Below are positions 1-64,000 of a DNA stretch of 64,000 nucleotides, piece after piece. The stretch lies in contig CAJTBO010000003.1 in assembly GCA_910573755.1 (NCBI GenBank), forward strand, positions 1 through 64,000, read 5' to 3'. Under the pieces are notes generated by a model. That model was not told the origin of the DNA, ran no database searches, and was given only the letters and a program-made list of their open reading frames with translations. A program made the position numbers and the translations under genes. How positions within the stretch are numbered: position 1 is the stretch's first letter; every line of letters begins with the position of its first letter. This DNA is from Lachnospiraceae bacterium. GTDB lineage: Bacteria > Bacillota > Clostridia > Lachnospirales > Lachnospiraceae.

Positions 1-90
1 TTACTGTGAAACATAATCTTCCGGGTAGCCAAAAAAGCGCAGACTGCCCCTATCAAGCTTAAAAGAAGTTTTTGACCCTGTCTGGAAGAC

Positions 91-1326
91 TCAGGCGGCA
101 ACTACCGGGGCTTCCCAACCAAGTGCTTTTAACTTTTTCAGATACGCATTGATTTTGCGTTCTTTGTTGAACTGGTTATAATAATCAGCTCCAAGATCCT
201 TGAACACCACTCCGTCTTTGAGGATATGGTAAATGGCTATGAGCATGGAATGGGCAACTGCGACATAGGCCCTCTTCTTTCCCCTGTGGGAGCTGATCCT
301 CATGAACTGCGCATGGAAATAGGACTTTTTATTCTTTACAGCTGAATGCGCGCAGGTAATCAGGGTTGTCCGCAAAAGGGAGTTCCCTTTTCTGGTCTTG
401 CCGGACTTCCTCTTCCTGGCGCTTTCATTATCACCAGGGCATAATCCGGCCCATGACGAGATATGCCTGTCCGTAGGAAAACGTTCCATATCCGTGCCAA
501 TGACGGAAATGATGGCCTGCGCGCTGGTATTCCCTATACCAGTCACATCCTGGATGGCATGGGAAGCCTGTTTTTCCTCCGGCTTCATGAAGTTGTCAAT
601 CTCATCATTCAGATTTTTGATGTGGATATTAAGCTCGTCCAGGTGTACCAGAAGCTCCTTCATCATCCGGCGCTGGAGAGGGCTCATCACACCATTGAGG
701 TCGTCTATGATCTGCTCCTTGGTGGCCTTGAGATTATGGGCGATGATCTTCTGTTCATACATCTCATCATATTTCGGTCCATCCACGGACGCCCCGGTGA
801 GAAGATACTCCAGGATGTTGCGCGCGCTCTTGCCGTTGATATCCGACACAGTACCGGACAGCTTGATGTTGGCGCCTTCCAGCATCTTCTGGAGGCGGTT
901 GAGCTCCCTGGTGCGTTCACCAACAAGGCTCTTGCGGTAACGGACCAGCTCACGCAGTTCCCGCTGCTCTTTATCAGGGATGTAACTGGGCTGGAGCAGC
1001 CCATGCTGAAGAAGATCCGCAATCCATTCAGCATCCCTGACATCTGTCTTGCGTCCTGGGACAGCTTTCATATGGCGGGCATTGACCACCATAGCGTTCA
1101 GGCCGGAGGATTCAAGGATGTTATACAGAGGCTTCCAATAAGATGCCGTGCTCTCCATTGCGGTCATTTCACAGCCGCCGTCTTTGAGCCAGTCAGCCAT
1201 TTCGAGAAGTTCTCTGGTTGTTGCGCCAAACTCCCGTATCTCCTGCTTATTGCCTTTTCGAAAGCAGGCAACGATGAGTTTTTTGTGCACGTCAATACCA
1301 CAACAATTGTCGTAAATTCTATCCAT
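91..1326 (-). mobile_element. IS110-family transposase (DEDD recombinase)
   Basis: This 411-residue protein matches the IS110 family. Its N-terminal RuvC-like DEDD domain shows D12 (in GIDVHKK), E58 (in AMEST) and D95/D98 (in TDVRDAEW). A central coiled region (about 130-250) is followed by a C-terminal Transposase_20 domain with the helix-hairpin-helix stretch VTGIGNTSAQ (261-270) and the Ser-containing motif SSWAGLCPG (about 290). The ATG is preceded by AGGAGG at a 7-nt spacing. Length and both domains look complete, so the enzyme is probably functional. IS110 enzymes move a circular intermediate guided by a bridge RNA and usually leave no target duplications or terminal inverted repeats, so I could not fix the element's ends. 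It lies just downstream of the last truncated rhs module, where that module's immunity gene would be expected. Confidence 0.95.
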
Positions 1327-1470
1327 AAAGGCACCTCCTGGGTAAATTTACGGCACGGTACTCTGTCTGTTATCATTTTACTGTACGTCCTTCTGCCGTA
1401 AGAGGCTGGACAGGTGGTGGTGCAAATGAGAGTACCTGAAATCAGTTTAGAAAACGGGCTGCAGGCCCAA
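1327..1470 (-). ncRNA. Candidate IS110 bridge-RNA region
   Basis: About 145 nt of non-coding DNA lie between the transposase start and the terminator of the neighbouring rhs module, on the side where IS110-group elements encode their bridge RNA. Two 8-bp inverted repeats are visible: GGTACTCT (1357-1364) with AGAGTACC (1429-1436), and TTACGGCA (1348-1355) with TGCCGTAA (1394-1401). In transcript order they interleave, so they would form either a pseudoknot or two alternative folds. A short GGGC/GCCC hairpin lies near 1456-1468. The RNA assignment is inferred from family knowledge and position. Exact ends are unknown. Confidence 0.4.
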
Positions 1471-1483
1471 AATTAAAACGATC

Positions 1484-1516
1484 TTTGCCGTTGGTTATAG
1501 TATAGACAATGGCAAA
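1484..1516 (-). terminator. Intrinsic terminator after rhs module 5
   Basis: TTTGCCGTTG (1484-1493) pairs with CAATGGCAAA (1507-1516) with one G-T mismatch position. On the minus strand the hairpin is followed by GATCGTTTTAATTTT. It sits just after the stop of the module ending at 1524, so it probably terminates that gene and marks the host side of the IS110 boundary. Confidence 0.6.
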
Positions 1517-1523
1517 AACAAAT

Positions 1524-3101
1524 TCAATAACCTATCGCTTGCACAGTTTCATTTATGGTGGTGCCAAATGTGGGGCATGAGGGTTTAGAAACTGTTGCTT
1601 GCATTTTCACTGGCAATGCAAGTTCTGGTTTTGCTGAAAAAGTAATTCCAATATAAACTGATCCATCTCGTGCAGTTGCAAATGAAATATCTACAGTTCC
1701 AGATAGCGGGAACCCAAATGCAGCTCCATTTATACCACCGCCAAAAGATGCTGCATATCCTTCCAGATCCCAAATTTCTTCTGCATTGTATACACTTACA
1801 CTCCCACCATGAAATCCTATAGCTGGGAATCCTCCGCCTACTGCATCATAATTGAGTAATCCATAATTACCTTTACCATCTATTACAAACTGTGAACCTG
1901 ATGCAGCTTTAATTCCAAATGACAATGCCACCTCATATCCAAATGCCAATACCCATAATCCATTTGGATCAAAGTAGTTGATCGGATCGCCATAACAGTA
2001 CTGATACCAGTTCCCGCCATCCTTCACCGGATCCATCGCAAGCCAGGTGCGGTTATTCGCATCGTAGAACCTCGCCTCTGCAAAATAGATATCCAGCGTC
2101 GTGTCATAGATATGGCCGGTAAACGTAGCAAAGACATAGTTCCCGTGGTCATTATTCAACAGCTTGTTCGGGCTTTCCGGCATCCCCCACGCGTCGTAGG
2201 TCAGCTCCGCAAAGCTCTGGCCGTTTGCTTTCGTGTAATACCGGGTATTGCCCATCACATCTTCATGGACATACAGGGTTCTCTCCCAGTTCCCCTTGTC
2301 TGTGAACTGTTCGATCCTCTCGCTCCCCGCATATACATGCTTCTGTTCATACTCTAACTGCCCGTTTCCTTCGGCAAATACCATCAGGTCATCGTTCTCA
2401 AAGCTGGTATAATCGATCACGTAATCGCGGGCATATACTTTCCCGGCGTGGGTGGTATGGGTGTTATTTACGCGCAGACCTAATCCGTTGTAGGTGTAGG
2501 CGGATTTATCGCCCTTCCAGTTGGTGCCCTCCGCCATGCGGTTTGTCTCGTCGTACAGGTAGGAGCGGCTTGCCTTTTTCCCGATCTCCGCTGTACGGTT
2601 GCCCCGCTTGTCATAAGTATAATTATAAGATTCGTTGCCCTCCTTTTTCTTTGTCAGCTGGTTTAATTCGTTATACTGATAGTCTACCACTTTGTTTTTG
2701 GTCTTTTCAAGTACCAGATTTCCCAGCGTGTCGTAGGTATAAGTGGTTGTCGTCCCGGCGATATTACTGCTGGTCATACGGTTTAAATTGTCATAGCCGT
2801 ACTTATGGGTTCCTTTATTCGCCTTGTTTGCCTTTTTATCCGTGCTGTCCTCGGTGCCCGGGTTGTCCGGTTTTTCGGGCTTGTTCGGATTATCCGGCTT
2901 TTCTATTTTTTCCCCGCGGTTTAATCCCGGAGGCGTATTGCCGCCCGGATTGACGATAGTTCCGTCCTCATCCTCGGTCTGACCCGGAGGGATCTGCCCG
3001 TTGTCGGCTTCGGCAGCATCCACAGTCTTCATGATATTTCCATTTCCGTCTAGTATATATTCCGTGGTACACAGGAGAATATGCTTGACTAAAGTATACA
3101 T
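1524..3101 (-). CDS. Truncated Rhs module 5 with Gly-rich C-terminal tip, no immunity gene
   Basis: 525 residues. Residues from about 14 (YILDGNGNIMKTVDAAE) match an internal part of the full-length Rhs protein, then jump directly to its later linker (GQIPPGQTEDEDGTIVNPGG). This is an internal deletion of about 1 kb relative to the intact gene. YD repeats and the Rhs core follow, ending in the FDPNGLW cleavage-type motif. Unlike the other modules it lacks the hydrophobic pre-toxin segment. The last about 140 residues are a Gly/Ala/Phe-rich sequence that I do not recognise. There is no signal peptide and no good ribosome binding site at the ATG. No immunity-like gene follows before the IS110 element. 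It is probably a silent or decaying cassette rather than an expressed protein. Confidence 0.7.
   Translation of the reverse strand: MYTLVKHILLCTTEYILDGNGNIMKTVDAAEADNGQIPPGQTEDEDGTIVNPGGNTPPGLNRGEKIEKPDNPNKPEKPDNPGTEDSTDKKANKANKGTHKYGYDNLNRMTSSNIAGTTTTYTYDTLGNLVLEKTKNKVVDYQYNELNQLTKKKEGNESYNYTYDKRGNRTAEIGKKASRSYLYDETNRMAEGTNWKGDKSAYTYNGLGLRVNNTHTTHAGKVYARDYVIDYTSFENDDLMVFAEGNGQLEYEQKHVYAGSERIEQFTDKGNWERTLYVHEDVMGNTRYYTKANGQSFAELTYDAWGMPESPNKLLNNDHGNYVFATFTGHIYDTTLDIYFAEARFYDANNRTWLAMDPVKDGGNWYQYCYGDPINYFDPNGLWVLAFGYEVALSFGIKAASGSQFVIDGKGNYGLLNYDAVGGGFPAIGFHGGSVSVYNAEEIWDLEGYAASFGGGINGAAFGFPLSGTVDISFATARDGSVYIGITFSAKPELALPVKMQATVSKPSCPTFGTTINETVQAIGY
1978..3045 (-). repeat. Rhs core repeat, copy 5
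   Basis: Near-identical at DNA level to the Rhs core of the full-length gene (about 11130-12170): Pro/Gly linker, last YD repeats and core. The similarity ends at the DPNG motif, earlier than in the other copies, so the pre-toxin segment is absent. The left junction also contains a fused piece of the full-length gene from around 13215-13270. Confidence 0.8.
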
Positions 3102-3133
3102 TCACTTTTATTTCTATAACTTCATTATGAAGT

Positions 3134-3177
3134 TGCTAAAAAGAAGGAACAAATAAATCTGCTCCTTCTTTTTAGCA
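3134..3177 (-). terminator. Terminator after rhs module 4
   Basis: A perfect 15-bp stem, TGCTAAAAAGAAGGA (3134-3148) with TCCTTCTTTTTAGCA (3163-3177), around a 14-nt loop. It sits just after the 138-residue immunity candidate and before the next module, so it would stop read-through on the minus strand. Confidence 0.75.
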
Positions 3178-3236
3178 TCAAAAATAATTAACAATTTATA
3201 TTATGTTTCGTCAGGAAATTTTCTGCAAATCTCCAC

Positions 3237-3653
3237 TTAAATAGTTGCAAAATACAAATCATCCAAGCTAAAACTACTTGTATCAACTGCTCCTTCTGAT
3301 GTATGCCAATACAATTCAGGTATTGTCTGTTTTAAATTTGTCAAATCAATAAACCAATTTTCTGAATAATAATCATCAACAAAAACAATTTCCAACATAT
3401 CTATGACATTTTTTATTTTACTGAATTTATATGTTTTTCTAACAAAAACTATTCCTATCTTAGCACTTGCCATGCATACAATGCCATCTTTTTTATTAGA
3501 AAATCTTGCCCATTCTTCTCCTGCACCATCATCCCAATCTAATTCCAAATTACTATCAGCTAATTGAATTTTTATAAGTAATTCTTTAAATTCATTATTT
3601 AAAAATATCTTCTTATCTCTTGCTCTTTTCAGTATTTCCATCATATTTTCCAT
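3237..3653 (-). CDS. Candidate immunity protein of rhs module 4
   Basis: 138 residues starting MENMMEILKRARDKK. I chose this ATG because AGAGG lies upstream; the frame is open to 3725, but that would overlap the toxin gene. The protein is small, cytosolic, acidic and rich in aromatic residues (LDWDDGAGEEW, DYYSENWFIDL), with no signal peptide. The start is 19 nt after the stop of the truncated rhs gene, the standard place for a cognate immunity gene. I do not recognise the family. The immunity role is inferred from position and size. Its A+T richness contrasts with the GC-richer rhs core, as is usual for horizontally shuffled toxin-immunity tips. Confidence 0.65.
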   Translation of the reverse strand: MENMMEILKRARDKKIFLNNEFKELLIKIQLADSNLELDWDDGAGEEWARFSNKKDGIVCMASAKIGIVFVRKTYKFSKIKNVIDMLEIVFVDDYYSENWFIDLTNLKQTIPELYWHTSEGAVDTSSFSLDDLYFATI

Positions 3654-3672
3654 TTTCTCTATACCTCTAACT

Positions 3673-5256
3673 TTATGGATTTCCGGGACATCCATGAACA
3701 TACCCTGTTTTGGTTCTATATACATTAATATAACTAGTCAATTCACCTTTTCCTGTTACTCCTACATATCCATTTGTAACTGGAACTTTTGCCTTATTCT
3801 CAAAATCAATTGAATTACCTGTACTTGCCTCCCATAAATTATTTGCATCTGCATAAGCCGATGCATCTAATACGGCCTTGTTTGCATCCACATCATACAA
3901 AAACTGACTTTTATTCGGATTTTTTCCGTCCACATGGATCAACATATCTTTTTGATTTAATGTATATGTTCCATTAGTTAGTTCCCCTTTTTTATTTGTT
4001 GTAATTTCGGGTGCTTCAAATGCATTAGGCGTGCCACTCCCAAAAGTACCACCTTTCCCATAACCGGCTTTTTCCGCCATATTGATCTCACTCTCCATAT
4101 TAAAACTACGGAAAGTGGCTGTTCCGGCACTTGCTATCAGGGTTGCCGCTGTTTCCAGCGTGTAGTACAAGTCTTCATTTCCGGCAAAATATTTATCTCG
4201 GACATAATTGACAGACGCCTTATCGCTTCCCACTGTGCCGTAACTCACATCCTGCAATGCCTCTGCCGCATCCGATAGCCCAAAGGTCAATGCTGCTAAT
4301 CCCGCCGCAAACGTTCCAACTGTAACTAAAGCAGTACCCGCTGTTACGGTTCCTGCAAGCAGTCCCATCACTGCCGGAAGTGCCGCTCCGCCGGTCGCAA
4401 CTACAGCCGCAATGCCGATCGCCAATACCACCGCTGCACTCGCGCCTTTCAGGACACCCGTCCCGACACGGTTCCAGTCGATATTATCCACAAACCCGGA
4501 TACTTTCCCTTTCAGGTCCCGGATGCCTGACTGCATCTGCTCCGCCAGTTCATTCACATCCACGCATCCGCCAAAGGGGGAGAATCCCGCCAGCCCTGTC
4601 GGATCATAGAAGGTCGTCGGATTGCTGTAGCAGTACTGATACCAGTTCCCGCCATCCTTCACCGGATCTATCGCAAGCCAGGTGCGGTTGTTCGCATCGT
4701 AGAACCTCGCCTCAGCAAAGTAAATATCCAGTGTCGTATCGTAGATATGCCCGGTAAAGGTTGCAAAGACATAGTTCCCATGGTCGTTATTCAACAGCTT
4801 GTTCGGACTCTCCGGCATCCCCCATGCGTCGTAGGTCAGCTCCGCAAAGCTCTGTCCGTTTGCCTTCGTGTAATACCGGGTATTGCCCATCACATCCTCA
4901 TGGACATACAGCGTCCTCTCCCAGTTCCCTTTATCCGTGAACTGTTCGATCCTCTCGCTTCCCGCATATACATGCTTCTGTTCATACTCTAACTGCCCGT
5001 TTCCTTCGGCGAATACCATCAGGTCATCGTTCTCAAAGCTGGTATAATCGATCACGTAATCGCGGGCGTATACTTTCCCGGCGTGAGTGGTATGGGTGTT
5101 ATTAACGCGTAAGCCTAATCCGTTGTAAGTGTAGGCGGATTTGTCACCCTTCCAGTTAGTGCCTTCCGCCATGCGGTTTGTCTCGTCATACAGGTAGGAA
5201 CGGCTTGCCTTCTCTTCTACCTCTGCTGTACGGTTACCACACTTATCATATGGCAA
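3673..5256 (-). CDS. Truncated Rhs module 4 with unrecognised C-terminal toxin tip
   Basis: 527 residues. Similarity to the full-length Rhs protein starts almost at the first residue (YDKCGNRTAEVEEKASRSYLYDE) and runs through the YD repeats, the Rhs core with FYDPTGLAG (putative self-cleavage region) and the hydrophobic Ala/Gly-rich pre-toxin segment, to the FNMESEIN boundary. The remaining about 135 residues are unique. They include NQKDMLIHVDGKNPNKSQF, YDVDANKAVLDASAYAD and a C-terminal YINVYRTKTGYVHGCPGNP with His and Cys that could be catalytic. I do not recognise this tip family. There is no signal peptide and no visible promoter. It is followed by its own small immunity candidate and a terminator. 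It is probably a silent donor cassette. Confidence 0.75.
   Translation of the reverse strand: MPYDKCGNRTAEVEEKASRSYLYDETNRMAEGTNWKGDKSAYTYNGLGLRVNNTHTTHAGKVYARDYVIDYTSFENDDLMVFAEGNGQLEYEQKHVYAGSERIEQFTDKGNWERTLYVHEDVMGNTRYYTKANGQSFAELTYDAWGMPESPNKLLNNDHGNYVFATFTGHIYDTTLDIYFAEARFYDANNRTWLAIDPVKDGGNWYQYCYSNPTTFYDPTGLAGFSPFGGCVDVNELAEQMQSGIRDLKGKVSGFVDNIDWNRVGTGVLKGASAAVVLAIGIAAVVATGGAALPAVMGLLAGTVTAGTALVTVGTFAAGLAALTFGLSDAAEALQDVSYGTVGSDKASVNYVRDKYFAGNEDLYYTLETAATLIASAGTATFRSFNMESEINMAEKAGYGKGGTFGSGTPNAFEAPEITTNKKGELTNGTYTLNQKDMLIHVDGKNPNKSQFLYDVDANKAVLDASAYADANNLWEASTGNSIDFENKAKVPVTNGYVGVTGKGELTSYINVYRTKTGYVHGCPGNP
4081..5252 (-). repeat. Rhs core plus pre-toxin repeat, copy 4
   Basis: Near-identical to 10620-11790 of the full-length rhs gene. 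It starts abruptly at the YDK-GNR codons near 5252 and ends at the MESEI codons near 4081, beyond which the toxin tips are unrelated. Confidence 0.85.
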
Positions 5257-5271
5257 AAGACTTATTGTTTC

Positions 5272-5311
5272 GTATGATTCCGCTTTTCAAACTCGAAAAG
5301 CAGAATCATAC
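5272..5311. terminator. Hairpin between rhs modules 3 and 4
   Basis: GTATGATTCCGCTTTT (5272-5287) pairs with AAAAGCAGAATCATAC (5296-5311), a 16-bp stem with one mismatch and an 8-nt loop. It separates the Imm11-like gene (ends 5462) from module 4. No clear U-tract follows on the minus strand, so it may be a weak terminator or only a boundary hairpin. Confidence 0.5.
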
Positions 5312-5461
5312 TCAATAGGCTTAAATATATAAAATCAAGACTACCTACTTTTTGTACCACCCGCACGCGCACTATACAGATTGCAACATGTGTGTTTAGC
5401 TATTTCTCCGTTCAAAATGGAAAGCAATTTGGTATTTCCAAAAATATGACAATTATTATCA

Positions 5462-6064
5462 CTATTTTTGTTCATAAAAAGTAAACCCTATCCACTGATT
5501 ATCTTCTGTAAGTTTCTTTATTTGTTCTGAAACATATATTGCTGATACACTTTTATTACATCGGAATATGTCATAATCCGAGCAAATACTCTTATCTAAA
5601 AAGGTTTCCATAGGCATAAAAGTATAAAAATCGTATTTCTCATTATACTTATATTTACTTTTTTCCATATCGAATGCATTAATAAAATTTACAATATACA
5701 TTAGAACATAATTATTGTTAATTTTCTGCGTAACTACATCAATCAGCTTAATTGGAAAGTATTGTAATCCTCTTATTCCTTTTTTAACAAACTCTTCCAT
5801 AACTCTAATATGAATAATGGGCCACCTTTTCACATTCAACAGATAATCACTTTCCAGATTGGAGGCTTCTGAACTATAGTAAAACTCAACATTTGGCCAA
5901 TGATTAATAGAATGTGGAGATAATATAATATTATCAAAAAAACCTTTTTTCACATTCTCATACTCAATTTCATCTATGTTTGTAGCCTCAGCATAGATTG
6001 TGTTGGTTCCGCTTTTTATGGATTCGTCAACTCTATCCATATCAAATGATAATTTATAAAACAT
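5462..6064 (-). CDS. Imm11/DUF1629-like immunity protein of rhs module 3
   Basis: 200 residues, cytosolic. The C-terminal half matches the Imm11 (DUF1629) pattern as I remember it: FPIKLIDV, then VNFINAFDMEKS, then YDIFRCNKSVSAIYVSEQIKKL and a closing WIGFTFYEQ. Imm11-type proteins are known immunity partners of polymorphic toxins. Its ATG lies 4 nt after the stop of the HNH-type toxin module, so the two are a pair. The gene is A+T-rich compared with the rhs core. The family call is good; that it neutralises this particular tip is inferred from adjacency. Confidence 0.75.
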   Translation of the reverse strand: MFYKLSFDMDRVDESIKSGTNTIYAEATNIDEIEYENVKKGFFDNIILSPHSINHWPNVEFYYSSEASNLESDYLLNVKRWPIIHIRVMEEFVKKGIRGLQYFPIKLIDVVTQKINNNYVLMYIVNFINAFDMEKSKYKYNEKYDFYTFMPMETFLDKSICSDYDIFRCNKSVSAIYVSEQIKKLTEDNQWIGFTFYEQK

Positions 6065-6068
6065 TCAC

Positions 6069-7523
6069 TTATTCCTTTAATCCTTTCCAATAACTTGAGT
6101 ATAGCATATTGGGGTTAGCCCGGATAACACTTTTTACATCACTTTCATATAACTCTAAGAAAATCTCCTTGTTTCCGTTTGCTATATTATCAATATTTCT
6201 TACTTCATCTAAAACAAACTCATGATATTCATTAGGATGTCTGCCTTGATGCGGTAACAACTCTTTATTCCAATCATCATCTAAATCTAATCCATATTTA
6301 TCTGTGATATCTTTAAGTGCTTGTGTATATGTCTTACTCTTATTTGTTGAATAATGATGCATTTGTTTAGGCTTAGTTGTATTATTGTTCCAATAAGAAC
6401 TGCTTTCCCCGAAGCCCGTCATCTTCGACGCATTAATCTCACTCTCCATGTTAAAATTGAGGAAAGTAGCTGTTCCGGTACTCGCTATCAAAGTTGATGC
6501 CATCTCCAGCCCATAGTACAGGTCTTCCTTCCCTGTAAACAGCGTATCACTGAGAGGGTTAAAAGATGCCTTACTGCTTCCTTCTAAGCCGTAACTCAGA
6601 TCCTGCAATGCTTCCAGCACATCCGTAAGCCCGAAAGAAACGGATGCTATTCCCGCTGCCAACGTTCCAACCGTGACCATAGCGGTACCCGCTGATACTG
6701 TTCCTGCAAGCAGCCCCGCCACTGCAGGCAGCGCCGCTCCTCCGGTTGCAACGACAGCCGCCACACCGATCACCAGTATCACCGCCGCACCTGCGCCTTT
6801 CAGGATGCCCGTCCCGACACGGTTCCAGTCAACATTATCCACAAATTCGGATATTTTTCCCTTCATATCCCGGAAGCCTGAGTGTAATTTCTCCGCCAGC
6901 TTATTCATGTCCACGCATCCGCCAAAGGGGGAGAATCCTGCCAGCCCTGTCGGATCATAGTAAGTCGTCGGATTGCTGTAGCAGTACTGATACCAGTTCC
7001 CGCCATCCTTCACCGGATCCATCGCCAGCCAGGTACGGCTATTCGCATCGTAGAACCTTGCCTCCGCAAAATAAATATCAAGGGTAGTATCGTATATATG
7101 GCCGGTGAACGTAGCAAAGACATAGTTCCCATGGTCGTTATTCAGCAGCTTGTTCGGGCTCTCCGGCATCCCCCATGCGTCGTAAGTCAGCTCCGCAAAG
7201 CTCTGTCCGTTCGCTTTCGTGTAATACCGGGTATTGCCCATCACATCCTCATGGACATACAGCGTCCTCTCCCAGTTCCCTTTATCCGTGAACTGTTCGA
7301 TCCTCTCGCTTCCCGCATATACATGCTTCTGTTCATACTCTAACTGCCCGTTTCCTTCGGCGAATACCATCAGGTCATCGTTCTCAAAGCTGGTATAATC
7401 GATCACGTAATCGCGGGCGTATACTTTCCCGGCGTGGGTGGTATGGGTGTTGTTAACGCGTAAGCCTAATCCGTTGTAGGTGTAGGCGGATTTATCGCCT
7501 TTCCAGTTAGTACCTTCCACCAT
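6069..7523 (-). CDS. Truncated Rhs module 3 with AHH/HNH-type nuclease tip
   Basis: 484 residues from the first in-frame ATG. Rhs similarity continues in frame upstream to about 7758 (TSSNIAGTTTTYTYD) without a start codon, so the 5' part is missing. The order is YD repeats, Rhs core with YYDPTGLAG, hydrophobic pre-toxin segment, then FNMESEINASK. The tip has HH at 389-390, a DWN at 417-419, LPHQGRH around 423-429 and EYH at 432-434. This His/Asn spacing fits the AHH branch of the HNH/Endonuclease VII superfamily and predicts DNase activity. An Imm11-like gene follows 4 nt later. There is no signal peptide or promoter, so it is probably a silent cassette. Confidence 0.8.
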   Translation of the reverse strand: MVEGTNWKGDKSAYTYNGLGLRVNNTHTTHAGKVYARDYVIDYTSFENDDLMVFAEGNGQLEYEQKHVYAGSERIEQFTDKGNWERTLYVHEDVMGNTRYYTKANGQSFAELTYDAWGMPESPNKLLNNDHGNYVFATFTGHIYDTTLDIYFAEARFYDANSRTWLAMDPVKDGGNWYQYCYSNPTTYYDPTGLAGFSPFGGCVDMNKLAEKLHSGFRDMKGKISEFVDNVDWNRVGTGILKGAGAAVILVIGVAAVVATGGAALPAVAGLLAGTVSAGTAMVTVGTLAAGIASVSFGLTDVLEALQDLSYGLEGSSKASFNPLSDTLFTGKEDLYYGLEMASTLIASTGTATFLNFNMESEINASKMTGFGESSSYWNNNTTKPKQMHHYSTNKSKTYTQALKDITDKYGLDLDDDWNKELLPHQGRHPNEYHEFVLDEVRNIDNIANGNKEIFLELYESDVKSVIRANPNMLYSSYWKGLKE

Positions 7524-7758
7524 GCGGTTCGTCTCGTCATACAGGTAGGAACGGCTTGCTTTCTTCCCGGTCTCCGCTGTACGGTTGCCCCGCTTATCAT
7601 AAGTATAATTATAAGATTCGTTGCCCTCCTTTTTCTTTGTCAGCTGGTTTAATTCGTTATACTGATAGTCTACTACTTTATTCTTGGTCTTTTCAAGTAC
7701 CAGATTTCCCAGTGTATCATAGGTATAGGTGGTTGTCGTCCCGGCGATATTGCTGCTA
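6430..7758 (-). repeat. Rhs core plus pre-toxin repeat, copy 3
   Basis: Near-identical to 10620-11958 of the full-length gene. The left end (7758) falls inside the codons for SSNIAG, just beside the hairpin at 7783-7833. The right end is at the MESEI codons near 6430. Confidence 0.85.
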
Positions 7759-7782
7759 GTTAATCTACCTAAATAAATTAAA

Positions 7783-7833
7783 ATAGAATTAGGGGAATCT
7801 GTTTTTCTTCATACAGAGTCACCCTAATTCTAT
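7783..7833 (-). terminator. Terminator after rhs module 2
   Basis: A perfect 12-bp stem, ATAGAATTAGGG (7783-7794) with CCCTAATTCTAT (7822-7833), extended inward by GAATCTGT/ACAGAGTC with one mismatch. On the minus strand a TTTTAATTT tract follows. It lies directly after the stop of the module 2 immunity gene (7845). Confidence 0.7.
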
Positions 7834-7844
7834 ACAAATACACA

Positions 7845-8555
7845 CTATTTCCCTTTACTTTTTAAAAGATTTTTAATTATCTCATCACTCATAATTTTTA
7901 CAGCATTTTCAGGATAACAAACATCATTATAAGGAATAGCATAAACCTCTTTCCCATTTAATAAAAATTTTAGAATATACTTATCATCTTCTTTATTAAT
8001 CTGATTATAAATCCATGTACTTTTCCTTATAAATCGTTCAACAATTTTATTTCTTGGTATAGACCAATATGAATTAAAATATTCAATAATTAATGTATCA
8101 AATTCTGCCGGAAATTCCGGTTTATAAGTTTCCTTTGCCGGCGTTTCAAAATAATATTGATCATATTTTTTAAACATTATGCCTTCTTTTACAGATTCCT
8201 CACAAATTGCCTGTAATAAATATCCATCATAATATTCGATATGAGGATTATTATTCCTTTTTAACGTATTCGAGACCTTCCACGGATCAATTCCACACCA
8301 TCTGCTTCTATATCCAAAATCCCAATCAATAAACTTTTTTACATTAAAAGCCATACAGCCTTTACCATGCAATCTATAGCTGATTCCTTCCGCTTCAAAT
8401 TCCATTTTTTTACAACATGACCTATATGCAAAAAAATCATACTTATTTTTTAGATTAAGGTTTTCTGAATTATTAATGCTTTTTACCAGAATACGGCATA
8501 CATCTTCCACATCTTTAATATATTCCTTTAAAACAATTTGCAATTCTTCTTCCAT
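7845..8555 (-). CDS. Candidate immunity protein of the ParB-tip rhs module 2
   Basis: 236 residues, cytosolic. I chose the ATG at 8555, preceded by AGAGGATAGG; a GTG lies one codon upstream. The central part reads YRLHGKGCMAF, then FIDWDFGYRSRWCGIDPW, which resembles DUF6896-type proteins that occur beside polymorphic toxins (family call from memory, moderate). The rest is charged and aromatic with no membrane segment. The start is 26 nt after the ParB-like toxin stop, so it is the likely immunity partner. It is A+T-rich relative to the rhs core. Confidence 0.65.
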   Translation of the reverse strand: MEEELQIVLKEYIKDVEDVCRILVKSINNSENLNLKNKYDFFAYRSCCKKMEFEAEGISYRLHGKGCMAFNVKKFIDWDFGYRSRWCGIDPWKVSNTLKRNNNPHIEYYDGYLLQAICEESVKEGIMFKKYDQYYFETPAKETYKPEFPAEFDTLIIEYFNSYWSIPRNKIVERFIRKSTWIYNQINKEDDKYILKFLLNGKEVYAIPYNDVCYPENAVKIMSDEIIKNLLKSKGK

Positions 8556-8581
8556 CACCTATCCTCTTATGATTTTTAATA

Positions 8582-9451
8582 CTAATTACTTATTTTAGCT
8601 CCATCTAACAATTCCTGTAATGATCTGCAGTAAGTTCCATCAGGAAGAGTTTTGCCCAACTGAGAACTATGTAAGTATTTAATCGGTACTCTATCATAAC
8701 CCAATTGACGAAATGCTTCTAGTCTATGATGCCCATCAACTACTAATGCTTGCCCATCATGCACTCTTATTTTAATTGGCGGAACTGAATTGGGACCACT
8801 TTGTGCAATTGTCTCCTTTATTGACGAAACATTCTCTACATAAGTATAAGATTGTGTCTTTTGCAATTTATTAATATCATAACTATTACCATTTATTTGG
8901 GCAGATGGATTTGTTGTTGCACCCTTAGCAAAAATACTATTTTTCTCATATCTCGCAATTTCCGACGCATTAATCTCACTCTCCATATTAAAACTACGGA
9001 AAGTTGCTGTTCCGGCACTTGCTATCAGGGTAGTCAGCATCTCCATCTCATAGTACAGGTCTACATTTCCGGTAAACATGGTATCGCGGAGAGGGTTAAA
9101 GGATGCTTTGCTGCTTCCCCACATGCCGTAGCGCAGATCCTGATATGCCTCCATCATATCCGCGGCCCCAAAGGCAAAAGCTGCGCTCCCCGCCACAAAG
9201 GTTCCCAGTGTGACTATAGCGGTGCCTGCCGATAAAGTTCCTGCCAGCAGCCCCGCCAATGCCGACAGTGCCGCTCCGCCGGTTACAACCACCGCCGTTA
9301 TGCCGATCGCCAGCACCACTGCGGCGCTCGCTGCTTTCAGGGCGCCAACTCCGATACGACCCCAGTCGATATTATCCGCAAATTCGGCCAGTTTCCCCTT
9401 CCAGTCCCGGAAGCTTGACTGCATCTGCTCCGCCAGCTTATTCATGTCCAC
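8582..9451 (-). CDS. Truncated Rhs module 2 with ParB-like nuclease tip
   Basis: 289 residues from the first ATG. Rhs similarity extends in frame to about 9523 (CFSNPTTFYDPTGLAGFSPF) and is then cut by an in-frame TAA, so only the last core residues remain. The hydrophobic pre-toxin segment (about 35-120) leads to FNMESEINASE. The tip contains PIKIRVHDGQALVVDGHHRL (225-244) followed by EAFRQLGYDRVPI, a clear ParB N-terminal/sulfiredoxin-like fold signature with the DGHHR motif at 239-243. ParB-type tips of polymorphic toxins are regarded as nucleases or NTP-dependent enzymes. A candidate immunity gene follows. This is the shortest rhs remnant of the array and is almost certainly not expressed alone. 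Confidence 0.8.
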   Translation of the reverse strand: MDMNKLAEQMQSSFRDWKGKLAEFADNIDWGRIGVGALKAASAAVVLAIGITAVVVTGGAALSALAGLLAGTLSAGTAIVTLGTFVAGSAAFAFGAADMMEAYQDLRYGMWGSSKASFNPLRDTMFTGNVDLYYEMEMLTTLIASAGTATFRSFNMESEINASEIARYEKNSIFAKGATTNPSAQINGNSYDINKLQKTQSYTYVENVSSIKETIAQSGPNSVPPIKIRVHDGQALVVDGHHRLEAFRQLGYDRVPIKYLHSSQLGKTLPDGTYCRSLQELLDGAKISN

Positions 9452-9523
9452 GCATCCGCTGAAAGGTGAAAATCCCGCCAGTCCGGTCGGATCATAGAAG
9501 GTCGTCGGATTGCTGAAACAGTT
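8968..9523 (-). repeat. Rhs core end plus pre-toxin repeat, copy 2
   Basis: Near-identical to 10620-11176 of the full-length gene. It begins mid-core at the TGTTTCAGC codons (CFS). Upstream sequence is unrelated and contains a stop, which marks a recombination junction at about 9523. Confidence 0.85.
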
Positions 9524-9794
9524 TGTAGGCTTTTAATCACTACCGTAAACCTTTCTTTTTAGTTTACAATATCGTTCGCATCTTCGTCAGAATTTTCTTT
9601 ATCAAAATACAGCTACTCTAACGCCTTACCGCTATTGTAGCTGTACTTTGTCAGGTACGTTTCTTTCTCAATTTTGAAAAAATACTATCAACTGCATGCT
9701 TTTCTCTATCATTGTTTTATCCTTTTCGCATCCAGTTTTTTTCCAAAATTTATCAATCTCTTTAATAGATACTGTTAGAGTTTTTACTATCCAA
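9524..9794 (-). other. Intermodule spacer with hairpin and possible coding remnant
   Basis: This spacer follows the immunity gene of the full-length rhs. Right after that stop, one minus-strand frame (about 9803 to 9675) encodes a start-less protein-like stretch with IDKFWKKTGCEKDKTMIEKS, which may be a decayed gene end. A hairpin with TACAGCTAC (9608-9616) and GTAGCTGTA (9637-9645), followed on the minus strand by TTTTG, is a candidate terminator. A small GTAAAC/GTTTAC repeat lies near 9545-9565. I see no intact gene. Confidence 0.4.
9608..9645 (-). terminator. Candidate terminator after the expressed rhs/immunity pair
   Basis: A 9-bp perfect stem with a 20-nt loop, followed by TTTT on the minus strand. 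It lies between the main immunity gene and truncated module 2, so the downstream cassettes would not be read from the rhs promoter. Confidence 0.5.
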
Positions 9795-10202
9795 TTAAAG
9801 ATGCTTTACCCAGTTCATTTCACAAAAATTAATTACGTCCTCTTTAAAATCATCAAAATTAAACTGTCCTTTTTTAGAAATAACTTTAACAGATTTTAAT
9901 ATATTATCAATAATTAAGCTTTTCTTTTTTTTAATATCCGATTGTATATACTCATCAAAAGAAATGTGAAGGCTTACTGTTGCAACTCTAAATTTTAGAT
10001 CACATTTCTTTACTTCTTTCCATAGACCTTTATCAATATCATTTTTAGGAGCTATTATTGGAACTACACCCACTATATCGATAATATTGCTATATTTTTT
10101 TTCTTTTACAAAATCTGATAATTCTCTACACATCCAATACACTTCATCATCTATTCCATAAATATTTGTGTAATATGCAGGTGAATTAATATTCAAAACC
10201 AT
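9795..10202 (-). CDS. Immunity protein of the full-length Rhs toxin
   Basis: 135 residues, small, cytosolic, Lys/Ile-rich. It starts one base after the Rhs stop codon, the tight coupling usual for toxin-immunity pairs. Visible stretches include GIDDEVYWMCRELSDFVKEK and VATVSLHISFDEYI. I do not recognise the family with certainty. Its low GC content differs from the rhs gene. The immunity role is inferred from position. It should bind and block the GIY-YIG/URI-like tip encoded at the end of the preceding gene, protecting the producer and its siblings. Confidence 0.7.
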   Translation of the reverse strand: MVLNINSPAYYTNIYGIDDEVYWMCRELSDFVKEKKYSNIIDIVGVVPIIAPKNDIDKGLWKEVKKCDLKFRVATVSLHISFDEYIQSDIKKKKSLIIDNILKSVKVISKKGQFNFDDFKEDVINFCEMNWVKHL

Positions 10203-10203
10203 T

Positions 10204-13200
10204 TTAGTTACCTCCTATATTTAATGGTGGATATTCACCATACTTATATTTATAATAATTATTCATATCAATTTGCCAATAATGAATATCTGCTTTACTT
10301 CCTTGCTCTAATATAACCATCTTGGCATTATTATCATTCAAATAATTTTGTGAATATCTGTTTTCAGGATTTAAAGATTCTCCAAATTTAAGAATTTCCT
10401 TCGTGTTTTTATCAACTAATACATATCCATAATTTGTTCTGGGGTCGGACAGCGAATTTCCATGACTTCCTGTTGACACCTTAGCAAGAGAATCAATTCC
10501 CACCTCTGAATTTAACGCAAACTGCCCATTAGGTCTATGCCATCTTCCATTTGCATCTTGATAATATCCAGAAGGTATACCACCCTCAAAAGATCCACCA
10601 TTCCCCGCCATCTTCGACGCTTCAATCTCACTCTCCATATTAAAACTGCGGAAAGTAGCTGTTCCGGCACTTGCTATCAGGGTCGTCAGCATCTCCAGTC
10701 CATAGTACAGGTCTTCATTTCCGGTAAACATGGTATCGCGGATAGGGTTAAAGGATGCCCTGCTGCTTCCCACTGTCCCATAGCCCACATCCTGCGCCGC
10801 CTCCAGTATATCCGCAAACCCAAAGGCAACTGCTGCACTTCCGGCTGCAAACGTCCCGACTGTGACTATGGCAGTACCCGCCGATACGGTTCCTGCAAAC
10901 AGCCCCAGCACTGCCGGCAGTGCCGTTCCTCCGGTTGCAACCACAGCCGCTGCGCCGATTGCCAACACTGCCAATGCACTCCCGGTTTTCAGAAGCCCCA
11001 TTCCGACGCGGTTCCAGTCAACATTATCCACGAATCCGGATACTTTCCCTTTCAGGTCCCGGAAGCCTGACTGCATCTGCTCCGCCAGCTTATTCATGTC
11101 CACGCATCCGCTGAAAGGTGAAAATCCCGCCAGTCCGGTCGGATCATAGAAGGTCGTCGGATTGCTGAAACAGTACTGATACCAGTTCCCACCGTCCTTC
11201 ACCGGGTCCACCGCAAGCCAGGTACGGTTATTCGCATCGTAGAACCTCGCCTCCGCGAAATAAATATCCAGTGTCGTATCGTAGATATGGCCGGTAAAGG
11301 TAGCAAAGACATAGTTCCCGTGGTCGTTATTCAACAGCTTGTTCGGGCTTTCCGGCATCCCCCACGCGTCGTAGGTCAGCTCCGCAAAGCTCTGTCCGTT
11401 CGCCTTCGTGTAATACCGGGTATTGCCCATCACATCTTCGTGGACATACAGCGTCCTCTCCCAGTTCCCCTTATCCGTGAACTGTTCGATCCTCTCGCTC
11501 CCCGCATACACATGCTTCTGCTCATACTCTAACTGCCCGTTCCCTTCGGCGAATACCATCAGGTCATCGTTCTCAAAGCTGGTATAATCGATCACGTAAT
11601 CGCGGGCGTATACTTTCCCGGCGTGGGTGGTATGGGTATTATTGACGCGTAAGCCTAATCCGTTGTAGGTGTAGGCGGATTTATCACCCTTCCAGTTGGT
11701 GCCTTCCACCATGCGGTTCGTCTCGTCGTACACGTAAGAGCGGCTTGCCTTTTTCCCGGTCTCCGCTGTACGGTTACCCCGCTTATCATAGGTATAATTA
11801 TAAGATTCGTTGCCCTCCTTTTTCTTTGTCAGCTGGTTTAATTCGTTATACTGATAGTCTACCACTTTGTTTTTGGTCTTTTCAAGTACCAGATTTCCCA
11901 GCGTGTCGTAGATATAGGTGGTTGTCGTCCCGGCGATATTGCTGCTGGTCATGCGGTTTAAGCTGTCGTAACCGTATTTATGGGTTCCTTTATTCGCCTT
12001 GTTTGCCTTCTTATCCGTGCTGTCCTCGGTGCCCGGGTTATCCGGTTTTACAGGTTTGTTCGGGTTATCCGGCTTTTCTCCCTTCTCCCCGCGGTTTAAC
12101 CCCGGAGGCGTGTTGCCGCCCGGATTGACGATAGTTCCGTCCTCCTCCTCGGTCTGTCCCGGAGGCACCTGTCCGTTGCCGTCCCCGTTTCCTTCGATGG
12201 AAGCGTCATCTTTCACCGTATTTAAGAGCTCCATATTGGTCTCCTGTGCGGTGTCCGACTGGTTCTTTAATACGATGCCTGCCGCAGTATCCGCTGTCGG
12301 ATCGGGCAGTTCCGGTCTGTTTACAACGGAAACGATGGTGCTCAATTTCTCCGTATCCACGGAAGGGCTCTCCACTGCAGGCGCTTCCGCGGAGGCAGTA
12401 CCAGTGCTGTTTTTCCCATTGCCCTTGTTGTCGGAATTTCCGGAATTCCCGTTTCCACTGCTGCTTCCGCTCTGGCCATGGTTATACTGCATCTCACTTA
12501 AGCGGTTTCCTTCCGCATCCCAGCTGTAAGTGGTCTTGAACAGCTTCTTCCCGCCGATGTTGTACTCATCCATCTCGATGATCCGGTCGCACGCATCATA
12601 GAAATAATACGCCGTCTCATAGTTCGGATATTCCTTGAAGGTCTTGTTGCCGTTGCCGTCGTAGGCGAACTTTGTGATGCCGCCGTCGAAGTCCTTCATC
12701 TCCACGATCTGGTTTTCTTTATCGTAATAATAATCCACCTGAGTTCCGTCGGGATAGCCCTGCACTGTCTTGTTTCCTACATTATCCCAGCCGTAGGCGG
12801 TCTTCCTGCCGTTATGGTCCGTCACCTCCGTCACGCGGTTTAAGAGGTCCCTGCCGATGGATGTCTTTCCGTTCCAGTCCTCCATCTCGATCAGTTCCCC
12901 TGTGCCGTTATAGAGATAGGAGACAGATTTTGCATCATTATAGTTAATGTTTTTCACCAGATTGACGGGACTGTATTCATACTCCGTCACATAGCCGTCC
13001 TCATCGGTCTTCCTGATCAGGTTGCCGTTGCCGTCGTAGACGAAAGCTTTCCCGTCTCCTTTGGCGTTGACTTCCGTTTTGATAAGCCCCCTGTGGTCGT
13101 AAGTGTATAGCGTCTCCTGGTATTCATCTACCTTGTGGGCAGTATCTATACGGTGCATCTTTATCTTCGTCAGGCGGTCCATGGAATCATAAGTGAACTC

Positions 13201-16200
13201 GCTGCCTGTCCCGGCGGCGTCCACTGTCTTCACGATATTTCCGTTGCCGTCCAGTGTATATTTCGTAGTGTTCCCGTTCCGGTCCGTCACCGCCGTGATC
13301 CTGCTGTCCTTGTCGTAGGTAAAGGATTTTTTATTGCCCTTCGGATCGGTCTCACTGGTGACGCGGTTTAAGGCGTCATAGGTGTAAGTATAGGTCTCCC
13401 CGTTCCGGTTCGTGACGCTGGTGCGGTTGTCGTTGGCATCGTAAGTGTAGGTCTCCGTGAAGCCGCGGCCGTCCTTATATTTTTTCAGGTTTCCTTTGAA
13501 ATCGTACTCGTATTCCCGTCTTACGCCGTTCTCATCCGTCACGGCAGTGACGCGGTCCATGGGATCGTACTCAAAATATTTATAGTGCCCGAGGGCGTCT
13601 TTGACGCCGGTCGTCCTTCCTTTGGCGTCATACTCGTATTCCGTCACGGCGCCGTCCTCATTCACCGCTTTGACAATGCGCCCCAGAGCGTCGTAGGTGA
13701 GCGAAATTTCTCCGCCCTCCTCGTTGACGGAAGATACCATGCGGTTTAAGGCGTCATACTCCGCGCTGCGGCTGTTCCCTCTGGGATCGGTCACTTTCAC
13801 AAGGTTCCCGTTCTCATCGTAGGCGTACAGGGTGGTATATCCCTCCCCGTCCGTGTAGGAGATGAGCTGGTCATTCAGATCGTAAACATACTGCTCCACC
13901 CCGCCGTCCGGGTTTTCCACAGATACCACGTTTCCGTTGGCGTCGTAAGTGTATCCTGTCCGGTTCCCGTTGGCGTCGGTGGCGGATACCGGGCGGTTGT
14001 CCTTATCATAGCCGTAGCTCAGGCTGTGCCCCTCCGCGTCCACGATCCGGATCAGGTTGTCGTTCTTATCGTAGGTGTAGGTGATGACGCCCTCCATCGC
14101 GTCCGTCACGCTCTCCACCATGCCGGTCGGCGTATAGGTGTAGGCGGTAACGCCGCCCAGGGGATCCGTCTCTGTCAGGAGCAGGTTGTTTTTGTCATAC
14201 GTATAGCTGTATGTTTTTCCCCGCTCATTGGTCATACTAAGCACGCTGCCGTTTTTATTGTAGACATACTTCACATAGGTATTGTCTTCATTGTAGCGCC
14301 TTATGACGCGCCCCATCTTATCGTATACGTAGCGCACCTTATGGGTGTTTCCCTCTCCCGCCAGCTCGTTCGCCGCCGTGGTAGTCTGCCCGGCCGCGTC
14401 ATATACGGTGGAGGTTTTTCCGCCCAGCGCATTGGTGACGGATACCACCTGCCCCAGGGCGTCGTATTCATATACCGTGGTGCCGCCCAGCGCGTCCGTG
14501 ATCTTCGTCAGGCGGTTGTTTTTATCGTAGGTGTAGCTTGTGGTATTGCCCCTGCGGTCGGTGACGCCGGTGCAGTTGCCGTTTTCATCGTAGGTATAGC
14601 TCTCCCCATGCCCCAGCGCATCCGTCAGCACGGTCCGGTTATCCGTCTCATCGTAAGTGCCGGTGTAGGTTCCTCCCGTGGGGCGGGTAACCTTTGTCAG
14701 GTTGCCGTTCTCATCGTAGGCGTAGGAGGTGACGCCGCCCTCCGCATCCGTCACGGAAGAAAGGCGGTTTAATTTATCGTATGTATAAACCGTCTTATTC
14801 TTTCTGCCGTCCGTCACGGAAGTGACATGGTTGTTCCCGTCATAGGCGTAGGCTGTCACGCTGCCTTTCTGGTTCGTCACCGCCGCCAGCTGCCCGCCTG
14901 CGGTGTAGGTGTAGGCGATAACCCCTCCTTCCGGATCGGTGACGGAAGCAAGGCGGTTCATTCTATCGTAGGTATAAACGGTCGCGTTGCCGCGCTCGTC
15001 GGTGACGCAGAGCACGTTGCCATTTGCATCGTAAGTGTAGCTGCGCTCTGTCCCGTCCGGGTTTACCTGCTTTGTGATCCTGCCGAGGGCGTCATACTCA
15101 TAGCCTGTTGTCTGCCCGAGGCCGTCCGACGCACTGAGGGCGTTGCCGTCCGCGTCATAGGAGATGCTTCCCTCCGCTCCGTTGGCGTCTGTTACACTGA
15201 CGAGCTGCCCGAGGGCATCATAGGTGAAAACGGTGGTGCCGCCCTCCGGATCGACGCTCTTTGTCAGCTTATTTTCCGCGTCGTAAGTATAAGTTGTCGT
15301 ATTTCCCCTCGCATCCGTCACGGAGGTCAGATTGCCGTTTGCGTCATAGCCGTAGGAGACAGCGTTTCCTTTCGCGTCCGTCTCCTTTACAATGCGCCCC
15401 ATGGCGTCGCGCTCGTAGGATGTCGTCATCCCCCGCTCATTTGTCTCACTGACGGAAAGGTCCATGGAATCGTATGCCGTGGAGAATGTATTCCCGTAAG
15501 GATCTGTCTCCACCGTCAGGTTGCCGTTCGCATCGTAGTTGAAAGAGGTGGTGTTGCCGTTGCCGTCTGTCCGGCTGGTCATCCGCCCCATCGCGTCATA
15601 GGTATAAGAAATCTTATGCCCGTCCGCATCGGTCTCCGATATCCGGTTTCCCCGTCCGTCGTAGGTGTAGACAGTCTCCGCGCCGGCCGCATCGGTCATG
15701 CTGATCAGGTCATTGACCGCATTGTAAGCATACAGGGTTTTATTCCCCTGCCAGTCGGAAACGGAGGTTTCGTAGCCGTTGCCGTTGTATTCATATTCCT
15801 TCACATTCCCCAGCGGATCTGTCTCGCTCATCAGTTTCCCGGCATCCGAATACTGATAGGTGTAGGTATGCCCGAGCGGTGTCGTCCGGCTGGTCATGCA
15901 GCCCGATCCGTCATAGGTGAAAGTGCTGGTATTCCCCAGCGGATCCGTCATGGAGATGACATTTCCCTGGCTGTCGCAGACATAGGTGGTAGTATTTCCC
16001 AGCATGTCCACACTGGACGCCAGATGCCCCTCATCGTCATACGTATAGGTGGTCACGCCGCCGTTTTCATCCGTGGCACTTGTCAGGTTGCCGTCCCCGT
16101 CATAGGTTTTACTTACAGCAGTCCCGTCCTTCTGCACCGTCCGGGTTTTCTGCCCCCAGTTTCCGTAGGTATATTGTTCCGTCGTTCCGTTGGGATAAGT

Positions 16201-18372
16201 CGTCTCGGACGGATAGGTGAATGCTCCTTCGTAAGCGTAGGTGGTTGTATTGCCGTTCCGGTCCGTCTCGGAGACCAGCCTGTTGTCCTCATCGTATTCG
16301 TAGGTTTCCGTGCCCGCGTCATCCGTATAGGAGATAATGCGGAATCTGTCGTCATACACCACTGTCTTCGTGCTGCCGTCCTCTTCCCGGTATATGTTGG
16401 TGCGGCTGTCCGGATCATACTCGACGGTCATCTTTCCCCGGTCCGGCATCCACTGCTCCGTCACATGTCCCGCGTCATCATAGGTATTTTGGAGAATCTT
16501 ATTTCCGTTCAGGTCTGCTACTTCCGACAGACAGTTATTTTCGTCATAGCTGTAAACAAAGGAATCTCCATCCGGATTCTGCACTTTGGCAAGGCTGCTG
16601 CCGTATTCCAGAGAGAGGGTTCGTCCCGCACTGTCTTTGACAGTACTGATATGGTCCCCGCTGTAAGAAAAATGGAAACTCCCCGAAGTATTGCTGACCG
16701 TGGAGAGCCGTCCGCCCTCATAGGTGAGGGTAATCACATTCCCTCCGGCTTCCGCGATCCTGACCGCGTATCCGTCGCCGTCAAAATATACTTCCTGTCC
16801 GTTGTCATGGTACATCCGGTATCCTTCTCCCCAGTCCTCCAGATGCCATGCGTTCCCCTTATTCGTCGTATAAGTATTATCGTATTCCAGGTAATAGTAG
16901 ATATGCCCGCCGCCCGGCAGGTAAACGTCTACGTTCCCTTCAAACATCTCCGCCCGGTAGGAATAATTGTGGCTCCACCCGTTTCCCAGTCCGGAATCAT
17001 CGATTTCCCGCATACCGGATAAATACGTCCGCGTAAAGGTAAGCGGGTGCTTTCCGTCCAGTGTCAGGTCCGTGTAAGTCCAGTTTAAGGAACCGGAGAG
17101 CAGGTCCACCGGATCCCCGCCCGTACAGAACTTGAGGCTCGGATAGCCGGAGGAAAATCCCGGAAAGTATACCATATCCCGGTAAATCGCCCCCAAAATA
17201 TCCTCTTCCGTCAGTGCTCCGTCCGCGCCGCTCCCGCCGATCACAAAAGGCAGGGTAATCGGCAACAGGGACTGCGCTTTCGGAATGATCTGGATCGTGT
17301 AATTACCCGGCTGCAGATAGGCCGGTGTATCCCCGAGGTTCTGGATGACTTCCCCCTTCCACACGATAAAGTTATGTATCAGGTCCGGGCGCTGTTCCGC
17401 AGCCGCCCTCGCGCCGAACGTGCCGGTGCGGAAATCGCGGCGGATATAAAAATCTTCCGGGATATCCTGCATCTCTTCCGCCATTTCGATTTCCGGAATG
17501 TCCTGCCCGCTTACATCCTTTACGGTTTCGTCTGTCCCATCCGCATCCTGTCCGCTTTCCTCCTGCCCTTCGTGGGATTCTCTGTTGTTTCCGGATACAT
17601 CCCCGTCCGGAAGTTCCGCCGCCTTTGCCGTCAGCGTAAAGAAAGAAGAAAGAGCGGAGAGCAGCGTCTTTTTCGGAGCCGCATCACCTGCCGCCGCCAT
17701 GTCATTTCCCGATACGGTTTCCCCGGCTGGTCCGCTTTCACTGTCTTCGGACTCCGGCTGGTCCTGTTCAAGTTCCCCGTCCTCCTCCGGTACGGTATCC
17801 TGCCCGCCGTCTTCTCCCGGCATATCTTCCTCTCCGGATTCCGCTGTGTCATGGAACGCATAGTATTCCGCCAACGTGCTCCACGGAAGAGTCTCGCCTG
17901 TCAATCCCAGCCCGGTAAAATCATTCGCCCACGTATAGGGCATCCCATAGACAAACAGTTTCAGTTCCTGCTTGATCTGCGCCATGCTTTTCCCCAGAGG
18001 CGTGTAGCCTGCATCGGGAGTTCCCGTTATATGTTCCCCATAGTATTTTCCATACAGGTAGCCAAGATCACTGCCGTTTTCGTCCAGTACTTTCACATCA
18101 TAGTTGACATTATACGGCAGGGCGAACTGCAGATATACCATCTCCCCGAAAGACATCGGGTACGATACTTTTTCCGCCCCGGTGGAATTGTTGCGGTAAG
18201 ACAGTCCCTTCCCGTCCTGCAAAATGGATTCCATGCGGGTATAATCATACGCCGCAAGCCCCAGCGTCTCTAAAGGGCTTTCCGCCTTTGCCTCCATCAC
18301 CGGAACGGAAGTTACTGCCAAAACGGCAGACAGCAGTCCCGCCAGTAATCTTTTTAAACTTCGTTTCTTCAT
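10204..18372 (-). CDS. Full-length secreted Rhs/WapA-type polymorphic toxin with GIY-YIG/URI-like tip
   Basis: 2722 residues. A Sec signal peptide (KKRSLKRLLAGLLSAVLAV... AKA, about 1-30) is followed by an N-terminal domain and an acidic Ser/Glu/Asp linker (about 175-310). A DUF6531-type start (GGDPVDLLSGSLNWTYTDL) lies near 420, and tens of YD repeats run to about 1960. A Ser/Gly/Asn linker with PPGG motifs leads to a second YD block and the Rhs core, ending in FYDPTGLAG near 2412. A hydrophobic Ala/Gly-rich pre-toxin region follows to FNMESEI (about 2580). The tip has GYVLVDKNTKEILKFGES from 2649 and ENRYS near 2671, which fits a GIY-YIG/URI endonuclease fold. The YD shell should encapsulate the tip and present it at the surface for contact-dependent killing. 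This is the only module with an intact 5' end and signal peptide. It has a good -35 box upstream and an immunity gene 1 nt downstream. Confidence 0.92.
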   Translation of the reverse strand: MKKRSLKRLLAGLLSAVLAVTSVPVMEAKAESPLETLGLAAYDYTRMESILQDGKGLSYRNNSTGAEKVSYPMSFGEMVYLQFALPYNVNYDVKVLDENGSDLGYLYGKYYGEHITGTPDAGYTPLGKSMAQIKQELKLFVYGMPYTWANDFTGLGLTGETLPWSTLAEYYAFHDTAESGEEDMPGEDGGQDTVPEEDGELEQDQPESEDSESGPAGETVSGNDMAAAGDAAPKKTLLSALSSFFTLTAKAAELPDGDVSGNNRESHEGQEESGQDADGTDETVKDVSGQDIPEIEMAEEMQDIPEDFYIRRDFRTGTFGARAAAEQRPDLIHNFIVWKGEVIQNLGDTPAYLQPGNYTIQIIPKAQSLLPITLPFVIGGSGADGALTEEDILGAIYRDMVYFPGFSSGYPSLKFCTGGDPVDLLSGSLNWTYTDLTLDGKHPLTFTRTYLSGMREIDDSGLGNGWSHNYSYRAEMFEGNVDVYLPGGGHIYYYLEYDNTYTTNKGNAWHLEDWGEGYRMYHDNGQEVYFDGDGYAVRIAEAGGNVITLTYEGGRLSTVSNTSGSFHFSYSGDHISTVKDSAGRTLSLEYGSSLAKVQNPDGDSFVYSYDENNCLSEVADLNGNKILQNTYDDAGHVTEQWMPDRGKMTVEYDPDSRTNIYREEDGSTKTVVYDDRFRIISYTDDAGTETYEYDEDNRLVSETDRNGNTTTYAYEGAFTYPSETTYPNGTTEQYTYGNWGQKTRTVQKDGTAVSKTYDGDGNLTSATDENGGVTTYTYDDEGHLASSVDMLGNTTTYVCDSQGNVISMTDPLGNTSTFTYDGSGCMTSRTTPLGHTYTYQYSDAGKLMSETDPLGNVKEYEYNGNGYETSVSDWQGNKTLYAYNAVNDLISMTDAAGAETVYTYDGRGNRISETDADGHKISYTYDAMGRMTSRTDGNGNTTSFNYDANGNLTVETDPYGNTFSTAYDSMDLSVSETNERGMTTSYERDAMGRIVKETDAKGNAVSYGYDANGNLTSVTDARGNTTTYTYDAENKLTKSVDPEGGTTVFTYDALGQLVSVTDANGAEGSISYDADGNALSASDGLGQTTGYEYDALGRITKQVNPDGTERSYTYDANGNVLCVTDERGNATVYTYDRMNRLASVTDPEGGVIAYTYTAGGQLAAVTNQKGSVTAYAYDGNNHVTSVTDGRKNKTVYTYDKLNRLSSVTDAEGGVTSYAYDENGNLTKVTRPTGGTYTGTYDETDNRTVLTDALGHGESYTYDENGNCTGVTDRRGNTTSYTYDKNNRLTKITDALGGTTVYEYDALGQVVSVTNALGGKTSTVYDAAGQTTTAANELAGEGNTHKVRYVYDKMGRVIRRYNEDNTYVKYVYNKNGSVLSMTNERGKTYSYTYDKNNLLLTETDPLGGVTAYTYTPTGMVESVTDAMEGVITYTYDKNDNLIRIVDAEGHSLSYGYDKDNRPVSATDANGNRTGYTYDANGNVVSVENPDGGVEQYVYDLNDQLISYTDGEGYTTLYAYDENGNLVKVTDPRGNSRSAEYDALNRMVSSVNEEGGEISLTYDALGRIVKAVNEDGAVTEYEYDAKGRTTGVKDALGHYKYFEYDPMDRVTAVTDENGVRREYEYDFKGNLKKYKDGRGFTETYTYDANDNRTSVTNRNGETYTYTYDALNRVTSETDPKGNKKSFTYDKDSRITAVTDRNGNTTKYTLDGNGNIVKTVDAAGTGSEFTYDSMDRLTKIKMHRIDTAHKVDEYQETLYTYDHRGLIKTEVNAKGDGKAFVYDGNGNLIRKTDEDGYVTEYEYSPVNLVKNINYNDAKSVSYLYNGTGELIEMEDWNGKTSIGRDLLNRVTEVTDHNGRKTAYGWDNVGNKTVQGYPDGTQVDYYYDKENQIVEMKDFDGGITKFAYDGNGNKTFKEYPNYETAYYFYDACDRIIEMDEYNIGGKKLFKTTYSWDAEGNRLSEMQYNHGQSGSSSGNGNSGNSDNKGNGKNSTGTASAEAPAVESPSVDTEKLSTIVSVVNRPELPDPTADTAAGIVLKNQSDTAQETNMELLNTVKDDASIEGNGDGNGQVPPGQTEEEDGTIVNPGGNTPPGLNRGEKGEKPDNPNKPVKPDNPGTEDSTDKKANKANKGTHKYGYDSLNRMTSSNIAGTTTTYIYDTLGNLVLEKTKNKVVDYQYNELNQLTKKKEGNESYNYTYDKRGNRTAETGKKASRSYVYDETNRMVEGTNWKGDKSAYTYNGLGLRVNNTHTTHAGKVYARDYVIDYTSFENDDLMVFAEGNGQLEYEQKHVYAGSERIEQFTDKGNWERTLYVHEDVMGNTRYYTKANGQSFAELTYDAWGMPESPNKLLNNDHGNYVFATFTGHIYDTTLDIYFAEARFYDANNRTWLAVDPVKDGGNWYQYCFSNPTTFYDPTGLAGFSPFSGCVDMNKLAEQMQSGFRDLKGKVSGFVDNVDWNRVGMGLLKTGSALAVLAIGAAAVVATGGTALPAVLGLFAGTVSAGTAIVTVGTFAAGSAAVAFGFADILEAAQDVGYGTVGSSRASFNPIRDTMFTGNEDLYYGLEMLTTLIASAGTATFRSFNMESEIEASKMAGNGGSFEGGIPSGYYQDANGRWHRPNGQFALNSEVGIDSLAKVSTGSHGNSLSDPRTNYGYVLVDKNTKEILKFGESLNPENRYSQNYLNDNNAKMVILEQGSKADIHYWQIDMNNYYKYKYGEYPPLNIGGN
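10620..12170 (-). repeat. Rhs core plus pre-toxin reference copy (copy 1)
   Basis: This part of the intact rhs gene is shared at DNA level with four truncated copies at 1978-3045, 4081-5252, 6430-7758 and 8968-9523. The shared segment ends sharply at the MESEI codons, after which each tip is different. These are obvious substrates for homologous recombination. Confidence 0.85.
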
Positions 18373-18475
18373 TTCAGATCACCTCACATAATAAATTTCT
18401 GTTCTCTATCTTATAAACACCATTTCTCCTTCTTTTTCTACAAAATATTCCATTTATTTTATCGTTCATTTAGTA

Positions 18476-18504
18476 TTAGTACTATTATCAATAGTTAGTG
18501 TCAA
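18476..18504 (-). promoter_or_regulatory. Candidate rhs promoter
   Basis: On the minus strand a perfect -35 TTGACA (18504-18499), a 17-nt spacer and a weak -10 TACTAA (18481-18476) lie about 100 nt before the rhs start. The -10 match is poor, so the promoter may depend on an activator. Confidence 0.45.
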
Positions 18505-18533
18505 AATTCCAGTTTATTCTATATACTTTAAAG

Positions 18534-18552
18534 ATAATACTTAAAGTATTAT
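18534..18552. promoter_or_regulatory. 19-bp perfect palindrome, candidate XRE operator
   Basis: ATAATACTT-A-AAGTATTAT is a perfect odd palindrome located 25 nt upstream of the XRE regulator gene and 30 nt upstream of the rhs -35 box. A related imperfect site, ATACTTTAAAGATA, lies immediately to its left. Such symmetry is typical of sites for dimeric XRE proteins, so autoregulation and control of rhs are plausible. Confidence 0.55.
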
Positions 18553-18576
18553 TTCTTTAACTATAAGAGGTATCTC

Positions 18577-18885
18577 ATGGATAAAAAGTCAATTGGTAAG
18601 CGGATGCAGAAGTACAGGGAATTGCTTGGATATAGTCAGGAATCATTAGCAGAAACAATCGGATGTAGTACTATTTTTATTTCATACATGGAGCGCGGTG
18701 AAAAAAGTCCCAGTCTGGATACTTTAATAAAACTGGCAAATGCACTGGAAGTCTCAGCCGACCTCCTTCTCGGAGGGGAACTGTTTTCCTATAACACTGC
18801 GCGTTTAAGCCATATTGAAAAGCACTTGCAGATTTTGCCCCCGCAGGGACAGGAAAAACTGAGGGAACGTTTTGATGAGAAATAA
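18577..18885 (+). CDS. XRE-family transcriptional regulator
   Basis: 102 residues. An HTH_3/XRE DNA-binding domain spans about 5-62 (GKRMQKYRELLGYSQESLAE, then SYMERGEKSPSLDTLIKLAN), with a short C-terminal tail. The gene is divergent from rhs, with a 19-bp palindrome in the shared control region, and overlaps the next gene by 11 nt, so the two are co-transcribed. It probably binds the palindrome and may link rhs expression to an envelope signal sensed by the next gene's product. The regulatory target is inferred. Confidence 0.88.
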   Translation: MDKKSIGKRMQKYRELLGYSQESLAETIGCSTIFISYMERGEKSPSLDTLIKLANALEVSADLLLGGELFSYNTARLSHIEKHLQILPPQGQEKLRERFDEK

Positions 18886-19558
18886 TTTTGAATATGAAAT
18901 ATGGGAATCGCTGCTGAAGGCGGCCGTTATAAAAAACAGTCTGGATGAGCTGGAGAACTATTCCCCGGAAGAAATTTCAAAAACAACACTTCCCGCCCAT
19001 TATGACCAGAAAATGCAGAGACTGGTCCAGCGTCTGCATTATAAAAACGCGATAAGGAATTCCTTATTTTATGTCAAAAAAATTGTGGTCCTTCTCTTTA
19101 TCCTTATGGGGATAAGCTTCCTCTTTCTGCTTCATTTTGATGAAGTACGAGCCACCTGCCATGACGTAATCACATATATTTATGAAAAATATATTTTATT
19201 CCAACATGAGGCAGATTTAGGCGAAGAACTCACCTCTGTAAAATTGGGGTATATTCCCGAAGGTTTTTCTCTTTCTGAAGAAACGTTGAGCGAATCCGGT
19301 TATGATGCCGTTTATTCTAATTCACAGGGCGATATGCTGTTTTTTGAATCGACACCATATAAGCATATTTCGCAGGCCGATAATGAGCATTATGATATAT
19401 ATGAAGTAAAAATTGGCCATTATACCGGACAATTTTTTAATTCCACTGATGAGCGTTTTCCCAATATACTCTACTGGCAAAATGAAACCGAATATTATTG
19501 TCTCGAAGCGCCGCTGCCGGAAGATGAAATAAAAAAAATTGCAGAAAATATAAAATAA
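18875..19558 (+). CDS. DUF4367-like single-pass membrane protein
   Basis: 227 residues from the ATG at 18875 (a TTG lies one codon upstream). The cytosolic N-terminus (about 1-65) contains charged helices. One transmembrane helix follows (KKIVVLLFILMGISFLFLL, about 67-87). The extracellular C-terminal half contains KLGYIPEGFSLSEETLSESG and resembles DUF4367 domains, which often occur in anti-sigma-like or signalling membrane proteins. It overlaps the XRE gene by 11 nt. I infer that it is a membrane partner of the XRE regulator, passing a surface signal inward. The family call rests on the IPEGF motif and layout. Confidence 0.7.
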   Translation: MRNNFEYEIWESLLKAAVIKNSLDELENYSPEEISKTTLPAHYDQKMQRLVQRLHYKNAIRNSLFYVKKIVVLLFILMGISFLFLLHFDEVRATCHDVITYIYEKYILFQHEADLGEELTSVKLGYIPEGFSLSEETLSESGYDAVYSNSQGDMLFFESTPYKHISQADNEHYDIYEVKIGHYTGQFFNSTDERFPNILYWQNETEYYCLEAPLPEDEIKKIAENIK

Positions 19559-19626
19559 TTTGTAGACAAGTCTCCCAAAACGGTGTTTATTACAGTATAC
19601 AAAAAATGTAAAGGAGACTATTTATT

Positions 19627-20073
19627 ATGAAATTGAAAAAAACTCTTATTTTAGCTTTGACACTGGTAATGTTGTGCGGTCTTTTTACCTCTGCTCCGGT
19701 ATTGGCAAAAGAACCCACCCCCACGGCATTGGCAGATGAGAACGCCGGTTATATAGCCCCAAGATATTCTTATATAATACGTGCTTCTCTGTCCGTTATT
19801 CCCTCTTCCTCCAAGACCAACTACTCTTTAATTGTTTCCTGTATTTCGGATATCAATTCTATCTCCGGTACTTTAACGCTCTATAAGCAGGACTCATCCG
19901 GCAATTATGAAAAAAAGAGTTCCAAAAATGTTCGTTGTTCAGGAAGTTATATGAATACAGACAGCTCTTTCTCCTCTTACGGAAGCGGAAACTATCTGTT
20001 GGTTTTTGATGGAAATGTCACGGGTAATAACATCTCCGAATCGATCACCATTTCTGCTAAAAATTCATATTGA
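19627..20073 (+). CDS. Small secreted protein of unknown function
   Basis: 148 residues with a clear signal peptide (KLKKTLILALTLVMLCGLFT... VLA, cleavage near residue 28). The mature part is rich in Ser, Thr, Tyr and Asn with predicted beta strands (SYIIRASLSVI, SGTLTLYKQDSSGNYEKK, GNYLLVFDGNVTG), like a small beta-sandwich. The ATG is preceded by AAAGGAG. It is the third gene after the XRE regulator with a 68-nt gap, probably in the same operon. I do not recognise the family. An exported accessory of the sensing module is possible but unproven. Confidence 0.75.
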   Translation: MKLKKTLILALTLVMLCGLFTSAPVLAKEPTPTALADENAGYIAPRYSYIIRASLSVIPSSSKTNYSLIVSCISDINSISGTLTLYKQDSSGNYEKKSSKNVRCSGSYMNTDSSFSSYGSGNYLLVFDGNVTGNNISESITISAKNSY

Positions 20074-20109
20074 TAATAGTCGGCTTATCGTTGTATATTA
20101 CAAATAACC

Positions 20110-20180
20110 GCTTGTCTGAAGCCCTGAGATCTGCTTCACCACCCAGTAACAGCAAGATAAAATCGGGACTTCGGACAAGC
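20110..20180. repeat. Long imperfect inverted repeat in an intergenic region
   Basis: GCTTGTCTGAAGCCC (20110-20124) pairs with GGGACTTCGGACAAGC (20165-20180) with two mismatches and one bulge, around a 40-nt loop. It lies in a 280-nt gap (20074-20353) without a credible gene. It may be a terminator for the upstream operon, a structured RNA or a small mobile-element relic. Confidence 0.4.
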
Positions 20181-20353
20181 TGTCTTCGCTTCTATAAAGT
20201 TCTACCCTTATTGTCAAAGGAATTTTCAGTATTATTTTCTAAACCCAACATAATCCACTTAACAAATCCCTCCTGTCCATGTTATAATTTTCATTGGAAC
20301 GATATCAGACAATGCCTCAATTGTTGTCTTTTTATAAAACAGTGGTCTAAAAT

Positions 20354-21367
20354 ATGCAGTTATCCTACTTAGAAGGAATTCCCTCAGAATGGCAGCGCGT
20401 CCTCGTGATAGGGAGGACCGTAGAACACAATGGAAAAAAATATCACCTTGTCGGAATGACATCCGGTGATAAATTACAACTCCATATCCTTGAACCCTTT
20501 GAAAAGCCCGAACCTCCTGCCCGCAGGAGAAAAAATTCCGGTAATCAGCGGAGCCGCCTGAAAGAACATAATAAAAAGAGCCTCTCCTACCTGCACTGCA
20601 GCGAAATCTCCATCGGCGGCAGGAAACTGAAGGTACAGGGCGGCTGCGGCACGCCGCTGATGCATGCCGATCAGGATTACAGGACGATCCATTTATTTAT
20701 CGAGATGATGCGCGCCGGCTGGATCGTTCCCGACTGGCTGCGGGAAAAGGAATGGGATGAACTGCAGCTTGTAACGCTGGAGATCGCAGGCTTGAAAAGA
20801 CTGCCGAAGTATTTACCGCAAATGCCTATCCTCATAAAACACAGGCCTGATCCTGTCCGCCATATCGTTGAAAAAACCATTGCGCTGACCATCGGAAAAA
20901 AACGCTCTTTCCACTTTACGGATCATAGCGGAGAGCAGATATGGTGCCATATCAACAACGTCACCCTGATCGACGTATGGGAAGATACGGAAAAACAGTT
21001 CCACGATCCCAAATATATCAAAAAGGTTCCGCCTCAGCGGCTGGCGGAAATAAAAGAAAATTGTTATAAGGCGTTGGAACAGAACTGCCCGCAGGGAATG
21101 TGTTATATCGGTATAGAGTACGAATGCAGCAAAGATTTCAGCCTCCAGTTCTATACAAAAGAATATTTAAGATCCTATCCGGAATGTCACAACAATAGCG
21201 TATTCTTTTTCCTGATGTCGTTAAAGCCCGATCAGGATACAGGAATCCACGGCCTCCCTTTAAAAGGATGTGTGATCCAGATGCCTGTCTCCCCGGATAC
21301 TGTCAAAATTCCGGCGGAACTGTTTTCCTATCAGGAAAAGAGAGGCGAATGGGAAGAGCAAATATAA
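20354..21367 (+). CDS. Unrecognised 337-residue cytosolic protein
   Basis: An open frame with strong coding character and no signal peptide or membrane segment. The start at 20354 (MQLSYLEGIPSEWQRVLVIG) has no good ribosome binding site, so a later start is possible. Residues about 50-75 are a basic linker (PPARRRKNSGNQRSRLK). The following region has conserved-looking blocks such as CSEISIGGRKLKVQGGCGTPL, HFTDHSGEQIWCHINNV and QGMCYIGIEYECSKDFSLQF. I do not recognise a family or catalytic motif. It stands alone between the inverted repeat and the DJ-1/PfpI gene. Confidence 0.65.
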   Translation: MQLSYLEGIPSEWQRVLVIGRTVEHNGKKYHLVGMTSGDKLQLHILEPFEKPEPPARRRKNSGNQRSRLKEHNKKSLSYLHCSEISIGGRKLKVQGGCGTPLMHADQDYRTIHLFIEMMRAGWIVPDWLREKEWDELQLVTLEIAGLKRLPKYLPQMPILIKHRPDPVRHIVEKTIALTIGKKRSFHFTDHSGEQIWCHINNVTLIDVWEDTEKQFHDPKYIKKVPPQRLAEIKENCYKALEQNCPQGMCYIGIEYECSKDFSLQFYTKEYLRSYPECHNNSVFFFLMSLKPDQDTGIHGLPLKGCVIQMPVSPDTVKIPAELFSYQEKRGEWEEQI

Positions 21368-21422
21368 GATATAATGTACAATATAAAATTTATATCAACA
21401 ATATTTCTTACAGGAGAGTACT

Positions 21423-21938
21423 ATGAAAGATGTTGTTTTATTATATGATGACTGCTGTATATACGAAATCGTCATTTTAAATTATTTTCTGAAAGCTACT
21501 GAGAGCGAGCTTGTCTTTTGTTCTTTAGATGGAAAAGCAATAAAAGCCATGGAAGGATATTCTATTCATCCTGATGCAATGCTGAAAGACATCGATCTGT
21601 CCGAAGTCAGAAGTTTTATTATTCCGGGCGGCGACATATCCCATATCGATCAGGATATTGTATATGACTATCTGAAAACACTGCATAGCGCAGATGTCCT
21701 GATCGCCGGAATCTGCGCAGGGGTAAATGTTCTGGAAAAAGCGGATTTATTAAAGGGTATCCGCTCCACACGCATGAAAGAATATGACTGCATTCTGGAT
21801 CATAACATCCTCACCGCCAGAGCCAACGCCTATGTTGATTTTGCGATAGAAGCGGCAAAGGCTCTGGATCTGTTTGAAGATGAAGCCGACCTGCAGGAGA
21901 CTATTGCATTCTGGAAAGAATTCAGACGGGCGCTTTAA
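21423..21938 (+). CDS. DJ-1/PfpI family protein
   Basis: 171 residues. The flavodoxin-like DJ-1/PfpI fold is seen from VVLLYDDCCIYEI at the start (E15 in the usual Glu position), SFIIPGGDI (64-72) and the nucleophile elbow AGICAGVNVLEKA with C98. These proteins include glyoxalase/deglycase-like and oxidative-stress enzymes as well as sensors, and the substrate cannot be read from the sequence. The gene has its own GGAGAG ribosome binding site and an A+T-rich promoter-like leader. The next gene (MFS transporter) is convergent. Confidence 0.85.
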   Translation: MKDVVLLYDDCCIYEIVILNYFLKATESELVFCSLDGKAIKAMEGYSIHPDAMLKDIDLSEVRSFIIPGGDISHIDQDIVYDYLKTLHSADVLIAGICAGVNVLEKADLLKGIRSTRMKEYDCILDHNILTARANAYVDFAIEAAKALDLFEDEADLQETIAFWKEFRRAL

Positions 21939-22036
21939 TCTTTTGATCCTCCAATATCCCGACCCTGCAGACAGGTCAGCCTGCCAGCGATGCCTGAAAG
22001 CTCTGTTTACCCATGTTTCGTTCCCGCTCACAGCCA

Positions 22037-23212
22037 CTATTCTTTGCCTGCCCGTCTCAGCAGTCTCTCATGCATCAGCACCATCACCGTCAGAATCAGC
22101 AGTAGGTATACCGGATACAGCACAATGTTGATATGATTTGCGATCAGTCCGAATACCGGCGGCATAAGGCAGGTTCCCACATAGGCTGCCGCCATCTGCA
22201 CACCGATCATCGCCTGTGATCTGTCCGCGCCGAAATGTTCCGGCGTGGAATGGATGATGGAGGGATAGATCGGGGCACAGCCCAGTCCCACGGCGATCAG
22301 CCCCATAAGCGCTGTCCCTTTTCCGATCGGCAGCAAAAGCAACATGATCCCGATCATAATGACAGCCTGCCCGAGCCTGATCATCTGTTTATCATTCAGT
22401 TTCATCGTCAAAAATCCGCCAAGCGCCCGCCCGGCTGTGATCCCGATATAGAACATGCTCGCAAAATTTGCCGCTGTCCCGGAACCGACTTCCCAGTGCA
22501 GGACAAGATAACTGCTCGCCCAGAGCCCTGCGGTCTGCTCCACCGCGCAATAGCAGAAAAAAGTGAGCATTACTTCTTTTGCTCCCGGAATCCGGATGAT
22601 CTGTGCCAGAGACAGCGCCCCTCCCTGATCCGTCTGCGAACCGCCCTCCTTTTCCCACGCTCCGCCTTGTTTTTTCCACAGCGGCAGGCTGCACAGCAGA
22701 ATCATCGTCAATACGATCTGCAATATTCCGATATAGCGATAACCCATATTCCAGCTTTCCCCGCCTGATAAAGCATATCCCATAACATAGGGTCCAAGGG
22801 ACGCCCCCACGCCCCACATGCAATGGAGCCAGCTCATATGTCTGCTCGCATAGTGAAGTGCAACGTAATTGTTCAGAGACGCATCCACGCAGCCAGCCCC
22901 CAGACCATAGGGCACAGCCCATATGCACAACGCAATGAAAGAATGGCTGGTGGAAAATCCAAACAACGCCGCCGCCGTGATAAATACACTGAGCGCCGTC
23001 ACCTTTCCCGTCCCCAGTTTTTTTGTCAAACGGTCGCACTGCAGGCTGGAGACGATCGTCCCTGCAGCAATAACCATGGAAATAATGCCCGCATAGGAAA
23101 CCGGCACCGAAAATTCCCGATACATAACAGGCCATGCCGATCCCAGCAGGGAATCCGGCAGCCCCAGACTGATAAATGCAAGATAAATAATTGCCAATAA
23201 TAACTGAAACAT
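22037..23212 (-). CDS. MFS transporter
   Basis: 391 residues with about 12 hydrophobic helices. The loop after helix 2 (SSLQCDRLTKKLGTGK) is the MFS motif-A position. The stretch HYASRHMSWLHCMWGVGASLGPY is typical of a clostridial MFS group related to sugar/FucP-like and efflux carriers. A central cytosolic loop (about 180-210) separates the two six-helix halves. It is divergent from the AraC regulator at 23383, which probably controls it. The substrate is unknown. Confidence 0.88.
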   Translation of the reverse strand: MFQLLLAIIYLAFISLGLPDSLLGSAWPVMYREFSVPVSYAGIISMVIAAGTIVSSLQCDRLTKKLGTGKVTALSVFITAAALFGFSTSHSFIALCIWAVPYGLGAGCVDASLNNYVALHYASRHMSWLHCMWGVGASLGPYVMGYALSGGESWNMGYRYIGILQIVLTMILLCSLPLWKKQGGAWEKEGGSQTDQGGALSLAQIIRIPGAKEVMLTFFCYCAVEQTAGLWASSYLVLHWEVGSGTAANFASMFYIGITAGRALGGFLTMKLNDKQMIRLGQAVIMIGIMLLLLPIGKGTALMGLIAVGLGCAPIYPSIIHSTPEHFGADRSQAMIGVQMAAAYVGTCLMPPVFGLIANHINIVLYPVYLLLILTVMVLMHERLLRRAGKE

Positions 23213-23382
23213 CTGTTATCCTCCTGTCATCTTATATAAATATTTGCTGTCAGATCAGTAAAACCGTAATATTACATCTCATGATTATCAGGATACCGAC
23301 ATTTCCGTCTTGATACAATTCCTTTTCAGACATATAATATAAAAAAACCGCCTGAATCATTGTCATAAAAGGGGAGAAAGAT

Positions 23383-24288
23383 ATGGCTCTGCAAAAGTGT
23401 ATGCTGAATCTGAATCAGCACTTAAAAGAACTGAATCCTCATGGTACGCTGGATTTTCCCTGTGCCGGGTATTCTTCTTATTACACGGATAAGGAAGAAA
23501 ATGCCGTTCCCTGGCACTGGCACGAAGAACTTGAGATCATTTACATCGCAGAAGGATGTCTGGAATTAAAAATGCCCTCCGAATCCGTTTCCGTCAAAGA
23601 GGGACATGCGTTTGCTGTTAATTCAAATGTTCTTCACTATGGGATCGGCGCCGATCATTGTCACCTGCATTCTCTTGTATTCAGCCCAAAGCTCATCTTC
23701 GGGGATGAGAATTCCGTATTTGCCCGGAAATATATACAGCCTCTTTTATCCTGCAGTTATTTTTCCGGTTATTCCATTCTGCCTTCCGGGAACGCAGAGA
23801 TTATCGAGAGGTTCTGCAATGCCTTTGACGCGATGCAAAACGAACCGAAGGGATTTGAATTTATTGTCAGGGAAAATCTGTCCCGCATCTGCTTTTTTCT
23901 GACGCAGAAGTTTGAAGATAAACTGGATATGCCTAAAACCGCGCAGAGCCAGAACAACCTGCGCATCCGAAAGATGCTGGAATATATTCATAAAAATTAT
24001 GCCGCTGATATCACTTTACCGCAAATTGCGAAAACGGCAGACATCGGTGAGCGGGAATGCCTGCGCTGCTTCCGGAAAACCATCCGGCTTTCCCCGATCC
24101 AGTATCTGATAAAATACCGGATCATGCAGGGCGCCGAAATGCTTTTATGCGAGCCGGAGAGCAGTATTTCCGAAATTGCGATTTCCTGCGGTTTTGACAG
24201 CCCAAGCAACTTTGCCAGAATATTTAAACGGTTTTACGACTGTACGCCGCGGGAATACCGGAAAAACTCCCTCCAGACCGCAGAATAA
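23383..24288 (+). CDS. AraC-family regulator with N-terminal cupin
   Basis: 301 residues. An AraC-type cupin sensor spans about 30-130 (VPWHWHEELEIIYIAEG with the metal/ligand-type HWH). A C-terminal double helix-turn-helix spans about 195-296 (EYIHKNYAADITLPQIAK, then SEIAISCGFDSPSNFARIFK and CTPREYRKN, the usual AraC signature). GGGGAG lies before the ATG. It is divergent from the MFS gene with a 170-bp shared promoter region, so it probably senses a small molecule and controls the transporter. It ends 14 nt from the convergent ABC ATPase gene. Confidence 0.9.
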   Translation: MALQKCMLNLNQHLKELNPHGTLDFPCAGYSSYYTDKEENAVPWHWHEELEIIYIAEGCLELKMPSESVSVKEGHAFAVNSNVLHYGIGADHCHLHSLVFSPKLIFGDENSVFARKYIQPLLSCSYFSGYSILPSGNAEIIERFCNAFDAMQNEPKGFEFIVRENLSRICFFLTQKFEDKLDMPKTAQSQNNLRIRKMLEYIHKNYAADITLPQIAKTADIGERECLRCFRKTIRLSPIQYLIKYRIMQGAEMLLCEPESSISEIAISCGFDSPSNFARIFKRFYDCTPREYRKNSLQTAE

Positions 24289-24302
24289 ACCATACTGTTT
24301 TA

Positions 24303-24965
24303 TCAGCCCGTCAGCGCAGATTGAGCCGCAGAATTTCGCAGGCACCCGTCCTCCATCTCATATACGATATCACAAAGTTCATCCATATCTTCTTTATGGT
24401 GGCTTGACAGCAGGATCGTGGTGCCTTCTTCCTTTAATTTCCGGAAGAGTTTCCTGATTTCGGCGGCGCCCTCTCTGTCCAGCCCGTTCATCGGCTCATC
24501 CAGAATCAAAAATTTCGGATGTTCCATGATCGCCTGCGCGATTCCCAGCCGCTGCCTCATACCAAGAGAATATTTTTTTACCTTTTTTCTGCTGTCCGGG
24601 TCAAGTCCTGCCAGTTCCATACTTTTCCGGATTTCATCCTTTCCGATCTGCTTTTTAATCCCGGCGAGATATTCCAGATTTTTATAACCGTTAAAGCCGC
24701 CGAGAAATCCGGGCGTTTCAATGATAATACCGATATCTTCCGCAAAATCCGTATCCTTTCCGATTTCTTTTCCACCCACAAAAATTTTGCCCGCGGTCGG
24801 CTTTAAAAAGCCTATGATCATCTTAAACAATACCGTCTTGCCTGAGCCGTTTCTGCCCGCTATTCCATATATTTTTCCCGCCTCCAGAGACAGGAAAACC
24901 TCCCTGACCACTGTCTCGTCACCGAATTTTTTGCTCACGTTCTTTATTTCTGCTATATATTCCAT
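24303..24965 (-). CDS. ABC transporter ATP-binding protein (lantibiotic/bacitracin type)
   Basis: 220 residues forming one complete nucleotide-binding domain. It has a Walker A GRNGSGKT (about 38-45), the signature YSLGMRQRLGIAQA, Walker B KFLILDEPMNGLD and the H-loop LLSSHHKED. The sequence is closest in feel to BcrA/NatA-type ATPases that energise ABC-2 exporters. AAAGGA precedes the ATG. It is the last gene of a minus-strand run with three membrane proteins, a lipoprotein and a two-component system, 180 nt after the preceding membrane gene. It probably powers efflux or resistance against a peptide or antibiotic. Confidence 0.9.
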   Translation of the reverse strand: MEYIAEIKNVSKKFGDETVVREVFLSLEAGKIYGIAGRNGSGKTVLFKMIIGFLKPTAGKIFVGGKEIGKDTDFAEDIGIIIETPGFLGGFNGYKNLEYLAGIKKQIGKDEIRKSMELAGLDPDSRKKVKKYSLGMRQRLGIAQAIMEHPKFLILDEPMNGLDREGAAEIRKLFRKLKEEGTTILLSSHHKEDMDELCDIVYEMEDGCLRNSAAQSALTG

Positions 24966-25145
24966 GCCGGTTCCTTTCTGCTTTTACTTTCCCTCTTCTG
25001 TTTTTGATTTTCGATTTCCGGTTTTGCTTTTCATATTCCGGTTTTCAGTCCTGACTTTTCGTAACAGCCCGGCTTTCGGCTGAACCGTCATATTTTTCTT
25101 ACCTGCTAACATACACAGCCTTGACACTTCGACCGGCAGGAATTC

Positions 25146-25790
25146 TCACAGACAACTGTCCCTGTTTTCAACCAGCACCACCCCTAACCTCCAGACACCT
25201 GTGATCATCAGGCATTCAAAAAGCATCACCGCCGCCGGCGAAAAGCCGTAAACTTTCTCTACTCTGCTGCTCTGTACATACATACCCCAGTTCCCGAACA
25301 TATATTTTGACAGATTCCACCGATAAAAGCCGACTACATAAGTTGACACTTCTGTCACAAATAAAAAGGCAGGCGCCAGATGCCGGGAAGCGGTCTGGTC
25401 AAGCAGACAGAATATACTTATCAATGTCATCATATGAACCAGCCACAAGAGCAGGATCAATATTTCCTCCAATCCCTGCGTCTTTGGTGTATGTCGAAAA
25501 AAGTCCAGCCCCATCATACAAAACGCGTAACCGAAACATCCCGCAGCAGCAGCCGGAAACAGATCCCAAAACTGTGCATTCCACCAGCGCTTCCTCCCGC
25601 CGAAACGGACCATCTCAAACAGTAAGATCTGCCGTCTGCGGTTTAAATAGATTCCCGCTATAAAAAAGATCACCGCCACGCCCATAAGCCAGCGCCCCAA
25701 AGGAACCAGCGGGATCCTGCCAAAATAGATGCTTCCGAAACCCGGAAATTCAATTCCCGCAAGATAATCATATACAAATCCCTTTTCCAT
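25146..25790 (-). CDS. ABC-2 type membrane protein (six-helix)
   Basis: 214 residues with about six hydrophobic helices (VAVIFFIAGIYL, AAAAGCFGYAFCMM, ILILLLWLVHMMTLISIF and others) and no soluble domain. I see no specific family motif. The position between a second membrane protein (33 nt upstream) and the ATPase indicates a permease or accessory subunit of the same transporter. Assignment rests on context and topology. Confidence 0.65.
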   Translation of the reverse strand: MEKGFVYDYLAGIEFPGFGSIYFGRIPLVPLGRWLMGVAVIFFIAGIYLNRRRQILLFEMVRFGGRKRWWNAQFWDLFPAAAAGCFGYAFCMMGLDFFRHTPKTQGLEEILILLLWLVHMMTLISIFCLLDQTASRHLAPAFLFVTEVSTYVVGFYRWNLSKYMFGNWGMYVQSSRVEKVYGFSPAAVMLFECLMITGVWRLGVVLVENRDSCL

Positions 25791-25822
25791 GTCTTTTTCC
25801 CCTGCCTCACAACACCTGCTTT

Positions 25823-26710
25823 TTATTCCTCTACCTCTCCTTTAAAATCCACCCTGTTGATCAGCATACATCCCGCAAATACCAGCGCTGCCGCAAGTCC
25901 GATCATCGTCGCCACCGGTTGTATCAGATGCACTCCGCCGGAATCCGCAAAATTCCCGGGGCATGCATATTCCATCAGCGCCAGCCCGATATGCCCGGAA
26001 AAAGGGAGTTCAAAACCGCTGACATGTACAATAAAAGCAATAACGATTCCCCAGATGCCGCCTAACAGCAGACTTCCTGTGTACAGGATAACCCCCATCA
26101 GAACAAGATACAAAAAGAAGCACAAAGCCGTGGCCGCAAAAGCCTGAGGCATATTCATCCGCCGCATCATATTCTGCTGTAAAAAACTGATCCCGTACTC
26201 CGTGCTCCGGTTCAAATTATAATCCTGAGACAGCATATAAACCGGATTGCTCCACATCTTTCCTGCAAAACCCAGAGGAAGGGACGCCAGTATCATAGGA
26301 AGCGCCACCGCTGCCGTATAGAGCGCCGCCTGCACCAGAATATAAAGCGCCATGGCGATATTCCAGCCCCGTTTTTTTGAACGGTACAGAGAGTAATAAG
26401 TATTTCCGTTGATAAACGGCGCATCGGAAATAACAAGAAACCACCCCAGCGCCAGAAACATCACTGTTTTATATTCATGCACCACCACCGGAAACGCCTC
26501 CAGAATATTCACCGGCTCCCCCGTCCCCGCCGCATAATCCAAAAAATTTCTCAGCCAGAAAAAAGGCACCGTCATCCCTGTCAGAAAGCCTATTATGACA
26601 CGCTTGTCATTCCACTCATACAGAAGCAGATTTTTTGTTAAATGCAGAATACTCTGCCATTTTTTCACTTTACGCCGCTTCTCTGCGCCGCTTCTTTCAT
26701 CTCTCAACAT
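25823..26710 (-). CDS. ABC-2 type transporter membrane subunit
   Basis: 295 residues. The basic N-terminus (RDERSGAEKRRKVKKW) is cytosolic, followed by about six to seven helices. The layout, with a first helix, a long outer loop and then a helix cluster, fits ABC-2 permeases of NatB or lantibiotic-immunity type. It overlaps the preceding membrane gene by 7 nt, which shows translational coupling. The substrate is unknown. Confidence 0.7.
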   Translation of the reverse strand: MLRDERSGAEKRRKVKKWQSILHLTKNLLLYEWNDKRVIIGFLTGMTVPFFWLRNFLDYAAGTGEPVNILEAFPVVVHEYKTVMFLALGWFLVISDAPFINGNTYYSLYRSKKRGWNIAMALYILVQAALYTAAVALPMILASLPLGFAGKMWSNPVYMLSQDYNLNRSTEYGISFLQQNMMRRMNMPQAFAATALCFFLYLVLMGVILYTGSLLLGGIWGIVIAFIVHVSGFELPFSGHIGLALMEYACPGNFADSGGVHLIQPVATMIGLAAALVFAGCMLINRVDFKGEVEE

Positions 26711-27462
26711 TTTTTCTCCTGTTTTATCCCGGCATAAATAACCGGTATCGTAATGCCGATATAAAGCAGATCGATCAGGACTGCCAGCGGATAATACCCG
26801 TGCCTGACGTCATCCCCCGACAGCAGGTACACCGGATTAAAGAATCTGTCTCCAATAAAAAGCCACAATGTATCATACAGAATAAAAGGCGCCAGCAGAC
26901 TGACATACCGGTTCGGAATCCATACCGCAAAAGCAAATCCCACCAGCGCCCACAATGCGCCGAACAGAAAGCCGAGAACCACTTTTCCGGCAACCACATA
27001 CCAGTCGCCGTATTTTATAAGCGCCTCCATAATCTTTGTCCCGGCAAGAAGTCCCTCATCCGAATCCGCCGGAATCCCATGGGCGCCTCCTATATATACC
27101 ATCAGGCAGACCACCGTGATCGGCAGCATGATCATCACCCCGCCGGAGCATGCCACTGTAACGGCCCTTATTTTCATAAAGCCTGTACAGCCTGTCCGAT
27201 GCAGTATCATCCGCAGATAGCCGCTGTTATACTCCTCGCAGTAAACCGCAGCATAAGCCAGCGCCGGAAAGATCGCCGCAAAGGGCGAAAAAGCCGATGC
27301 GTGAAAGATATTCCCGAAACCGAACAGATAACTTCTGCTGCCGTTCAAAGGCGTATCCAGCACTGCCGCCGGCAGCAGGATGGCAAGCGCAAACACCATC
27401 CCTGCCCAAAATCCCGGATTTATGATACTTCTCTTCAGATCCTGCAAGAAAAAATTTTTCAT
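26704..27462 (-). CDS. ABC-2 type transporter membrane subunit
   Basis: 252 residues with about six helices. The first (FWAGMVFALAILLPAAVL) follows a short cytosolic start KNFFLQDLKRSIIN, typical of ABC-2 permeases. The stretch ALAYAAVYCEEYNSGYLRMIL matches the conserved loop in which permeases of this class contact the ATPase. It overlaps the next membrane gene by 7 nt. With the two following membrane proteins it probably forms the channel for the ATPase at 24303. Confidence 0.75.
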   Translation of the reverse strand: MKNFFLQDLKRSIINPGFWAGMVFALAILLPAAVLDTPLNGSRSYLFGFGNIFHASAFSPFAAIFPALAYAAVYCEEYNSGYLRMILHRTGCTGFMKIRAVTVACSGGVMIMLPITVVCLMVYIGGAHGIPADSDEGLLAGTKIMEALIKYGDWYVVAGKVVLGFLFGALWALVGFAFAVWIPNRYVSLLAPFILYDTLWLFIGDRFFNPVYLLSGDDVRHGYYPLAVLIDLLYIGITIPVIYAGIKQEKKC

Positions 27463-27580
27463 CTCAACTCCTGTTTATCCACCGGTGCAGCATATTCCTC
27501 CTGTTATGCCCCTGCACCATAAAAGAAAATATCTTTTTCGTTTTGCCATCTGCGATGGCCGGTCCGCAGACAGCACCCGT

Positions 27581-28771
27581 TTACTGCGTCATCACAAGTT
27601 CCCCTGTTACCGCATCGACATAAATGTTCCAGATAAAATCACTTCTGCCAGTCTCTCCGGCATATTCCACATACTCTCCCAGATCCATGTGAATATTCCA
27701 CACCGGCGCAAGCTCCAGTTTTCCGTCCTTCAGGTTCACATAATAGACCAGTTCCGCCGTGGAAAAAGGCACCTCCTCCACACACTGCAGGGAACCGTCA
27801 TTTAAATAAGTTTCCAACACTTCCTGCACTTTATGAAAACTCAGTATTTTTTCATTTTCCTCTACAGACACCTGCTCCATACAGCAGTTCCACAATCCGA
27901 TATTGGCAACGCCTTCTTCACATACCCAGGCAATTCCGTCCGGGTGCACTTCCGTGATATCCTGCTGGCCAAAAGAGTATGCTATCGGAATTCCGTCCAC
28001 AACGGGGGAAAACTGCATTTGATAGCAAAAGAAATCATCCTGTTTACAAAAATATGCGTTGCTCAGCCAAACATCCTCTACCCCGAGGAAAGAAAGTTTC
28101 CGGATTAAAAGCGCCTTTGCATCCTGCAGGGAAAACGAAGGATCTCCTGCCTCCGCATCCTTCAGATCCAGTTCCTGTTCCTCCTTATTTGCTGCCGCAT
28201 AACACTTTTCCAGCAGCAGGGCATCTTCGTAACTGCTTCCCGTCTTTCCGAAGAGAACGGCCTTTCTGTTTCCGTCCGTCAAAGCAAGACGGCTGTCATC
28301 CCCCACGCCTGCCATTTCCACCATACTGCTTTCCTGTCCCAGTTTTTCATCGATCTCCGCCACTCTCTGTCTTTCGGTCTCCTCCGCCGCCAGCACTTCC
28401 TCCGTGATATCCTTTACCTCGCCCTGAGGGTCAAGAAAGTTTTTCAGAGCCTCCTCATCCAAACTGTTGCCTGCCTGCATGGTCAGAGTGTTTACCACAT
28501 CCGGCACCGCGGCAACTTCCGCTTCAATCTTCATGCGGCTATCGCCGCTGCCCAGCACTACACTCACCGTTTCCGCCGCTGTATCCTCTGTCCCCGCCGA
28601 TGTTTCCGACGGCTCCTCCTCATTTACGACCGCCTCCACCGCATCCTCCGAGGGGCCTTTTGCCCTTAAAATCTCATCATCACCTGATACCTCCGGCGCC
28701 TTCTGACAGGCTGTTAAAAGTACCAGCGACATAAAAAGCAGTATTCCTGTTTTAGCCTTTTTCTTTTTCAT
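27581..28771 (-). CDS. Secreted lipoprotein of the ABC/two-component locus
   Basis: 396 residues from the ATG that follows AGGAGG by 10 nt. It has a type II signal peptide with lipobox LLTAC (Cys about 21). The mature part starts with a Glu/Ala/Thr-rich linker (about 25-75) and then a globular region. That region includes AYFCKQDDFFCYQMQFSPVVDGIPIAYSF and ends in YAGETGRSDFIWNIYVDAVTGELVM, a PepSY-like turn. I do not recognise the family firmly. It is placed between the kinase gene and the ABC membrane genes, so it may be an extracellular ligand trap or sensor partner of the kinase. Confidence 0.7.
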   Translation of the reverse strand: MKKKKAKTGILLFMSLVLLTACQKAPEVSGDDEILRAKGPSEDAVEAVVNEEEPSETSAGTEDTAAETVSVVLGSGDSRMKIEAEVAAVPDVVNTLTMQAGNSLDEEALKNFLDPQGEVKDITEEVLAAEETERQRVAEIDEKLGQESSMVEMAGVGDDSRLALTDGNRKAVLFGKTGSSYEDALLLEKCYAAANKEEQELDLKDAEAGDPSFSLQDAKALLIRKLSFLGVEDVWLSNAYFCKQDDFFCYQMQFSPVVDGIPIAYSFGQQDITEVHPDGIAWVCEEGVANIGLWNCCMEQVSVEENEKILSFHKVQEVLETYLNDGSLQCVEEVPFSTAELVYYVNLKDGKLELAPVWNIHMDLGEYVEYAGETGRSDFIWNIYVDAVTGELVMTQ

Positions 28772-29014
28772 GATGTACATACCTCCTGTTTCGTTCCTGC
28801 TGCAATTCAGCTGCTTTCCTGAAACAAAATATATCATATATTCTTTCCGCATCAAAATGATCAGCGAAATTCGACCATCTTTTTGGCGAAAACAGCATTG
28901 TGATAACCATATTGTTATTTTCATTAAATAGGAGCTGTAAGAACAGCCCCAAAACTTTACTTTCCAAACTTTTCAGATCTTTCTTTCCGGCAAAGTATTC
29001 TTAAAGAAAAAAGA

Positions 29015-30124
29015 TCACATCTCATTCATGTACAGCATCACTTCCACCAAAAAAATCCCGTCTTCATATTGAAACTCAATATTCCCGTTCTGCTTCTCCA
29101 CCATACGCTTTACATTCTGCAGCCCGATGCCATGTTCCACGGCATTTTCTTTTGTCGATAGAAACCTGCCCGCTTTTCTTTTCGGCGGGCCGGCACAGCT
29201 ATTTGCTATATGGATCAGAAATACACCCCTGTCAGCCCTCAGCACCAGCTTCATCCACTTCCTCCTGCTCCCCTGCGCCGCCTCAATGGCATTATCCAGA
29301 AGATTTCCAAGGATCACATTGATGTCGAAGGACTTTGGCATCAGTTCCATCGGCACATGGATATCACTTTCCACCGCGGATAGCACCTGCTCTGCTTTTT
29401 GGATTTTATAATTTAAAAGACTGTCTATATCCCTGTTGCCGGTCTTTGCATGCTCCGCAGGGTTTTCCAGTTCCCCCTCCATTTTTTCCAGATAGCGCAG
29501 GGCATCCTCATAATGTCCCTGCTGCAGTTCTGCCTCCAAATGCAGCATATGATTCTTCATATCATGACGCAGGGCGCGAAGCCTGCTCTGTGATTCTTCG
29601 ATCACCTCCAGCTGGTTCCGGTAATGATCGGTCTGCTGCCTGTAGGTATCTCTTTGTCTGACATGTGTGTCATTTTGTATCAGTGCGTCAGCCAGATAAA
29701 ATACGCTCAGATCCGCCGCCAGAATACAGATGCCGCAAAGCACCGCAAATCCATAGGGTTTTAAATCCCCCAGCAGCAGACTGATCAAAGCGACCATACC
29801 TGTCACCGGTATGACAAGCAGTAAAGCGATTCGCTTTTTATCCGGTTTTTCCGCTCCCGCATCTTGTGCCCCTTTTTTCTGAATCAGAAAAAAGCACGCC
29901 AGAAACAACAGCGTTCCTCCTGCCATCTCCTGCACATAGAAGTTTCGTCCACCGGCAAAATACGGAATCAGATAACACGCCGTCTCCACACCGCAAAGCA
30001 TCCCTGCCAGCCAGAGCCTTCTGGCCGCAAAGGTTTCCATCAGCTTTTTGACAAGCACTATATTCAACAAAATGGCTATCACCATAATGACTATACCCTG
30101 TATATCTATGCTATATACCCACAT
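29015..30124 (-). CDS. GHKL-type sensor histidine kinase (AgrC-like)
   Basis: 369 residues. About five to six transmembrane helices fill residues 1-165, followed by a linker with coiled-coil character. A dimerisation/phosphoacceptor segment LRALRHDMKNHMLHLEAELQ (H near 209) and a GHKL ATPase domain with N-box NVILGNLLDNAIEAAQ and G-box VEHGIGLQNVKRMVEKQ complete it. This is the AgrC/ComD class, which often senses peptides. The start overlaps the response-regulator gene by 14 nt. It probably phosphorylates the LytTR regulator to induce the downstream ABC exporter. Confidence 0.92.
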   Translation of the reverse strand: MWVYSIDIQGIVIMVIAILLNIVLVKKLMETFAARRLWLAGMLCGVETACYLIPYFAGGRNFYVQEMAGGTLLFLACFFLIQKKGAQDAGAEKPDKKRIALLLVIPVTGMVALISLLLGDLKPYGFAVLCGICILAADLSVFYLADALIQNDTHVRQRDTYRQQTDHYRNQLEVIEESQSRLRALRHDMKNHMLHLEAELQQGHYEDALRYLEKMEGELENPAEHAKTGNRDIDSLLNYKIQKAEQVLSAVESDIHVPMELMPKSFDINVILGNLLDNAIEAAQGSRRKWMKLVLRADRGVFLIHIANSCAGPPKRKAGRFLSTKENAVEHGIGLQNVKRMVEKQNGNIEFQYEDGIFLVEVMLYMNEM

Positions 30125-30836
30125 GCAGCCTCTCTTTCTCCAGCTCCTTGATCCTGCCGCGCACAGCCTTCCGGTAAGGTTTGCTGATACTAAAAAGACT
30201 GCCGTCCTGCATTTTTACCGTCTCATATGTATACTCTGCAGCGTAGCCGCTGTTTATGATGTAGGATTGATGGATCATGATAAAGCCTGCCGGAAGTTTC
30301 TCCGCAACATCTTTCAGCTTTCCATAAAACTCGCTCACGCCCTCCCGCGTTGCCATACTTATCTTTTTGTCGCTGCTCATAAAATAAAGGATATTCCTGC
30401 AGGGCACCTGATAAAACACGCCGCCCTTCTGGTATTCAAACAGCGCCTTCCCCTGCGCCCTCTGTTTCATGCTCCTCTCCAGCACTTCTCTTACCTGCCC
30501 TTCCGATACCGGCTTGATCAGAAAATCCAGCGGCTGCAGACGGAAAAGCTGCATGGCATACTCCTGTCTGAAAGAGACATAGACGATATGTGTCACATAA
30601 TCATCCCCGTCCCGTATAAATTTCCCTACATCGATGCCACTCTTTTCATACAACTCGATATCCAGAAACAGAATATCCGGACAGGTCATTTTTTCCAGAT
30701 CCTGCATGATGCTCTCGCCGGAGTACCACACTTCCGTCTCTATCTTCTGATGCAGTGCTCCCGCCGCCGAACGGATCATTTCCTCCAATTCAGCACAAAA
30801 TACCTTATCGTCGTCGCAGATACCTACATTGTACAT
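30111..30836 (-). CDS. LytTR-family response regulator (AgrA-like)
   Basis: 241 residues. The receiver domain (1-125) has the acidic pocket ICDDD, the phospho-acceptor in DILFLDIEL (D about 58) and the switch Lys in FLIKPVS. The C-terminal LytTR DNA-binding domain (about 140-235) includes RNILYFMSSDKKI and FIMIHQSYIINSGYAAEY. It is the first strong gene of the minus-strand run and overlaps the kinase gene, so it forms a two-component pair with it. The likely target is the promoter of this operon. Confidence 0.93.
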   Translation of the reverse strand: MYNVGICDDDKVFCAELEEMIRSAAGALHQKIETEVWYSGESIMQDLEKMTCPDILFLDIELYEKSGIDVGKFIRDGDDYVTHIVYVSFRQEYAMQLFRLQPLDFLIKPVSEGQVREVLERSMKQRAQGKALFEYQKGGVFYQVPCRNILYFMSSDKKISMATREGVSEFYGKLKDVAEKLPAGFIMIHQSYIINSGYAAEYTYETVKMQDGSLFSISKPYRKAVRGRIKELEKERLHVGI

Positions 30837-31089
30837 CTCTGTTATCCTTTTTCCCCCATGTTCCTTTTATCAGCAGACAGCAGTATTCATTTAAATTATA
30901 CCGGCAGCCTTTGTCATTTGGCATTGATCCGTTATTCAACAGGCAGATATACCGGCGCTCATGCCTCGCCTCTCCGGAATCCGATTCCATGGCAAGCAGC
31001 GTATAGCCTTCCGGAAAGCCTTCTGCCCCATAATATCCTGCATACTCCGTAGAGTCATAATCTTTCAACCGCCCTGCCTATGCATTATA
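30805..31089 (-). pseudogene. Possible small gene with frameshift upstream of the two-component system
   Basis: GATGAGGAGG followed by ATG (about 31089) would open a reading frame that stops after six codons (MHRQGG). Another frame starts right there with TTG at 31068 and codes for 87 residues, including EGFPEGYTLLAMESDSGEA and CRYNLNEYCCLLIKGTWGKK, which look protein-like. A single-base change would join the good ribosome binding site to the long frame. It overlaps the response-regulator start by 32 nt. It could be a frameshifted small gene, or chance. Confidence 0.3.
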
Positions 31090-31256
31090 AGCCTCCTCAT
31101 CTTATTCCGCAACCGGATAACTTAACTTTCATAAAAAACTGACTAATGTTATAATTCAAAAAGGAAATTCTGTTTCCCTGTGATAGATTTGAATTATCAG
31201 AAGGCTGCCTATGTTTTAATAATTTTGCATAACCGCTTCTAATATCAGGCAGAGAA

Positions 31257-31265
31257 TGCTATAAT
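31257..31265 (+). promoter_or_regulatory. Extended -10 promoter of the flavoprotein gene
   Basis: TGCTATAAT is a perfect extended -10 element about 42 nt before the ATG at 31307. The -35 position (TTCTAA at 31237) is weak, as expected for extended -10 promoters. Confidence 0.55.
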
Positions 31266-31306
31266 TTATTGTATTCTTACAAAAATTTGATCGGAGGTAC
31301 TTTTAC

Positions 31307-31927
31307 ATGAAAGTCTTAATGTTAAACGGCAGTGCAAAGCCAAACGGAAATACATATTATGCACTCTCGGAAGTCGGAAAACAGTTAGAAAAGGAAGGCA
31401 TTTCCTATGAGATTTTTCAGTTAGGGGGAGATGCCGTCAGAGACTGCATCGGCTGCGGCCAATGCTCGGAAAAAGGCTGTGTATTTTCCGATGACAAAGT
31501 AAATGAGTTTATAGCAAAAGCAAAAGAAGCAGACGGCTTTGTATTCGGCACACCGGTATATTATGCCCATCCCAGCGGAAGAATCCTCTCTTTTCTGGAC
31601 AGGGCATTTTACAGCAACGGCAAGTCCTTTCAATTCAAGCCTGCGGCATCCGTTGCCGTTGCAAGAAGAGGCGGATGCTCCGCTTCCTTCGATGTGCTGA
31701 ATAAATATTTCGGTATTTGCCAGATGCCGGTAGCCGGTTCCACTTACTGGAACTCTGTTCACGGGCGTGTTCCCGGAGAGGCGGCTCAGGATGAAGAGGG
31801 CCTTCAGACCATGCGCAATCTGGCAAGAAACCTGGCATGGATGCTCAAGTGCTTTGAAGCCGGCAAAGAAAAGGGAATCCCGCTGCCGGAAACGGAACAA
31901 GAGTACAGAACAAACTTTATCCGATAA
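31307..31927 (+). CDS. NADPH-dependent FMN reductase / iron-sulfur-type flavoprotein
   Basis: 206 residues. The flavodoxin-like fold begins with VLMLNGSAKPNGNTYYAL, the FMN-phosphate loop. DCIGCGQCSEKGCVFSDD (about 46-63) is the compact Cys cluster of iron-sulfur flavoproteins, and DGFVFGTPVYYAHPSGRILSFLDRAF is the second FMN-binding loop. Such proteins shuttle electrons or reduce quinones and nitro compounds in anaerobes. GGAGG is at a normal distance from the ATG. It is monocistronic with its own promoter and followed by a nuclease relic. Confidence 0.9.
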   Translation: MKVLMLNGSAKPNGNTYYALSEVGKQLEKEGISYEIFQLGGDAVRDCIGCGQCSEKGCVFSDDKVNEFIAKAKEADGFVFGTPVYYAHPSGRILSFLDRAFYSNGKSFQFKPAASVAVARRGGCSASFDVLNKYFGICQMPVAGSTYWNSVHGRVPGEAAQDEEGLQTMRNLARNLAWMLKCFEAGKEKGIPLPETEQEYRTNFIR

Positions 31928-31942
31928 GGCCAAATACGTTTT

Positions 31943-32092
31943 TACAAGGTGCTTTGTGCAACTCTCGGCAGCAAATATTATGTTACTGCAAACCGCGAAT
32001 CCGGCGAGGAAAGATACGATATCCAGCTTATGCCCGAAGATAATGATATGCCCGGTATTTTGATCGAACTAAAACTCGGCAGAAAGGCATGA
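31943..32092 (+). pseudogene. Fragment of an AAA-ATPase-like/PD-(D/E)XK nuclease family protein
   Basis: A start-less frame of about 50 codons reads YYVTANRESGEERYDIQLMP, then EDNDMPGILIELKLGRKA and a TGA. This is the signature of the PDDEXK_9 C-terminal nuclease domain (catalytic D...ELK) of the large AAA-ATPase-like proteins common in gut Firmicutes and Bacteroidetes. The N-terminal ATPase and most of the nuclease domain are absent, so it is a remnant. Confidence 0.7.
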
Positions 32093-32112
32093 ATCTGCAA
32101 AACATAATCCAA

Positions 32113-32144
32113 AAATGATGGTCCCGAAAACAGGACCATCATTT
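32113..32144. terminator. Bidirectional terminator between convergent genes
   Basis: A perfect 12-bp stem, AAATGATGGTCC (32113-32124) with GGACCATCATTT (32133-32144). T-runs occur on the minus strand and, weaker, on the plus strand. It separates the plus-strand flavoprotein/relic from minus-strand yjjI. Confidence 0.8.
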
Positions 32145-32209
32145 CTTGTCAAAATCTCTAAATCATTATTAAAAATAATAACTTAATGTATTAATATATT
32201 GCCATCTTA

Positions 32210-33754
32210 CTATCTTACTTTCCTCTCCTCGATCCTGCAGTTATCCGCCGCACCCATACCGAGCGCCGTAGTATCCTGCAGCACAGCCACACCGCTTCTG
32301 AGTTTCTCAATCTCCGAGCGCTTCACCAGATAACCGGTAATACGGATCACGTCGCTGTCAGACGCATAGAAAGAGAGATAACGCAGATCCTCTTTAAAGG
32401 AACCCTTGATAATATCCAGCAGGAATTCCGGATTCTTATGTACCGTCGTATCGATCGGGAAGATATCGCCTGTCCCCGACGGGAAATATTTGTGGAACAG
32501 ACTGCAGTGCTTTAAGTGCTCAAACAACTCTTCCGGCTCTTCCCCGATCGGAATCCTCGTTCCGGGGCTTACATCTTTGTCATCGGAAATACCTACCTGC
32601 GCATGCAGCAGGAAATGCCCGCCTGTCACGGCGCAGTAAGGATTTACATGCTGCTCATTAAAATCATTGATCTGCTCCATGATTGCAACGCCCAGATCAT
32701 CCGCTTCCTTATTGTGTCCGAAACGCCCTTCTTTTCCTTCCTTCTCCATCAGGATATTGACACATTCCGCCAGACCTACCATACCGAACATTGCGGTAAA
32801 TTTATCCTGATAGATAAATCCCTCTTTTGCAAGGAAATTATTCTGGAAAAAGCCGCTCTCTTCCACTTCAAATTTGATCCGCGCATCCATATAGCGCGCC
32901 ATGATATCCAGCACATAAGGAAGCTGCTTTTCCCGAAAATCCTTCAGGGAATCCGCGCGCTTCGCGATATTCGAGAGAATCAGACGGCACAGCGTATAGG
33001 AACCGCCGCCCAGCTTCAGCCCGTTATAGCAGCTTGCGATCACATAGTCCTCCCCCAGTTCGGAAGTAAACATTTTATGATTCGCAAAGCTGGGCTTTGC
33101 GCTGCGCAGGGAAGTTTTGATCGCCTGCAGGGCAAAATCATCATCCGTGATCTCCGCATCATATTTCATGGTCAGATTCGGCACCGCCTGCTCCAGTTCT
33201 TCCTCCACTTCCAGAATAAGCCGTCCCGCTTTCGTGGGTTTCGGTCCGATATTCGCGTGGGAGAAAGAATCCAGTACCGTCCTGTCCACATGGATCAGAA
33301 AGAGCCGAAGCAGTTTCTTGGCTGTTTCTTCATCCACATCATCGATAAACGGCTCAAGCAGTTCATCCAGCGCCCCCACATAAACAGGGAAATTAGTTAC
33401 GCTGGGCACATGCTTATAGAAGATCAGCAGACCGTTCAACGCCTCAAACAGATCCTTCGGCGGATCAAGCTGTAAAAACTTTGAACCCTCCCTCATAAAC
33501 TTTGCATAATCCGGAATAATGTATCTCGGCCGCACCGGCGCATGCCCTTCGTTCAAGTCACAGATACATTTTACGTCTATGGACCTGTTCAGAAGTTCAT
33601 CCAGCCCCTCCGGAAGATCCAGCACCTCCATCAAAGAATCCGCTTTAATCGCCATCGTACTTACTTTCTGTTCATGTGTCAGTACCGGACTCTTTATTGT
33701 TTCAAGAATTTCTGCGCGTGTCTGCTCTACACGCTCCATTGTAATTGGTCTCAT
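32210..33754 (-). CDS. yjjI: YjjI-type glycyl radical enzyme
   Basis: 514 residues from the ATG that AGGAGG precedes by 6 nt; an earlier ATG contains that ribosome binding site and is unlikely. The protein matches the YjjI (DUF3029) group of glycyl radical enzymes over its full length (E. coli YjjI is similar in size). The C-terminal VIRITGYLVKRSEIEKL carries the putative glycyl radical Gly, followed by LQDTTALGMGAADN and ERKVR. A candidate catalytic Cys lies in VIASCYNGLKLGGGSY. Its substrate is unknown. The radical-SAM activase YjjW, usually encoded alongside, is not in this window. The enzyme is oxygen-sensitive by nature, which fits an anaerobe. A consensus promoter lies about 205 nt upstream. 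Confidence 0.9.
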   Translation of the reverse strand: MRPITMERVEQTRAEILETIKSPVLTHEQKVSTMAIKADSLMEVLDLPEGLDELLNRSIDVKCICDLNEGHAPVRPRYIIPDYAKFMREGSKFLQLDPPKDLFEALNGLLIFYKHVPSVTNFPVYVGALDELLEPFIDDVDEETAKKLLRLFLIHVDRTVLDSFSHANIGPKPTKAGRLILEVEEELEQAVPNLTMKYDAEITDDDFALQAIKTSLRSAKPSFANHKMFTSELGEDYVIASCYNGLKLGGGSYTLCRLILSNIAKRADSLKDFREKQLPYVLDIMARYMDARIKFEVEESGFFQNNFLAKEGFIYQDKFTAMFGMVGLAECVNILMEKEGKEGRFGHNKEADDLGVAIMEQINDFNEQHVNPYCAVTGGHFLLHAQVGISDDKDVSPGTRIPIGEEPEELFEHLKHCSLFHKYFPSGTGDIFPIDTTVHKNPEFLLDIIKGSFKEDLRYLSFYASDSDVIRITGYLVKRSEIEKLRSGVAVLQDTTALGMGAADNCRIEERKVR

Positions 33755-34065
33755 GATGTACCTCCTTTTCATAATATAGTTTTCTTTAAATATATTTTAT
33801 ATAGCAACAAATTTTGTCACACCGCATCCCTCTGCCGGGCCTGCCGCGGGAAATCCCGAAGAAAATAATACTGTCTCTTTCATTTCCGGAATACAGGAAC
33901 GGATACTTCGTCCTTTTCAGCAGTTCCCGTACCTCTTCTCCGACAAGATATAATAAGGATATTATAATTCTTCCAGAATAACAATGTCAATGACCGAACG
34001 CGCCTGTTTTAAGTTAAAATTTGAAAAATCTAAAACATGTTTAGGGAATCAATCGCTTTATTCTC
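33755..34065 (-). other. Long leader of yjjI
   Basis: This 311-nt gap holds the yjjI promoter and an apparent 5' leader of about 200 nt. One minus-strand frame within the leader (about 33976-33785) is open for over 55 codons and reads GEEVRELLKRTKYPFLYSGN, which looks protein-like but has no start codon or ribosome binding site. I see no riboswitch that I recognise. Confidence 0.4.
33961..33990 (-). promoter_or_regulatory. Consensus sigma-A promoter of yjjI
   Basis: On the minus strand a perfect TTGACA (33990-33985), an 18-nt spacer and a perfect TATAAT (33966-33961). Transcription would start near 33954, about 200 nt before the yjjI ATG. Confidence 0.75.
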
Positions 34066-34755
34066 TCACCCCTGAAATCTCCCCATCCTCTCCTCAAATT
34101 CCTCATAAAAACCCCGCTCCTTCTCATAGGGCTTTCTGTAAAACAACTCCAGCATGGCAAGATTGATCTTTTTCACCTTCTCATCCTCCCCGGCATCCAG
34201 CAGTCCCTGCATCTCCTCCCGGAAGTCCTTACAGAAATAATGCCATTTCGTGATAAATTCCTCATTTTTCTTCAGGTTCGGAATCTCCAGCCATTTTTCT
34301 ATCTTCACCTTTGTCCCGTTCAGTTTCGGGCAGGAATCCTCCACAATAAAATACCGAAATCCCTTAACCTCCTGACCCCCATCCTCTGTCTCCATCTGCT
34401 TTATCTCATAATTCCGTCCCAGCGGAAACAGCCTGCAGAGCCCCGGGCGGAACGCATGGATACTGCATCTGCCTTCCTCATTTAAAAAACCGCAGACCTC
34501 CCGGAATCCATAAGCCTCCTTTTCCCCGGTCATTTTCAGATTCGGCAACGCCATACCGTCTGTCATATAAAGTTCTATCTTATCTTCCATCAGTTCATCA
34601 AAACTCTTTCCGAGATTCCATGTCAGTTCACAGATATCAAAGGGAGTCAGTATTACCGACTCCCCCATCTCCTGACAACAGTACGAACAGCCATTACAGC
34701 CGTTACAACCGATCTTCGCCATATCTTTGGCGGTATATAATCTGCCTGGCACCAT
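34066..34755 (-). CDS. YkgJ-family cysteine cluster protein
   Basis: 229 residues from the ATG preceded by GAGAGG (a GTG lies two codons upstream). The N-terminal Cys-rich motif CNGCNGCSYCCQ (about 17-28) and the central VCGFLNEEGRCSIHAFRPGLCRLFPLG form the zinc- or iron-binding cluster of the YkgJ (CxxCxxCC) family. Members are often annotated as putative Fe-S or zinc chelate-binding proteins; their function is not established. It lies 39 nt downstream of the GH13 gene and may share its transcript. Confidence 0.85.
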   Translation of the reverse strand: MVPGRLYTAKDMAKIGCNGCNGCSYCCQEMGESVILTPFDICELTWNLGKSFDELMEDKIELYMTDGMALPNLKMTGEKEAYGFREVCGFLNEEGRCSIHAFRPGLCRLFPLGRNYEIKQMETEDGGQEVKGFRYFIVEDSCPKLNGTKVKIEKWLEIPNLKKNEEFITKWHYFCKDFREEMQGLLDAGEDEKVKKINLAMLELFYRKPYEKERGFYEEFEERMGRFQG

Positions 34756-34794
34756 AATCACCTCTCAAGCCCCGGCCCGAAACCCCTTATCCGT

Positions 34795-37038
34795 TTACCA
34801 GGGTATCCTGTCCTGAACTTTCCCCAAAATAGATTTTCCGGATCTGCCGGCCTCCGCATTCTCATGCTCATAAATACTTGCGCTGCTTACTTCTCCCTCG
34901 CGCTTTTTATCAATATAATTCCTCTGCACATCATCCTCCTGACAGAAGATCGCAGCCGAAGTCCTGCCCAGCGTGACCTCCAGTCTTCCGCCTTCCACCT
35001 TATATTCCACCTGCTCTGTCGTAAACCCGTTTTCATCTGTCAGCATGACACGCATCATCTTTGTTTCTTTCGGTACGCCAAGCGCCCACACTTCCAGTTT
35101 TCTGGTCACCTCATGGTCATTATTATTGACCACTGTCAATGTTCTGGAACTGTCGCTGAAACGCCCGAATGCGATCAGGTTAAACTCACCGATAACAGGT
35201 TTCAGGGAACCCGTTCTCAATTCAGGGCGGGATTTATGGATTTTGATTATTTCCTGATGGAACTTCACCAGCTCCATGTCCTCATGTCCCCAGGGATAGG
35301 TCCTTCTGTTATCAGGATCGGTAAAACCGCAGACACCGGCCTCATCCCCGTAATATACCGTAGGTGCGCCGGTCCAGGTCATCTGGATCATAACGGCTTC
35401 ACGGAACACCGCCTTATTGATATCCCTCTCCGCAACCTCCGGTCCCAGATAATTTGTTCTCCCCACCTTATGGTTTGTTCTTGTGAGGAAACGGGAATGG
35501 TCGTGATTGGACAGTTCATTCATCGCCACCATCCTTGCCGGTCCCATCAGCCTTGCACCGTTATATTTCATGGCATCCCAGAAGTTATCCGCGTGTCCCA
35601 GCATATCCATCCGGAAATCATCACTGTGCTTCTCCATACCGGTCAAAAACCATGTAACAGGCTCCATAAATGCGTCATAATTCATAACGCTGTCCCATTC
35701 TTTCCCGTTTAGCCATGCCTTCGGGTTCCCATACTGCTCCGCCAGAATCAGCGCATCCGGATTGGCAGCCTTCACGCGTCTGCGGAACTCCTGCCAGAAA
35801 TGATGGTTCATCTCCGGAGACATGCCGAGATCCGCCGCCACATCCAGACGCCATCCGTCTGCGTTATATGGGGCAGACACCCACTTTTCCCCGATCTTTA
35901 AAATATATTCCATCAACTCATGGGAATTCTCATAATAAAGCTTCGGAAGCGTATCATGCCCCCACCATCCGTCATAGGTATTGTTGTAGGGCCATTTATA
36001 CGGATTCTGGTCATGGAACAAAAACCAGTTGTGATAAGGGCTGTCCGCCGAGACATAGGCGCCCTTCTCGTAATTCTCCGCTTCCTCATAGATCCGTTCC
36101 CGATCCAGCCACTTATTAAAAGAACCGCAGTGATTGAACACACCGTCTATAATGACACGGATGTTCCGCTTATGCGCTTCCTCCACAAACCTGGCAAAAA
36201 ACTCATTGCTTGCCTCTAAATTCCGCTTATCCGTGACACGGTTGATATAACGGGAAGCAAACCGGTTTTCTTTCTGCCCGTCCTGAAGGAGTTCTCCCTC
36301 GTCATAAACGATCTTCCCGATATGGGGATCGATATATTCATAGTCCTGAATATCATATTTGTGGTTTGACGGAGACACGAACAGCGGATTAAAATAGATC
36401 ACCTCAATCCCCAGATTTTCCAGATAATCCAGTTTATCCATCACTCCCTGCAGGTCGCCGCCGTAAAATTCACGGATACCCATCTGCGCGGGATATTTCT
36501 CCCACTGCTCCTCCGGCACCCGCACAGAGTAATCTCCTATATAGAAATACTCTTTATCAAGCACATCGTTGCTCTTATCCCCGTTATAAAACCGGTCGAC
36601 CATAATCTGGTACATTACTGCACCCTTTGCCCAGCCCGGCGTTTTAAATCCCGGGATGATCGTAAAATAATAGTCAGGATCGGCTTCCTTTACCGCCCCC
36701 CTCTGATCAAAGTAGAGCGTCATCTTACCGGACTGCACTTTAAAACAATAGGAAATACTATTATCCTCAAGCTCCAGCACAAGCTCATAATATTCAAAAA
36801 GATCCGTCTCCTCTGTCTTTTCCATCAGATGCGAGGTTCCCTTCCACTCCAAAAAAACCCTGTCAACATTATTTTTCTCTGCGCGAAAGCGTACCGCCAC
36901 CTCAGAATAAGGCGCAGGCTCTGCCGGATACAGATAATTTTCCGTATTATCCGAATACAAAGCCCTCTTATTAAAAACAGGCCGCATCGCAGAAACATAA
37001 TACTGTGGATTAAATGATGACTGAAATCCAGAATTCAT
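34795..37038 (-). CDS. GH13 alpha-glucan hydrolase (cyclomaltodextrinase/neopullulanase-like)
   Basis: 747 residues from the ATG with AAAGGG upstream; a longer open start at 37113 is less likely. The N-terminal CBM34-like beta domain (about 25-150) is followed by the catalytic barrel. Region I is VIIDGVFNHCG, region II DGWRLDVAAD with the nucleophile Asp, region III LILAEQYGNPKAW with the acid Glu, and region IV NELSNHDHSRF. QIMVDRFYNGD before the barrel and a C-terminal beta domain complete the GH13_20 type. No signal peptide is seen, so it degrades imported maltodextrins or cyclodextrins in the cytosol. Confidence 0.9.
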   Translation of the reverse strand: MNSGFQSSFNPQYYVSAMRPVFNKRALYSDNTENYLYPAEPAPYSEVAVRFRAEKNNVDRVFLEWKGTSHLMEKTEETDLFEYYELVLELEDNSISYCFKVQSGKMTLYFDQRGAVKEADPDYYFTIIPGFKTPGWAKGAVMYQIMVDRFYNGDKSNDVLDKEYFYIGDYSVRVPEEQWEKYPAQMGIREFYGGDLQGVMDKLDYLENLGIEVIYFNPLFVSPSNHKYDIQDYEYIDPHIGKIVYDEGELLQDGQKENRFASRYINRVTDKRNLEASNEFFARFVEEAHKRNIRVIIDGVFNHCGSFNKWLDRERIYEEAENYEKGAYVSADSPYHNWFLFHDQNPYKWPYNNTYDGWWGHDTLPKLYYENSHELMEYILKIGEKWVSAPYNADGWRLDVAADLGMSPEMNHHFWQEFRRRVKAANPDALILAEQYGNPKAWLNGKEWDSVMNYDAFMEPVTWFLTGMEKHSDDFRMDMLGHADNFWDAMKYNGARLMGPARMVAMNELSNHDHSRFLTRTNHKVGRTNYLGPEVAERDINKAVFREAVMIQMTWTGAPTVYYGDEAGVCGFTDPDNRRTYPWGHEDMELVKFHQEIIKIHKSRPELRTGSLKPVIGEFNLIAFGRFSDSSRTLTVVNNNDHEVTRKLEVWALGVPKETKMMRVMLTDENGFTTEQVEYKVEGGRLEVTLGRTSAAIFCQEDDVQRNYIDKKREGEVSSASIYEHENAEAGRSGKSILGKVQDRIPW

Positions 37039-37132
37039 ATATAATTCACCCTTTCTATATTTCTGTCTATCCCTGTACTTTATTATTTTATTATGTTTAT
37101 CCTGTGCTTTCAAGTAAAAATTAAAATAAAGT

Positions 37133-37162
37133 AAAAAGGACAGCCTTTCGACTGTCCTTTTT
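37133..37162 (-). terminator. Intrinsic terminator after ftsH
   Basis: A perfect 11-bp stem, AAAAAGGACAG (37133-37143) with CTGTCCTTTTT (37152-37162), and an 8-nt loop. It lies between the ftsH stop (37305) and the upstream side of the GH13 gene. The A/T flanks make it usable in both directions. Confidence 0.8.
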
Positions 37163-37304
37163 AGAGAAGGTATTTCTTTCTTATGGGGTATAGCAAAAAA
37201 CTATATAATGTATTGGGGGGTTACAAGTAGTATAATAGCATACCACCCCTCTGTCCACAAGACTTAGAATTCACAAATTTCACAAATTTCGCCATTCAAA
37301 TTTG

Positions 37305-39116
37305 TCAAAATTGCACAAACAAGCTTTCAAATTCTTCTCTGTTTATCTTTTCCTTCTCCAGCAGGAGTTCTGCGCATCTATGCAGCACCTGCTCATGCTT
37401 CAGGATGATCTCCCTCGCCTCTTTATAGCATTTATCTATGATCGCCTTTACTTCCTTATCGATCTCTCCCGCCACGTTCTCACTGTGGCTCTTCGCATGG
37501 GCAAGATCCCTTCCGATAAATACCTCGTCGTCGTCATCATCATAGCAGACTACGCCGATATTTTCGGACATTCCGTATCTTGTCACCATCATGCGCGCTT
37601 CCTTTGTCGCCTTCCTGATATCGGAGGACGCTCCGGTCGTAATATCGTCAAAGATAATCTCCTCCGCGATACGCCCGCCTAAGGATACCATAATATCCTG
37701 CTCCATCCGTCCCCTTGTCAGGAACATCTCATCCTTGTCCGGCAGGGGCATCGTATAACCCGCCGCGCCGACTCCTGTGGGAATGATGGAAACCGTATAG
37801 ACAGGCCCCACATCCGGCAGTACGTGGAATAAGATGGCATGTCCCGCCTCATGATAAGCCGTAATCTTCTTTTCCTTATCGGAAATGATCTTACTCTTCT
37901 TCTCGGAACCGATACCTACCTTAATAAAAGCTTTGTTGATATCACCCTGACAGATATATTTCCGCTCATCCTTTGCCGCCACGATCGCCGCCTCGTTTAA
38001 GAGATTTTCCAGATCAGCCCCGGTAAAGCCTGCCGTAGTCTGGGCGATATGCTCCAGATTCACGTCATCCCCGAGGGGCTTGTTTTTCGCGTGGGTCAGC
38101 AGAATCTCTTTCCTGCCTCCCACATCGGGCCTTCCCACCACGATCTTCCGGTCAAACCTGCCCGGGCGCATGATCGCCGGGTCCAGGATATCCACACGGT
38201 TTGTCGCCGCAATAACGATAACGCCCTCGTTTACGCCAAATCCGTCCATCTCCACAAGAAGCTGGTTCAGCGTCTGCTCTCTTTCATCGTGTCCGCCGCC
38301 CATGCCTGTACCACGCTGCCTTGCCACCGCATCAATCTCATCGATAAATACGATACAGGGCTCATGCTTTTTGGCTTCACTGAACAGATCCCTGACACGG
38401 GATGCGCCGACTCCGACATACATCTCCACGAAATCCGAACCGGAAATAGAGAAAAACGGTACGCCTGCCTCGCCTGCGATCGCCTTTGCCAGCAGCGTCT
38501 TACCTGTACCGGGAGGCCCCTCCAGCAGAACGCCCTTCGGAATCCTCGCCCCGACTTCGATAAATTTACCGGGATTTTTCAAAAACTGGACGATCTCCTG
38601 CAGATCCTCCTTTTCTTCCTTCAGGCCCGCCACGCCGTCAAAGGTCACACTGTCGTCTCCCAGCGACAATCTGGCACGGCTCTTCCCGAAATTCGCCATC
38701 TTCCCGGCGCCGCCTCCCCTGTTCATAATGGAGATCACCACCATGACCACGAGCATACTGACACCAAGCGGCAGGATCACCGTTGTCAGGATTCCCTCCC
38801 CTTCCGCCTTATTTATCACAGGATATATTTTATATTCTTTCAGCATCTCCTCTGCTTTTGCCACATCCGTCACCTGAACAATCATCTGACCGCCGTTTGA
38901 CAACGTAAGTTCTACTGATCCGGTAGGCGGCGTCTGACCCGGCGTGATCCTGGCGCCTTCCACCAGTCCCGAAGACAACACCTCCTCCATATTCTGGATG
39001 GTATATCCGCCTCTTCTTCCCGTATAAAAACTTACCATCGATAAAATGCCGAGAAGAATCAGCAAAAGCAGTATATATCCTGTTATTCCTCTGTTAGGTT
39101 TATTGTTCTGATCCAA
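37305..39116 (-). CDS. ftsH: ATP-dependent zinc metalloprotease FtsH
   Basis: 603 residues. Two transmembrane helices (about 12-30 and 110-130) flank a small outer domain. The AAA+ domain has Walker A GPPGTGKT (200-207), Walker [10 protein letters not shown] and the second region of homology [11 protein letters not shown]. The M41 protease domain carries HEAGH (422-426) as the zinc site. It is membrane-bound and degrades damaged membrane proteins and regulators. It follows hpt and tilS in the order conserved in Firmicutes. Confidence 0.98.
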
Positions 39117-39187
39117 AATCTCTTACTCCTTCTTCTTTTATAACAGGCCTTACTATGATTCACAGCCTTCCGCCCGTCTATACGGAA

Positions 39188-39712
39188 TCAGTCAAATTCC
39201 ACTACGCCGATATAGGGAAGGTTTCTGTATCTCTGGTCATAGTCCAGCCCGTAACCTACCACAAATTCATCCGGAATCTGGAAGCAGGTATAATCCACAT
39301 GTACATCAACAACCCGTCTCTCCGGCTTATCAAGCAGTGTACAGAGCTTTACGCTCTTTGGCCCTCTGTCCTTGAGCATCTCCAGAAGATAACTCAGCGT
39401 CCTTCCGGAATCCACGATATCCTCCACCACAAGCACGTCCTTATCCTTTAAAGGCTCGTCCAGATCCTTCACGATCTTTACCACACCACTGGATTTTGTG
39501 GCACTGCCGTAACTTGATACCGACATAAAGTCAAGCGATACCGGTACGGTGATCCGCTTTGCCAGTTCACACATAAAGAAAGAACCGCCCTTCAATACAC
39601 AGATAAGATGTATCTGTTTCCCATCATAGTCTTTGCTGATCTGATCACCGATCTCCTGAATCCGTCTGTCAACATCTTCTTCCGCCAATAAAACTCTTAC
39701 ATGTTCTGCCAT
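39188..39712 (-). CDS. hpt: Hypoxanthine phosphoribosyltransferase
   Basis: 174 residues. The PRPP-binding motif VLVVEDIVDSGRTL (E97, D98, D101) and the flexible-loop region FMSVSSYGSATKSSG identify a 6-oxopurine phosphoribosyltransferase, with CVLKGG near 40 for pyrophosphate contact. It salvages hypoxanthine and guanine to IMP and GMP. It sits 13 nt after tilS and upstream of ftsH, a classical Firmicutes arrangement, probably one operon. Confidence 0.97.
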   Translation of the reverse strand: MAEHVRVLLAEEDVDRRIQEIGDQISKDYDGKQIHLICVLKGGSFFMCELAKRITVPVSLDFMSVSSYGSATKSSGVVKIVKDLDEPLKDKDVLVVEDIVDSGRTLSYLLEMLKDRGPKSVKLCTLLDKPERRVVDVHVDYTCFQIPDEFVVGYGLDYDQRYRNLPYIGVVEFD

Positions 39713-39725
39713 GTTTCCTCCTCCG

Positions 39726-41198
39726 TTACTCCCCTGTGCAGATTTCTATCTGCAGAATGGTTTTTGTCTGTTTTGTCACTTTATAATAAGAACTGATCCG
39801 TCCGCCCGGCACCCACATCACATGGGAGGCATCCGCAAAAAGCCATATCCGATCCCTGCAGGAAACCGGCAGTTTCATCTCCATCAGATAACGGCGAAGG
39901 CTCTTGTGATTCATCACCTGATCTATTGAAAGATAGTCTCCGCTTTCCCGATGCCGCAAAGAGAACGATGTTTCTATTTTATCATAATCAAACCATTTCG
40001 TATACGTTTTTTCGGGAATACATTCCATGATTTCCGAAAGATTCCGAATCCCGAAACGCTTTTTAACCGTTTCCTCATCCGAGAGATCCACTTTCTCCGT
40101 CCGGAACAAAGGCGCTGCCTCCCCATATAAAAAACCCCCTTCCTCCTGCAGAAAAACCGGCAGGGCAGCCTGCCTCTTCTCTCCCTTTTCCGGAAAGATC
40201 ATCAATTGCCGGTAAAGCTTCCGTACCCGCACGCCGCCCGGCAGATAAAGCTCTCCGTTTCCCCGCTTCTGCGCCAGCTTCAGTACATCCTCTACATGCA
40301 CCGCGCCGATATCTCTGCGGGCAGGCAGCAGCCTCTCAAGTCCGTACAGGATAACCTGCTTCTGTAAAAAAATATCCTCCTTTAACAGGAGTGCAATATC
40401 AAAAACCCAAAGATCATCCCGCCGGGACAAAATTCTTTCACAGGCGCTTTCCGTCTGCCGTTCCATGTAGCTTTCCGCTTCCCGCAGGATCTGCGCCGTT
40501 TTTCCGATGTGGGAGACCACCCCCCGGCAAATTTCCTCCTCCGCCACCGGCAGGATCTTATGCCGGATCCTATTTCTGCTGTAATGCTCTGAAGCGTTTG
40601 TCTCATCCTCCCGCCAGCATATATCCCTTTCCCTTAAATACCCTTCCATTTCCTCTCTGGATAAGCAAAGTACCGGCCGGATAATATTCCCTCTTCTCGG
40701 CAGTATCCCTCTCAGCCCCGAAAGCCCGCAGCCTCTGAATAACTGAAACAGGACAGTCTCCGCCTGATCGTTTTCATGATGCGCCGTGGCGATCTTAAAC
40801 CGGGACGGATCGCTTTTTCCCGCAGCGGAATCTTCCTTCTCCCAGTTCTCCAGACACCTCTGAAAATCCCGGTATCTCAGGATCCTTCCCGCCTCTTCCT
40901 CGCCGAGTCCGTTTTCCTCTGCGTAAACCGGCACATCCTCCCGGAAAACATAACAGGGCACATCCTCCTTTTCACAAAGCGCCGCCACATAGGATACATC
41001 CTTTTCCGCCTCCTGACGGATACCATGATGGACGTGAACCGCCCGCAGTTCAAATCCGATCTTTTCCCCCAGTCCCAGAAGCAGATAAAACAGGCAGACC
41101 GAATCCGCACCGCCGGACAGCCCCAGAAGAATCCGGTCATCCCTCCGGATCAACTTTTCCTTTTCAATAAATTCCTTAACCTTTTCCTCGATACCCAT
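39726..41198 (-). CDS. tilS: tRNA(Ile)-lysidine synthase
   Basis: 490 residues. The N-terminal PP-loop SGGADS (28-33) and the TilS-specific HHENDQAETVLFQLFRGCGLSGL identify the enzyme that makes lysidine at C34 of tRNA-Ile(CAU), using ATP and lysine. The middle and C-terminal substrate-binding domains are present (SFSLRHRESGDYLS, KLPVSCRDRIWLFAD). The gene is essential in most bacteria. It is 13 nt from hpt and 81 nt after the spoIIE homologue. Confidence 0.96.
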   Translation of the reverse strand: MGIEEKVKEFIEKEKLIRRDDRILLGLSGGADSVCLFYLLLGLGEKIGFELRAVHVHHGIRQEAEKDVSYVAALCEKEDVPCYVFREDVPVYAEENGLGEEEAGRILRYRDFQRCLENWEKEDSAAGKSDPSRFKIATAHHENDQAETVLFQLFRGCGLSGLRGILPRRGNIIRPVLCLSREEMEGYLRERDICWREDETNASEHYSRNRIRHKILPVAEEEICRGVVSHIGKTAQILREAESYMERQTESACERILSRRDDLWVFDIALLLKEDIFLQKQVILYGLERLLPARRDIGAVHVEDVLKLAQKRGNGELYLPGGVRVRKLYRQLMIFPEKGEKRQAALPVFLQEEGGFLYGEAAPLFRTEKVDLSDEETVKKRFGIRNLSEIMECIPEKTYTKWFDYDKIETSFSLRHRESGDYLSIDQVMNHKSLRRYLMEMKLPVSCRDRIWLFADASHVMWVPGGRISSYYKVTKQTKTILQIEICTGE

Positions 41199-41279
41199 TC
41201 CTTAACTTTATAGGAAACATCTTAAAAATGCAAGTATTTCCTGCAACGGTCCGGTTTTCCGGCATTCTGCCGGCTTTTC

Positions 41280-42458
41280 CTACCTTGCCCTCTCCCAGAA
41301 ACCGGTCACCAGCACCGTCATATCGTCCCGCACTTCCCCTTTGCACTGCCCCAATACATAGCCCAGAATGTCATTTGCCAGTTCACTGGGGTTTTTGCTC
41401 TGAAACCGGCTTATGATCTCCGGCAGTGCCGCCTCTCCGACTCCCTGATTCAAAGCGTCCACAACCCCGTCCGACAACAGGATGACATAATCCCCGTCTT
41501 CCAGATATCTGGTCACAGACTCGCTTTCCGGTTCCTCAATCAGTCCCAGCGGAAGATTCCGGGAGGAAATCTGCTCCACCAGATTATCGCGCTTCAGGTA
41601 GGAAGGCGCCGCCCCCACTTTACAAAAATGGCAGGTTCCCCGGTACAGATCGATGCTGCAGCAATCTATGGTAGAAGTATTCTGCCCCGCGCCGCCGGTC
41701 AGCAGAACACCGTTTACCAACCGTATCGCGGCTTCCACGGAAAACTCCGCCTCCAGAAAACGCTGCATCAGATCCACCACCATGGCGCTGCTCTTTAACG
41801 CGCTTTCCCCGGCGCCCATACCGTCAGAAAGCAGGATCGCCACACTGCCCTCCCCGTGCTCAAAGCTTTCAAAATTATCTCCGGAAACCGTCTCCGACTG
41901 TTTGATCGCCTTTGCGCTTCCGGTCAGCACATGATAGGACGGCTCCTCCTGAAACAGATAGGTTGACCATTCCTGTGATAAAAAAAAGCTGCAGTTCCGA
42001 TGCGGCACAAGACGCATGTCCAAAAGCACCGACAAAAGTCCTGCCGCGTCCTCCGCTGAAATATTGACAGCCTTCAACGTTCTGAGCTGTATACTGTACT
42101 GTCTGTGGCCGTCGCCCGCCCGTATGTAAAAAAGATCTCCCACAAGGATGCCTTCCGTCCTCATCTCCCGCACCAGCTGCCGGTACTTTTTCTCACTGAT
42201 CTTTTCCATGCTCCTTTCCTGCCCGGCGATGCGGGAAAGCATACGGGACATCTCCTGAAGCTGCCCGGCAAATACCGCCCGCTGTTCCGAAAGCTGCCGC
42301 TCCCACAAGATAAGCTGCCGCTCCCCCTCGGTGGATACACTTTTTTCATTTTCTTCCTCTGTTTTAAAATTCTGAAAGGTATCTGCCAGTTCCCGGAATG
42401 AATCCGCATATTCCATCAGCCTCTGCCTTTCATAGTCCTGTATCATGGATGTTTCCAT
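41280..42458 (-). CDS. SpoIIE-type PP2C phosphatase lacking the membrane domain
   Basis: 392 residues. I chose the ATG 8 nt after GGAAGGAG (three ATGs in a row). The N-terminal part (about 10-160) is soluble with coiled-coil character and ends in YRQLVREMRTEGILVGDLFY. The PP2C/SpoIIE domain follows with VSGDNFESF (about 191-199), LLSDGMGAGESALKSS (about 209-224), FCKVGAAPSYLKR and YVILLSDGVVDAL. Position between divIC and tilS is that of spoIIE, the phosphatase that activates sigma-F in the forespore. The usual ten-helix N-terminal membrane domain is absent: the frame upstream shows no hydrophobic helices and only about 250 nt separate it from divIC. The role may be SpoIIE-like but without membrane anchoring. 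Confidence 0.85.
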   Translation of the reverse strand: METSMIQDYERQRLMEYADSFRELADTFQNFKTEEENEKSVSTEGERQLILWERQLSEQRAVFAGQLQEMSRMLSRIAGQERSMEKISEKKYRQLVREMRTEGILVGDLFYIRAGDGHRQYSIQLRTLKAVNISAEDAAGLLSVLLDMRLVPHRNCSFFLSQEWSTYLFQEEPSYHVLTGSAKAIKQSETVSGDNFESFEHGEGSVAILLSDGMGAGESALKSSAMVVDLMQRFLEAEFSVEAAIRLVNGVLLTGGAGQNTSTIDCCSIDLYRGTCHFCKVGAAPSYLKRDNLVEQISSRNLPLGLIEEPESESVTRYLEDGDYVILLSDGVVDALNQGVGEAALPEIISRFQSKNPSELANDILGYVLGQCKGEVRDDMTVLVTGFWERAR

Positions 42459-42691
42459 CATCATCACTCCTTCCTGCTTTCGTGTGATGATTATAGACAC
42501 ATCTTTCGCACGATGTTTGTCAAAATCGCACCCGGAATTCAGGTTTTTTTCCGACAAGAACCGCACCTCAGCTTCCTGCAGAATATTATGAGAGGACTTC
42601 CGTTTCCATATAACAGCTAAAAAGACCTTCCGCTGCAACAGCAACCCGCATTCTTTCGAAATAATCTAAACTTCCGCATTTTCCAATAAAA

Positions 42692-42715
42692 AAGCTGTCC
42701 GTCTCCGAACAGCTT
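42692..42715 (-). terminator. Intrinsic terminator overlapping the divIC stop codon
   Basis: AAGCTGTCCG (42692-42701) pairs with CGAACAGCTT (42706-42715) around a 4-nt loop with one mismatch. On the minus strand TTTTTTATTGG follows. The stem includes the divIC TAA, so termination occurs directly at the gene end and separates divIC from the spoIIE homologue. Confidence 0.75.
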
Positions 42716-43025
42716 ACTCTCCTTCCGTCTTAAAAACAATCTCATCTTCATACACAAGCCCTAACTTTTCCTTCGCCATGTCTTCAATATATTTCTGAGT
42801 CTGTGTATACTTCTCATATTCCCTGATCTCTTCCGACCTTGCCTCTTCCTGATCTATTTTCCTCTGCAGTTCCTCCTGCCTCGCCGCATAGACAGCCTGT
42901 TTTTCCCTCAGCTCTCCCTTTCGGATATTTACCACTACGATCAGCATAAGCAGAACCAGCGTAACAAGCATCATGGCAAATTTATTCTGTTTTCTCTTCT
43001 GGTATGCTGCCCTTCTGCGTGCCAC
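42714..43025 (-). CDS. divIC: Septum formation initiator DivIC/FtsB family
   Basis: 103 residues. A basic cytosolic N-terminus (ARRRAAYQKRKQNK) precedes one transmembrane helix (about 17-36), a coiled coil (about 40-75, RQEELQRKIDQEEARSEEI) and the C-terminal YIEDMAKEKLGLVYEDEIVF, which is the DivIC/FtsB pattern. It acts with FtsL and DivIB/FtsQ in the divisome. It is placed downstream of yabQ, as in Bacillus. Confidence 0.9.
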   Translation of the reverse strand: MARRRAAYQKRKQNKFAMMLVTLVLLMLIVVVNIRKGELREKQAVYAARQEELQRKIDQEEARSEEIREYEKYTQTQKYIEDMAKEKLGLVYEDEIVFKTEGE

Positions 43026-43066
43026 CCTGCTCTCCCTCCTGTTCCGTAAGCCGCCTCAAACATTTT

Positions 43067-43579
43067 TTAATGCTTCAATAATATTATTTTAATCATTTTC
43101 CGAAACACCGTCAACTTCTTTTTTACCGTTCTGTAAAAAAGCCTGCCCTTCCTGCCGAGGAGCACCTTCAAGGCATATAATTTTGATGCCGCCGCCCTTC
43201 TGGGCTTTTCCAGAACGCCTTCCGCCCTTTTTCCCGCCTTTTCCGCAGCCCTGAATGCTCCCGACTTTGTTTTATTCAGCAGTTTCGCGCTGTATTTCAC
43301 AAAAAAAGCCCCTATCGAAACCGTATAAAGAAAAATGCCGGTGCACACCCCGAGAATCGTATAAAAGCGCAGATGGCCGTTATGATATTCATAGAGCATC
43401 AAAAACGCCTTTACCCCTGCCCAGAGCCAGTACAAAAAGTCCTCAAACGCCATAGCAAGCCTGTTATGGCCTACCACCCTCCTGAAAATGCGAAGCAGGT
43501 CATAGGCGAAAGCTATCTCTATCCCGAAGTAAGCAGCATACAGAAACAAGACAAACTCTGTAGTCACCAGTTCACTCAT
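43067..43579 (-). CDS. yabQ: Spore cortex protein YabQ
   Basis: 170 residues with about four hydrophobic segments in the first 100 residues (FVLFLYAAYFGIEIAFAYDLLRIF, LYWLWAGVKAFLMLYE, ILGVCTGIFLYTVSIGAFFV) and a basic C-terminal half. This is the YabQ layout. In Bacillus it is needed for spore cortex formation. It starts 20 nt after yabP, in the standard order. It indicates that the organism is, or recently was, a spore former. Confidence 0.88.
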   Translation of the reverse strand: MSELVTTEFVLFLYAAYFGIEIAFAYDLLRIFRRVVGHNRLAMAFEDFLYWLWAGVKAFLMLYEYHNGHLRFYTILGVCTGIFLYTVSIGAFFVKYSAKLLNKTKSGAFRAAEKAGKRAEGVLEKPRRAAASKLYALKVLLGRKGRLFYRTVKKKLTVFRKMIKIILLKH

Positions 43580-43599
43580 ATCGGCTTTCCCCTTTTTCC

Positions 43600-43932
43600 T
43601 TATTGAAACAGTCTGGCAAAAAAGGACTCCGTTTTTTCTCTGGTACTTGATGTATCGGAATAAGTCAGCGAATCCACACTGCCGTCCACATCCACTTCGC
43701 CTTTATCCAGGGAAAGCCTGCTGACATGGAGTTCCGATCCCTTTATCATCAGCATTCCCTGTTCCGTTTCCAGCAATACTTCATTGATATCAAAGGAAAG
43801 CACATCATTGACACCTGTGATCGTACAGGTTTTTCTGCCGGACAGCACGATCTTATGTGTCCGCAGCTGCCCTCTGGCATAGCTGCTGCCATGTCCGTTG
43901 CTATTATTAAAGCTGCCGCTTAAATCTTCCAT
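43600..43932 (-). CDS. yabP: Sporulation protein YabP
   Basis: 110 residues, small and soluble. The core HKIVLSGRKTCTITGVNDVLSFDINEVLLETEQGMLMIKGSELH matches YabP/YqfC, a sporulation family that in Bacillus works with YabQ. It lies between the S4-domain gene and yabQ, exactly as in Bacillus. The N-terminus (EDLSGSFNNSNGHGSSYARG) is Gly/Ser-rich and variable. Confidence 0.9.
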   Translation of the reverse strand: MEDLSGSFNNSNGHGSSYARGQLRTHKIVLSGRKTCTITGVNDVLSFDINEVLLETEQGMLMIKGSELHVSRLSLDKGEVDVDGSVDSLTYSDTSSTREKTESFFARLFQ

Positions 43933-44091
43933 CCCGTTCCTCCCTGATATAAACTCAAAAATCCCCTGATCTTTTCGTTATTATGTCAAAGGAATCAAAT
44001 GTCTGCTTCACAGCCGCTTGATTTCCCTTTTACATAATATATGAACGGGACGTCCATCTGATGCCAAATTCCTGCAGATTTTCCTGAATGT

Positions 44092-44331
44092 CTATAAATA
44101 ACGGTACATTTCTTTTGCTTCTTCCTTACGTACCACTTCCGCCACGTCAAGCACCTCTACCTTAACCTCTTTAGATCCAAACTGAATCGTAATGATATCT
44201 CCCTCCTTTACGGCGGTACCCGCCTTTGCGGGTTTATCATTGATCAGCACCCTCCCTGCATCACAGGCTTCGTTTGCCACGGTGCGCCTTTTAATAAGCC
44301 GCGATACTTTCAGATATTTATCCAGTCTCAT
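44092..44331 (-). CDS. S4-domain RNA-binding protein (YabO/RqcP family)
   Basis: 79 residues from the ATG of RLDKYLKVSRLIKRR; the frame is open for eight further codons, and AGGAG is 13 nt before this ATG, so the start is not certain. The S4 domain (RTVANEACDAGRVLINDKPA... GDIITIQFG) fills the protein. It is equivalent to Bacillus YabO/RqcP, which binds 50S subunits during rescue of stalled chains, and to Hsp15. Its position between hup and yabP is conserved. Confidence 0.9.
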   Translation of the reverse strand: MRLDKYLKVSRLIKRRTVANEACDAGRVLINDKPAKAGTAVKEGDIITIQFGSKEVKVEVLDVAEVVRKEEAKEMYRYL

Positions 44332-44390
44332 AATATTAATATTTCTCCTCATCATCTCCGCATTTGTTTTTTGCGGTTGTTACATCAGGA

Positions 44391-44422
44391 AAGCCCGGGC
44401 TGCACAACCCGGGCTTTTTTTC
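44391..44422. terminator. Terminator after hup
   Basis: A perfect 9-bp GC-rich stem, AAGCCCGGG (44391-44399) with CCCGGGCTT (44408-44416), followed by a T-run on the plus strand and CTTT on the minus strand. It lies between hup and the S4-domain gene and may allow partial read-through. Confidence 0.8.
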
Positions 44423-44455
44423 AGTGTACACAATGCACACATCACTTCCAACAAT

Positions 44456-44731
44456 TTATGCGTTCAGCATGTCCTTCAATGCTTTACCCGCTTTGAACTT
44501 AGGCGCCTTGGATGCAGCAATCTGCATTACCTTACCGGTCTGAGGGTTACGGCCTTCTCTTGGAGCTCTTTCAGATACTTCAAAAGTGCCAAAACCTACA
44601 AGCTGAACTTTTCCACCCTTCTTTAACTCATCAGCAACTACATCAGTGAAAGCCTTTAATGCCTTCTCCGCGTCCTTTTTAGAAATTTCAGCCTGATCAG
44701 CAATTGCTGCAACTAACTCCATTTTGTTCAT
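44456..44731 (-). CDS. hup: HU-family DNA-binding protein
   Basis: 91 residues. NKMELVAAIADQAEISKKDAE at the N-terminus and the DNA-arm segment VGFGTFEVSERAPREGRNPQ identify HU. It compacts the nucleoid as a dimer. AGGAGG lies upstream of the ATG. The gene is flanked by terminators at 44391 and 44901, so it is a single-gene unit, as is common for hup in Clostridia. Confidence 0.97.
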   Translation of the reverse strand: MNKMELVAAIADQAEISKKDAEKALKAFTDVVADELKKGGKVQLVGFGTFEVSERAPREGRNPQTGKVMQIAASKAPKFKAGKALKDMLNA

Positions 44732-44900
44732 TTTAAATCCTCCTATAATAACTACGATTGGTTTCTGAAATTTTTCCCTTAAATACAGTATTTACCGGAA
44801 AAAACGTCTCTACATATTTATAGTGGTTTTTCCCCTGTTTGTCAAGGATTTTATAGATATTTCAGAGTTTTTTTCCATCCTCCTTATTTTGCCCGAAAAG

Positions 44901-44934
44901 GTAAGAACCTGCCTATAAAAAAGCAGGTCCTTAC
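44901..44934 (-). terminator. Terminator of the sugar ABC operon
   Basis: GTAAGAACCTGC (44901-44912) pairs with GCAGGTCCTTAC (44923-44934) with one mismatch and a 10-nt loop. It lies 16 nt after the stop of the last permease gene, with CTTTTC following on the minus strand. Confidence 0.75.
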
Positions 44935-44949
44935 AGGAAAATAATGTTA

Positions 44950-45969
44950 TTATGCTTTCTTGCTTTCTTTAATCTTGGCAAAGACTGCCTGCAGAAGAAT
45001 AAAGAAACATAACAGGATAGCCGTAATGATGTTCGCCCAGGAACTTACCAGCTTGCCGTTGGTCTTTACCAGGGTCGATATCGTGCCGTTGATCAGCACG
45101 CCTACCAGCGAACCGAGCACGTTGCCTACACCGCCGGTCAGCAGCGTTCCGCCGATGACCGCGGAAGAGATCGCATCCATCTCAAGGCCCGTCGCCTGTG
45201 TCGTCGTACCGCACATGGTATTTAAGCAGTAACAGATGCCGCCGATGGATGTCAGAAAACTGCTCAGTGTATAGGTAAGCAGTTTTGTCTTTCTTACATT
45301 CAGCCCCATCAGGGTCGCCGAAACCTGATTACCGCCTACCGCATAAATACTTCTGCCGAACTTCGTATATTTCAGCATCAGATAAACCAGAACCACTACA
45401 AGCAGGGCCACAACAACTGTCGGACGGATAAAAGGCACCTGATAAATACCCTTTTTGTTTTCATATCCGCCAAACGGAATATTGATCTTTGCATTGGAGA
45501 TCGCCGTAAACAGCTGATCCGAAACGATACTCACCTGATCCTTGCAGATCACAGCCGTCATACCTCTGGCAAAGAACATTCCCGCCATCGTTACGATAAA
45601 AGGCTGAATCTCCAGATAAGCCACACAGAACCCCTGCACCAGACCGAATACAACACCAATGATCAACACCATGATCATCAGCACCGGGCTCTTCATGCCC
45701 CATGTTTCCATCCCCACCGCCAAAAACATACAGTCCATAGCGATCAGGGAGCCAACGGAAATATCAATACCGCCGGTCAGCATCACACAGGTCATACCCG
45801 CCGCAACAGCGATCAGGCCCGCGTTGTTGATCAGGACATTCAGGAACGTCTGGAAATGTGTAAATCCCTTGTCCGCATAGATAATGCAGCCGCCCAGATA
45901 CATGATAACGAACAATACCACCGTAATGGCAAGTAATATATTATTTCCACCGAGTTTTAATTTTTTCAT
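44950..45969 (-). CDS. yjfF: Sugar ABC transporter permease (YjfF-like)
   Basis: 339 residues with about nine helices of the BPD_transp_2 (RbsC) type. The conserved GGIDISVGSLIAM lies near 68, and AVGGNQVSATLMGLNVRKTKLLTY is the loop that contacts the ATPase. It is the last gene of a four-gene operon, overlapping the preceding permease gene by 4 nt. Two different permeases plus a YtfQ-like binding protein point to the YtfQRT-YjfF galactofuranose-type system, so I use that name tentatively. Confidence 0.85.
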   Translation of the reverse strand: MKKLKLGGNNILLAITVVLFVIMYLGGCIIYADKGFTHFQTFLNVLINNAGLIAVAAGMTCVMLTGGIDISVGSLIAMDCMFLAVGMETWGMKSPVLMIMVLIIGVVFGLVQGFCVAYLEIQPFIVTMAGMFFARGMTAVICKDQVSIVSDQLFTAISNAKINIPFGGYENKKGIYQVPFIRPTVVVALLVVVLVYLMLKYTKFGRSIYAVGGNQVSATLMGLNVRKTKLLTYTLSSFLTSIGGICYCLNTMCGTTTQATGLEMDAISSAVIGGTLLTGGVGNVLGSLVGVLINGTISTLVKTNGKLVSSWANIITAILLCFFILLQAVFAKIKESKKA

Positions 45970-47033
45970 GCCTGCACCGCCTCCTTTGCTGCTGCCTTTT
46001 TAGCGGACAGTTTTTTGAAATAATCTTTCACCGGCTGGGACTGGATCACGACAATCAAAATAACCACGATAGCCTTGAATACCGGTGCCTGCGCGGAAGA
46101 AACGCCCAGAGCATACAGCGTTGTGGTGATCGCCTGAATCGTGTATGCGCCTATAATGGAGCCTGCAAGATTGAACTTACCGCCGCCGAGGCTGTTGCCG
46201 CCGAGTGCTACCGCAAGGATGGCATCCAGCTCCATGTTCAGACCGATGTTATTGGTATCCGCAGAATAGATTCTGCAGGTTGCGACCAGACCGGAAATAC
46301 CTGCGCACAGACCGCAGATCACATAGCAGAGAAGAATGATCTTTGCGGAATTAAATCCGGAAATCCTGGAAGCTTTTTTATTGATGCCGACACTCTGGAT
46401 ATAAGTGCCGAGTGCCGTTACCCTCAATACAACAGAGGCTATCGCAACACAGACCGCCGCAATGATGATCGGTGTCGGAATGATGCCGCAGTACCCGCCG
46501 AAGAACTGGAAGGAAGGCACACGCACATACACGATATTACTGTTGCATAACAGAAGCCCGATCGCCCTGCCAGCAGACCAGAGGATCAATGTCGCCACCA
46601 TCGGCTGAATATTCATATACGCCACTAAAAATCCGTTGAACAGGCCGCAGACACATGCGATTGCGATACCTGCCAGCATCCCCGCCCAGAGGGGCACATT
46701 ATATTCGCTTACGTTTGTCACGCCGTAACCTGCCAGCAGCATACAGCACAGACCGCCGGACAGACTCATAACGGAGCCTACCGAAATATCCGTACCTGCA
46801 GAAGCCGATACGACAAGGGTCATACCGATCGCCAGAATAGCCACCTCGCTGCCCCTATTCAGCACGTCGATCAGACGTCCGTAAAGAATACCGTTATTGA
46901 TGCTGATCGTAAAGAAACTGAGGGGAGGATTCCCGCTGGCAATATCATAGATCACGTTGATCATCATCACGAGGATCATACTGAAAATCGGCAGGAACAG
47001 CTTCATTTTTGTAATTTTTTTCAATTTATCCAT
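45966..47033 (-). CDS. ytfT: Sugar ABC transporter permease (YtfT-like)
   Basis: 355 residues, BPD_transp_2 type with about nine to ten helices. AGTDISVGSVMSLSGGLCCML is the equivalent of the GG-DLSVG motif, and SVGINKKASRISGFNSAKI is the ATPase-contact loop. It overlaps the ATPase gene by one base and the next permease by 4 nt. It probably forms a heterodimer with the YjfF-like protein. Confidence 0.85.
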   Translation of the reverse strand: MDKLKKITKMKLFLPIFSMILVMMINVIYDIASGNPPLSFFTISINNGILYGRLIDVLNRGSEVAILAIGMTLVVSASAGTDISVGSVMSLSGGLCCMLLAGYGVTNVSEYNVPLWAGMLAGIAIACVCGLFNGFLVAYMNIQPMVATLILWSAGRAIGLLLCNSNIVYVRVPSFQFFGGYCGIIPTPIIIAAVCVAIASVVLRVTALGTYIQSVGINKKASRISGFNSAKIILLCYVICGLCAGISGLVATCRIYSADTNNIGLNMELDAILAVALGGNSLGGGKFNLAGSIIGAYTIQAITTTLYALGVSSAQAPVFKAIVVILIVVIQSQPVKDYFKKLSAKKAAAKEAVQA

Positions 47034-48550
47034 TATTTGGCACCTCCCGCAATCGCTTTCATCACACCTTCCTGAGACAATTCCTCACCGCTGATCTCCC
47101 CGACTTTGGAGCCGTCTCTGAGTACCGCCATACGGTTGCAGGTCCTTAGCATCTCCTCAATTTCAGAAGAAATGAAGATAACGCTTGTTCCGTCTTCCGC
47201 AAGTTTGATCACCAGCTTTTGAATCTCGGTCTTTGTTCCGATATCAATACCACGGGTGGGCTCATCCAGGATCAGGAAATCCGGATTCGTCGCAAGCCAT
47301 CTCGCCAGGATAACCTTCTGCTGGTTACCGCCGGAAAGCTGCTTGATCAGGGTTTCCCTGCTTGCCGTCTTGATCTGCAGCATCTCGATAAATTTATCCG
47401 CGATCTCAATCTGCTTTGCCATCGGGATCTTCTTAAAGATGCCCAGTTTCGCCTGCATTGCGAGAATGATATTCTCCCGCACGGACAGATCCCCGATAAT
47501 ACCCTCCGCCTTTCTGTCATCCGGCAAAAGGCCCATGCCCAGGTTCATGGCATCGATCGGGTTTTTAATCGTCACTTCTTTTTCTTTTACTTTCAGCGTA
47601 CCGGTCTGCGCCCTGTCCGCGCCGTAAATCACGCGCGCCAGTTCACTTCTGCCGCTTCCGAGAAGTCCGGTCAGGCCGATCACCTCTCCTTTATGTATCT
47701 CCAGATCGAAAGGCTTGATCGTTCCGGCATGGCTCAGTCCCTTTGCGTCGATCACCAGGGGCTCCTTCGACTTATCGCCGCTGCCTTCCGGTTTGATACT
47801 TGCCAGATCGTCAAAGTCTTTACCCATCATTGCCGCAACCAGTTTCACGCGGGGCAGTTCTTCAATACTGTATTCTCCTACCAGTGTACCGTTACGAAGC
47901 ACCGTGATGCCGTCACAGACCTCATAAACCTGCTCCAGAAAATGGGTTACAAACACAATGCCGACGCCCTGCTCACGAAGCCTTCTCATCATACCGAAAA
48001 GCTTTGCCACCTCGTTATCGTCCAGCGAAGAAGTAGGCTCATCCAGAATCAGAACCTTACAGTCCATATCCACCGCACGGGCGATCGCTATCATCTGCTG
48101 CAGAGCCAGTGAGTATTCTTCCAGATTCTGGGTTACATCCACATCCAGATCCAGATCCTTCATCAGCTTTGCCGCCATTTCATTCATTTTTTTTCTGTTT
48201 ACCGTTCTGATCTTTGTCATAGGCTCTCTGCCGATGAACAGATTCTCCGCCACGGAAAGATTCGGACAGAGGTTTACCTCCTGATAAACCGTGGAGATCC
48301 CTTTTTTCTGGGCATCCATCGTATCCTTGTTCACGATCGGGCCGTCGATGCCGTCCAGATAGATCTCTCCCGCTTCAAATTTGTTTACCCCAGTAAGACA
48401 CTTGATCAGTGTGGACTTTCCGGCACCGTTTTCCCCCATGAGTGCACGGATCTCACCTTTTTTCAAGTTGAAATCCACATTTTCCAACGCTTTTACACCG
48501 GGGAATGTCATACAGATTCCTTTCATACTTAAAACAACATTATTTTCCAT
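47033..48550 (-). CDS. ytfR: Sugar ABC transporter ATP-binding protein (YtfR/RbsA type)
   Basis: 505 residues with two fused ABC domains. The first has Walker A GENGAGKST (about 38-46), LALQQMIAIARA and LILDEPTSSLDD. The second has the degenerate Walker A GLLGSGRSE (about 295), an intact signature LSGGNQQKVILARWLA and LILDEPTRGIDIGTK. This one-degenerate-site layout is typical of CUT2 monosaccharide importers. It lies downstream of the binding-protein gene with a terminator-like hairpin between. Confidence 0.92.
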   Translation of the reverse strand: MENNVVLSMKGICMTFPGVKALENVDFNLKKGEIRALMGENGAGKSTLIKCLTGVNKFEAGEIYLDGIDGPIVNKDTMDAQKKGISTVYQEVNLCPNLSVAENLFIGREPMTKIRTVNRKKMNEMAAKLMKDLDLDVDVTQNLEEYSLALQQMIAIARAVDMDCKVLILDEPTSSLDDNEVAKLFGMMRRLREQGVGIVFVTHFLEQVYEVCDGITVLRNGTLVGEYSIEELPRVKLVAAMMGKDFDDLASIKPEGSGDKSKEPLVIDAKGLSHAGTIKPFDLEIHKGEVIGLTGLLGSGRSELARVIYGADRAQTGTLKVKEKEVTIKNPIDAMNLGMGLLPDDRKAEGIIGDLSVRENIILAMQAKLGIFKKIPMAKQIEIADKFIEMLQIKTASRETLIKQLSGGNQQKVILARWLATNPDFLILDEPTRGIDIGTKTEIQKLVIKLAEDGTSVIFISSEIEEMLRTCNRMAVLRDGSKVGEISGEELSQEGVMKAIAGGAK

Positions 48551-48642
48551 GCAGACGTCTCCTTCCAGAGTTTTCTTCCCAGGTAATGATCCGGCTGCCG
48601 TCCTGTTTTTACCTTGCGGCAGCCATGATTTTGATGAAAAAG

Positions 48643-48691
48643 CGTAAAAGGGAGAAACCCCAGTTTCCCCGGGATCACCTCCCCTTTTACG
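48643..48691 (-). promoter_or_regulatory. Intercistronic hairpin between binding-protein and ATPase genes
   Basis: CGTAAAAGGG (48643-48652) pairs perfectly with CCCTTTTACG (48682-48691), with a GC-rich inner loop. On the minus strand CTTTTTC follows, so it acts as a partial terminator or 3' stabiliser. This makes the binding protein more abundant than the membrane parts, as in other sugar ABC operons. Confidence 0.65.
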
Positions 48692-48739
48692 TTATCATTT
48701 TATGATCGTTTCATTTGTACTATTCTGATTTCTGCTATT

Positions 48740-49849
48740 TTAATAAGCACGGCCATCCAGAACTTCCTGACTCATGGTTACCGCATAAGCACTCTCAATA
48801 CCAGGTGCTACGAAAGCTTCATCTTCAACCAGTGTCCATTTGTCAACTGTTTCTCCGGCTACCAGTTTCTTGATAACTTCTTCTGCGAAACCAGCCTGCA
48901 GAGGGTTACACTCTACGTTACATGTAATCTTGCCGTCCAGTGTGTACTGAAGTCCGTCATGTGTAGCATCGAAGGAGATGATGATCACATCGCCGTCAAC
49001 ACCGTATGTAATACCAGCCGCATCCATTGCGTCCATTGCGCCGTATGCTTCGTTATCGTTCTGACATACAACTACGTTGAAGTCGCTGTAGGACTTGATA
49101 AAAGATTCCATAACTTCCTGACCGCCTGCCTGTGTGAAGTCACCGGACTGAGAATCAAGAACCTCCCAGTTGGAGTTCTGGGCAACGATGTTGTTAAAGT
49201 CTTCTGTACGGCCAAGTGTTGCAGATGCGCCAACGGAACCTTCGATCACAAGGATCTTCGCATCTTCACCGTTTAAGTACTCGGCAAGCCAGTTACCTGC
49301 AGCCTCGCCTTCAGCGACCATGTCGCAGCCAAGAGCTGTTGTATACAGAGATTCGTCAGCATCTACCGCACGGTCAACGATAAGAACATCGATACCTGCA
49401 TCCTGTGCTTCCTGAAGAACGGTATCCCAGCCTGCGGACTGGATCGGAGCGATACAGATGTAATCCAGTTCCTGCTCGATGAAGCCACGAACTGTTTCGA
49501 TCTGAACTGCGTGGTCGTTATCACAGTCTACGAAAGATAATTCATAGCCGTTTGCCTCGCTGAAAGTATCCTGATAGTTCTTTGTGTTTGCTGCACGCCA
49601 GTCAGATTCATGCCCAACCTGTGCAAAACCTACTTTGATAAGTTCGCCGTCTGCTGCCGGAGCCGCTTCCTCCGCAGATGCTTCTTCCTCAGCAGATGCT
49701 TCTTCCTCAGCCGGAGCTGCCTCTTCTTCTGCCGGAGCCGCTTCTTCCGTAGCTGCCGCCGGAGCTTCTTCTGCCGCTGAATTGCCGCATGCAACCAGAC
49801 CGGAAACTGTCATTGCAGAAACTAATAATAACGCAATTTTTTTCTTCAT
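48740..49849 (-). CDS. ytfQ: YtfQ-like sugar-binding lipoprotein
   Basis: 369 residues. A lipoprotein signal peptide with LVAC (Cys about 21) is followed by a low-complexity Ala/Glu linker of repeated EEEASAEE/EEEAAPAEE units (about 25-67). A type I periplasmic-binding fold then runs from VGFAQVGHESDWRAANTKNYQD, through IAPIQSAGWDTVLQEAQDAG and VIDRAVDADESLYTT, to VIEGSVGASATLGRTEDF and QSGDFTQAGGQEVMESF. These segments track E. coli YtfQ (galactofuranose binding) closely. It is the first gene of the operon and its paralogue at 53108 belongs to the sensor module. Confidence 0.9.
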   Translation of the reverse strand: MKKKIALLLVSAMTVSGLVACGNSAAEEAPAAATEEAAPAEEEAAPAEEEASAEEEASAEEAAPAADGELIKVGFAQVGHESDWRAANTKNYQDTFSEANGYELSFVDCDNDHAVQIETVRGFIEQELDYICIAPIQSAGWDTVLQEAQDAGIDVLIVDRAVDADESLYTTALGCDMVAEGEAAGNWLAEYLNGEDAKILVIEGSVGASATLGRTEDFNNIVAQNSNWEVLDSQSGDFTQAGGQEVMESFIKSYSDFNVVVCQNDNEAYGAMDAMDAAGITYGVDGDVIIISFDATHDGLQYTLDGKITCNVECNPLQAGFAEEVIKKLVAGETVDKWTLVEDEAFVAPGIESAYAVTMSQEVLDGRAY

Positions 49850-50339
49850 TTTTTTTCCTCCCTAATGAATTATTTTTTTTGCGCCGGAACAGGTTTTTCT
49901 GTTTCCGTAAATTTACTCTAACCCATTTGATTTTTGAAATCAATTCATTTTTGTGCATTTTATCCAATTTCGTTCAACTAAACAATACAAATTTTTGTTT
50001 ATTATGACAATTTTAGATACAAATTTTGCTTTTCTTGTTGGATATTTTACGATTTTGTAAGATTTCTTAAGATGATTTTGGAATTACAGGAATTTTTCTA
50101 CGCCTGCCGCCCCTGAAAAGTATATGTGAAATTGACTAAAATCAGAAATGTATACCGGAAAATATTGAATTTTTTAAACCCCCTCCGAAGAAGAAGTAAT
50201 TTTTCACCTTTTCCGGAAGCCCTTCTCTTATATATTATCTTAATATACAGGCAGATAATTTCACTCTGCCCTGTGCTCCCGCCCTCGCGGGCGCCCCATC
50301 AGGATCTATTCAGATATTCACTTATATTAAGGAAAGATT
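49850..50339. promoter_or_regulatory. Divergent control region of the sugar operon and the AraR-like gene
   Basis: 490 nt, very A+T-rich in its left half. It contains the palindrome TTGATTTTTGAAATCAA (49927-49943) and two direct repeats of ATACAAATTTTTG and ATACAAATTTTG at 49985 and 50017, 32 nt apart (about three helix turns). Their complement CAAAATTTGTAT resembles the half-site of AraR boxes. The right half (50100-50330) shows no feature I can name. Confidence 0.5.
49927..49943. promoter_or_regulatory. 17-bp palindrome, candidate operator
   Basis: TTGATTT-TTG-AAATCAA is a perfect inverted repeat with a 3-nt centre, 78 nt upstream of the binding-protein ATG. It may be bound by the AraR-like protein or the YesN-type response regulator. 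Confidence 0.45.
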
Positions 50340-51422
50340 ATGTCCGCAAAATATATCTGGCTTGCCGGTTTATTAAAGAATCTAATAGAGGAAAATACAG
50401 GCGACACCTTCAAACTGCCCACAGAGGCTGCTCTCTGCCAGAAATACGGCATCAGCCGCCAGACGGTCAGAAAGGCGCTTTCCGTTCTGGAAGCGGAACA
50501 TTTAATAGAAAAGCGGCAGGGCAGCGGCTCCTACGCTACAGGACTCTCCGGCAGGGCGGGAAAGGACAGTGTGGCGATCCTGATCTGTTCCGATACGGAA
50601 TATATCTACCCCGGAATCCTTGCGGACCTGCGGAGCACTTTACGGGAAGCAGGTTTTTCCTCTGCTGTCTATGTCACAAACAACCAGGCATCGGTCGAAA
50701 GAGAGATCCTGCTGCAGCTGTTGGAATCCCCCGTCCGCGGTATTTTAAGCGAAGGCTGCAAGACCGCTTTCCCGACACCGAACCATGACCTCTACAACCA
50801 TCTTAAACAGATGGGCCGTTCCGTTTTGTTTTTCCACGGTAATTATGTCAACCTTCCCGACTTTCCTTTTATAAAAGACGATAATTACGGGGGCGGATAT
50901 TATCTCGGAAAATATCTTACTTCTCTCGGGCATGAAAAAATAGCCGGTATCTTTAAAGTAGACGATATACAGGGCAGCGAGCGGTGCTTTGGACTTTTAT
51001 CAGCCCTGCGGGATGAAAATATCCCTTTCTGCGAGGACCGTATCAGCTATTTCGATACCGCACAGCTTGACGCGCTGCAAAAAAAGCAGGATACCGGCTT
51101 TTTATCTGAATTTGTTTTAAAGCAGTTAAAAGATGCGACTGCCGTTGTCTCTTATAACGATGAAATCGCCTACTGGCTCATCAAAGAACTGGCGTATAAA
51201 AATCTGCGGATTCCCGAAGATATCAGCATTGTCTGTTTTGACAATTCCTATCTCAGCGAACTTTCCACCGTGCAGATCACTTCGCTGTCCCATAAAAATC
51301 ATGAGATGGGAACGACCATTGCCGAAAATATACTGAAACTGATGAAAGGTTCCCCTGTCTCTTCCCAGAGCCTTCCCTGGCACCTCTCTGTAAAACGCAG
51401 TTCCGCTCCTCCTCCGGCTTGA
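50340..51422 (+). CDS. GntR/LacI-fusion regulator (AraR-like)
   Basis: 360 residues. A GntR winged helix occupies about 5-70 (LPTEAALCQKYGISRQTVRK, RQGSGSYATG), followed by a LacI-type sugar-sensing domain (VAILICSDTEYIYPGILADL, SYNDEIAYWLIKEL, ISIVCFDNSYLSELS). This fusion is that of Bacillus AraR, a repressor released by a sugar. It is divergent from the sugar ABC operon, so it probably binds the shared control region. Its stop is only 5 nt from the stop of the convergent response-regulator gene. Confidence 0.9.
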   Translation: MSAKYIWLAGLLKNLIEENTGDTFKLPTEAALCQKYGISRQTVRKALSVLEAEHLIEKRQGSGSYATGLSGRAGKDSVAILICSDTEYIYPGILADLRSTLREAGFSSAVYVTNNQASVEREILLQLLESPVRGILSEGCKTAFPTPNHDLYNHLKQMGRSVLFFHGNYVNLPDFPFIKDDNYGGGYYLGKYLTSLGHEKIAGIFKVDDIQGSERCFGLLSALRDENIPFCEDRISYFDTAQLDALQKKQDTGFLSEFVLKQLKDATAVVSYNDEIAYWLIKELAYKNLRIPEDISIVCFDNSYLSELSTVQITSLSHKNHEMGTTIAENILKLMKGSPVSSQSLPWHLSVKRSSAPPPA

Positions 51423-51427
51423 TATGT

Positions 51428-53047
51428 TTATTTTCCGTTCCGGTATTCTCTTGGCGTACAGCCCACTGTCTTTTTGAAGACAAAGCTGAAATAATGGGGA
51501 TCTTTATACCCCACTTCCGCCGCGATCTCACCGGAATGCTTATCCGTCTGGCGCAGCAGTTTTTTTGCCTTTTCCATCCGCTTCTTTGTGACATATTCAA
51601 TAAAGGTCATCTGCATTTCCTGGCTGAACACGCTGCTGAAGTAGTTGCCGCTGACGCCGATCGCTCCCGCCACACTGTTTAATGAAAGAGAATCTTCGCT
51701 GAAGTTTTCTTCTATATATTCCAGTCCTTTTTTGAGTACACGCTTACCCTGATTTTCACTCTCCCTATCCCGGAGCATCAGCGCCCTCTCCAGCAGTTCC
51801 TGCATATAGTCGTAAATATCCCCGCTGTTGATGGATACCTCCCGCATTTTCTCATGATCGCTCTCCGGCAGTACCTCCTGCTGGCTTATGCCCAGCATTT
51901 CCATATAATTCACTGTCGTAAAGCGCACATTCAGCAGCAGATAATCCCGAAACAGTCTGGATTCCAGCGCCTCTTTCACGCCCGCCAGATAGCCGTTTAT
52001 AAAGTCTTCTATCTCTTCCTGTTTTCCTTCCCTTAAAAATCCCCGGATGATCTCAGGGTTCACTTTTGCGCTGTCCAGAGATTCAAAGCTTTTGATATCC
52101 TTTCCCGGCAGAAATTCCTGCGCATCCTTTTCCGTCAGAATATGCTGCTGGGGATTGAAAAAACGGTGTGCAAGTATATGGTTCACCTTTGTATAGCATT
52201 CCGGCAAAAGAGAAAGCCTCTCCACCGGTTCCCCCACCGCCGCATGCCATTCCATGGAAAACTCTTCCTCCGAGCAGATTTTTACAATATTTGTAAGGCA
52301 TCTTTTTTTCATCTCCTCCATCTGCTCCGCTTCACCCCTGATCAGGACGCCATACAGGCTGATATTCCAGCGAAAGACAAGATATTCCGGAAACCGCATA
52401 AAATACCGGAACAACGCCTCCTTCACTCTGTCAAATCCTTCCGGCTCCCGCATCACTGCTTCCGGATTCTGACGTTTTACCTGCAGGCTCAGGAGCACTA
52501 TATTATAGCAGGGACCGCCCAGCTCCAGCGAAATCTTCGCCGCCTCCTCATAGATCTGCTGCACGGAAAGAGCCCCCCCAAATACCTTTTCCAGAAAATT
52601 TCTGCGGGAATATTCTTCATACTCCTTCATCTCATTCTGAAAGGTATCCAGATAGCTTTTCTGCTCCTGCTCCGTCTCGATCTTCTCCCTGATCTCCAGA
52701 AGTACCTTCCGCAGCGCTCCCCGCGTGACCGGCTTTAAAAGATACTGTTCCACGCCCACACGGATCGCACGCTGAGCATACTCAAATTCATCATAACCGC
52801 TGATAATGATGATCTTGATATCCGGTATTTCCTGTGTTACGATCTGACTCAGTGCCAGCCCGTCCATAAACGGCATTTTAATATCCGTGATCAGCACATC
52901 CGGCCGGATCTTCCTGATCATCGGCAGCGCCATTTCCCCGTCGCTTGCCTCCCCCATAAACTGATAGCCGTACTCCTGCCAGGGAATATTGTTTTTCAAT
53001 CCTTCTCTGACAATACTTTCATCTTCCACCAAAAATACTTTGAGCAT
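51428..53047 (-). CDS. YesN-type response regulator with AraC DNA-binding domain
   Basis: 539 residues. The receiver domain (1-120) has KVFLVEDESIVREGL, the phospho-acceptor in DVLITDIKMPFMDGL (D about 55) and the Lys in YLLKPVTRGAL. A long middle region with coiled-coil segments is followed by an AraC-type double helix-turn-helix at the end (LSLNSVAGAIGVSGNYFSSVF, then GEIAAEVGYKDPHYFSFVFKKTVGCTPREYR). It is read after the kinase and binding-protein genes in one minus-strand unit. It is expected to activate the YtfQ-like transport operon. Confidence 0.92.
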   Translation of the reverse strand: MLKVFLVEDESIVREGLKNNIPWQEYGYQFMGEASDGEMALPMIRKIRPDVLITDIKMPFMDGLALSQIVTQEIPDIKIIIISGYDEFEYAQRAIRVGVEQYLLKPVTRGALRKVLLEIREKIETEQEQKSYLDTFQNEMKEYEEYSRRNFLEKVFGGALSVQQIYEEAAKISLELGGPCYNIVLLSLQVKRQNPEAVMREPEGFDRVKEALFRYFMRFPEYLVFRWNISLYGVLIRGEAEQMEEMKKRCLTNIVKICSEEEFSMEWHAAVGEPVERLSLLPECYTKVNHILAHRFFNPQQHILTEKDAQEFLPGKDIKSFESLDSAKVNPEIIRGFLREGKQEEIEDFINGYLAGVKEALESRLFRDYLLLNVRFTTVNYMEMLGISQQEVLPESDHEKMREVSINSGDIYDYMQELLERALMLRDRESENQGKRVLKKGLEYIEENFSEDSLSLNSVAGAIGVSGNYFSSVFSQEMQMTFIEYVTKKRMEKAKKLLRQTDKHSGEIAAEVGYKDPHYFSFVFKKTVGCTPREYRNGK

Positions 53048-53107
53048 CCGCTTTTCCTCTCCAAAACAGCATTACTGCGACTGCGCAGTTTTTACATCAT
53101 CCGAAAA

Positions 53108-54157
53108 TCAATAGGTTCTGCCGTCCAGAAACTCCGACACGTTATCTTTTGTAAATACATTTTCTTCCACAACATAACTTTTTTCAATCGGTTCCCCTTT
53201 TTCAAGTTTCCGTATGATCATATCGATATAAGCTCCCTGTACAGGATTACATTCAATATCCACGTTAATCATTCCCGCATCCACCATTTCCAGCGCGTCA
53301 TGAATGGCATCAAAAGAAATGACCTTCACTTTTCCATGCTCCCCGAAACTGACACCCGCTTCCTGCATCGCTTCGATCGCGCCCATCGTCATATCGTCAT
53401 TCTGAGATACCAACACATCGATATCGGGATAACGGCGGAGCATACCCCGCATTACTTCCTTCCCTTTTATCGCCGTAAAATCTCCTGTGGCGGATTCCAG
53501 AATATGCCAGTTTTCATGATTTTTTGCGATCTCCTCAAACCCTCTTGTCCTGCCGATCTCCGCTGTAGAACCTATGGTTCCCTGCAGTACCACGATATTG
53601 ATCTCGTCAGACTGCCTGCCTTCTGTACGCAGATATCTTTCCAGCCATCTGCCCGCTTTCTGTCCCTCGTTTCTGGCATCCGTCCCGATCCATGTCGTAT
53701 AAAGGGAATCGTCATCCACATCCACCATACGGTCTATAATGATCACCGGTATCCCCGCATCCTTCGCCTCCTGCAGCACCGTTTCCCAGCCGCTCTCTAT
53801 CACCGGCGCAAATACGATATAATCCACCCGCTGGGAAATAAAACTGCGGATCGCCTTGATCTGGTTTTCCTGCCTCTGGCGGGCATTATTGAAGATAAGG
53901 AAATAGCCCGCATCTTTGGTCAGCGCATCCTGAATCGAAAGAGTATGCGCCGTTCTCCAGCCGGACTCGCTGCCAAGCTGGGATACCCCGACAACGATCA
54001 GGTCTTCTTCATCCGAATCAAAAGGCGCCTGCTCTATTTCAATCTCCCGAAAAATGCCGTGACTGATAAAAAGAAAGGGACCGGCACACAGCAGCAGAAT
54101 ACAGATACCGACATGCCCGAAAATTATTTCCTTCACTTTTTCCATGATCCGCTTCAT
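53108..54157 (-). CDS. Membrane-anchored YtfQ-like sensor protein
   Basis: 349 residues. The N-terminal hydrophobic helix (about 14-35, VGICILLLCAGPFLFISHG) has no lipobox, so it is probably an uncleaved anchor. The binding fold begins VGVSQLGSESGWRTAHTLSIQD and continues with ARQRQENQIKAIRSFISQRV, VLQGTIGSTAEIGRTRGFEE and SATGDFTAIKGKEVMRGM, all close to YtfQ. It is encoded between the kinase (4-nt overlap) and the response regulator, not with permeases. By analogy with XylFII of the XylFII-LytS-YesN system, it is likely to be the sugar-sensing partner of the kinase. Confidence 0.85.
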   Translation of the reverse strand: MKRIMEKVKEIIFGHVGICILLLCAGPFLFISHGIFREIEIEQAPFDSDEEDLIVVGVSQLGSESGWRTAHTLSIQDALTKDAGYFLIFNNARQRQENQIKAIRSFISQRVDYIVFAPVIESGWETVLQEAKDAGIPVIIIDRMVDVDDDSLYTTWIGTDARNEGQKAGRWLERYLRTEGRQSDEINIVVLQGTIGSTAEIGRTRGFEEIAKNHENWHILESATGDFTAIKGKEVMRGMLRRYPDIDVLVSQNDDMTMGAIEAMQEAGVSFGEHGKVKVISFDAIHDALEMVDAGMINVDIECNPVQGAYIDMIIRKLEKGEPIEKSYVVEENVFTKDNVSEFLDGRTY

Positions 54158-55692
54158 GTGTTTCCCTCTTTTTTATATATTTCCGCATTTTCCTGAAAAA
54201 CTTCCCCCGGCAGTTTTTCATGCAGCTTTACTGCCGGAATGACAATACTGACTTTCGTGCCGCCGCCTTTTTTCGACTCTATCGTCATCCCGTACTCCAT
54301 ACCGAAGTTCATGCGTATCCGCTCATTTACATTGGCAAGCCCGAAACCCTTTTCTGTTTCTTTACAGGGTTTTCCTATTTCTGTATTGAGCCGTTTCAGT
54401 TCCTCTTCATCCATACCCACGCCGTTATCCCGCACACACAGTAATATCCTCTCTTCTTTTGGCGAATCGCCTTCTATCATTTTTCCCGTGATCCATATCT
54501 TTCCTTTTGCCCGCTTATATTTAATACCATGATATAAAGAATTCTCCACCAGCGGCTGCAATGTGAGTTTCAATATTTTATATTGATACAATTCCGGTTC
54601 TATATCGATCTCATAATCCAGAATATCCTGGTAGCGCACCTGCTGAATCTCCAGATAACCGCGGATATGCTCCTTTTCTTCCCGGATGGAAATATATTCT
54701 TTTCCCTTGCTCAGGACCAGCCGGAAAAACTCCGAAAGAGCCACGACCATATCTACCGCTTTATCGGGATCGCCGCCCTCTATCAGCCATACGATTGTAT
54801 CCAGCGTATTATACAGAAAATGCGGATTAATCTGCTCCTGCAAAAGCCGCAGTTCCGCATGCCGCATCTTTCTCTCATCCTCCTTGATCTGATGCACCAT
54901 AACTTCCAGATTTTCAGACATGTCATTTACACTGTCCGACAATACTTCCAGTTCGTCCTTCGTCTGCATTTTGGCACGATCCGAGAAATTTCCTTCCGCG
55001 ATCTGGCTGGTGATCCGGCATAGTTCCTGGATCGGTTTTGTAATACTGTTCAATATGGCGCTGGTGATCAGTATTACCGCAGCAACAATACATATCCCCA
55101 GTAAAATACTGATAAAAATGACATGCTCCACTTCTTCGTTCAACTGTATTTTCAACTGTTCAATACTTCTTGTCTGATAATAAATATACTGTTGGATATC
55201 ATCCTGTATCAGTTCCGTCAGAATATAAATATCGTTATACAGCATGTCGATACTTTCTTCATACTGTCCGTCCGTCTCTTTATTTTGCTTGATATCATTC
55301 ACTCTGTCTTCCAGTGTATCTATACTCCGCAAAAGACTCTGCAGCCATATCCGGCTTTCCCTGTCCCTTGTCATCGCCAGCAGGTTATTACTCCCTTCCC
55401 TGAGTTCCTCGATCAGCTTATACGGGTCCTTAAAAGTCCCGTCCTCTTCGATCGTATCAAAAGTAACATTGCTGACCACCAGTTTATAGAGACTTTCATC
55501 CATCTCTTCTTTAAAATTAATATTATAATTATTCGCAACAGTCATACTGCTGACGATCTGGTCATAGGCACGGCTGTAATTTAAAAGCGCCATGATCAGA
55601 TAGATCGTAATATAAAGGATCGGCACCATTGCCACAAGCACCAGTATGATCAGCTTATTTTTCAGCGGATATTTTATTTTTTCAGCAGTCAT
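54154..55692 (-). CDS. YesM/LytS-type sensor histidine kinase
   Basis: 512 residues from the ATG preceded by AGGGAAG; the frame stays open for 45 more codons. There are two transmembrane helices (about 14-40 and 195-225) with an extracellular helical domain between. A HAMP domain follows (SITKPIQELCRITSQIAEGNF). The His_kinase segment has LRLLQEQINPHFLYNTLDTI (phospho-His in PHFLYN), N-box LTLQPLVENSLYHGIK and G-box VRDNGVGMDEEELKRLN. The outer domain has no PAS or Cache that I can see, in keeping with sensing through the anchored binding protein. Confidence 0.92.
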   Translation of the reverse strand: MTAEKIKYPLKNKLIILVLVAMVPILYITIYLIMALLNYSRAYDQIVSSMTVANNYNINFKEEMDESLYKLVVSNVTFDTIEEDGTFKDPYKLIEELREGSNNLLAMTRDRESRIWLQSLLRSIDTLEDRVNDIKQNKETDGQYEESIDMLYNDIYILTELIQDDIQQYIYYQTRSIEQLKIQLNEEVEHVIFISILLGICIVAAVILITSAILNSITKPIQELCRITSQIAEGNFSDRAKMQTKDELEVLSDSVNDMSENLEVMVHQIKEDERKMRHAELRLLQEQINPHFLYNTLDTIVWLIEGGDPDKAVDMVVALSEFFRLVLSKGKEYISIREEKEHIRGYLEIQQVRYQDILDYEIDIEPELYQYKILKLTLQPLVENSLYHGIKYKRAKGKIWITGKMIEGDSPKEERILLCVRDNGVGMDEEELKRLNTEIGKPCKETEKGFGLANVNERIRMNFGMEYGMTIESKKGGGTKVSIVIPAVKLHEKLPGEVFQENAEIYKKEGNT

Positions 55693-55926
55693 GGCAGCTT
55701 CCCTATTTATTGTCATCATGCATAAATTATTATTTTCTGACAGGCATCCCCTGCGGCGGGGCTCTGCCGTATTTTTGCTCAATCTTTTATTTATCCATAT
55801 TTTATCAAGCAGTTTCCCCGAATGCAACCGCGAGATTTTGACAAATGCTCTTTAGTGTGCTAAACTGTTAAAGATTTGTATGAAAATTCAATAAATACAA
55901 ATTATTATGAGGAGGAAAAATTTATT

Positions 55927-57450
55927 ATGTTGACACAAAGCTGTATTATCCTTGCTATTGTAGTCTATCTGTGCGGAATGCTCTACATAGGCATCTCTTT
56001 TTCCAGAAAGAATTCCAATACAGATGATTTTTATCTGGGCGGAAGGACGCTCGGCCCTTTCGTTACCGCCATGAGTGCGGAGGCTTCCGACATGAGCAGC
56101 TATCTGCTGATGGGACTTCCCGGACTGGCTTATCTCTCCGGCCTTGCCGATGTGGGCTGGACGGTGATCGGACTGGCGGCAGGCACCTATCTAAACTGGC
56201 TCATCGTCTCCAAAAAGATCCGCCGCTATTCCCATGCGGTAGGGGCTATCACCATACCTGATTTCTTTGCCAGGCGTTACGGCGACCGGAAAAATGTGCT
56301 GACAGCCATTGCCGCTGTCATCATCATCATTTTCTTTATTCCCTACACCGCATCCGGTTTTTCCGCCTGCGGCAAATTGTTCAGCACGCTGTTCGGCATG
56401 AATTACATGGTAGCGATGATCGTATCTGCCGTCATTATCGTAACCTACTGCGCCTTCGGCGGGTTCCTTGCGGTAAGCACCACCGACCTGATCCAGAGCA
56501 TTATCATGACCATCGCACTGTTTATCGTGATCGGTTTCGGCGTGGTACAGGCAGGCGGCAGTGCAGCGGTAATCGAAAACGCGAAAGCCCTGCCCGGTTA
56601 TTTAAGCTTCGTACAGACCTATTCCGCCGATACCGGCAGCGCTTCCCCCTATACGCCGCTGACCATCGTATCCACCCTTGCATGGGGGCTCGGATACTTC
56701 GGCATGCCCCATATCCTGCTTCGGTTTATGGCGATCAAAGATGAGGAGAAGCTGGCGCTGTCCAGAAGGGTGGCAAGCATCTGGGTAGTCATTTCCATGG
56801 CTGTCGCTATTTTGATCGGCATCATCGGTTACGGCATGACACAGGCGGGTGTGATCCCGGCTCTGGAAGACTCCGAAACGATCATTATTCAGATCGCGGG
56901 ATATTTAAGCAAATTCGGTATTTTTCCCGCTTTGGTGGCAGGTGTGATCATGGCGGGCATTCTCGCTGCCACGATGTCTACAGCCGATTCCCAGCTTTTA
57001 ACCGCTGCCTCCGGTATTTCCCAGAATATTATTCAGGACTTCTTCGGTATCAAACTGAAAGAACAAACCGCCATGGTCATTGCAAGATGTACCGTCATCG
57101 CTATTGCCGTGATCGGCATCTTTTTGGCAAGGGACCCGAACAGCTCCGTCTTCCAGATCGTATCCTTTGCATGGGCAGGCTTCGGCGCAACCTTCGGGCC
57201 CGTTGTCCTCTGCGCACTGTTCTGGAAACGCTCCAATAAATGGGGCGCGCTGGCAGGCATGATCTCCGGCGGTATTATGATCTTTATTTGGAAATTCGGT
57301 ATTGCGAAACTCGGCGGCGCTTTTAATATTTATGAACTGCTGCCCGCATTTATTGTCGGCTGTCTCTTCAATATCGCAGTCAGCCTGCTGACACCTGCAC
57401 CGGAAGAAGAGATCACGAAAATATTTGATCAGGTAAATAATATACCCTGA
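55927..57450 (+). CDS. Sodium:solute symporter (PutP-like)
   Basis: 507 residues from the ATG after AGGAGG (11-nt spacing); the open frame starts 17 codons earlier. About 13 hydrophobic helices follow the SSS family. Characteristic stretches are TDDFYLGGRTLGPFVTAMSAEASDMSSYLLMGLPG and GILAATMSTADSQLLTAAS, the conserved sodium-site segment. These match PutP (proline) most closely, although related carriers take other substrates. It is followed after 40 nt by a Crp/Fnr regulator gene and may share its transcript. Confidence 0.88.
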   Translation: MLTQSCIILAIVVYLCGMLYIGISFSRKNSNTDDFYLGGRTLGPFVTAMSAEASDMSSYLLMGLPGLAYLSGLADVGWTVIGLAAGTYLNWLIVSKKIRRYSHAVGAITIPDFFARRYGDRKNVLTAIAAVIIIIFFIPYTASGFSACGKLFSTLFGMNYMVAMIVSAVIIVTYCAFGGFLAVSTTDLIQSIIMTIALFIVIGFGVVQAGGSAAVIENAKALPGYLSFVQTYSADTGSASPYTPLTIVSTLAWGLGYFGMPHILLRFMAIKDEEKLALSRRVASIWVVISMAVAILIGIIGYGMTQAGVIPALEDSETIIIQIAGYLSKFGIFPALVAGVIMAGILAATMSTADSQLLTAASGISQNIIQDFFGIKLKEQTAMVIARCTVIAIAVIGIFLARDPNSSVFQIVSFAWAGFGATFGPVVLCALFWKRSNKWGALAGMISGGIMIFIWKFGIAKLGGAFNIYELLPAFIVGCLFNIAVSLLTPAPEEEITKIFDQVNNIP

Positions 57451-57490
57451 ATATGAATATAATTGTCCATATGGCAGAGAGGGGTATACT

Positions 57491-58150
57491 ATGAGCTTTG
57501 AAACCTACTTCCCGGTATGGGATAAATTAAATACATGCCAGAAAAACCGCATTCTGGATGGACTGACCGCAAGGCAGGTCAAAAAAGGGACCATACTTCA
57601 CAACGGCAGCATGGACTGCACCGGCCTGCTTCTGGTCAGATCGGGCCAGCTTCGTGCTTTCATTCTTTCTGACGAGGGGCGTGAGATCACTATCTATCGC
57701 CTGTTTGACAGGGATCTATGCCTGTTTTCCGCCTCCTGCATGGTTCGTTCCATTCAGTTTGAAGTGACCGTTGAGGCGGAAAAGGACACCGAACTGTGGC
57801 TCATCCCGACTGAGATCTATCAGAGTATCATGAAGGAATCCGCCCCGGTGGCAAACTACACCAACGAACTGATGGCATCCCGCTTTTCCGATGTGATGTG
57901 GCTGCTCGAACAGATCATGTGGAAAAGCCTTGATAAACGTGTTGCGGCATTTTTACTGGAAGAATCTTCCATCAATGAAACCAGTGAATTAAAAATTACC
58001 CATGAAGCCATTGCCAATCATCTTGGCTCCCATAGGGAAGTCATCACCCGAATGCTTCACTATTTCCAGAACGAGAAAATGGTCAGGCTGTCCCGCGGGA
58101 CAGTGACCATTTTGAATAAGGAAAAGCTGGAGGCATTACAGGATACATAA
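57491..58150 (+). CDS. Crp/Fnr-family transcriptional regulator
   Basis: 219 residues. The N-terminal cyclic-nucleotide-binding-type beta barrel (about 15-130, LVRSGQLRAFILSDEGREITIYRLFDRDLCLFSASCM) is followed by a C-terminal winged helix (about 150-215, LKITHEAIANHLGSHREVITRMLHYFQNEKMV). The N-terminal Cys pattern of Fe-S FNR is not seen; Cys residues occur at 45 and inside the barrel. Effector and targets are unknown. The adjacent symporter or the convergent CoA-disulfide-reductase genes are plausible targets. Confidence 0.9.
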   Translation: MSFETYFPVWDKLNTCQKNRILDGLTARQVKKGTILHNGSMDCTGLLLVRSGQLRAFILSDEGREITIYRLFDRDLCLFSASCMVRSIQFEVTVEAEKDTELWLIPTEIYQSIMKESAPVANYTNELMASRFSDVMWLLEQIMWKSLDKRVAAFLLEESSINETSELKITHEAIANHLGSHREVITRMLHYFQNEKMVRLSRGTVTILNKEKLEALQDT

Positions 58151-58161
58151 AAAAAATTTAT

Positions 58162-59853
58162 TTACTTATCCATTCCGCAGGCATATGCTGTCCCAATCGG
58201 CACACGGTCATGCATGACTGCATCATAGAAACGAAAACCGCCGGAGAAATTCCAGGCTTCATAGCCGTTCCCTTCCAGAATCCGGCTGGCAATATAGCTG
58301 CGCAGCCCACTCTGGCAGATGACATAGACCGGTTTTTCTTTTTCGATCTCTCCCAGCCTCTCCCGCAGTTCATCCACAGGGATATTGATAAATCCTTCGA
58401 TATGTCCGTCTTCAAACTCTTCCTTTGTTCTTACATCCAGCAGGGTGATGCTGCCGTCATGAGGTAATTTCTCCATATCAGCCAGATGCCACTGCTTCAG
58501 CATGCCTCCGGCGATATTGTCGATCATAAAGCCAGCCATATTCACAGGATCTTTTGCGGAAGAATAGGGCGGTGCGTAGGCAAGATCAAGATCTTTCAGC
58601 TCTGTTGCCCTCATGCCTGCATGAATGGCGGCAGCCAGTACATCAATGCGTTTATCCACACCCTCAGCCCCCACAATCTGGGCTCCCAGCAGACGATAAG
58701 TTTTCTTTTCAAAGACCACCTTCATGGTCATCACTTTGCCGCCGGGATAATAACCTGCATGACTCAGAGGAGAGAGAATGACCGTATCTGCATCCAGTCC
58801 TGCTTTTTTCGCGTTTGTCTCATTGATGCCGGTGACAGCGGCCGTCAAGCCAAATACTTTGATGACTGAACTGCCCTGACTGCCCGGATAACGGCTGTCG
58901 CCGCCGCAGATATTGTCTGCGGCAATACGCCCCTGTCTGTTGGCAGGGCCTGCCAGAGAAATCAGAGCATCCTCGCCGGTCACATAATGCTTTACCTGCA
59001 CCGCATCTCCTATGGCATAGATATCCGGCATTGATGTCTCCATCCGGTCGTTTACAACGATGCTGCCCCTGATGCCAAGTTCCAGACCGGCTTCCTTTGC
59101 CAGCGTCGTATCAGGCGTGACACCGATAGCCAGCACCACCATATCCGCATGAAGGGGCTCGCTGTCTTTCAAAAGAACATCCACACCCTCTTCTTTTTCT
59201 TCAAAGCCTTCCACGGTATAACCCAAAGCCAGCTTCACACCATACTTGCGCATTTCACCGTGAATCATGGACGCCATATCCGCATCAAAAGGATTCATGA
59301 GCTGTTTAGGACGCTGAACGATAGTCACATCCATACCTGTCTCCCGCAAATTCTCTGCCAACTCCAGACCGATGAAGCCGCCGCCTGCCAGAACCGCGGA
59401 CCCGGGATTATGTTTGTCGATATACGTCTTGATCCGAAGAGTATCTTCCACAGTGCGAAGGGTAAACAGCCTGTCAATCCCTACACCGGGCAGCCTCGGC
59501 TGTGTTGGTCTTGCACCGGGAGACAGGATCAGTTTGTCATAACTTTCCTCGAACTCCTGACCGGTTTCCAGATTCTTTACGGAAACAGTTTTGCGTTCCG
59601 GGTGGATGGCTGTTACCTCGTGATGCACCTTCATATCCACACGAAAACGGGAAAAGAAACTCTCAGGCGTTTGCAAAGTCAGATCTTCCGGGTCGGTGAT
59701 CACATCGCCGATATAATACGGCAGACCGCAATTTGCATAGGAGACATATCCCGAACGCTCAAAGACAATGATTCTGGCATGTTCATCCAATCTTCTGATT
59801 CTTGCTGCTGCTGTGGCACCGCCTGCCACACCTCCTACAATGACAACCTTCAT
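58162..59853 (-). CDS. CoA-disulfide reductase fused to rhodanese
   Basis: 563 residues from the ATG after AGGTGG. An FAD/NADH oxidoreductase spans about 1-445 with VIVGGVAGGATAAARIRR (FAD loop), the redox Cys in YANCGLPYYIG (C42), a second dinucleotide fold GSAVLAGGGFIGLELAENL and a C-terminal dimerisation domain. A rhodanese domain (about 465-563) carries the active Cys513 in VICQSGLRSYIA. This is the CoADR-RHD family, which reduces CoA disulfides, persulfides or polysulfide, linking sulfur and redox balance. It is followed from the same operon side by a single-domain rhodanese gene one base upstream. Confidence 0.93.
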   Translation of the reverse strand: MKVVIVGGVAGGATAAARIRRLDEHARIIVFERSGYVSYANCGLPYYIGDVITDPEDLTLQTPESFFSRFRVDMKVHHEVTAIHPERKTVSVKNLETGQEFEESYDKLILSPGARPTQPRLPGVGIDRLFTLRTVEDTLRIKTYIDKHNPGSAVLAGGGFIGLELAENLRETGMDVTIVQRPKQLMNPFDADMASMIHGEMRKYGVKLALGYTVEGFEEKEEGVDVLLKDSEPLHADMVVLAIGVTPDTTLAKEAGLELGIRGSIVVNDRMETSMPDIYAIGDAVQVKHYVTGEDALISLAGPANRQGRIAADNICGGDSRYPGSQGSSVIKVFGLTAAVTGINETNAKKAGLDADTVILSPLSHAGYYPGGKVMTMKVVFEKKTYRLLGAQIVGAEGVDKRIDVLAAAIHAGMRATELKDLDLAYAPPYSSAKDPVNMAGFMIDNIAGGMLKQWHLADMEKLPHDGSITLLDVRTKEEFEDGHIEGFINIPVDELRERLGEIEKEKPVYVICQSGLRSYIASRILEGNGYEAWNFSGGFRFYDAVMHDRVPIGTAYACGMDK

Positions 59854-59854
59854 G

Positions 59855-60175
59855 TTATTGTTCCACCTTTCCTGAATAAGCGGCAATACCGCCGATATTG
59901 TTTACATTGGAATATCCCATCCGCTGCAGTATGGCTGCTGCCTGACGGCTGCGGGAACCGGAATAGCAATACACAAACAGCGGAGTCTCTTTACTTTTTG
60001 CCACAGAAGCTACTCTGTCCATGCTCTGAAGCGCTACATTGACACTGCCGGGAATATGTCCCTCCCGATATTCATCCGGAGTTCGTACATCCAGCAAAAC
60101 AGCACCGGGAAGCGCCCTGTATTCTTTTACCCCCTGATCAATGTCCGGTTGTTTCAAAAAATCTAAAAATCCCAT
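59855..60175 (-). CDS. Single-domain rhodanese sulfurtransferase
   Basis: 106 residues. The rhodanese fold is shown by LLDVRTPDEYREGHIPGSVNV and the active-site loop VYCYSGSRSRQAA with Cys70. There is no signal peptide. Its stop is one base before the ATG of the CoADR-rhodanese gene, so both are translated from one message and probably pass sulfane sulfur between them. AAGGAAGGT precedes the start. Confidence 0.93.
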   Translation of the reverse strand: MGFLDFLKQPDIDQGVKEYRALPGAVLLDVRTPDEYREGHIPGSVNVALQSMDRVASVAKSKETPLFVYCYSGSRSRQAAAILQRMGYSNVNNIGGIAAYSGKVEQ

Positions 60176-60265
60176 TATAGTACCTTCCTTTTTCTTTTAT
60201 GCCTTCATTATAAATGAAAACAATATCGGTTTCCGTGATGATATCACCTAACATTCGTTGCCGGA

Positions 60266-60313
60266 CCTGTAAAAACCGCGCTTCCATCATTTTGAAAGCG
60301 CGGTTTTTACAGG
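60266..60313 (-). terminator. Strong terminator after the sortase gene
   Basis: A perfect 18-bp stem, CCTGTAAAAACCGCGCTT (60266-60283) with AAGCGCGGTTTTTACAGG (60296-60313), and a 12-nt loop. It is symmetric with internal A and T runs, so it can stop transcription both ways, and it isolates the sortase gene from the rhodanese operon. Confidence 0.85.
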
Positions 60314-60359
60314 TTTTATCCTTAATTTCTCCGGTATTTAATAAAATGCCTTTTTATTT

Positions 60360-61127
60360 TCAATCCTCATTAAACGGTACCAGCATTCCATGCAGTACAT
60401 ATCTGGCATCCTCGTAAACATATTCACAGGTAGATAACAGCACATACTTTCCGTTCGGATCCGTCTCTATATCCGCACGGAAGTCCGAGTTGGCACGTGC
60501 CATCTGCAGATAATCACTCAATTCCCGGCATGGTCCCTGAAAAATCGTGTAGGTATCCGAAGCCGCCGGCGTTGTATACCCGCTGAATAGTTTTATCTGG
60601 TAATTCTGTTCCGGCGTCAAAAGCCAGAACACCGGATGTTCTTCATAATATTCCTGATCCGCCCAGTTTCTGAGCGTCGCAAACATGGAACCATTCTTCA
60701 TATGATGTCCGTAAATGATCGTATTGGAATCCGCAAACCCCGGTGTATTAAGCGCCTCAACAAATATGGAACCTGCCCGGTTCTCCGTCCTGTCATATGT
60801 ATGACTCAAATAAAAATCATTATCTTCTCCCTGCAGCACCGGATAATTAATATCCGTCCCTTCACAATAGATCCAGCCTACCACATCACTGTTTACACTC
60901 TGCAGCGCCGCGAAGTCCACGGTGATCGGCACACTCTCCGCCGTCTTTTCCCCCATATCCTCCGAAGAGTCTTCTTTCCCTGTTTTCACCGTAAACTTTG
61001 ATGCAGACTCTTCATATAACTTATCTGTCATACGGTATCCCAACAGGATCTGCAGAAGAAACGCCAGAGAGGAAAAAAAGATGATGCATAATATTATTGT
61101 CAGAACTATCCTGATTTTTTTATTCAT
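60360..61127 (-). CDS. Class B sortase
   Basis: 255 residues. An N-terminal anchor helix (about 6-30) precedes the sortase fold. The catalytic triad is visible: His141/142 in YGHHMKNGSMFATL, Cys234 in LLSTCEYVYED and Arg242 in EDARYVLHG. These loops match class B (SrtB). Sortases cut a sorting motif and join the protein to the cell wall or to another surface protein. Its neighbours upstream on the strand are a SipW-type signal peptidase and two surface proteins, which are likely clients although neither has a canonical LPXTG or NPQTN motif. Confidence 0.9.
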   Translation of the reverse strand: MNKKIRIVLTIILCIIFFSSLAFLLQILLGYRMTDKLYEESASKFTVKTGKEDSSEDMGEKTAESVPITVDFAALQSVNSDVVGWIYCEGTDINYPVLQGEDNDFYLSHTYDRTENRAGSIFVEALNTPGFADSNTIIYGHHMKNGSMFATLRNWADQEYYEEHPVFWLLTPEQNYQIKLFSGYTTPAASDTYTIFQGPCRELSDYLQMARANSDFRADIETDPNGKYVLLSTCEYVYEDARYVLHGMLVPFNED

Positions 61128-61358
61128 TATTTATAGCAAACTCCTATGATACTTTAATAAATTTTCTTAATGTTTATACGCTTCAAGCCGCTTTTTCATA
61201 TTCTTCGATACTTTTTACCGGAACAGTTCCCAAAGAAACGACATCGCCATAAGAATTCAGAAAGAATTTACGTTTCTGAAGATAATATAACAAAATTCCA
61301 TTTACTTGACAATCATTTAATAATATCAAACTGATAAGAGGCTCGAAAACAGGGGCTG

Positions 61359-62096
61359 TCACAGCGCCCCCTTCGTTTCCTTCAATTTATTTTCCAACAC
61401 CTCTTTCAGATCCCTGCGGTTTCTCTCCCGCATCCTGCCCGCCAGCATATTCAGCATGGCGCCGCAGGCCGCAAAACAGATCATGTACATCTTTCCGATC
61501 GTGCCGGTAAGGAGCGCCATCACGCCTCCCAGCACCGGGATATGGTATGTCACGCGCCCGATCAGATCTTCATAAGGAATTTTGTTCATATCCGCCTGCT
61601 CATTGGCATCCCCCTTTGTCTCAAACCAGCCTTCCACAATCTGGTTTTGCAGGACGCGATGACAGACCACCGCCCCTTCCGAAAAACCGCCGCTGCCTTC
61701 CATATCCTCCGCCGGAAGTGCCTCCTGCCAGTCTCCTGTTCCGGATTCCGCACCGGATAAAAGATCATCCTGCCCGCTTCCTGCCCCGGGCATCGATACA
61801 TTCCGCCCTGCCTCCTGCGGATACCCTCTGCGGAAAGCGATCACCTCCCCCTCCTGCACATCCTCAGGCGCTGCGGCTTTCACATAAATAGCGCTTCCCA
61901 CCGGGATTTCCGGTTCCATGCTGCCGCTGACAACATTATATATCTCATACCCCGTCAGCTTCGGCACCGTAATGGGAATACACACCGCGATCACGCTGAT
62001 CAGGATCAATGTCCCGGATACACTGCAAAGAGCGGGAAGAAGCTTCCCGCCCTTATGTCCGGAACGATATTCAGAAGTATCGTTATTTTTACTCAT
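61359..62096 (-). CDS. SipW-type signal peptidase I
   Basis: 245 residues. One N-terminal helix (about 20-45) is followed by the catalytic Ser in VSGSMEPEIPVGSAIYVKAA. Instead of the usual bacterial Lys there is His in AVVCHRVLQN, with Asp in TKGDANEQADMNKIPYEDLIG, the Ser-His-Asp arrangement of ER/SipW-type peptidases. A Gly/Ser-rich insert (about 95-150) and a C-terminal membrane helix complete it. In Bacillus SipW matures the biofilm fibre protein TasA. The gene overlaps the upstream surface-protein gene by 8 nt. Confidence 0.9.
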   Translation of the reverse strand: MSKNNDTSEYRSGHKGGKLLPALCSVSGTLILISVIAVCIPITVPKLTGYEIYNVVSGSMEPEIPVGSAIYVKAAAPEDVQEGEVIAFRRGYPQEAGRNVSMPGAGSGQDDLLSGAESGTGDWQEALPAEDMEGSGGFSEGAVVCHRVLQNQIVEGWFETKGDANEQADMNKIPYEDLIGRVTYHIPVLGGVMALLTGTIGKMYMICFAACGAMLNMLAGRMRERNRRDLKEVLENKLKETKGAL

Positions 62097-63069
62097 CTTC
62101 GCCCGTTCCTTTTTTCTTTCTCTTAAACATTAAGAACCATGCTGCCGCTACAACCAGCACCGCCATCGACACGATCCCGACGATCACCGCAGGGGGCAGA
62201 TTCACAAAGAAGGAACCCGGTTCACTTCCTATCCCCGAGCCGCCGCCGTTTGATCCCGGCACATTGGCAAGCGGGACCTCCTCATCGTCCAGGTCAACCA
62301 GTTCCTGCGGCTCTTCCGCCGCTGCCGCCTCTCCGGCATCTCCTGCGCCCGCTGCTCCTGTATCTCCCGGAACAACCGTTACACCGCCGCCTGCACCTGC
62401 CGCATCTGCCCCGCCGCCGGGAACAACTACGGGTGTTGTATTTGTAGTATTCACTATTTCTTCATCGTATATTGTAGTATCTCCGCCACCGCCGCCGGTT
62501 CCGGTCGTCACACGGGTATAACGGAAAGTAAATACATTCTGCGTTTCATCCGCCGCCAGTGTTTTTGTCAGACTGTAAGCCTGCGGCATATATCCCTCGA
62601 TATAGAGATATGGCACGATCGGCTTATCACCTATATTTCCTTCGTAGGTCCTGCCGGGTGCAAGGGCATTTCCATTTACATCCAGATAGTTTACGGTATA
62701 ACTTACCATATCCCCTCTTACGCCATAGACAACAACATAATCCATATCACTGTCTACTGTAACAAAGCTGGGATTACTCAACATATCACTGTTGTCTGAA
62801 CCGCTTGGCTTGATTCCCTTTACATAATATTTTTGATACTCGCTGCCATCTTCAGCTATTGCAGGTTTCACTGTTATATCATCCAGATTGAAAGCATTAC
62901 CCGTATAATCCTTTTCCAGCAGCCCGTCTGTAAATGTTCCCTGTTTTCCTGCAAAAACACGTATTTTATAAGTATACGCCTGGGGTTTGGCATGCACAGT
63001 CATCCCCATCGAAATCACAAGAGAGAGCATGATCGCCAATGTTGCCAGAGCACCGAAAATTTTTTTCAT
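62089..63069 (-). CDS. Membrane-anchored surface protein with MucBP-like domain
   Basis: 326 residues. A signal peptide (KKIFGALATLAIMLSLVISM... VHA, about 1-27) is followed by a beta-rich domain and a MucBP-like repeat (VSYTVNYLDVNGNALAPGRTYEGNIGDK, then EGYMPQAYSLTKTL). A Gly/Ala/Pro-rich linker (about 190-265) leads to DLDDEEVPLANVPG, a transmembrane helix (about 293-313) and a basic tail FKRKKKG. This is the layout of a sortase substrate but without LPXTG. It overlaps both neighbours by a few bases, so it is part of the SipW operon. Confidence 0.82.
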   Translation of the reverse strand: MKKIFGALATLAIMLSLVISMGMTVHAKPQAYTYKIRVFAGKQGTFTDGLLEKDYTGNAFNLDDITVKPAIAEDGSEYQKYYVKGIKPSGSDNSDMLSNPSFVTVDSDMDYVVVYGVRGDMVSYTVNYLDVNGNALAPGRTYEGNIGDKPIVPYLYIEGYMPQAYSLTKTLAADETQNVFTFRYTRVTTGTGGGGGDTTIYDEEIVNTTNTTPVVVPGGGADAAGAGGGVTVVPGDTGAAGAGDAGEAAAAEEPQELVDLDDEEVPLANVPGSNGGGSGIGSEPGSFFVNLPPAVIVGIVSMAVLVVAAAWFLMFKRKKKGTGEDE

Positions 63070-63914
63070 TTCACAGCACCTCCCTCTTCTTTCTTCCTGT
63101 CATTCAGGGCAAAAAATGCCAACAACAGCAACAATGACCCGCTGATGCATGTTGCCAGAACATACGGAAACAGATTCTTTTCATCGCTGGTCGCTACAAT
63201 TTCCGTATTTCTTGCGAGAGGTACACCGTCTTCATCAAGATAAACAACTTCATTATTGACAACTTCCCTTTTTATTGTTCTGTGGTGCGTTTTTCCACCG
63301 CCGCCGCTGCCGCCGGAACTCTGCGGCTGGGGTTCAACCGCAAAATTCATTGACAGGTTAGCCACCTTATCCTGATAACTGTTGCCCTGCGTCTCCCCAT
63401 CCAGTTCAACCGTCAGCATTACTTTGGCGCCCTGCCCGCCGGCAAGTCCCCCCAGATAGAAATAATCGTTCAGTTTATTATCCTTTTCAAGCTCTTTCAG
63501 CCCGTCACTGTTCTCGCCGCCTACTTTCTGGCTGGTAAATAATACGGTCTCCGTTCCCGCCGGATCAACATAAGCCAGTTTATAGCCATAAGCGCCGCCT
63601 GATGCCCCCGCCTCTTCCATACTGTCTATGATCGTATTTTTCATATACCAATGTGTAGTATTATTATATTGATTTCCCAATATAACGCTGACAGTGATCT
63701 TATCTCCCGGCTGCATTGTTGATATCCGGTCATTTATCATACTGCTGCCGCCCAGATTATCCTCTACCCTGCCGGCTGGCGTAAATATCACGTTCCAGTC
63801 TCCCTGAGGCACATTACTGTCGCCCGTATCCGTATTCCCCGTAGCATATGCCGTCATGGTTCCGGAAATAAGCAGTCCCACAAGAAGCATAAGGCAAAAC
63901 ATCTTTTTTTTCAT
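63066..63914 (-). CDS. TasA/camelysin-like surface protein
   Basis: 282 residues from the ATG after AAGGAGG. A signal peptide (about 1-25, ending TAYA) precedes a beta-sandwich with MQPGDKITVSVILGNQYNNTTHWYMKN and LDGETQGNSYQDKVANLSMNFAVEPQ, which fits the TasA/camelysin pattern (a PGD..tV..N start and a Q-G-N...F closing strand). A Gly/Ser and His/Lys linker, VVYLDEDGVPLARNTE, a C-terminal helix (about 250-270) and a charged tail follow. Co-transcription with a SipW-type peptidase supports a TasA-like fibre or surface-layer role. The family call is from pattern recognition. Confidence 0.75.
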   Translation of the reverse strand: MKKKMFCLMLLVGLLISGTMTAYATGNTDTGDSNVPQGDWNVIFTPAGRVEDNLGGSSMINDRISTMQPGDKITVSVILGNQYNNTTHWYMKNTIIDSMEEAGASGGAYGYKLAYVDPAGTETVLFTSQKVGGENSDGLKELEKDNKLNDYFYLGGLAGGQGAKVMLTVELDGETQGNSYQDKVANLSMNFAVEPQPQSSGGSGGGGKTHHRTIKREVVNNEVVYLDEDGVPLARNTEIVATSDEKNLFPYVLATCISGSLLLLLAFFALNDRKKEEGGAVK

Positions 63915-63928
63915 ACTCAGCCTCCTTA

Positions 63929-64000
63929 TCATTTAAAATTCAGGCTGCTTAAAACGCCATCTTCATCTGCACCGCTGTTATCCACTTCACGTCCCCAGGA
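63929..64000 (-). CDS. C-terminal end of a further gene of the surface-protein operon (partial)
   Basis: The last 23 codons run in from the right edge and read GREVDNSGADEDGVLSSLNF, then Lys and TGA at 63929-63931. The stop is 14 nt before the start of the TasA-like gene and the shared ribosome binding site lies between, so it is the preceding gene in the same operon. The product cannot be named from this fragment. Confidence 0.7.
   Translation of the reverse strand, partial: SWGREVDNSGADEDGVLSSLNFK

Follow-up and report, generated by a model that had tools for sequence, protein, structure and literature searches.

A Rhs/WapA-type toxin gene followed by 5'-truncated tip cassettes in a Lachnospiraceae bacterium, and cassette exchange in its relatives

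The DNA analysed (64,000 nucleotides, hereafter the window) opens contig C3 in the 87-contig, 4.88 Mb draft genome of a Lachnospiraceae bacterium. It contains one complete toxin gene followed by a row of 5'-truncated spare tips, most of them with a likely antidote gene. The locus is probably a polymorphic-toxin locus of the Rhs/WapA kind and the toxin is probably antibacterial. The full-length gene (10204..18372, minus strand) encodes 2722 amino acids; its core ends at about nt 7224 and is followed by a pretoxin segment (PT-A) to about nt 7770 and then by the tip. 37 RHS-repeat stretches, DUF6531 and a teneurin YD-shell match were found in it using Pfam, and the NCBIfam profile Rhs_assc_core scored above its cut-off in this gene and in three of the modules described below (M3, M4 and M5). 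The start codon has a Shine–Dalgarno (SD) match of 6 nt. The signal peptide reported by the first-pass annotation was recognized again, by eye only, as a signal-peptide-like N-terminus. The N-terminal part of the gene occurs twice in the genome, in the window and on contig C6; a version in genome G008 is 92–93% identical, on a contig that ends inside the gene, before the tip.

No family was found for the main tip in the profile search. Y and KxG motifs were seen by eye, as in the Tox-URI2 list of Zhang et al. (2012), and by this comparison the tip appears Tox-URI2-like. The immunity candidate of the main tip (9795..10202, minus strand) matched Imm44 at 27.3 bits (cut-off 25) and carries the SD sequence AGGAGGT; Imm44 is given as a partner of Tox-URI1, Tox-URI2 and Tox-ParBL1 in the family descriptions of Zhang et al. 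(2012; PMC3482391). The AlphaFold model of the main tip (pLDDT 40.6) was too poor to use.

Four modules (M2–M5), all on the minus strand, lie downstream of the main gene; their lack of a 5' end beside one intact rhs gene, as claimed in the first-pass annotation, was confirmed by DNA alignment to the main gene. M2 (8582..9522) consists of the last ~26 nt of the core, PT-A and a tip with sub-threshold ParB/SerK-like matches, window positions 9522-8954 corresponding to main-gene nt 7199-7767 (83% identity). M3 (6069..7760) has a core fragment, PT-A and an AHH nuclease tip (7760-6415 corresponding to nt 6424-7769, 88%). M4 (3673..5256) has a core fragment, PT-A and a tip without a family above the cut-off and with one sub-threshold family match (5250-4085 corresponding to nt 6583-7748, 87%). 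In M5 (1524..3101) a class-C tip directly follows the core fragment, and the alignment (3006-1966 to nt 6192-7232, 93%) covers core only, with no pretoxin; from ~1584 the end of the tip is replaced by the flank of an IS110 element. The module–main matches (569–1349 nt at 83–93% identity) are far beyond chance, and the aligned spans are equal in length on both sides, so the module frames are in register with the main gene. A 5'-truncated core joined to a different tip is thus found downstream of an intact gene, the core being reduced to ~26 nt in M2; the earlier statement that the modules repeat the main core therefore holds for M3, M4 and M5 and barely for M2. Its further points, a pretoxin segment shared by three modules (PT-A in M2, M3 and M4) and mutually unrelated tips (no matches among the five in the window), were borne out.

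Immunity candidates follow M2 (DUF6896, 7845..8558), M3 (Imm11, 5462..6064) and M4 (no named family, 3237..3725), all on the minus strand and the first two recognized by profile match; none was present for M5 in the window, in agreement with the three of four proposed earlier. The M4 immunity gene has no SD at 3725 and its true start is therefore probably further in. A variable C-terminal tip followed by an immunity candidate was accordingly seen for the main gene, M2, M3 and M4, with cognate pairing predicted.

A hairpin lies after each of the four immunity genes in the window (folding z −4.6 to −8.5; minus strand). The hairpin after the Imm44 gene (9603..9650; z −4.86 for 9570-9680) is followed in the fold by a AUUUUGAU-like tail, the U-rich tail being modest. 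The hairpin after the M2 immunity gene (7783..7833; z −4.58 for 7765-7850) has a clear U-rich tail, that after the M3 immunity gene (5272..5311; z −5.14 for 5250-5340) has no clear U-tract directly after the stem and the long hairpin after the M4 immunity gene (3134..3177; z −8.46 for 3120-3200) has its U-run inside the stem, with no U-rich tail behind it. Downstream of M5, where an immunity gene is lacking, folding is only weak (z −1.91). A terminator pattern scan restricted to loops of 3–8 gave 18 hits versus 15.8 (s.d. 3.8) in shuffles and hence no excess; the regions were folded instead because the scan allows only such loops.

M5 is interrupted by an IS110-family transposase gene (91..1326, minus strand; profile match). 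On contig C1, a stretch matching the end of the M5 tip (window 1584-1674, 94.5%) continues into one that corresponds to the start of contig C46 (89%) and encodes a membrane protein, and window 1-120 is identical to the end of C46. Because C1 bridges the M5 tip to C46 and the end of C46 coincides with the start of the window, the element most likely lies between the M5 tip and its partner gene, which would be on C46 beyond the contig break. C46, which carries four orphans plus one core-less unit, probably continues the window array; the overlap alone is no proof of continuity, since C4 and the far end of C6 carry the same IS110. The copies (window 91-1326; G000 C4, 176510-177742; C6, 181072-181329) are near-identical, two being full-length at 99–100% and one partial at a contig end, and from their presence at several places in the genome the element may be recently active. 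Among the part of the ORFs searched, the IS110 transposase was the only recombination gene recognized near the array.

17 tip-bearing units were found on five contigs of the draft genome (five in the window, three on C6, five on C46, three on C51 and one on C1), two of them full-length genes and 15 orphans; C19 holds a remnant without a tip. Decayed orphans include C46c, the tip of which is short, and one core-less unit each on C46 and C51. PT-A follows the core in the main gene, M2–M4, C46a, C51a and C1a, and a second pretoxin block, PT-B, follows it in C46b–d and in three modules of a relative (MGBC000058). Class-C tips stand directly after the core in M5, C6o1 and C51b and are mutually 48–60% alike, and the tips of C6main and C6o2, which come after a short PT-A start, are 32–36% alike. 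C51a has a Tox-REase-3 tip with Imm7, the partner of C46d matched Tdi1_C, and sub-threshold matches were obtained to EndoU (C1a) and to an ADP-ribosyltransferase-type family (C46). No tip was found twice in the genome (the closest pair is 60% alike over the aligned part), and no tip of a full-length gene was found again on an orphan.

Among the Pfam families searched, none scored above the cut-off for the class-C tips (M5, C6 and C51) or their membrane-protein partners, and the AlphaFold models of these tips (pLDDT 39.6) were too poor to use. On C6, C46 and C1, class-C tips or what remains of them are followed by membrane proteins of 200–220 amino acids (L009 15042-15710 and 19421-19747; L010 321-941; L012 5286-5972; rhs orientation), which might confer immunity if the tip acts on membranes. 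Part of the C51 Imm7 gene together with downstream DNA (L011 3710-4148) is repeated on C1 (L012 6057-6495; both in rhs orientation) at 95.7% identity without a toxin; the C1 copy is a solitary immunity remnant.

Recombination within the genome was assessed by a permutation test on polymorphic sites with global p values; the test takes no account of rate variation along the sequence. In PT-A, four of 21 pairs had a global p below 0.05 (C46a–main 0.0003, M2–main 0.0003, C1a–C46a 0.024 and C1a–main 0.041). Three of 21 pairs were significant in the long core (p = 0.0015, 0.006 and 0.017) and none of 91 fell below 0.05 in the short core (best 0.089). PT-B is 98.6–99.5% identical among C46b–d, with cores 91–96% identical and different tips. 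On C51, two modules have a common 5' junction, including 267 nt without a match to the main gene, a pattern that copying of the junction by insertion or tandem duplication would produce. Among the 13 3' regions compared, segments that give cassettes a common right-hand arm occur only in the main gene, C6main and C51x, together with a 29-nt match between the main gene and C51a. Recombination is supported by the identical tracts linking the main gene with other modules and by the near-identical PT-B blocks that lead into different tips.

A scan of named genomes gave six loci in Clostridia bacterium (MGBC assemblies) and Bacterium 1XD21-13, all of which we take to be of mouse gut origin. Locus L042 has a core 95.6% identical and a downstream flank 98% identical to those of L037, with unrelated tips; with L041 it shares the tip and immunity gene (97.4%), with 91.5% identity in the core and 90.9% downstream. 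At 102 informative core sites of L042, 72 of the 88 up to position 10423 side with L037 and 13 of the 14 from 10477 with L041, and downstream 74 of 81 sites side with L037 again. The site pattern places the left exchange ~75–130 nt before the core end and the right one just after the immunity gene; L042 is a three-way mosaic in which the tip-immunity cassette was exchanged through the end of the core. The L042 gene lacks its 5' part, the gene of L037 extends past the contig end and no N-terminal match was obtained in either genome, so that the exchange is not placed on a complete gene. A comparison of strains had been put forward as the check on tip swapping by recombination. Exchange through core homology is seen in tracts between the main gene and other modules and in the cassette replaced at one locus in relatives, on a 5'-truncated gene; of transfer from an orphan to the main gene in this strain, also part of the proposal, no instance was found.

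In a relative, L039 and L040-4 have PT-B 99.1% identical and different tips, and L038-3 and L039 are ~87% identical in core, PT-B, tip and immunity gene alike. In a tree of 25 core fragments the 14 from the genome were split from the 11 of relatives (100/100); five of 22 inner branches were well supported, with little resolved within the two groups, and PT-B is present in both. The truncated rhs gene of MGBC000266 (L042 8153-8900) begins just after a hairpin with a T-run (by eye), as in the window array, and for this reason may be the last orphan of an array.

The core itself is not widespread: at E ≤ 1e-40 it was found in one of 397 genomes of the family, its own, and a search of nine genomes of the genus gave strong matches only in its own genome. 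In 14 others of the 397, with two candidates scored per genome, the listed DNA matches to the array (E ≤ 1e-10) all fall within tip or immunity DNA and not in the core. Where the frame could be followed by eye, the matched tips sit on other carriers, namely other YD genes (L061 and L066), a gene with a Hint-like stretch (L060) and several non-YD genes. A viral reservoir was rejected (four stretches fitted a pattern and none encoded a relative), as were phage records (one record, with a 118-nt match). Plasmid matches were obtained in 32 records, all Campylobacter, the best 20 of the 32 covering ~200–220 nt of the AHH tip at 69–71%. The AHH tip of M3 is ~70% identical (DNA, ~220 nt) to AHH genes on Campylobacter plasmids such as NZ_CP044176.1, a possible trace of inter-phylum transfer.

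The explanation that we favour with fair confidence is a Rhs/WapA locus with displaced or imported tip-immunity cassettes that are exchanged stochastically by homologous recombination from a shared pool, and apparently not by a programme. By analogy with the family, the complete protein would be exported by the general secretory route and its C-terminal tip delivered into neighbouring bacteria, the adjacent immunity gene protecting kin. The downstream modules would be displaced or imported cassettes in which retained core and/or pretoxin DNA could serve as a homology arm; homologous recombination through this arm, completed by another exchange beyond the immunity gene or proceeding by way of a circular intermediate, would replace or displace tips, the partners being core or pretoxin copies within the genome or incoming DNA. 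Orphans would be silent and could later be re-attached to the main gene. Any modules lying between the two sites of a single crossover in cis would be lost, so that displacement, duplication or transfer would have to refill the bank to keep it from shrinking. The exchange looks stochastic, with a pool common to other bacteria as its source; of the switching put forward in the first-pass annotation the recombination can be retained, and nothing in support of a programme was found in the part of the ORFs searched.

A less likely reading is that the system is genome-wide and two-tiered. Modules on several contigs have the core in common and, beyond it, PT-A or PT-B, two pretoxin blocks at the least, which would make pretoxin plus tip, or the tip alone, exchangeable; the core and the pretoxin block would form the two tiers, the 15 orphan cassettes might serve the two full-length genes, and cassettes might pass through attached, selected phases and silent, relaxed ones with refilling from relatives in the same habitat.

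Selection was examined in the 12 orphan cores long enough for a test against the main gene (M2, with too little core, was left out). They gave dS of 0.22–0.78, dN of 0.008–0.037 and dN/dS of 0.02–0.08. With amino acids kept despite high dS, most of the divergence would have arisen in working genes; at this dS from the main gene, recent duplication within the genome is unlikely as the source of all orphans. Changes private to the orphan cores comprise 37 synonymous and 40 non-synonymous, a non-synonymous share far higher than in the shared divergence and below the 80% site-count neutral expectation (52%, p = 8e-8, transition bias uncorrected). In a simple reading, the orphan cores would have spent a long time in working genes before selection on them was recently relaxed. 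High synonymous against low amino-acid divergence of orphan cores offers a simple gauge of how long a cassette has been silent that is applicable to other arrays.

One alternative is one-way displacement, in which tips arriving by horizontal transfer push old ones downstream and the orphans are a decaying record that is never reused. We regard this as possible although on balance disfavoured. Displacement by incoming tips has been proposed (Jackson, 2009; PMC2935791), some units are truncated, the raised non-synonymous share fits decay, and recent arrival followed by decay is compatible with the data; the share nevertheless stays below neutral expectation, and no in-frame stop was found in the aligned codons of any of the 12 orphan cores.

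That the orphans are kept for their immunity genes, protecting against neighbours with the same tips while the tip remnants are passengers, seems to us rather unlikely. M2, M3 and M4 do each have an intact immunity candidate behind them, in some cases with a ribosome-binding site of its own, and a defensive role of orphan tips and immunity genes is discussed for bee-gut bacteria, in which orphan tips are reported (PMC8125069). The tips, however, are mostly intact open frames, and in a relative, where two orphan modules carry one tip-immunity pair, constraint is similar for tip and immunity gene (dN/dS 0.17 and 0.21). The corresponding values are 0.42–0.49 for class-C tips and 0.80, from few changes, for the membrane-protein partner in C46 versus C1. 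Expression of the orphans inside the cell as toxin–antitoxin modules, as described for an orphan rhs of Salmonella (PMC7043789), would accord with their open frames and with an excess of promoter-like sites (46 versus 30.7, s.d. 6.4, in shuffles); it is very unlikely given that, in the four orphan frames, an SD match of at least 4 nt precedes 12 of 99 in-frame starts (starts inside the main gene, 20 of 133), that none of at least 6 nt occurs at in-frame starts of the orphan frames or inside the main gene, and that hairpins separate the modules. An assembly artefact, with repeats collapsed or mis-joined among 87 contigs and rhs units or IS110 near the ends of C3, C46, C51, C1 and C6, is hardly credible because the 14 core copies are up to 15% apart (mean identity 91%) and a 634-kb contig of MGBC000058 carries orphans behind a full-length gene.

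The locus has precedents: its layout is known as C-terminal displacement in Enterobacteria, where an intact gene is followed by dissociated tips (Jackson, 2009; PMC2935791), and from WapA of Streptococcus suis, and the array here has a larger bank and a nested pretoxin layer. The enterobacterial arrays, as portrayed in that account, likewise have core fragments of variable length, recombination through the core and decoupled core and tip histories. They differ in that here no type VI context is implied, the host belongs to the Bacillota, the secreted protein is larger and WapA-like, a pretoxin layer is present and core copies are 9% apart on average, those of Enterobacteria being identical within a locus (PMC2935791). 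The S. suis report (PMC12704120), the closest account of a Gram-positive orphan array among open-licence PubMed Central papers, describes a full-length gene with downstream truncated copies bearing other toxin/immunity pairs; its publication reduces the Gram-positive novelty suggested earlier. In the strains described there, the arrays are smaller (two truncated copies per locus, against 15 orphans and two full-length genes here).

In Salmonella Typhimurium LT2 an orphan without initiation or export signals similarly lies beside an immunity gene downstream of the main gene, and Southern blots and qPCR of evolved lines revealed a main/orphan fusion (PMC3967940); here no fusion was observed. Truncated Rhs genes have also been suggested as a source of tip diversity for LrhA of Listeria, proteins that are linked to a type VII system, in place of the signal-peptide-like N-terminus seen here (PMC10327511). 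The AHH tip, Imm44, the Tox-REase-3/Imm7 pair of C51 and tips on unrelated carriers all recur among the cassettes of Zhang et al. (2012; PMC3482391), from the descriptions of which the class-C tips and membrane-protein partners differ in having no Pfam family above the cut-off among those searched.

A further group of Bacillota is added to the known carriers of Rhs tip arrays; recombination is evident here from the sequence, and in relatives a cassette exchange has been mapped. Should there be strain or time-series data for these bacteria, they would allow a direct test of whether orphan tips are re-attached in natural communities. Apart from the array, contig C2 (G000, 253433-312015) carries a second, distant group of YD-repeat genes, ~34–50% identical to the main gene in parts, some of which have very long open frames.
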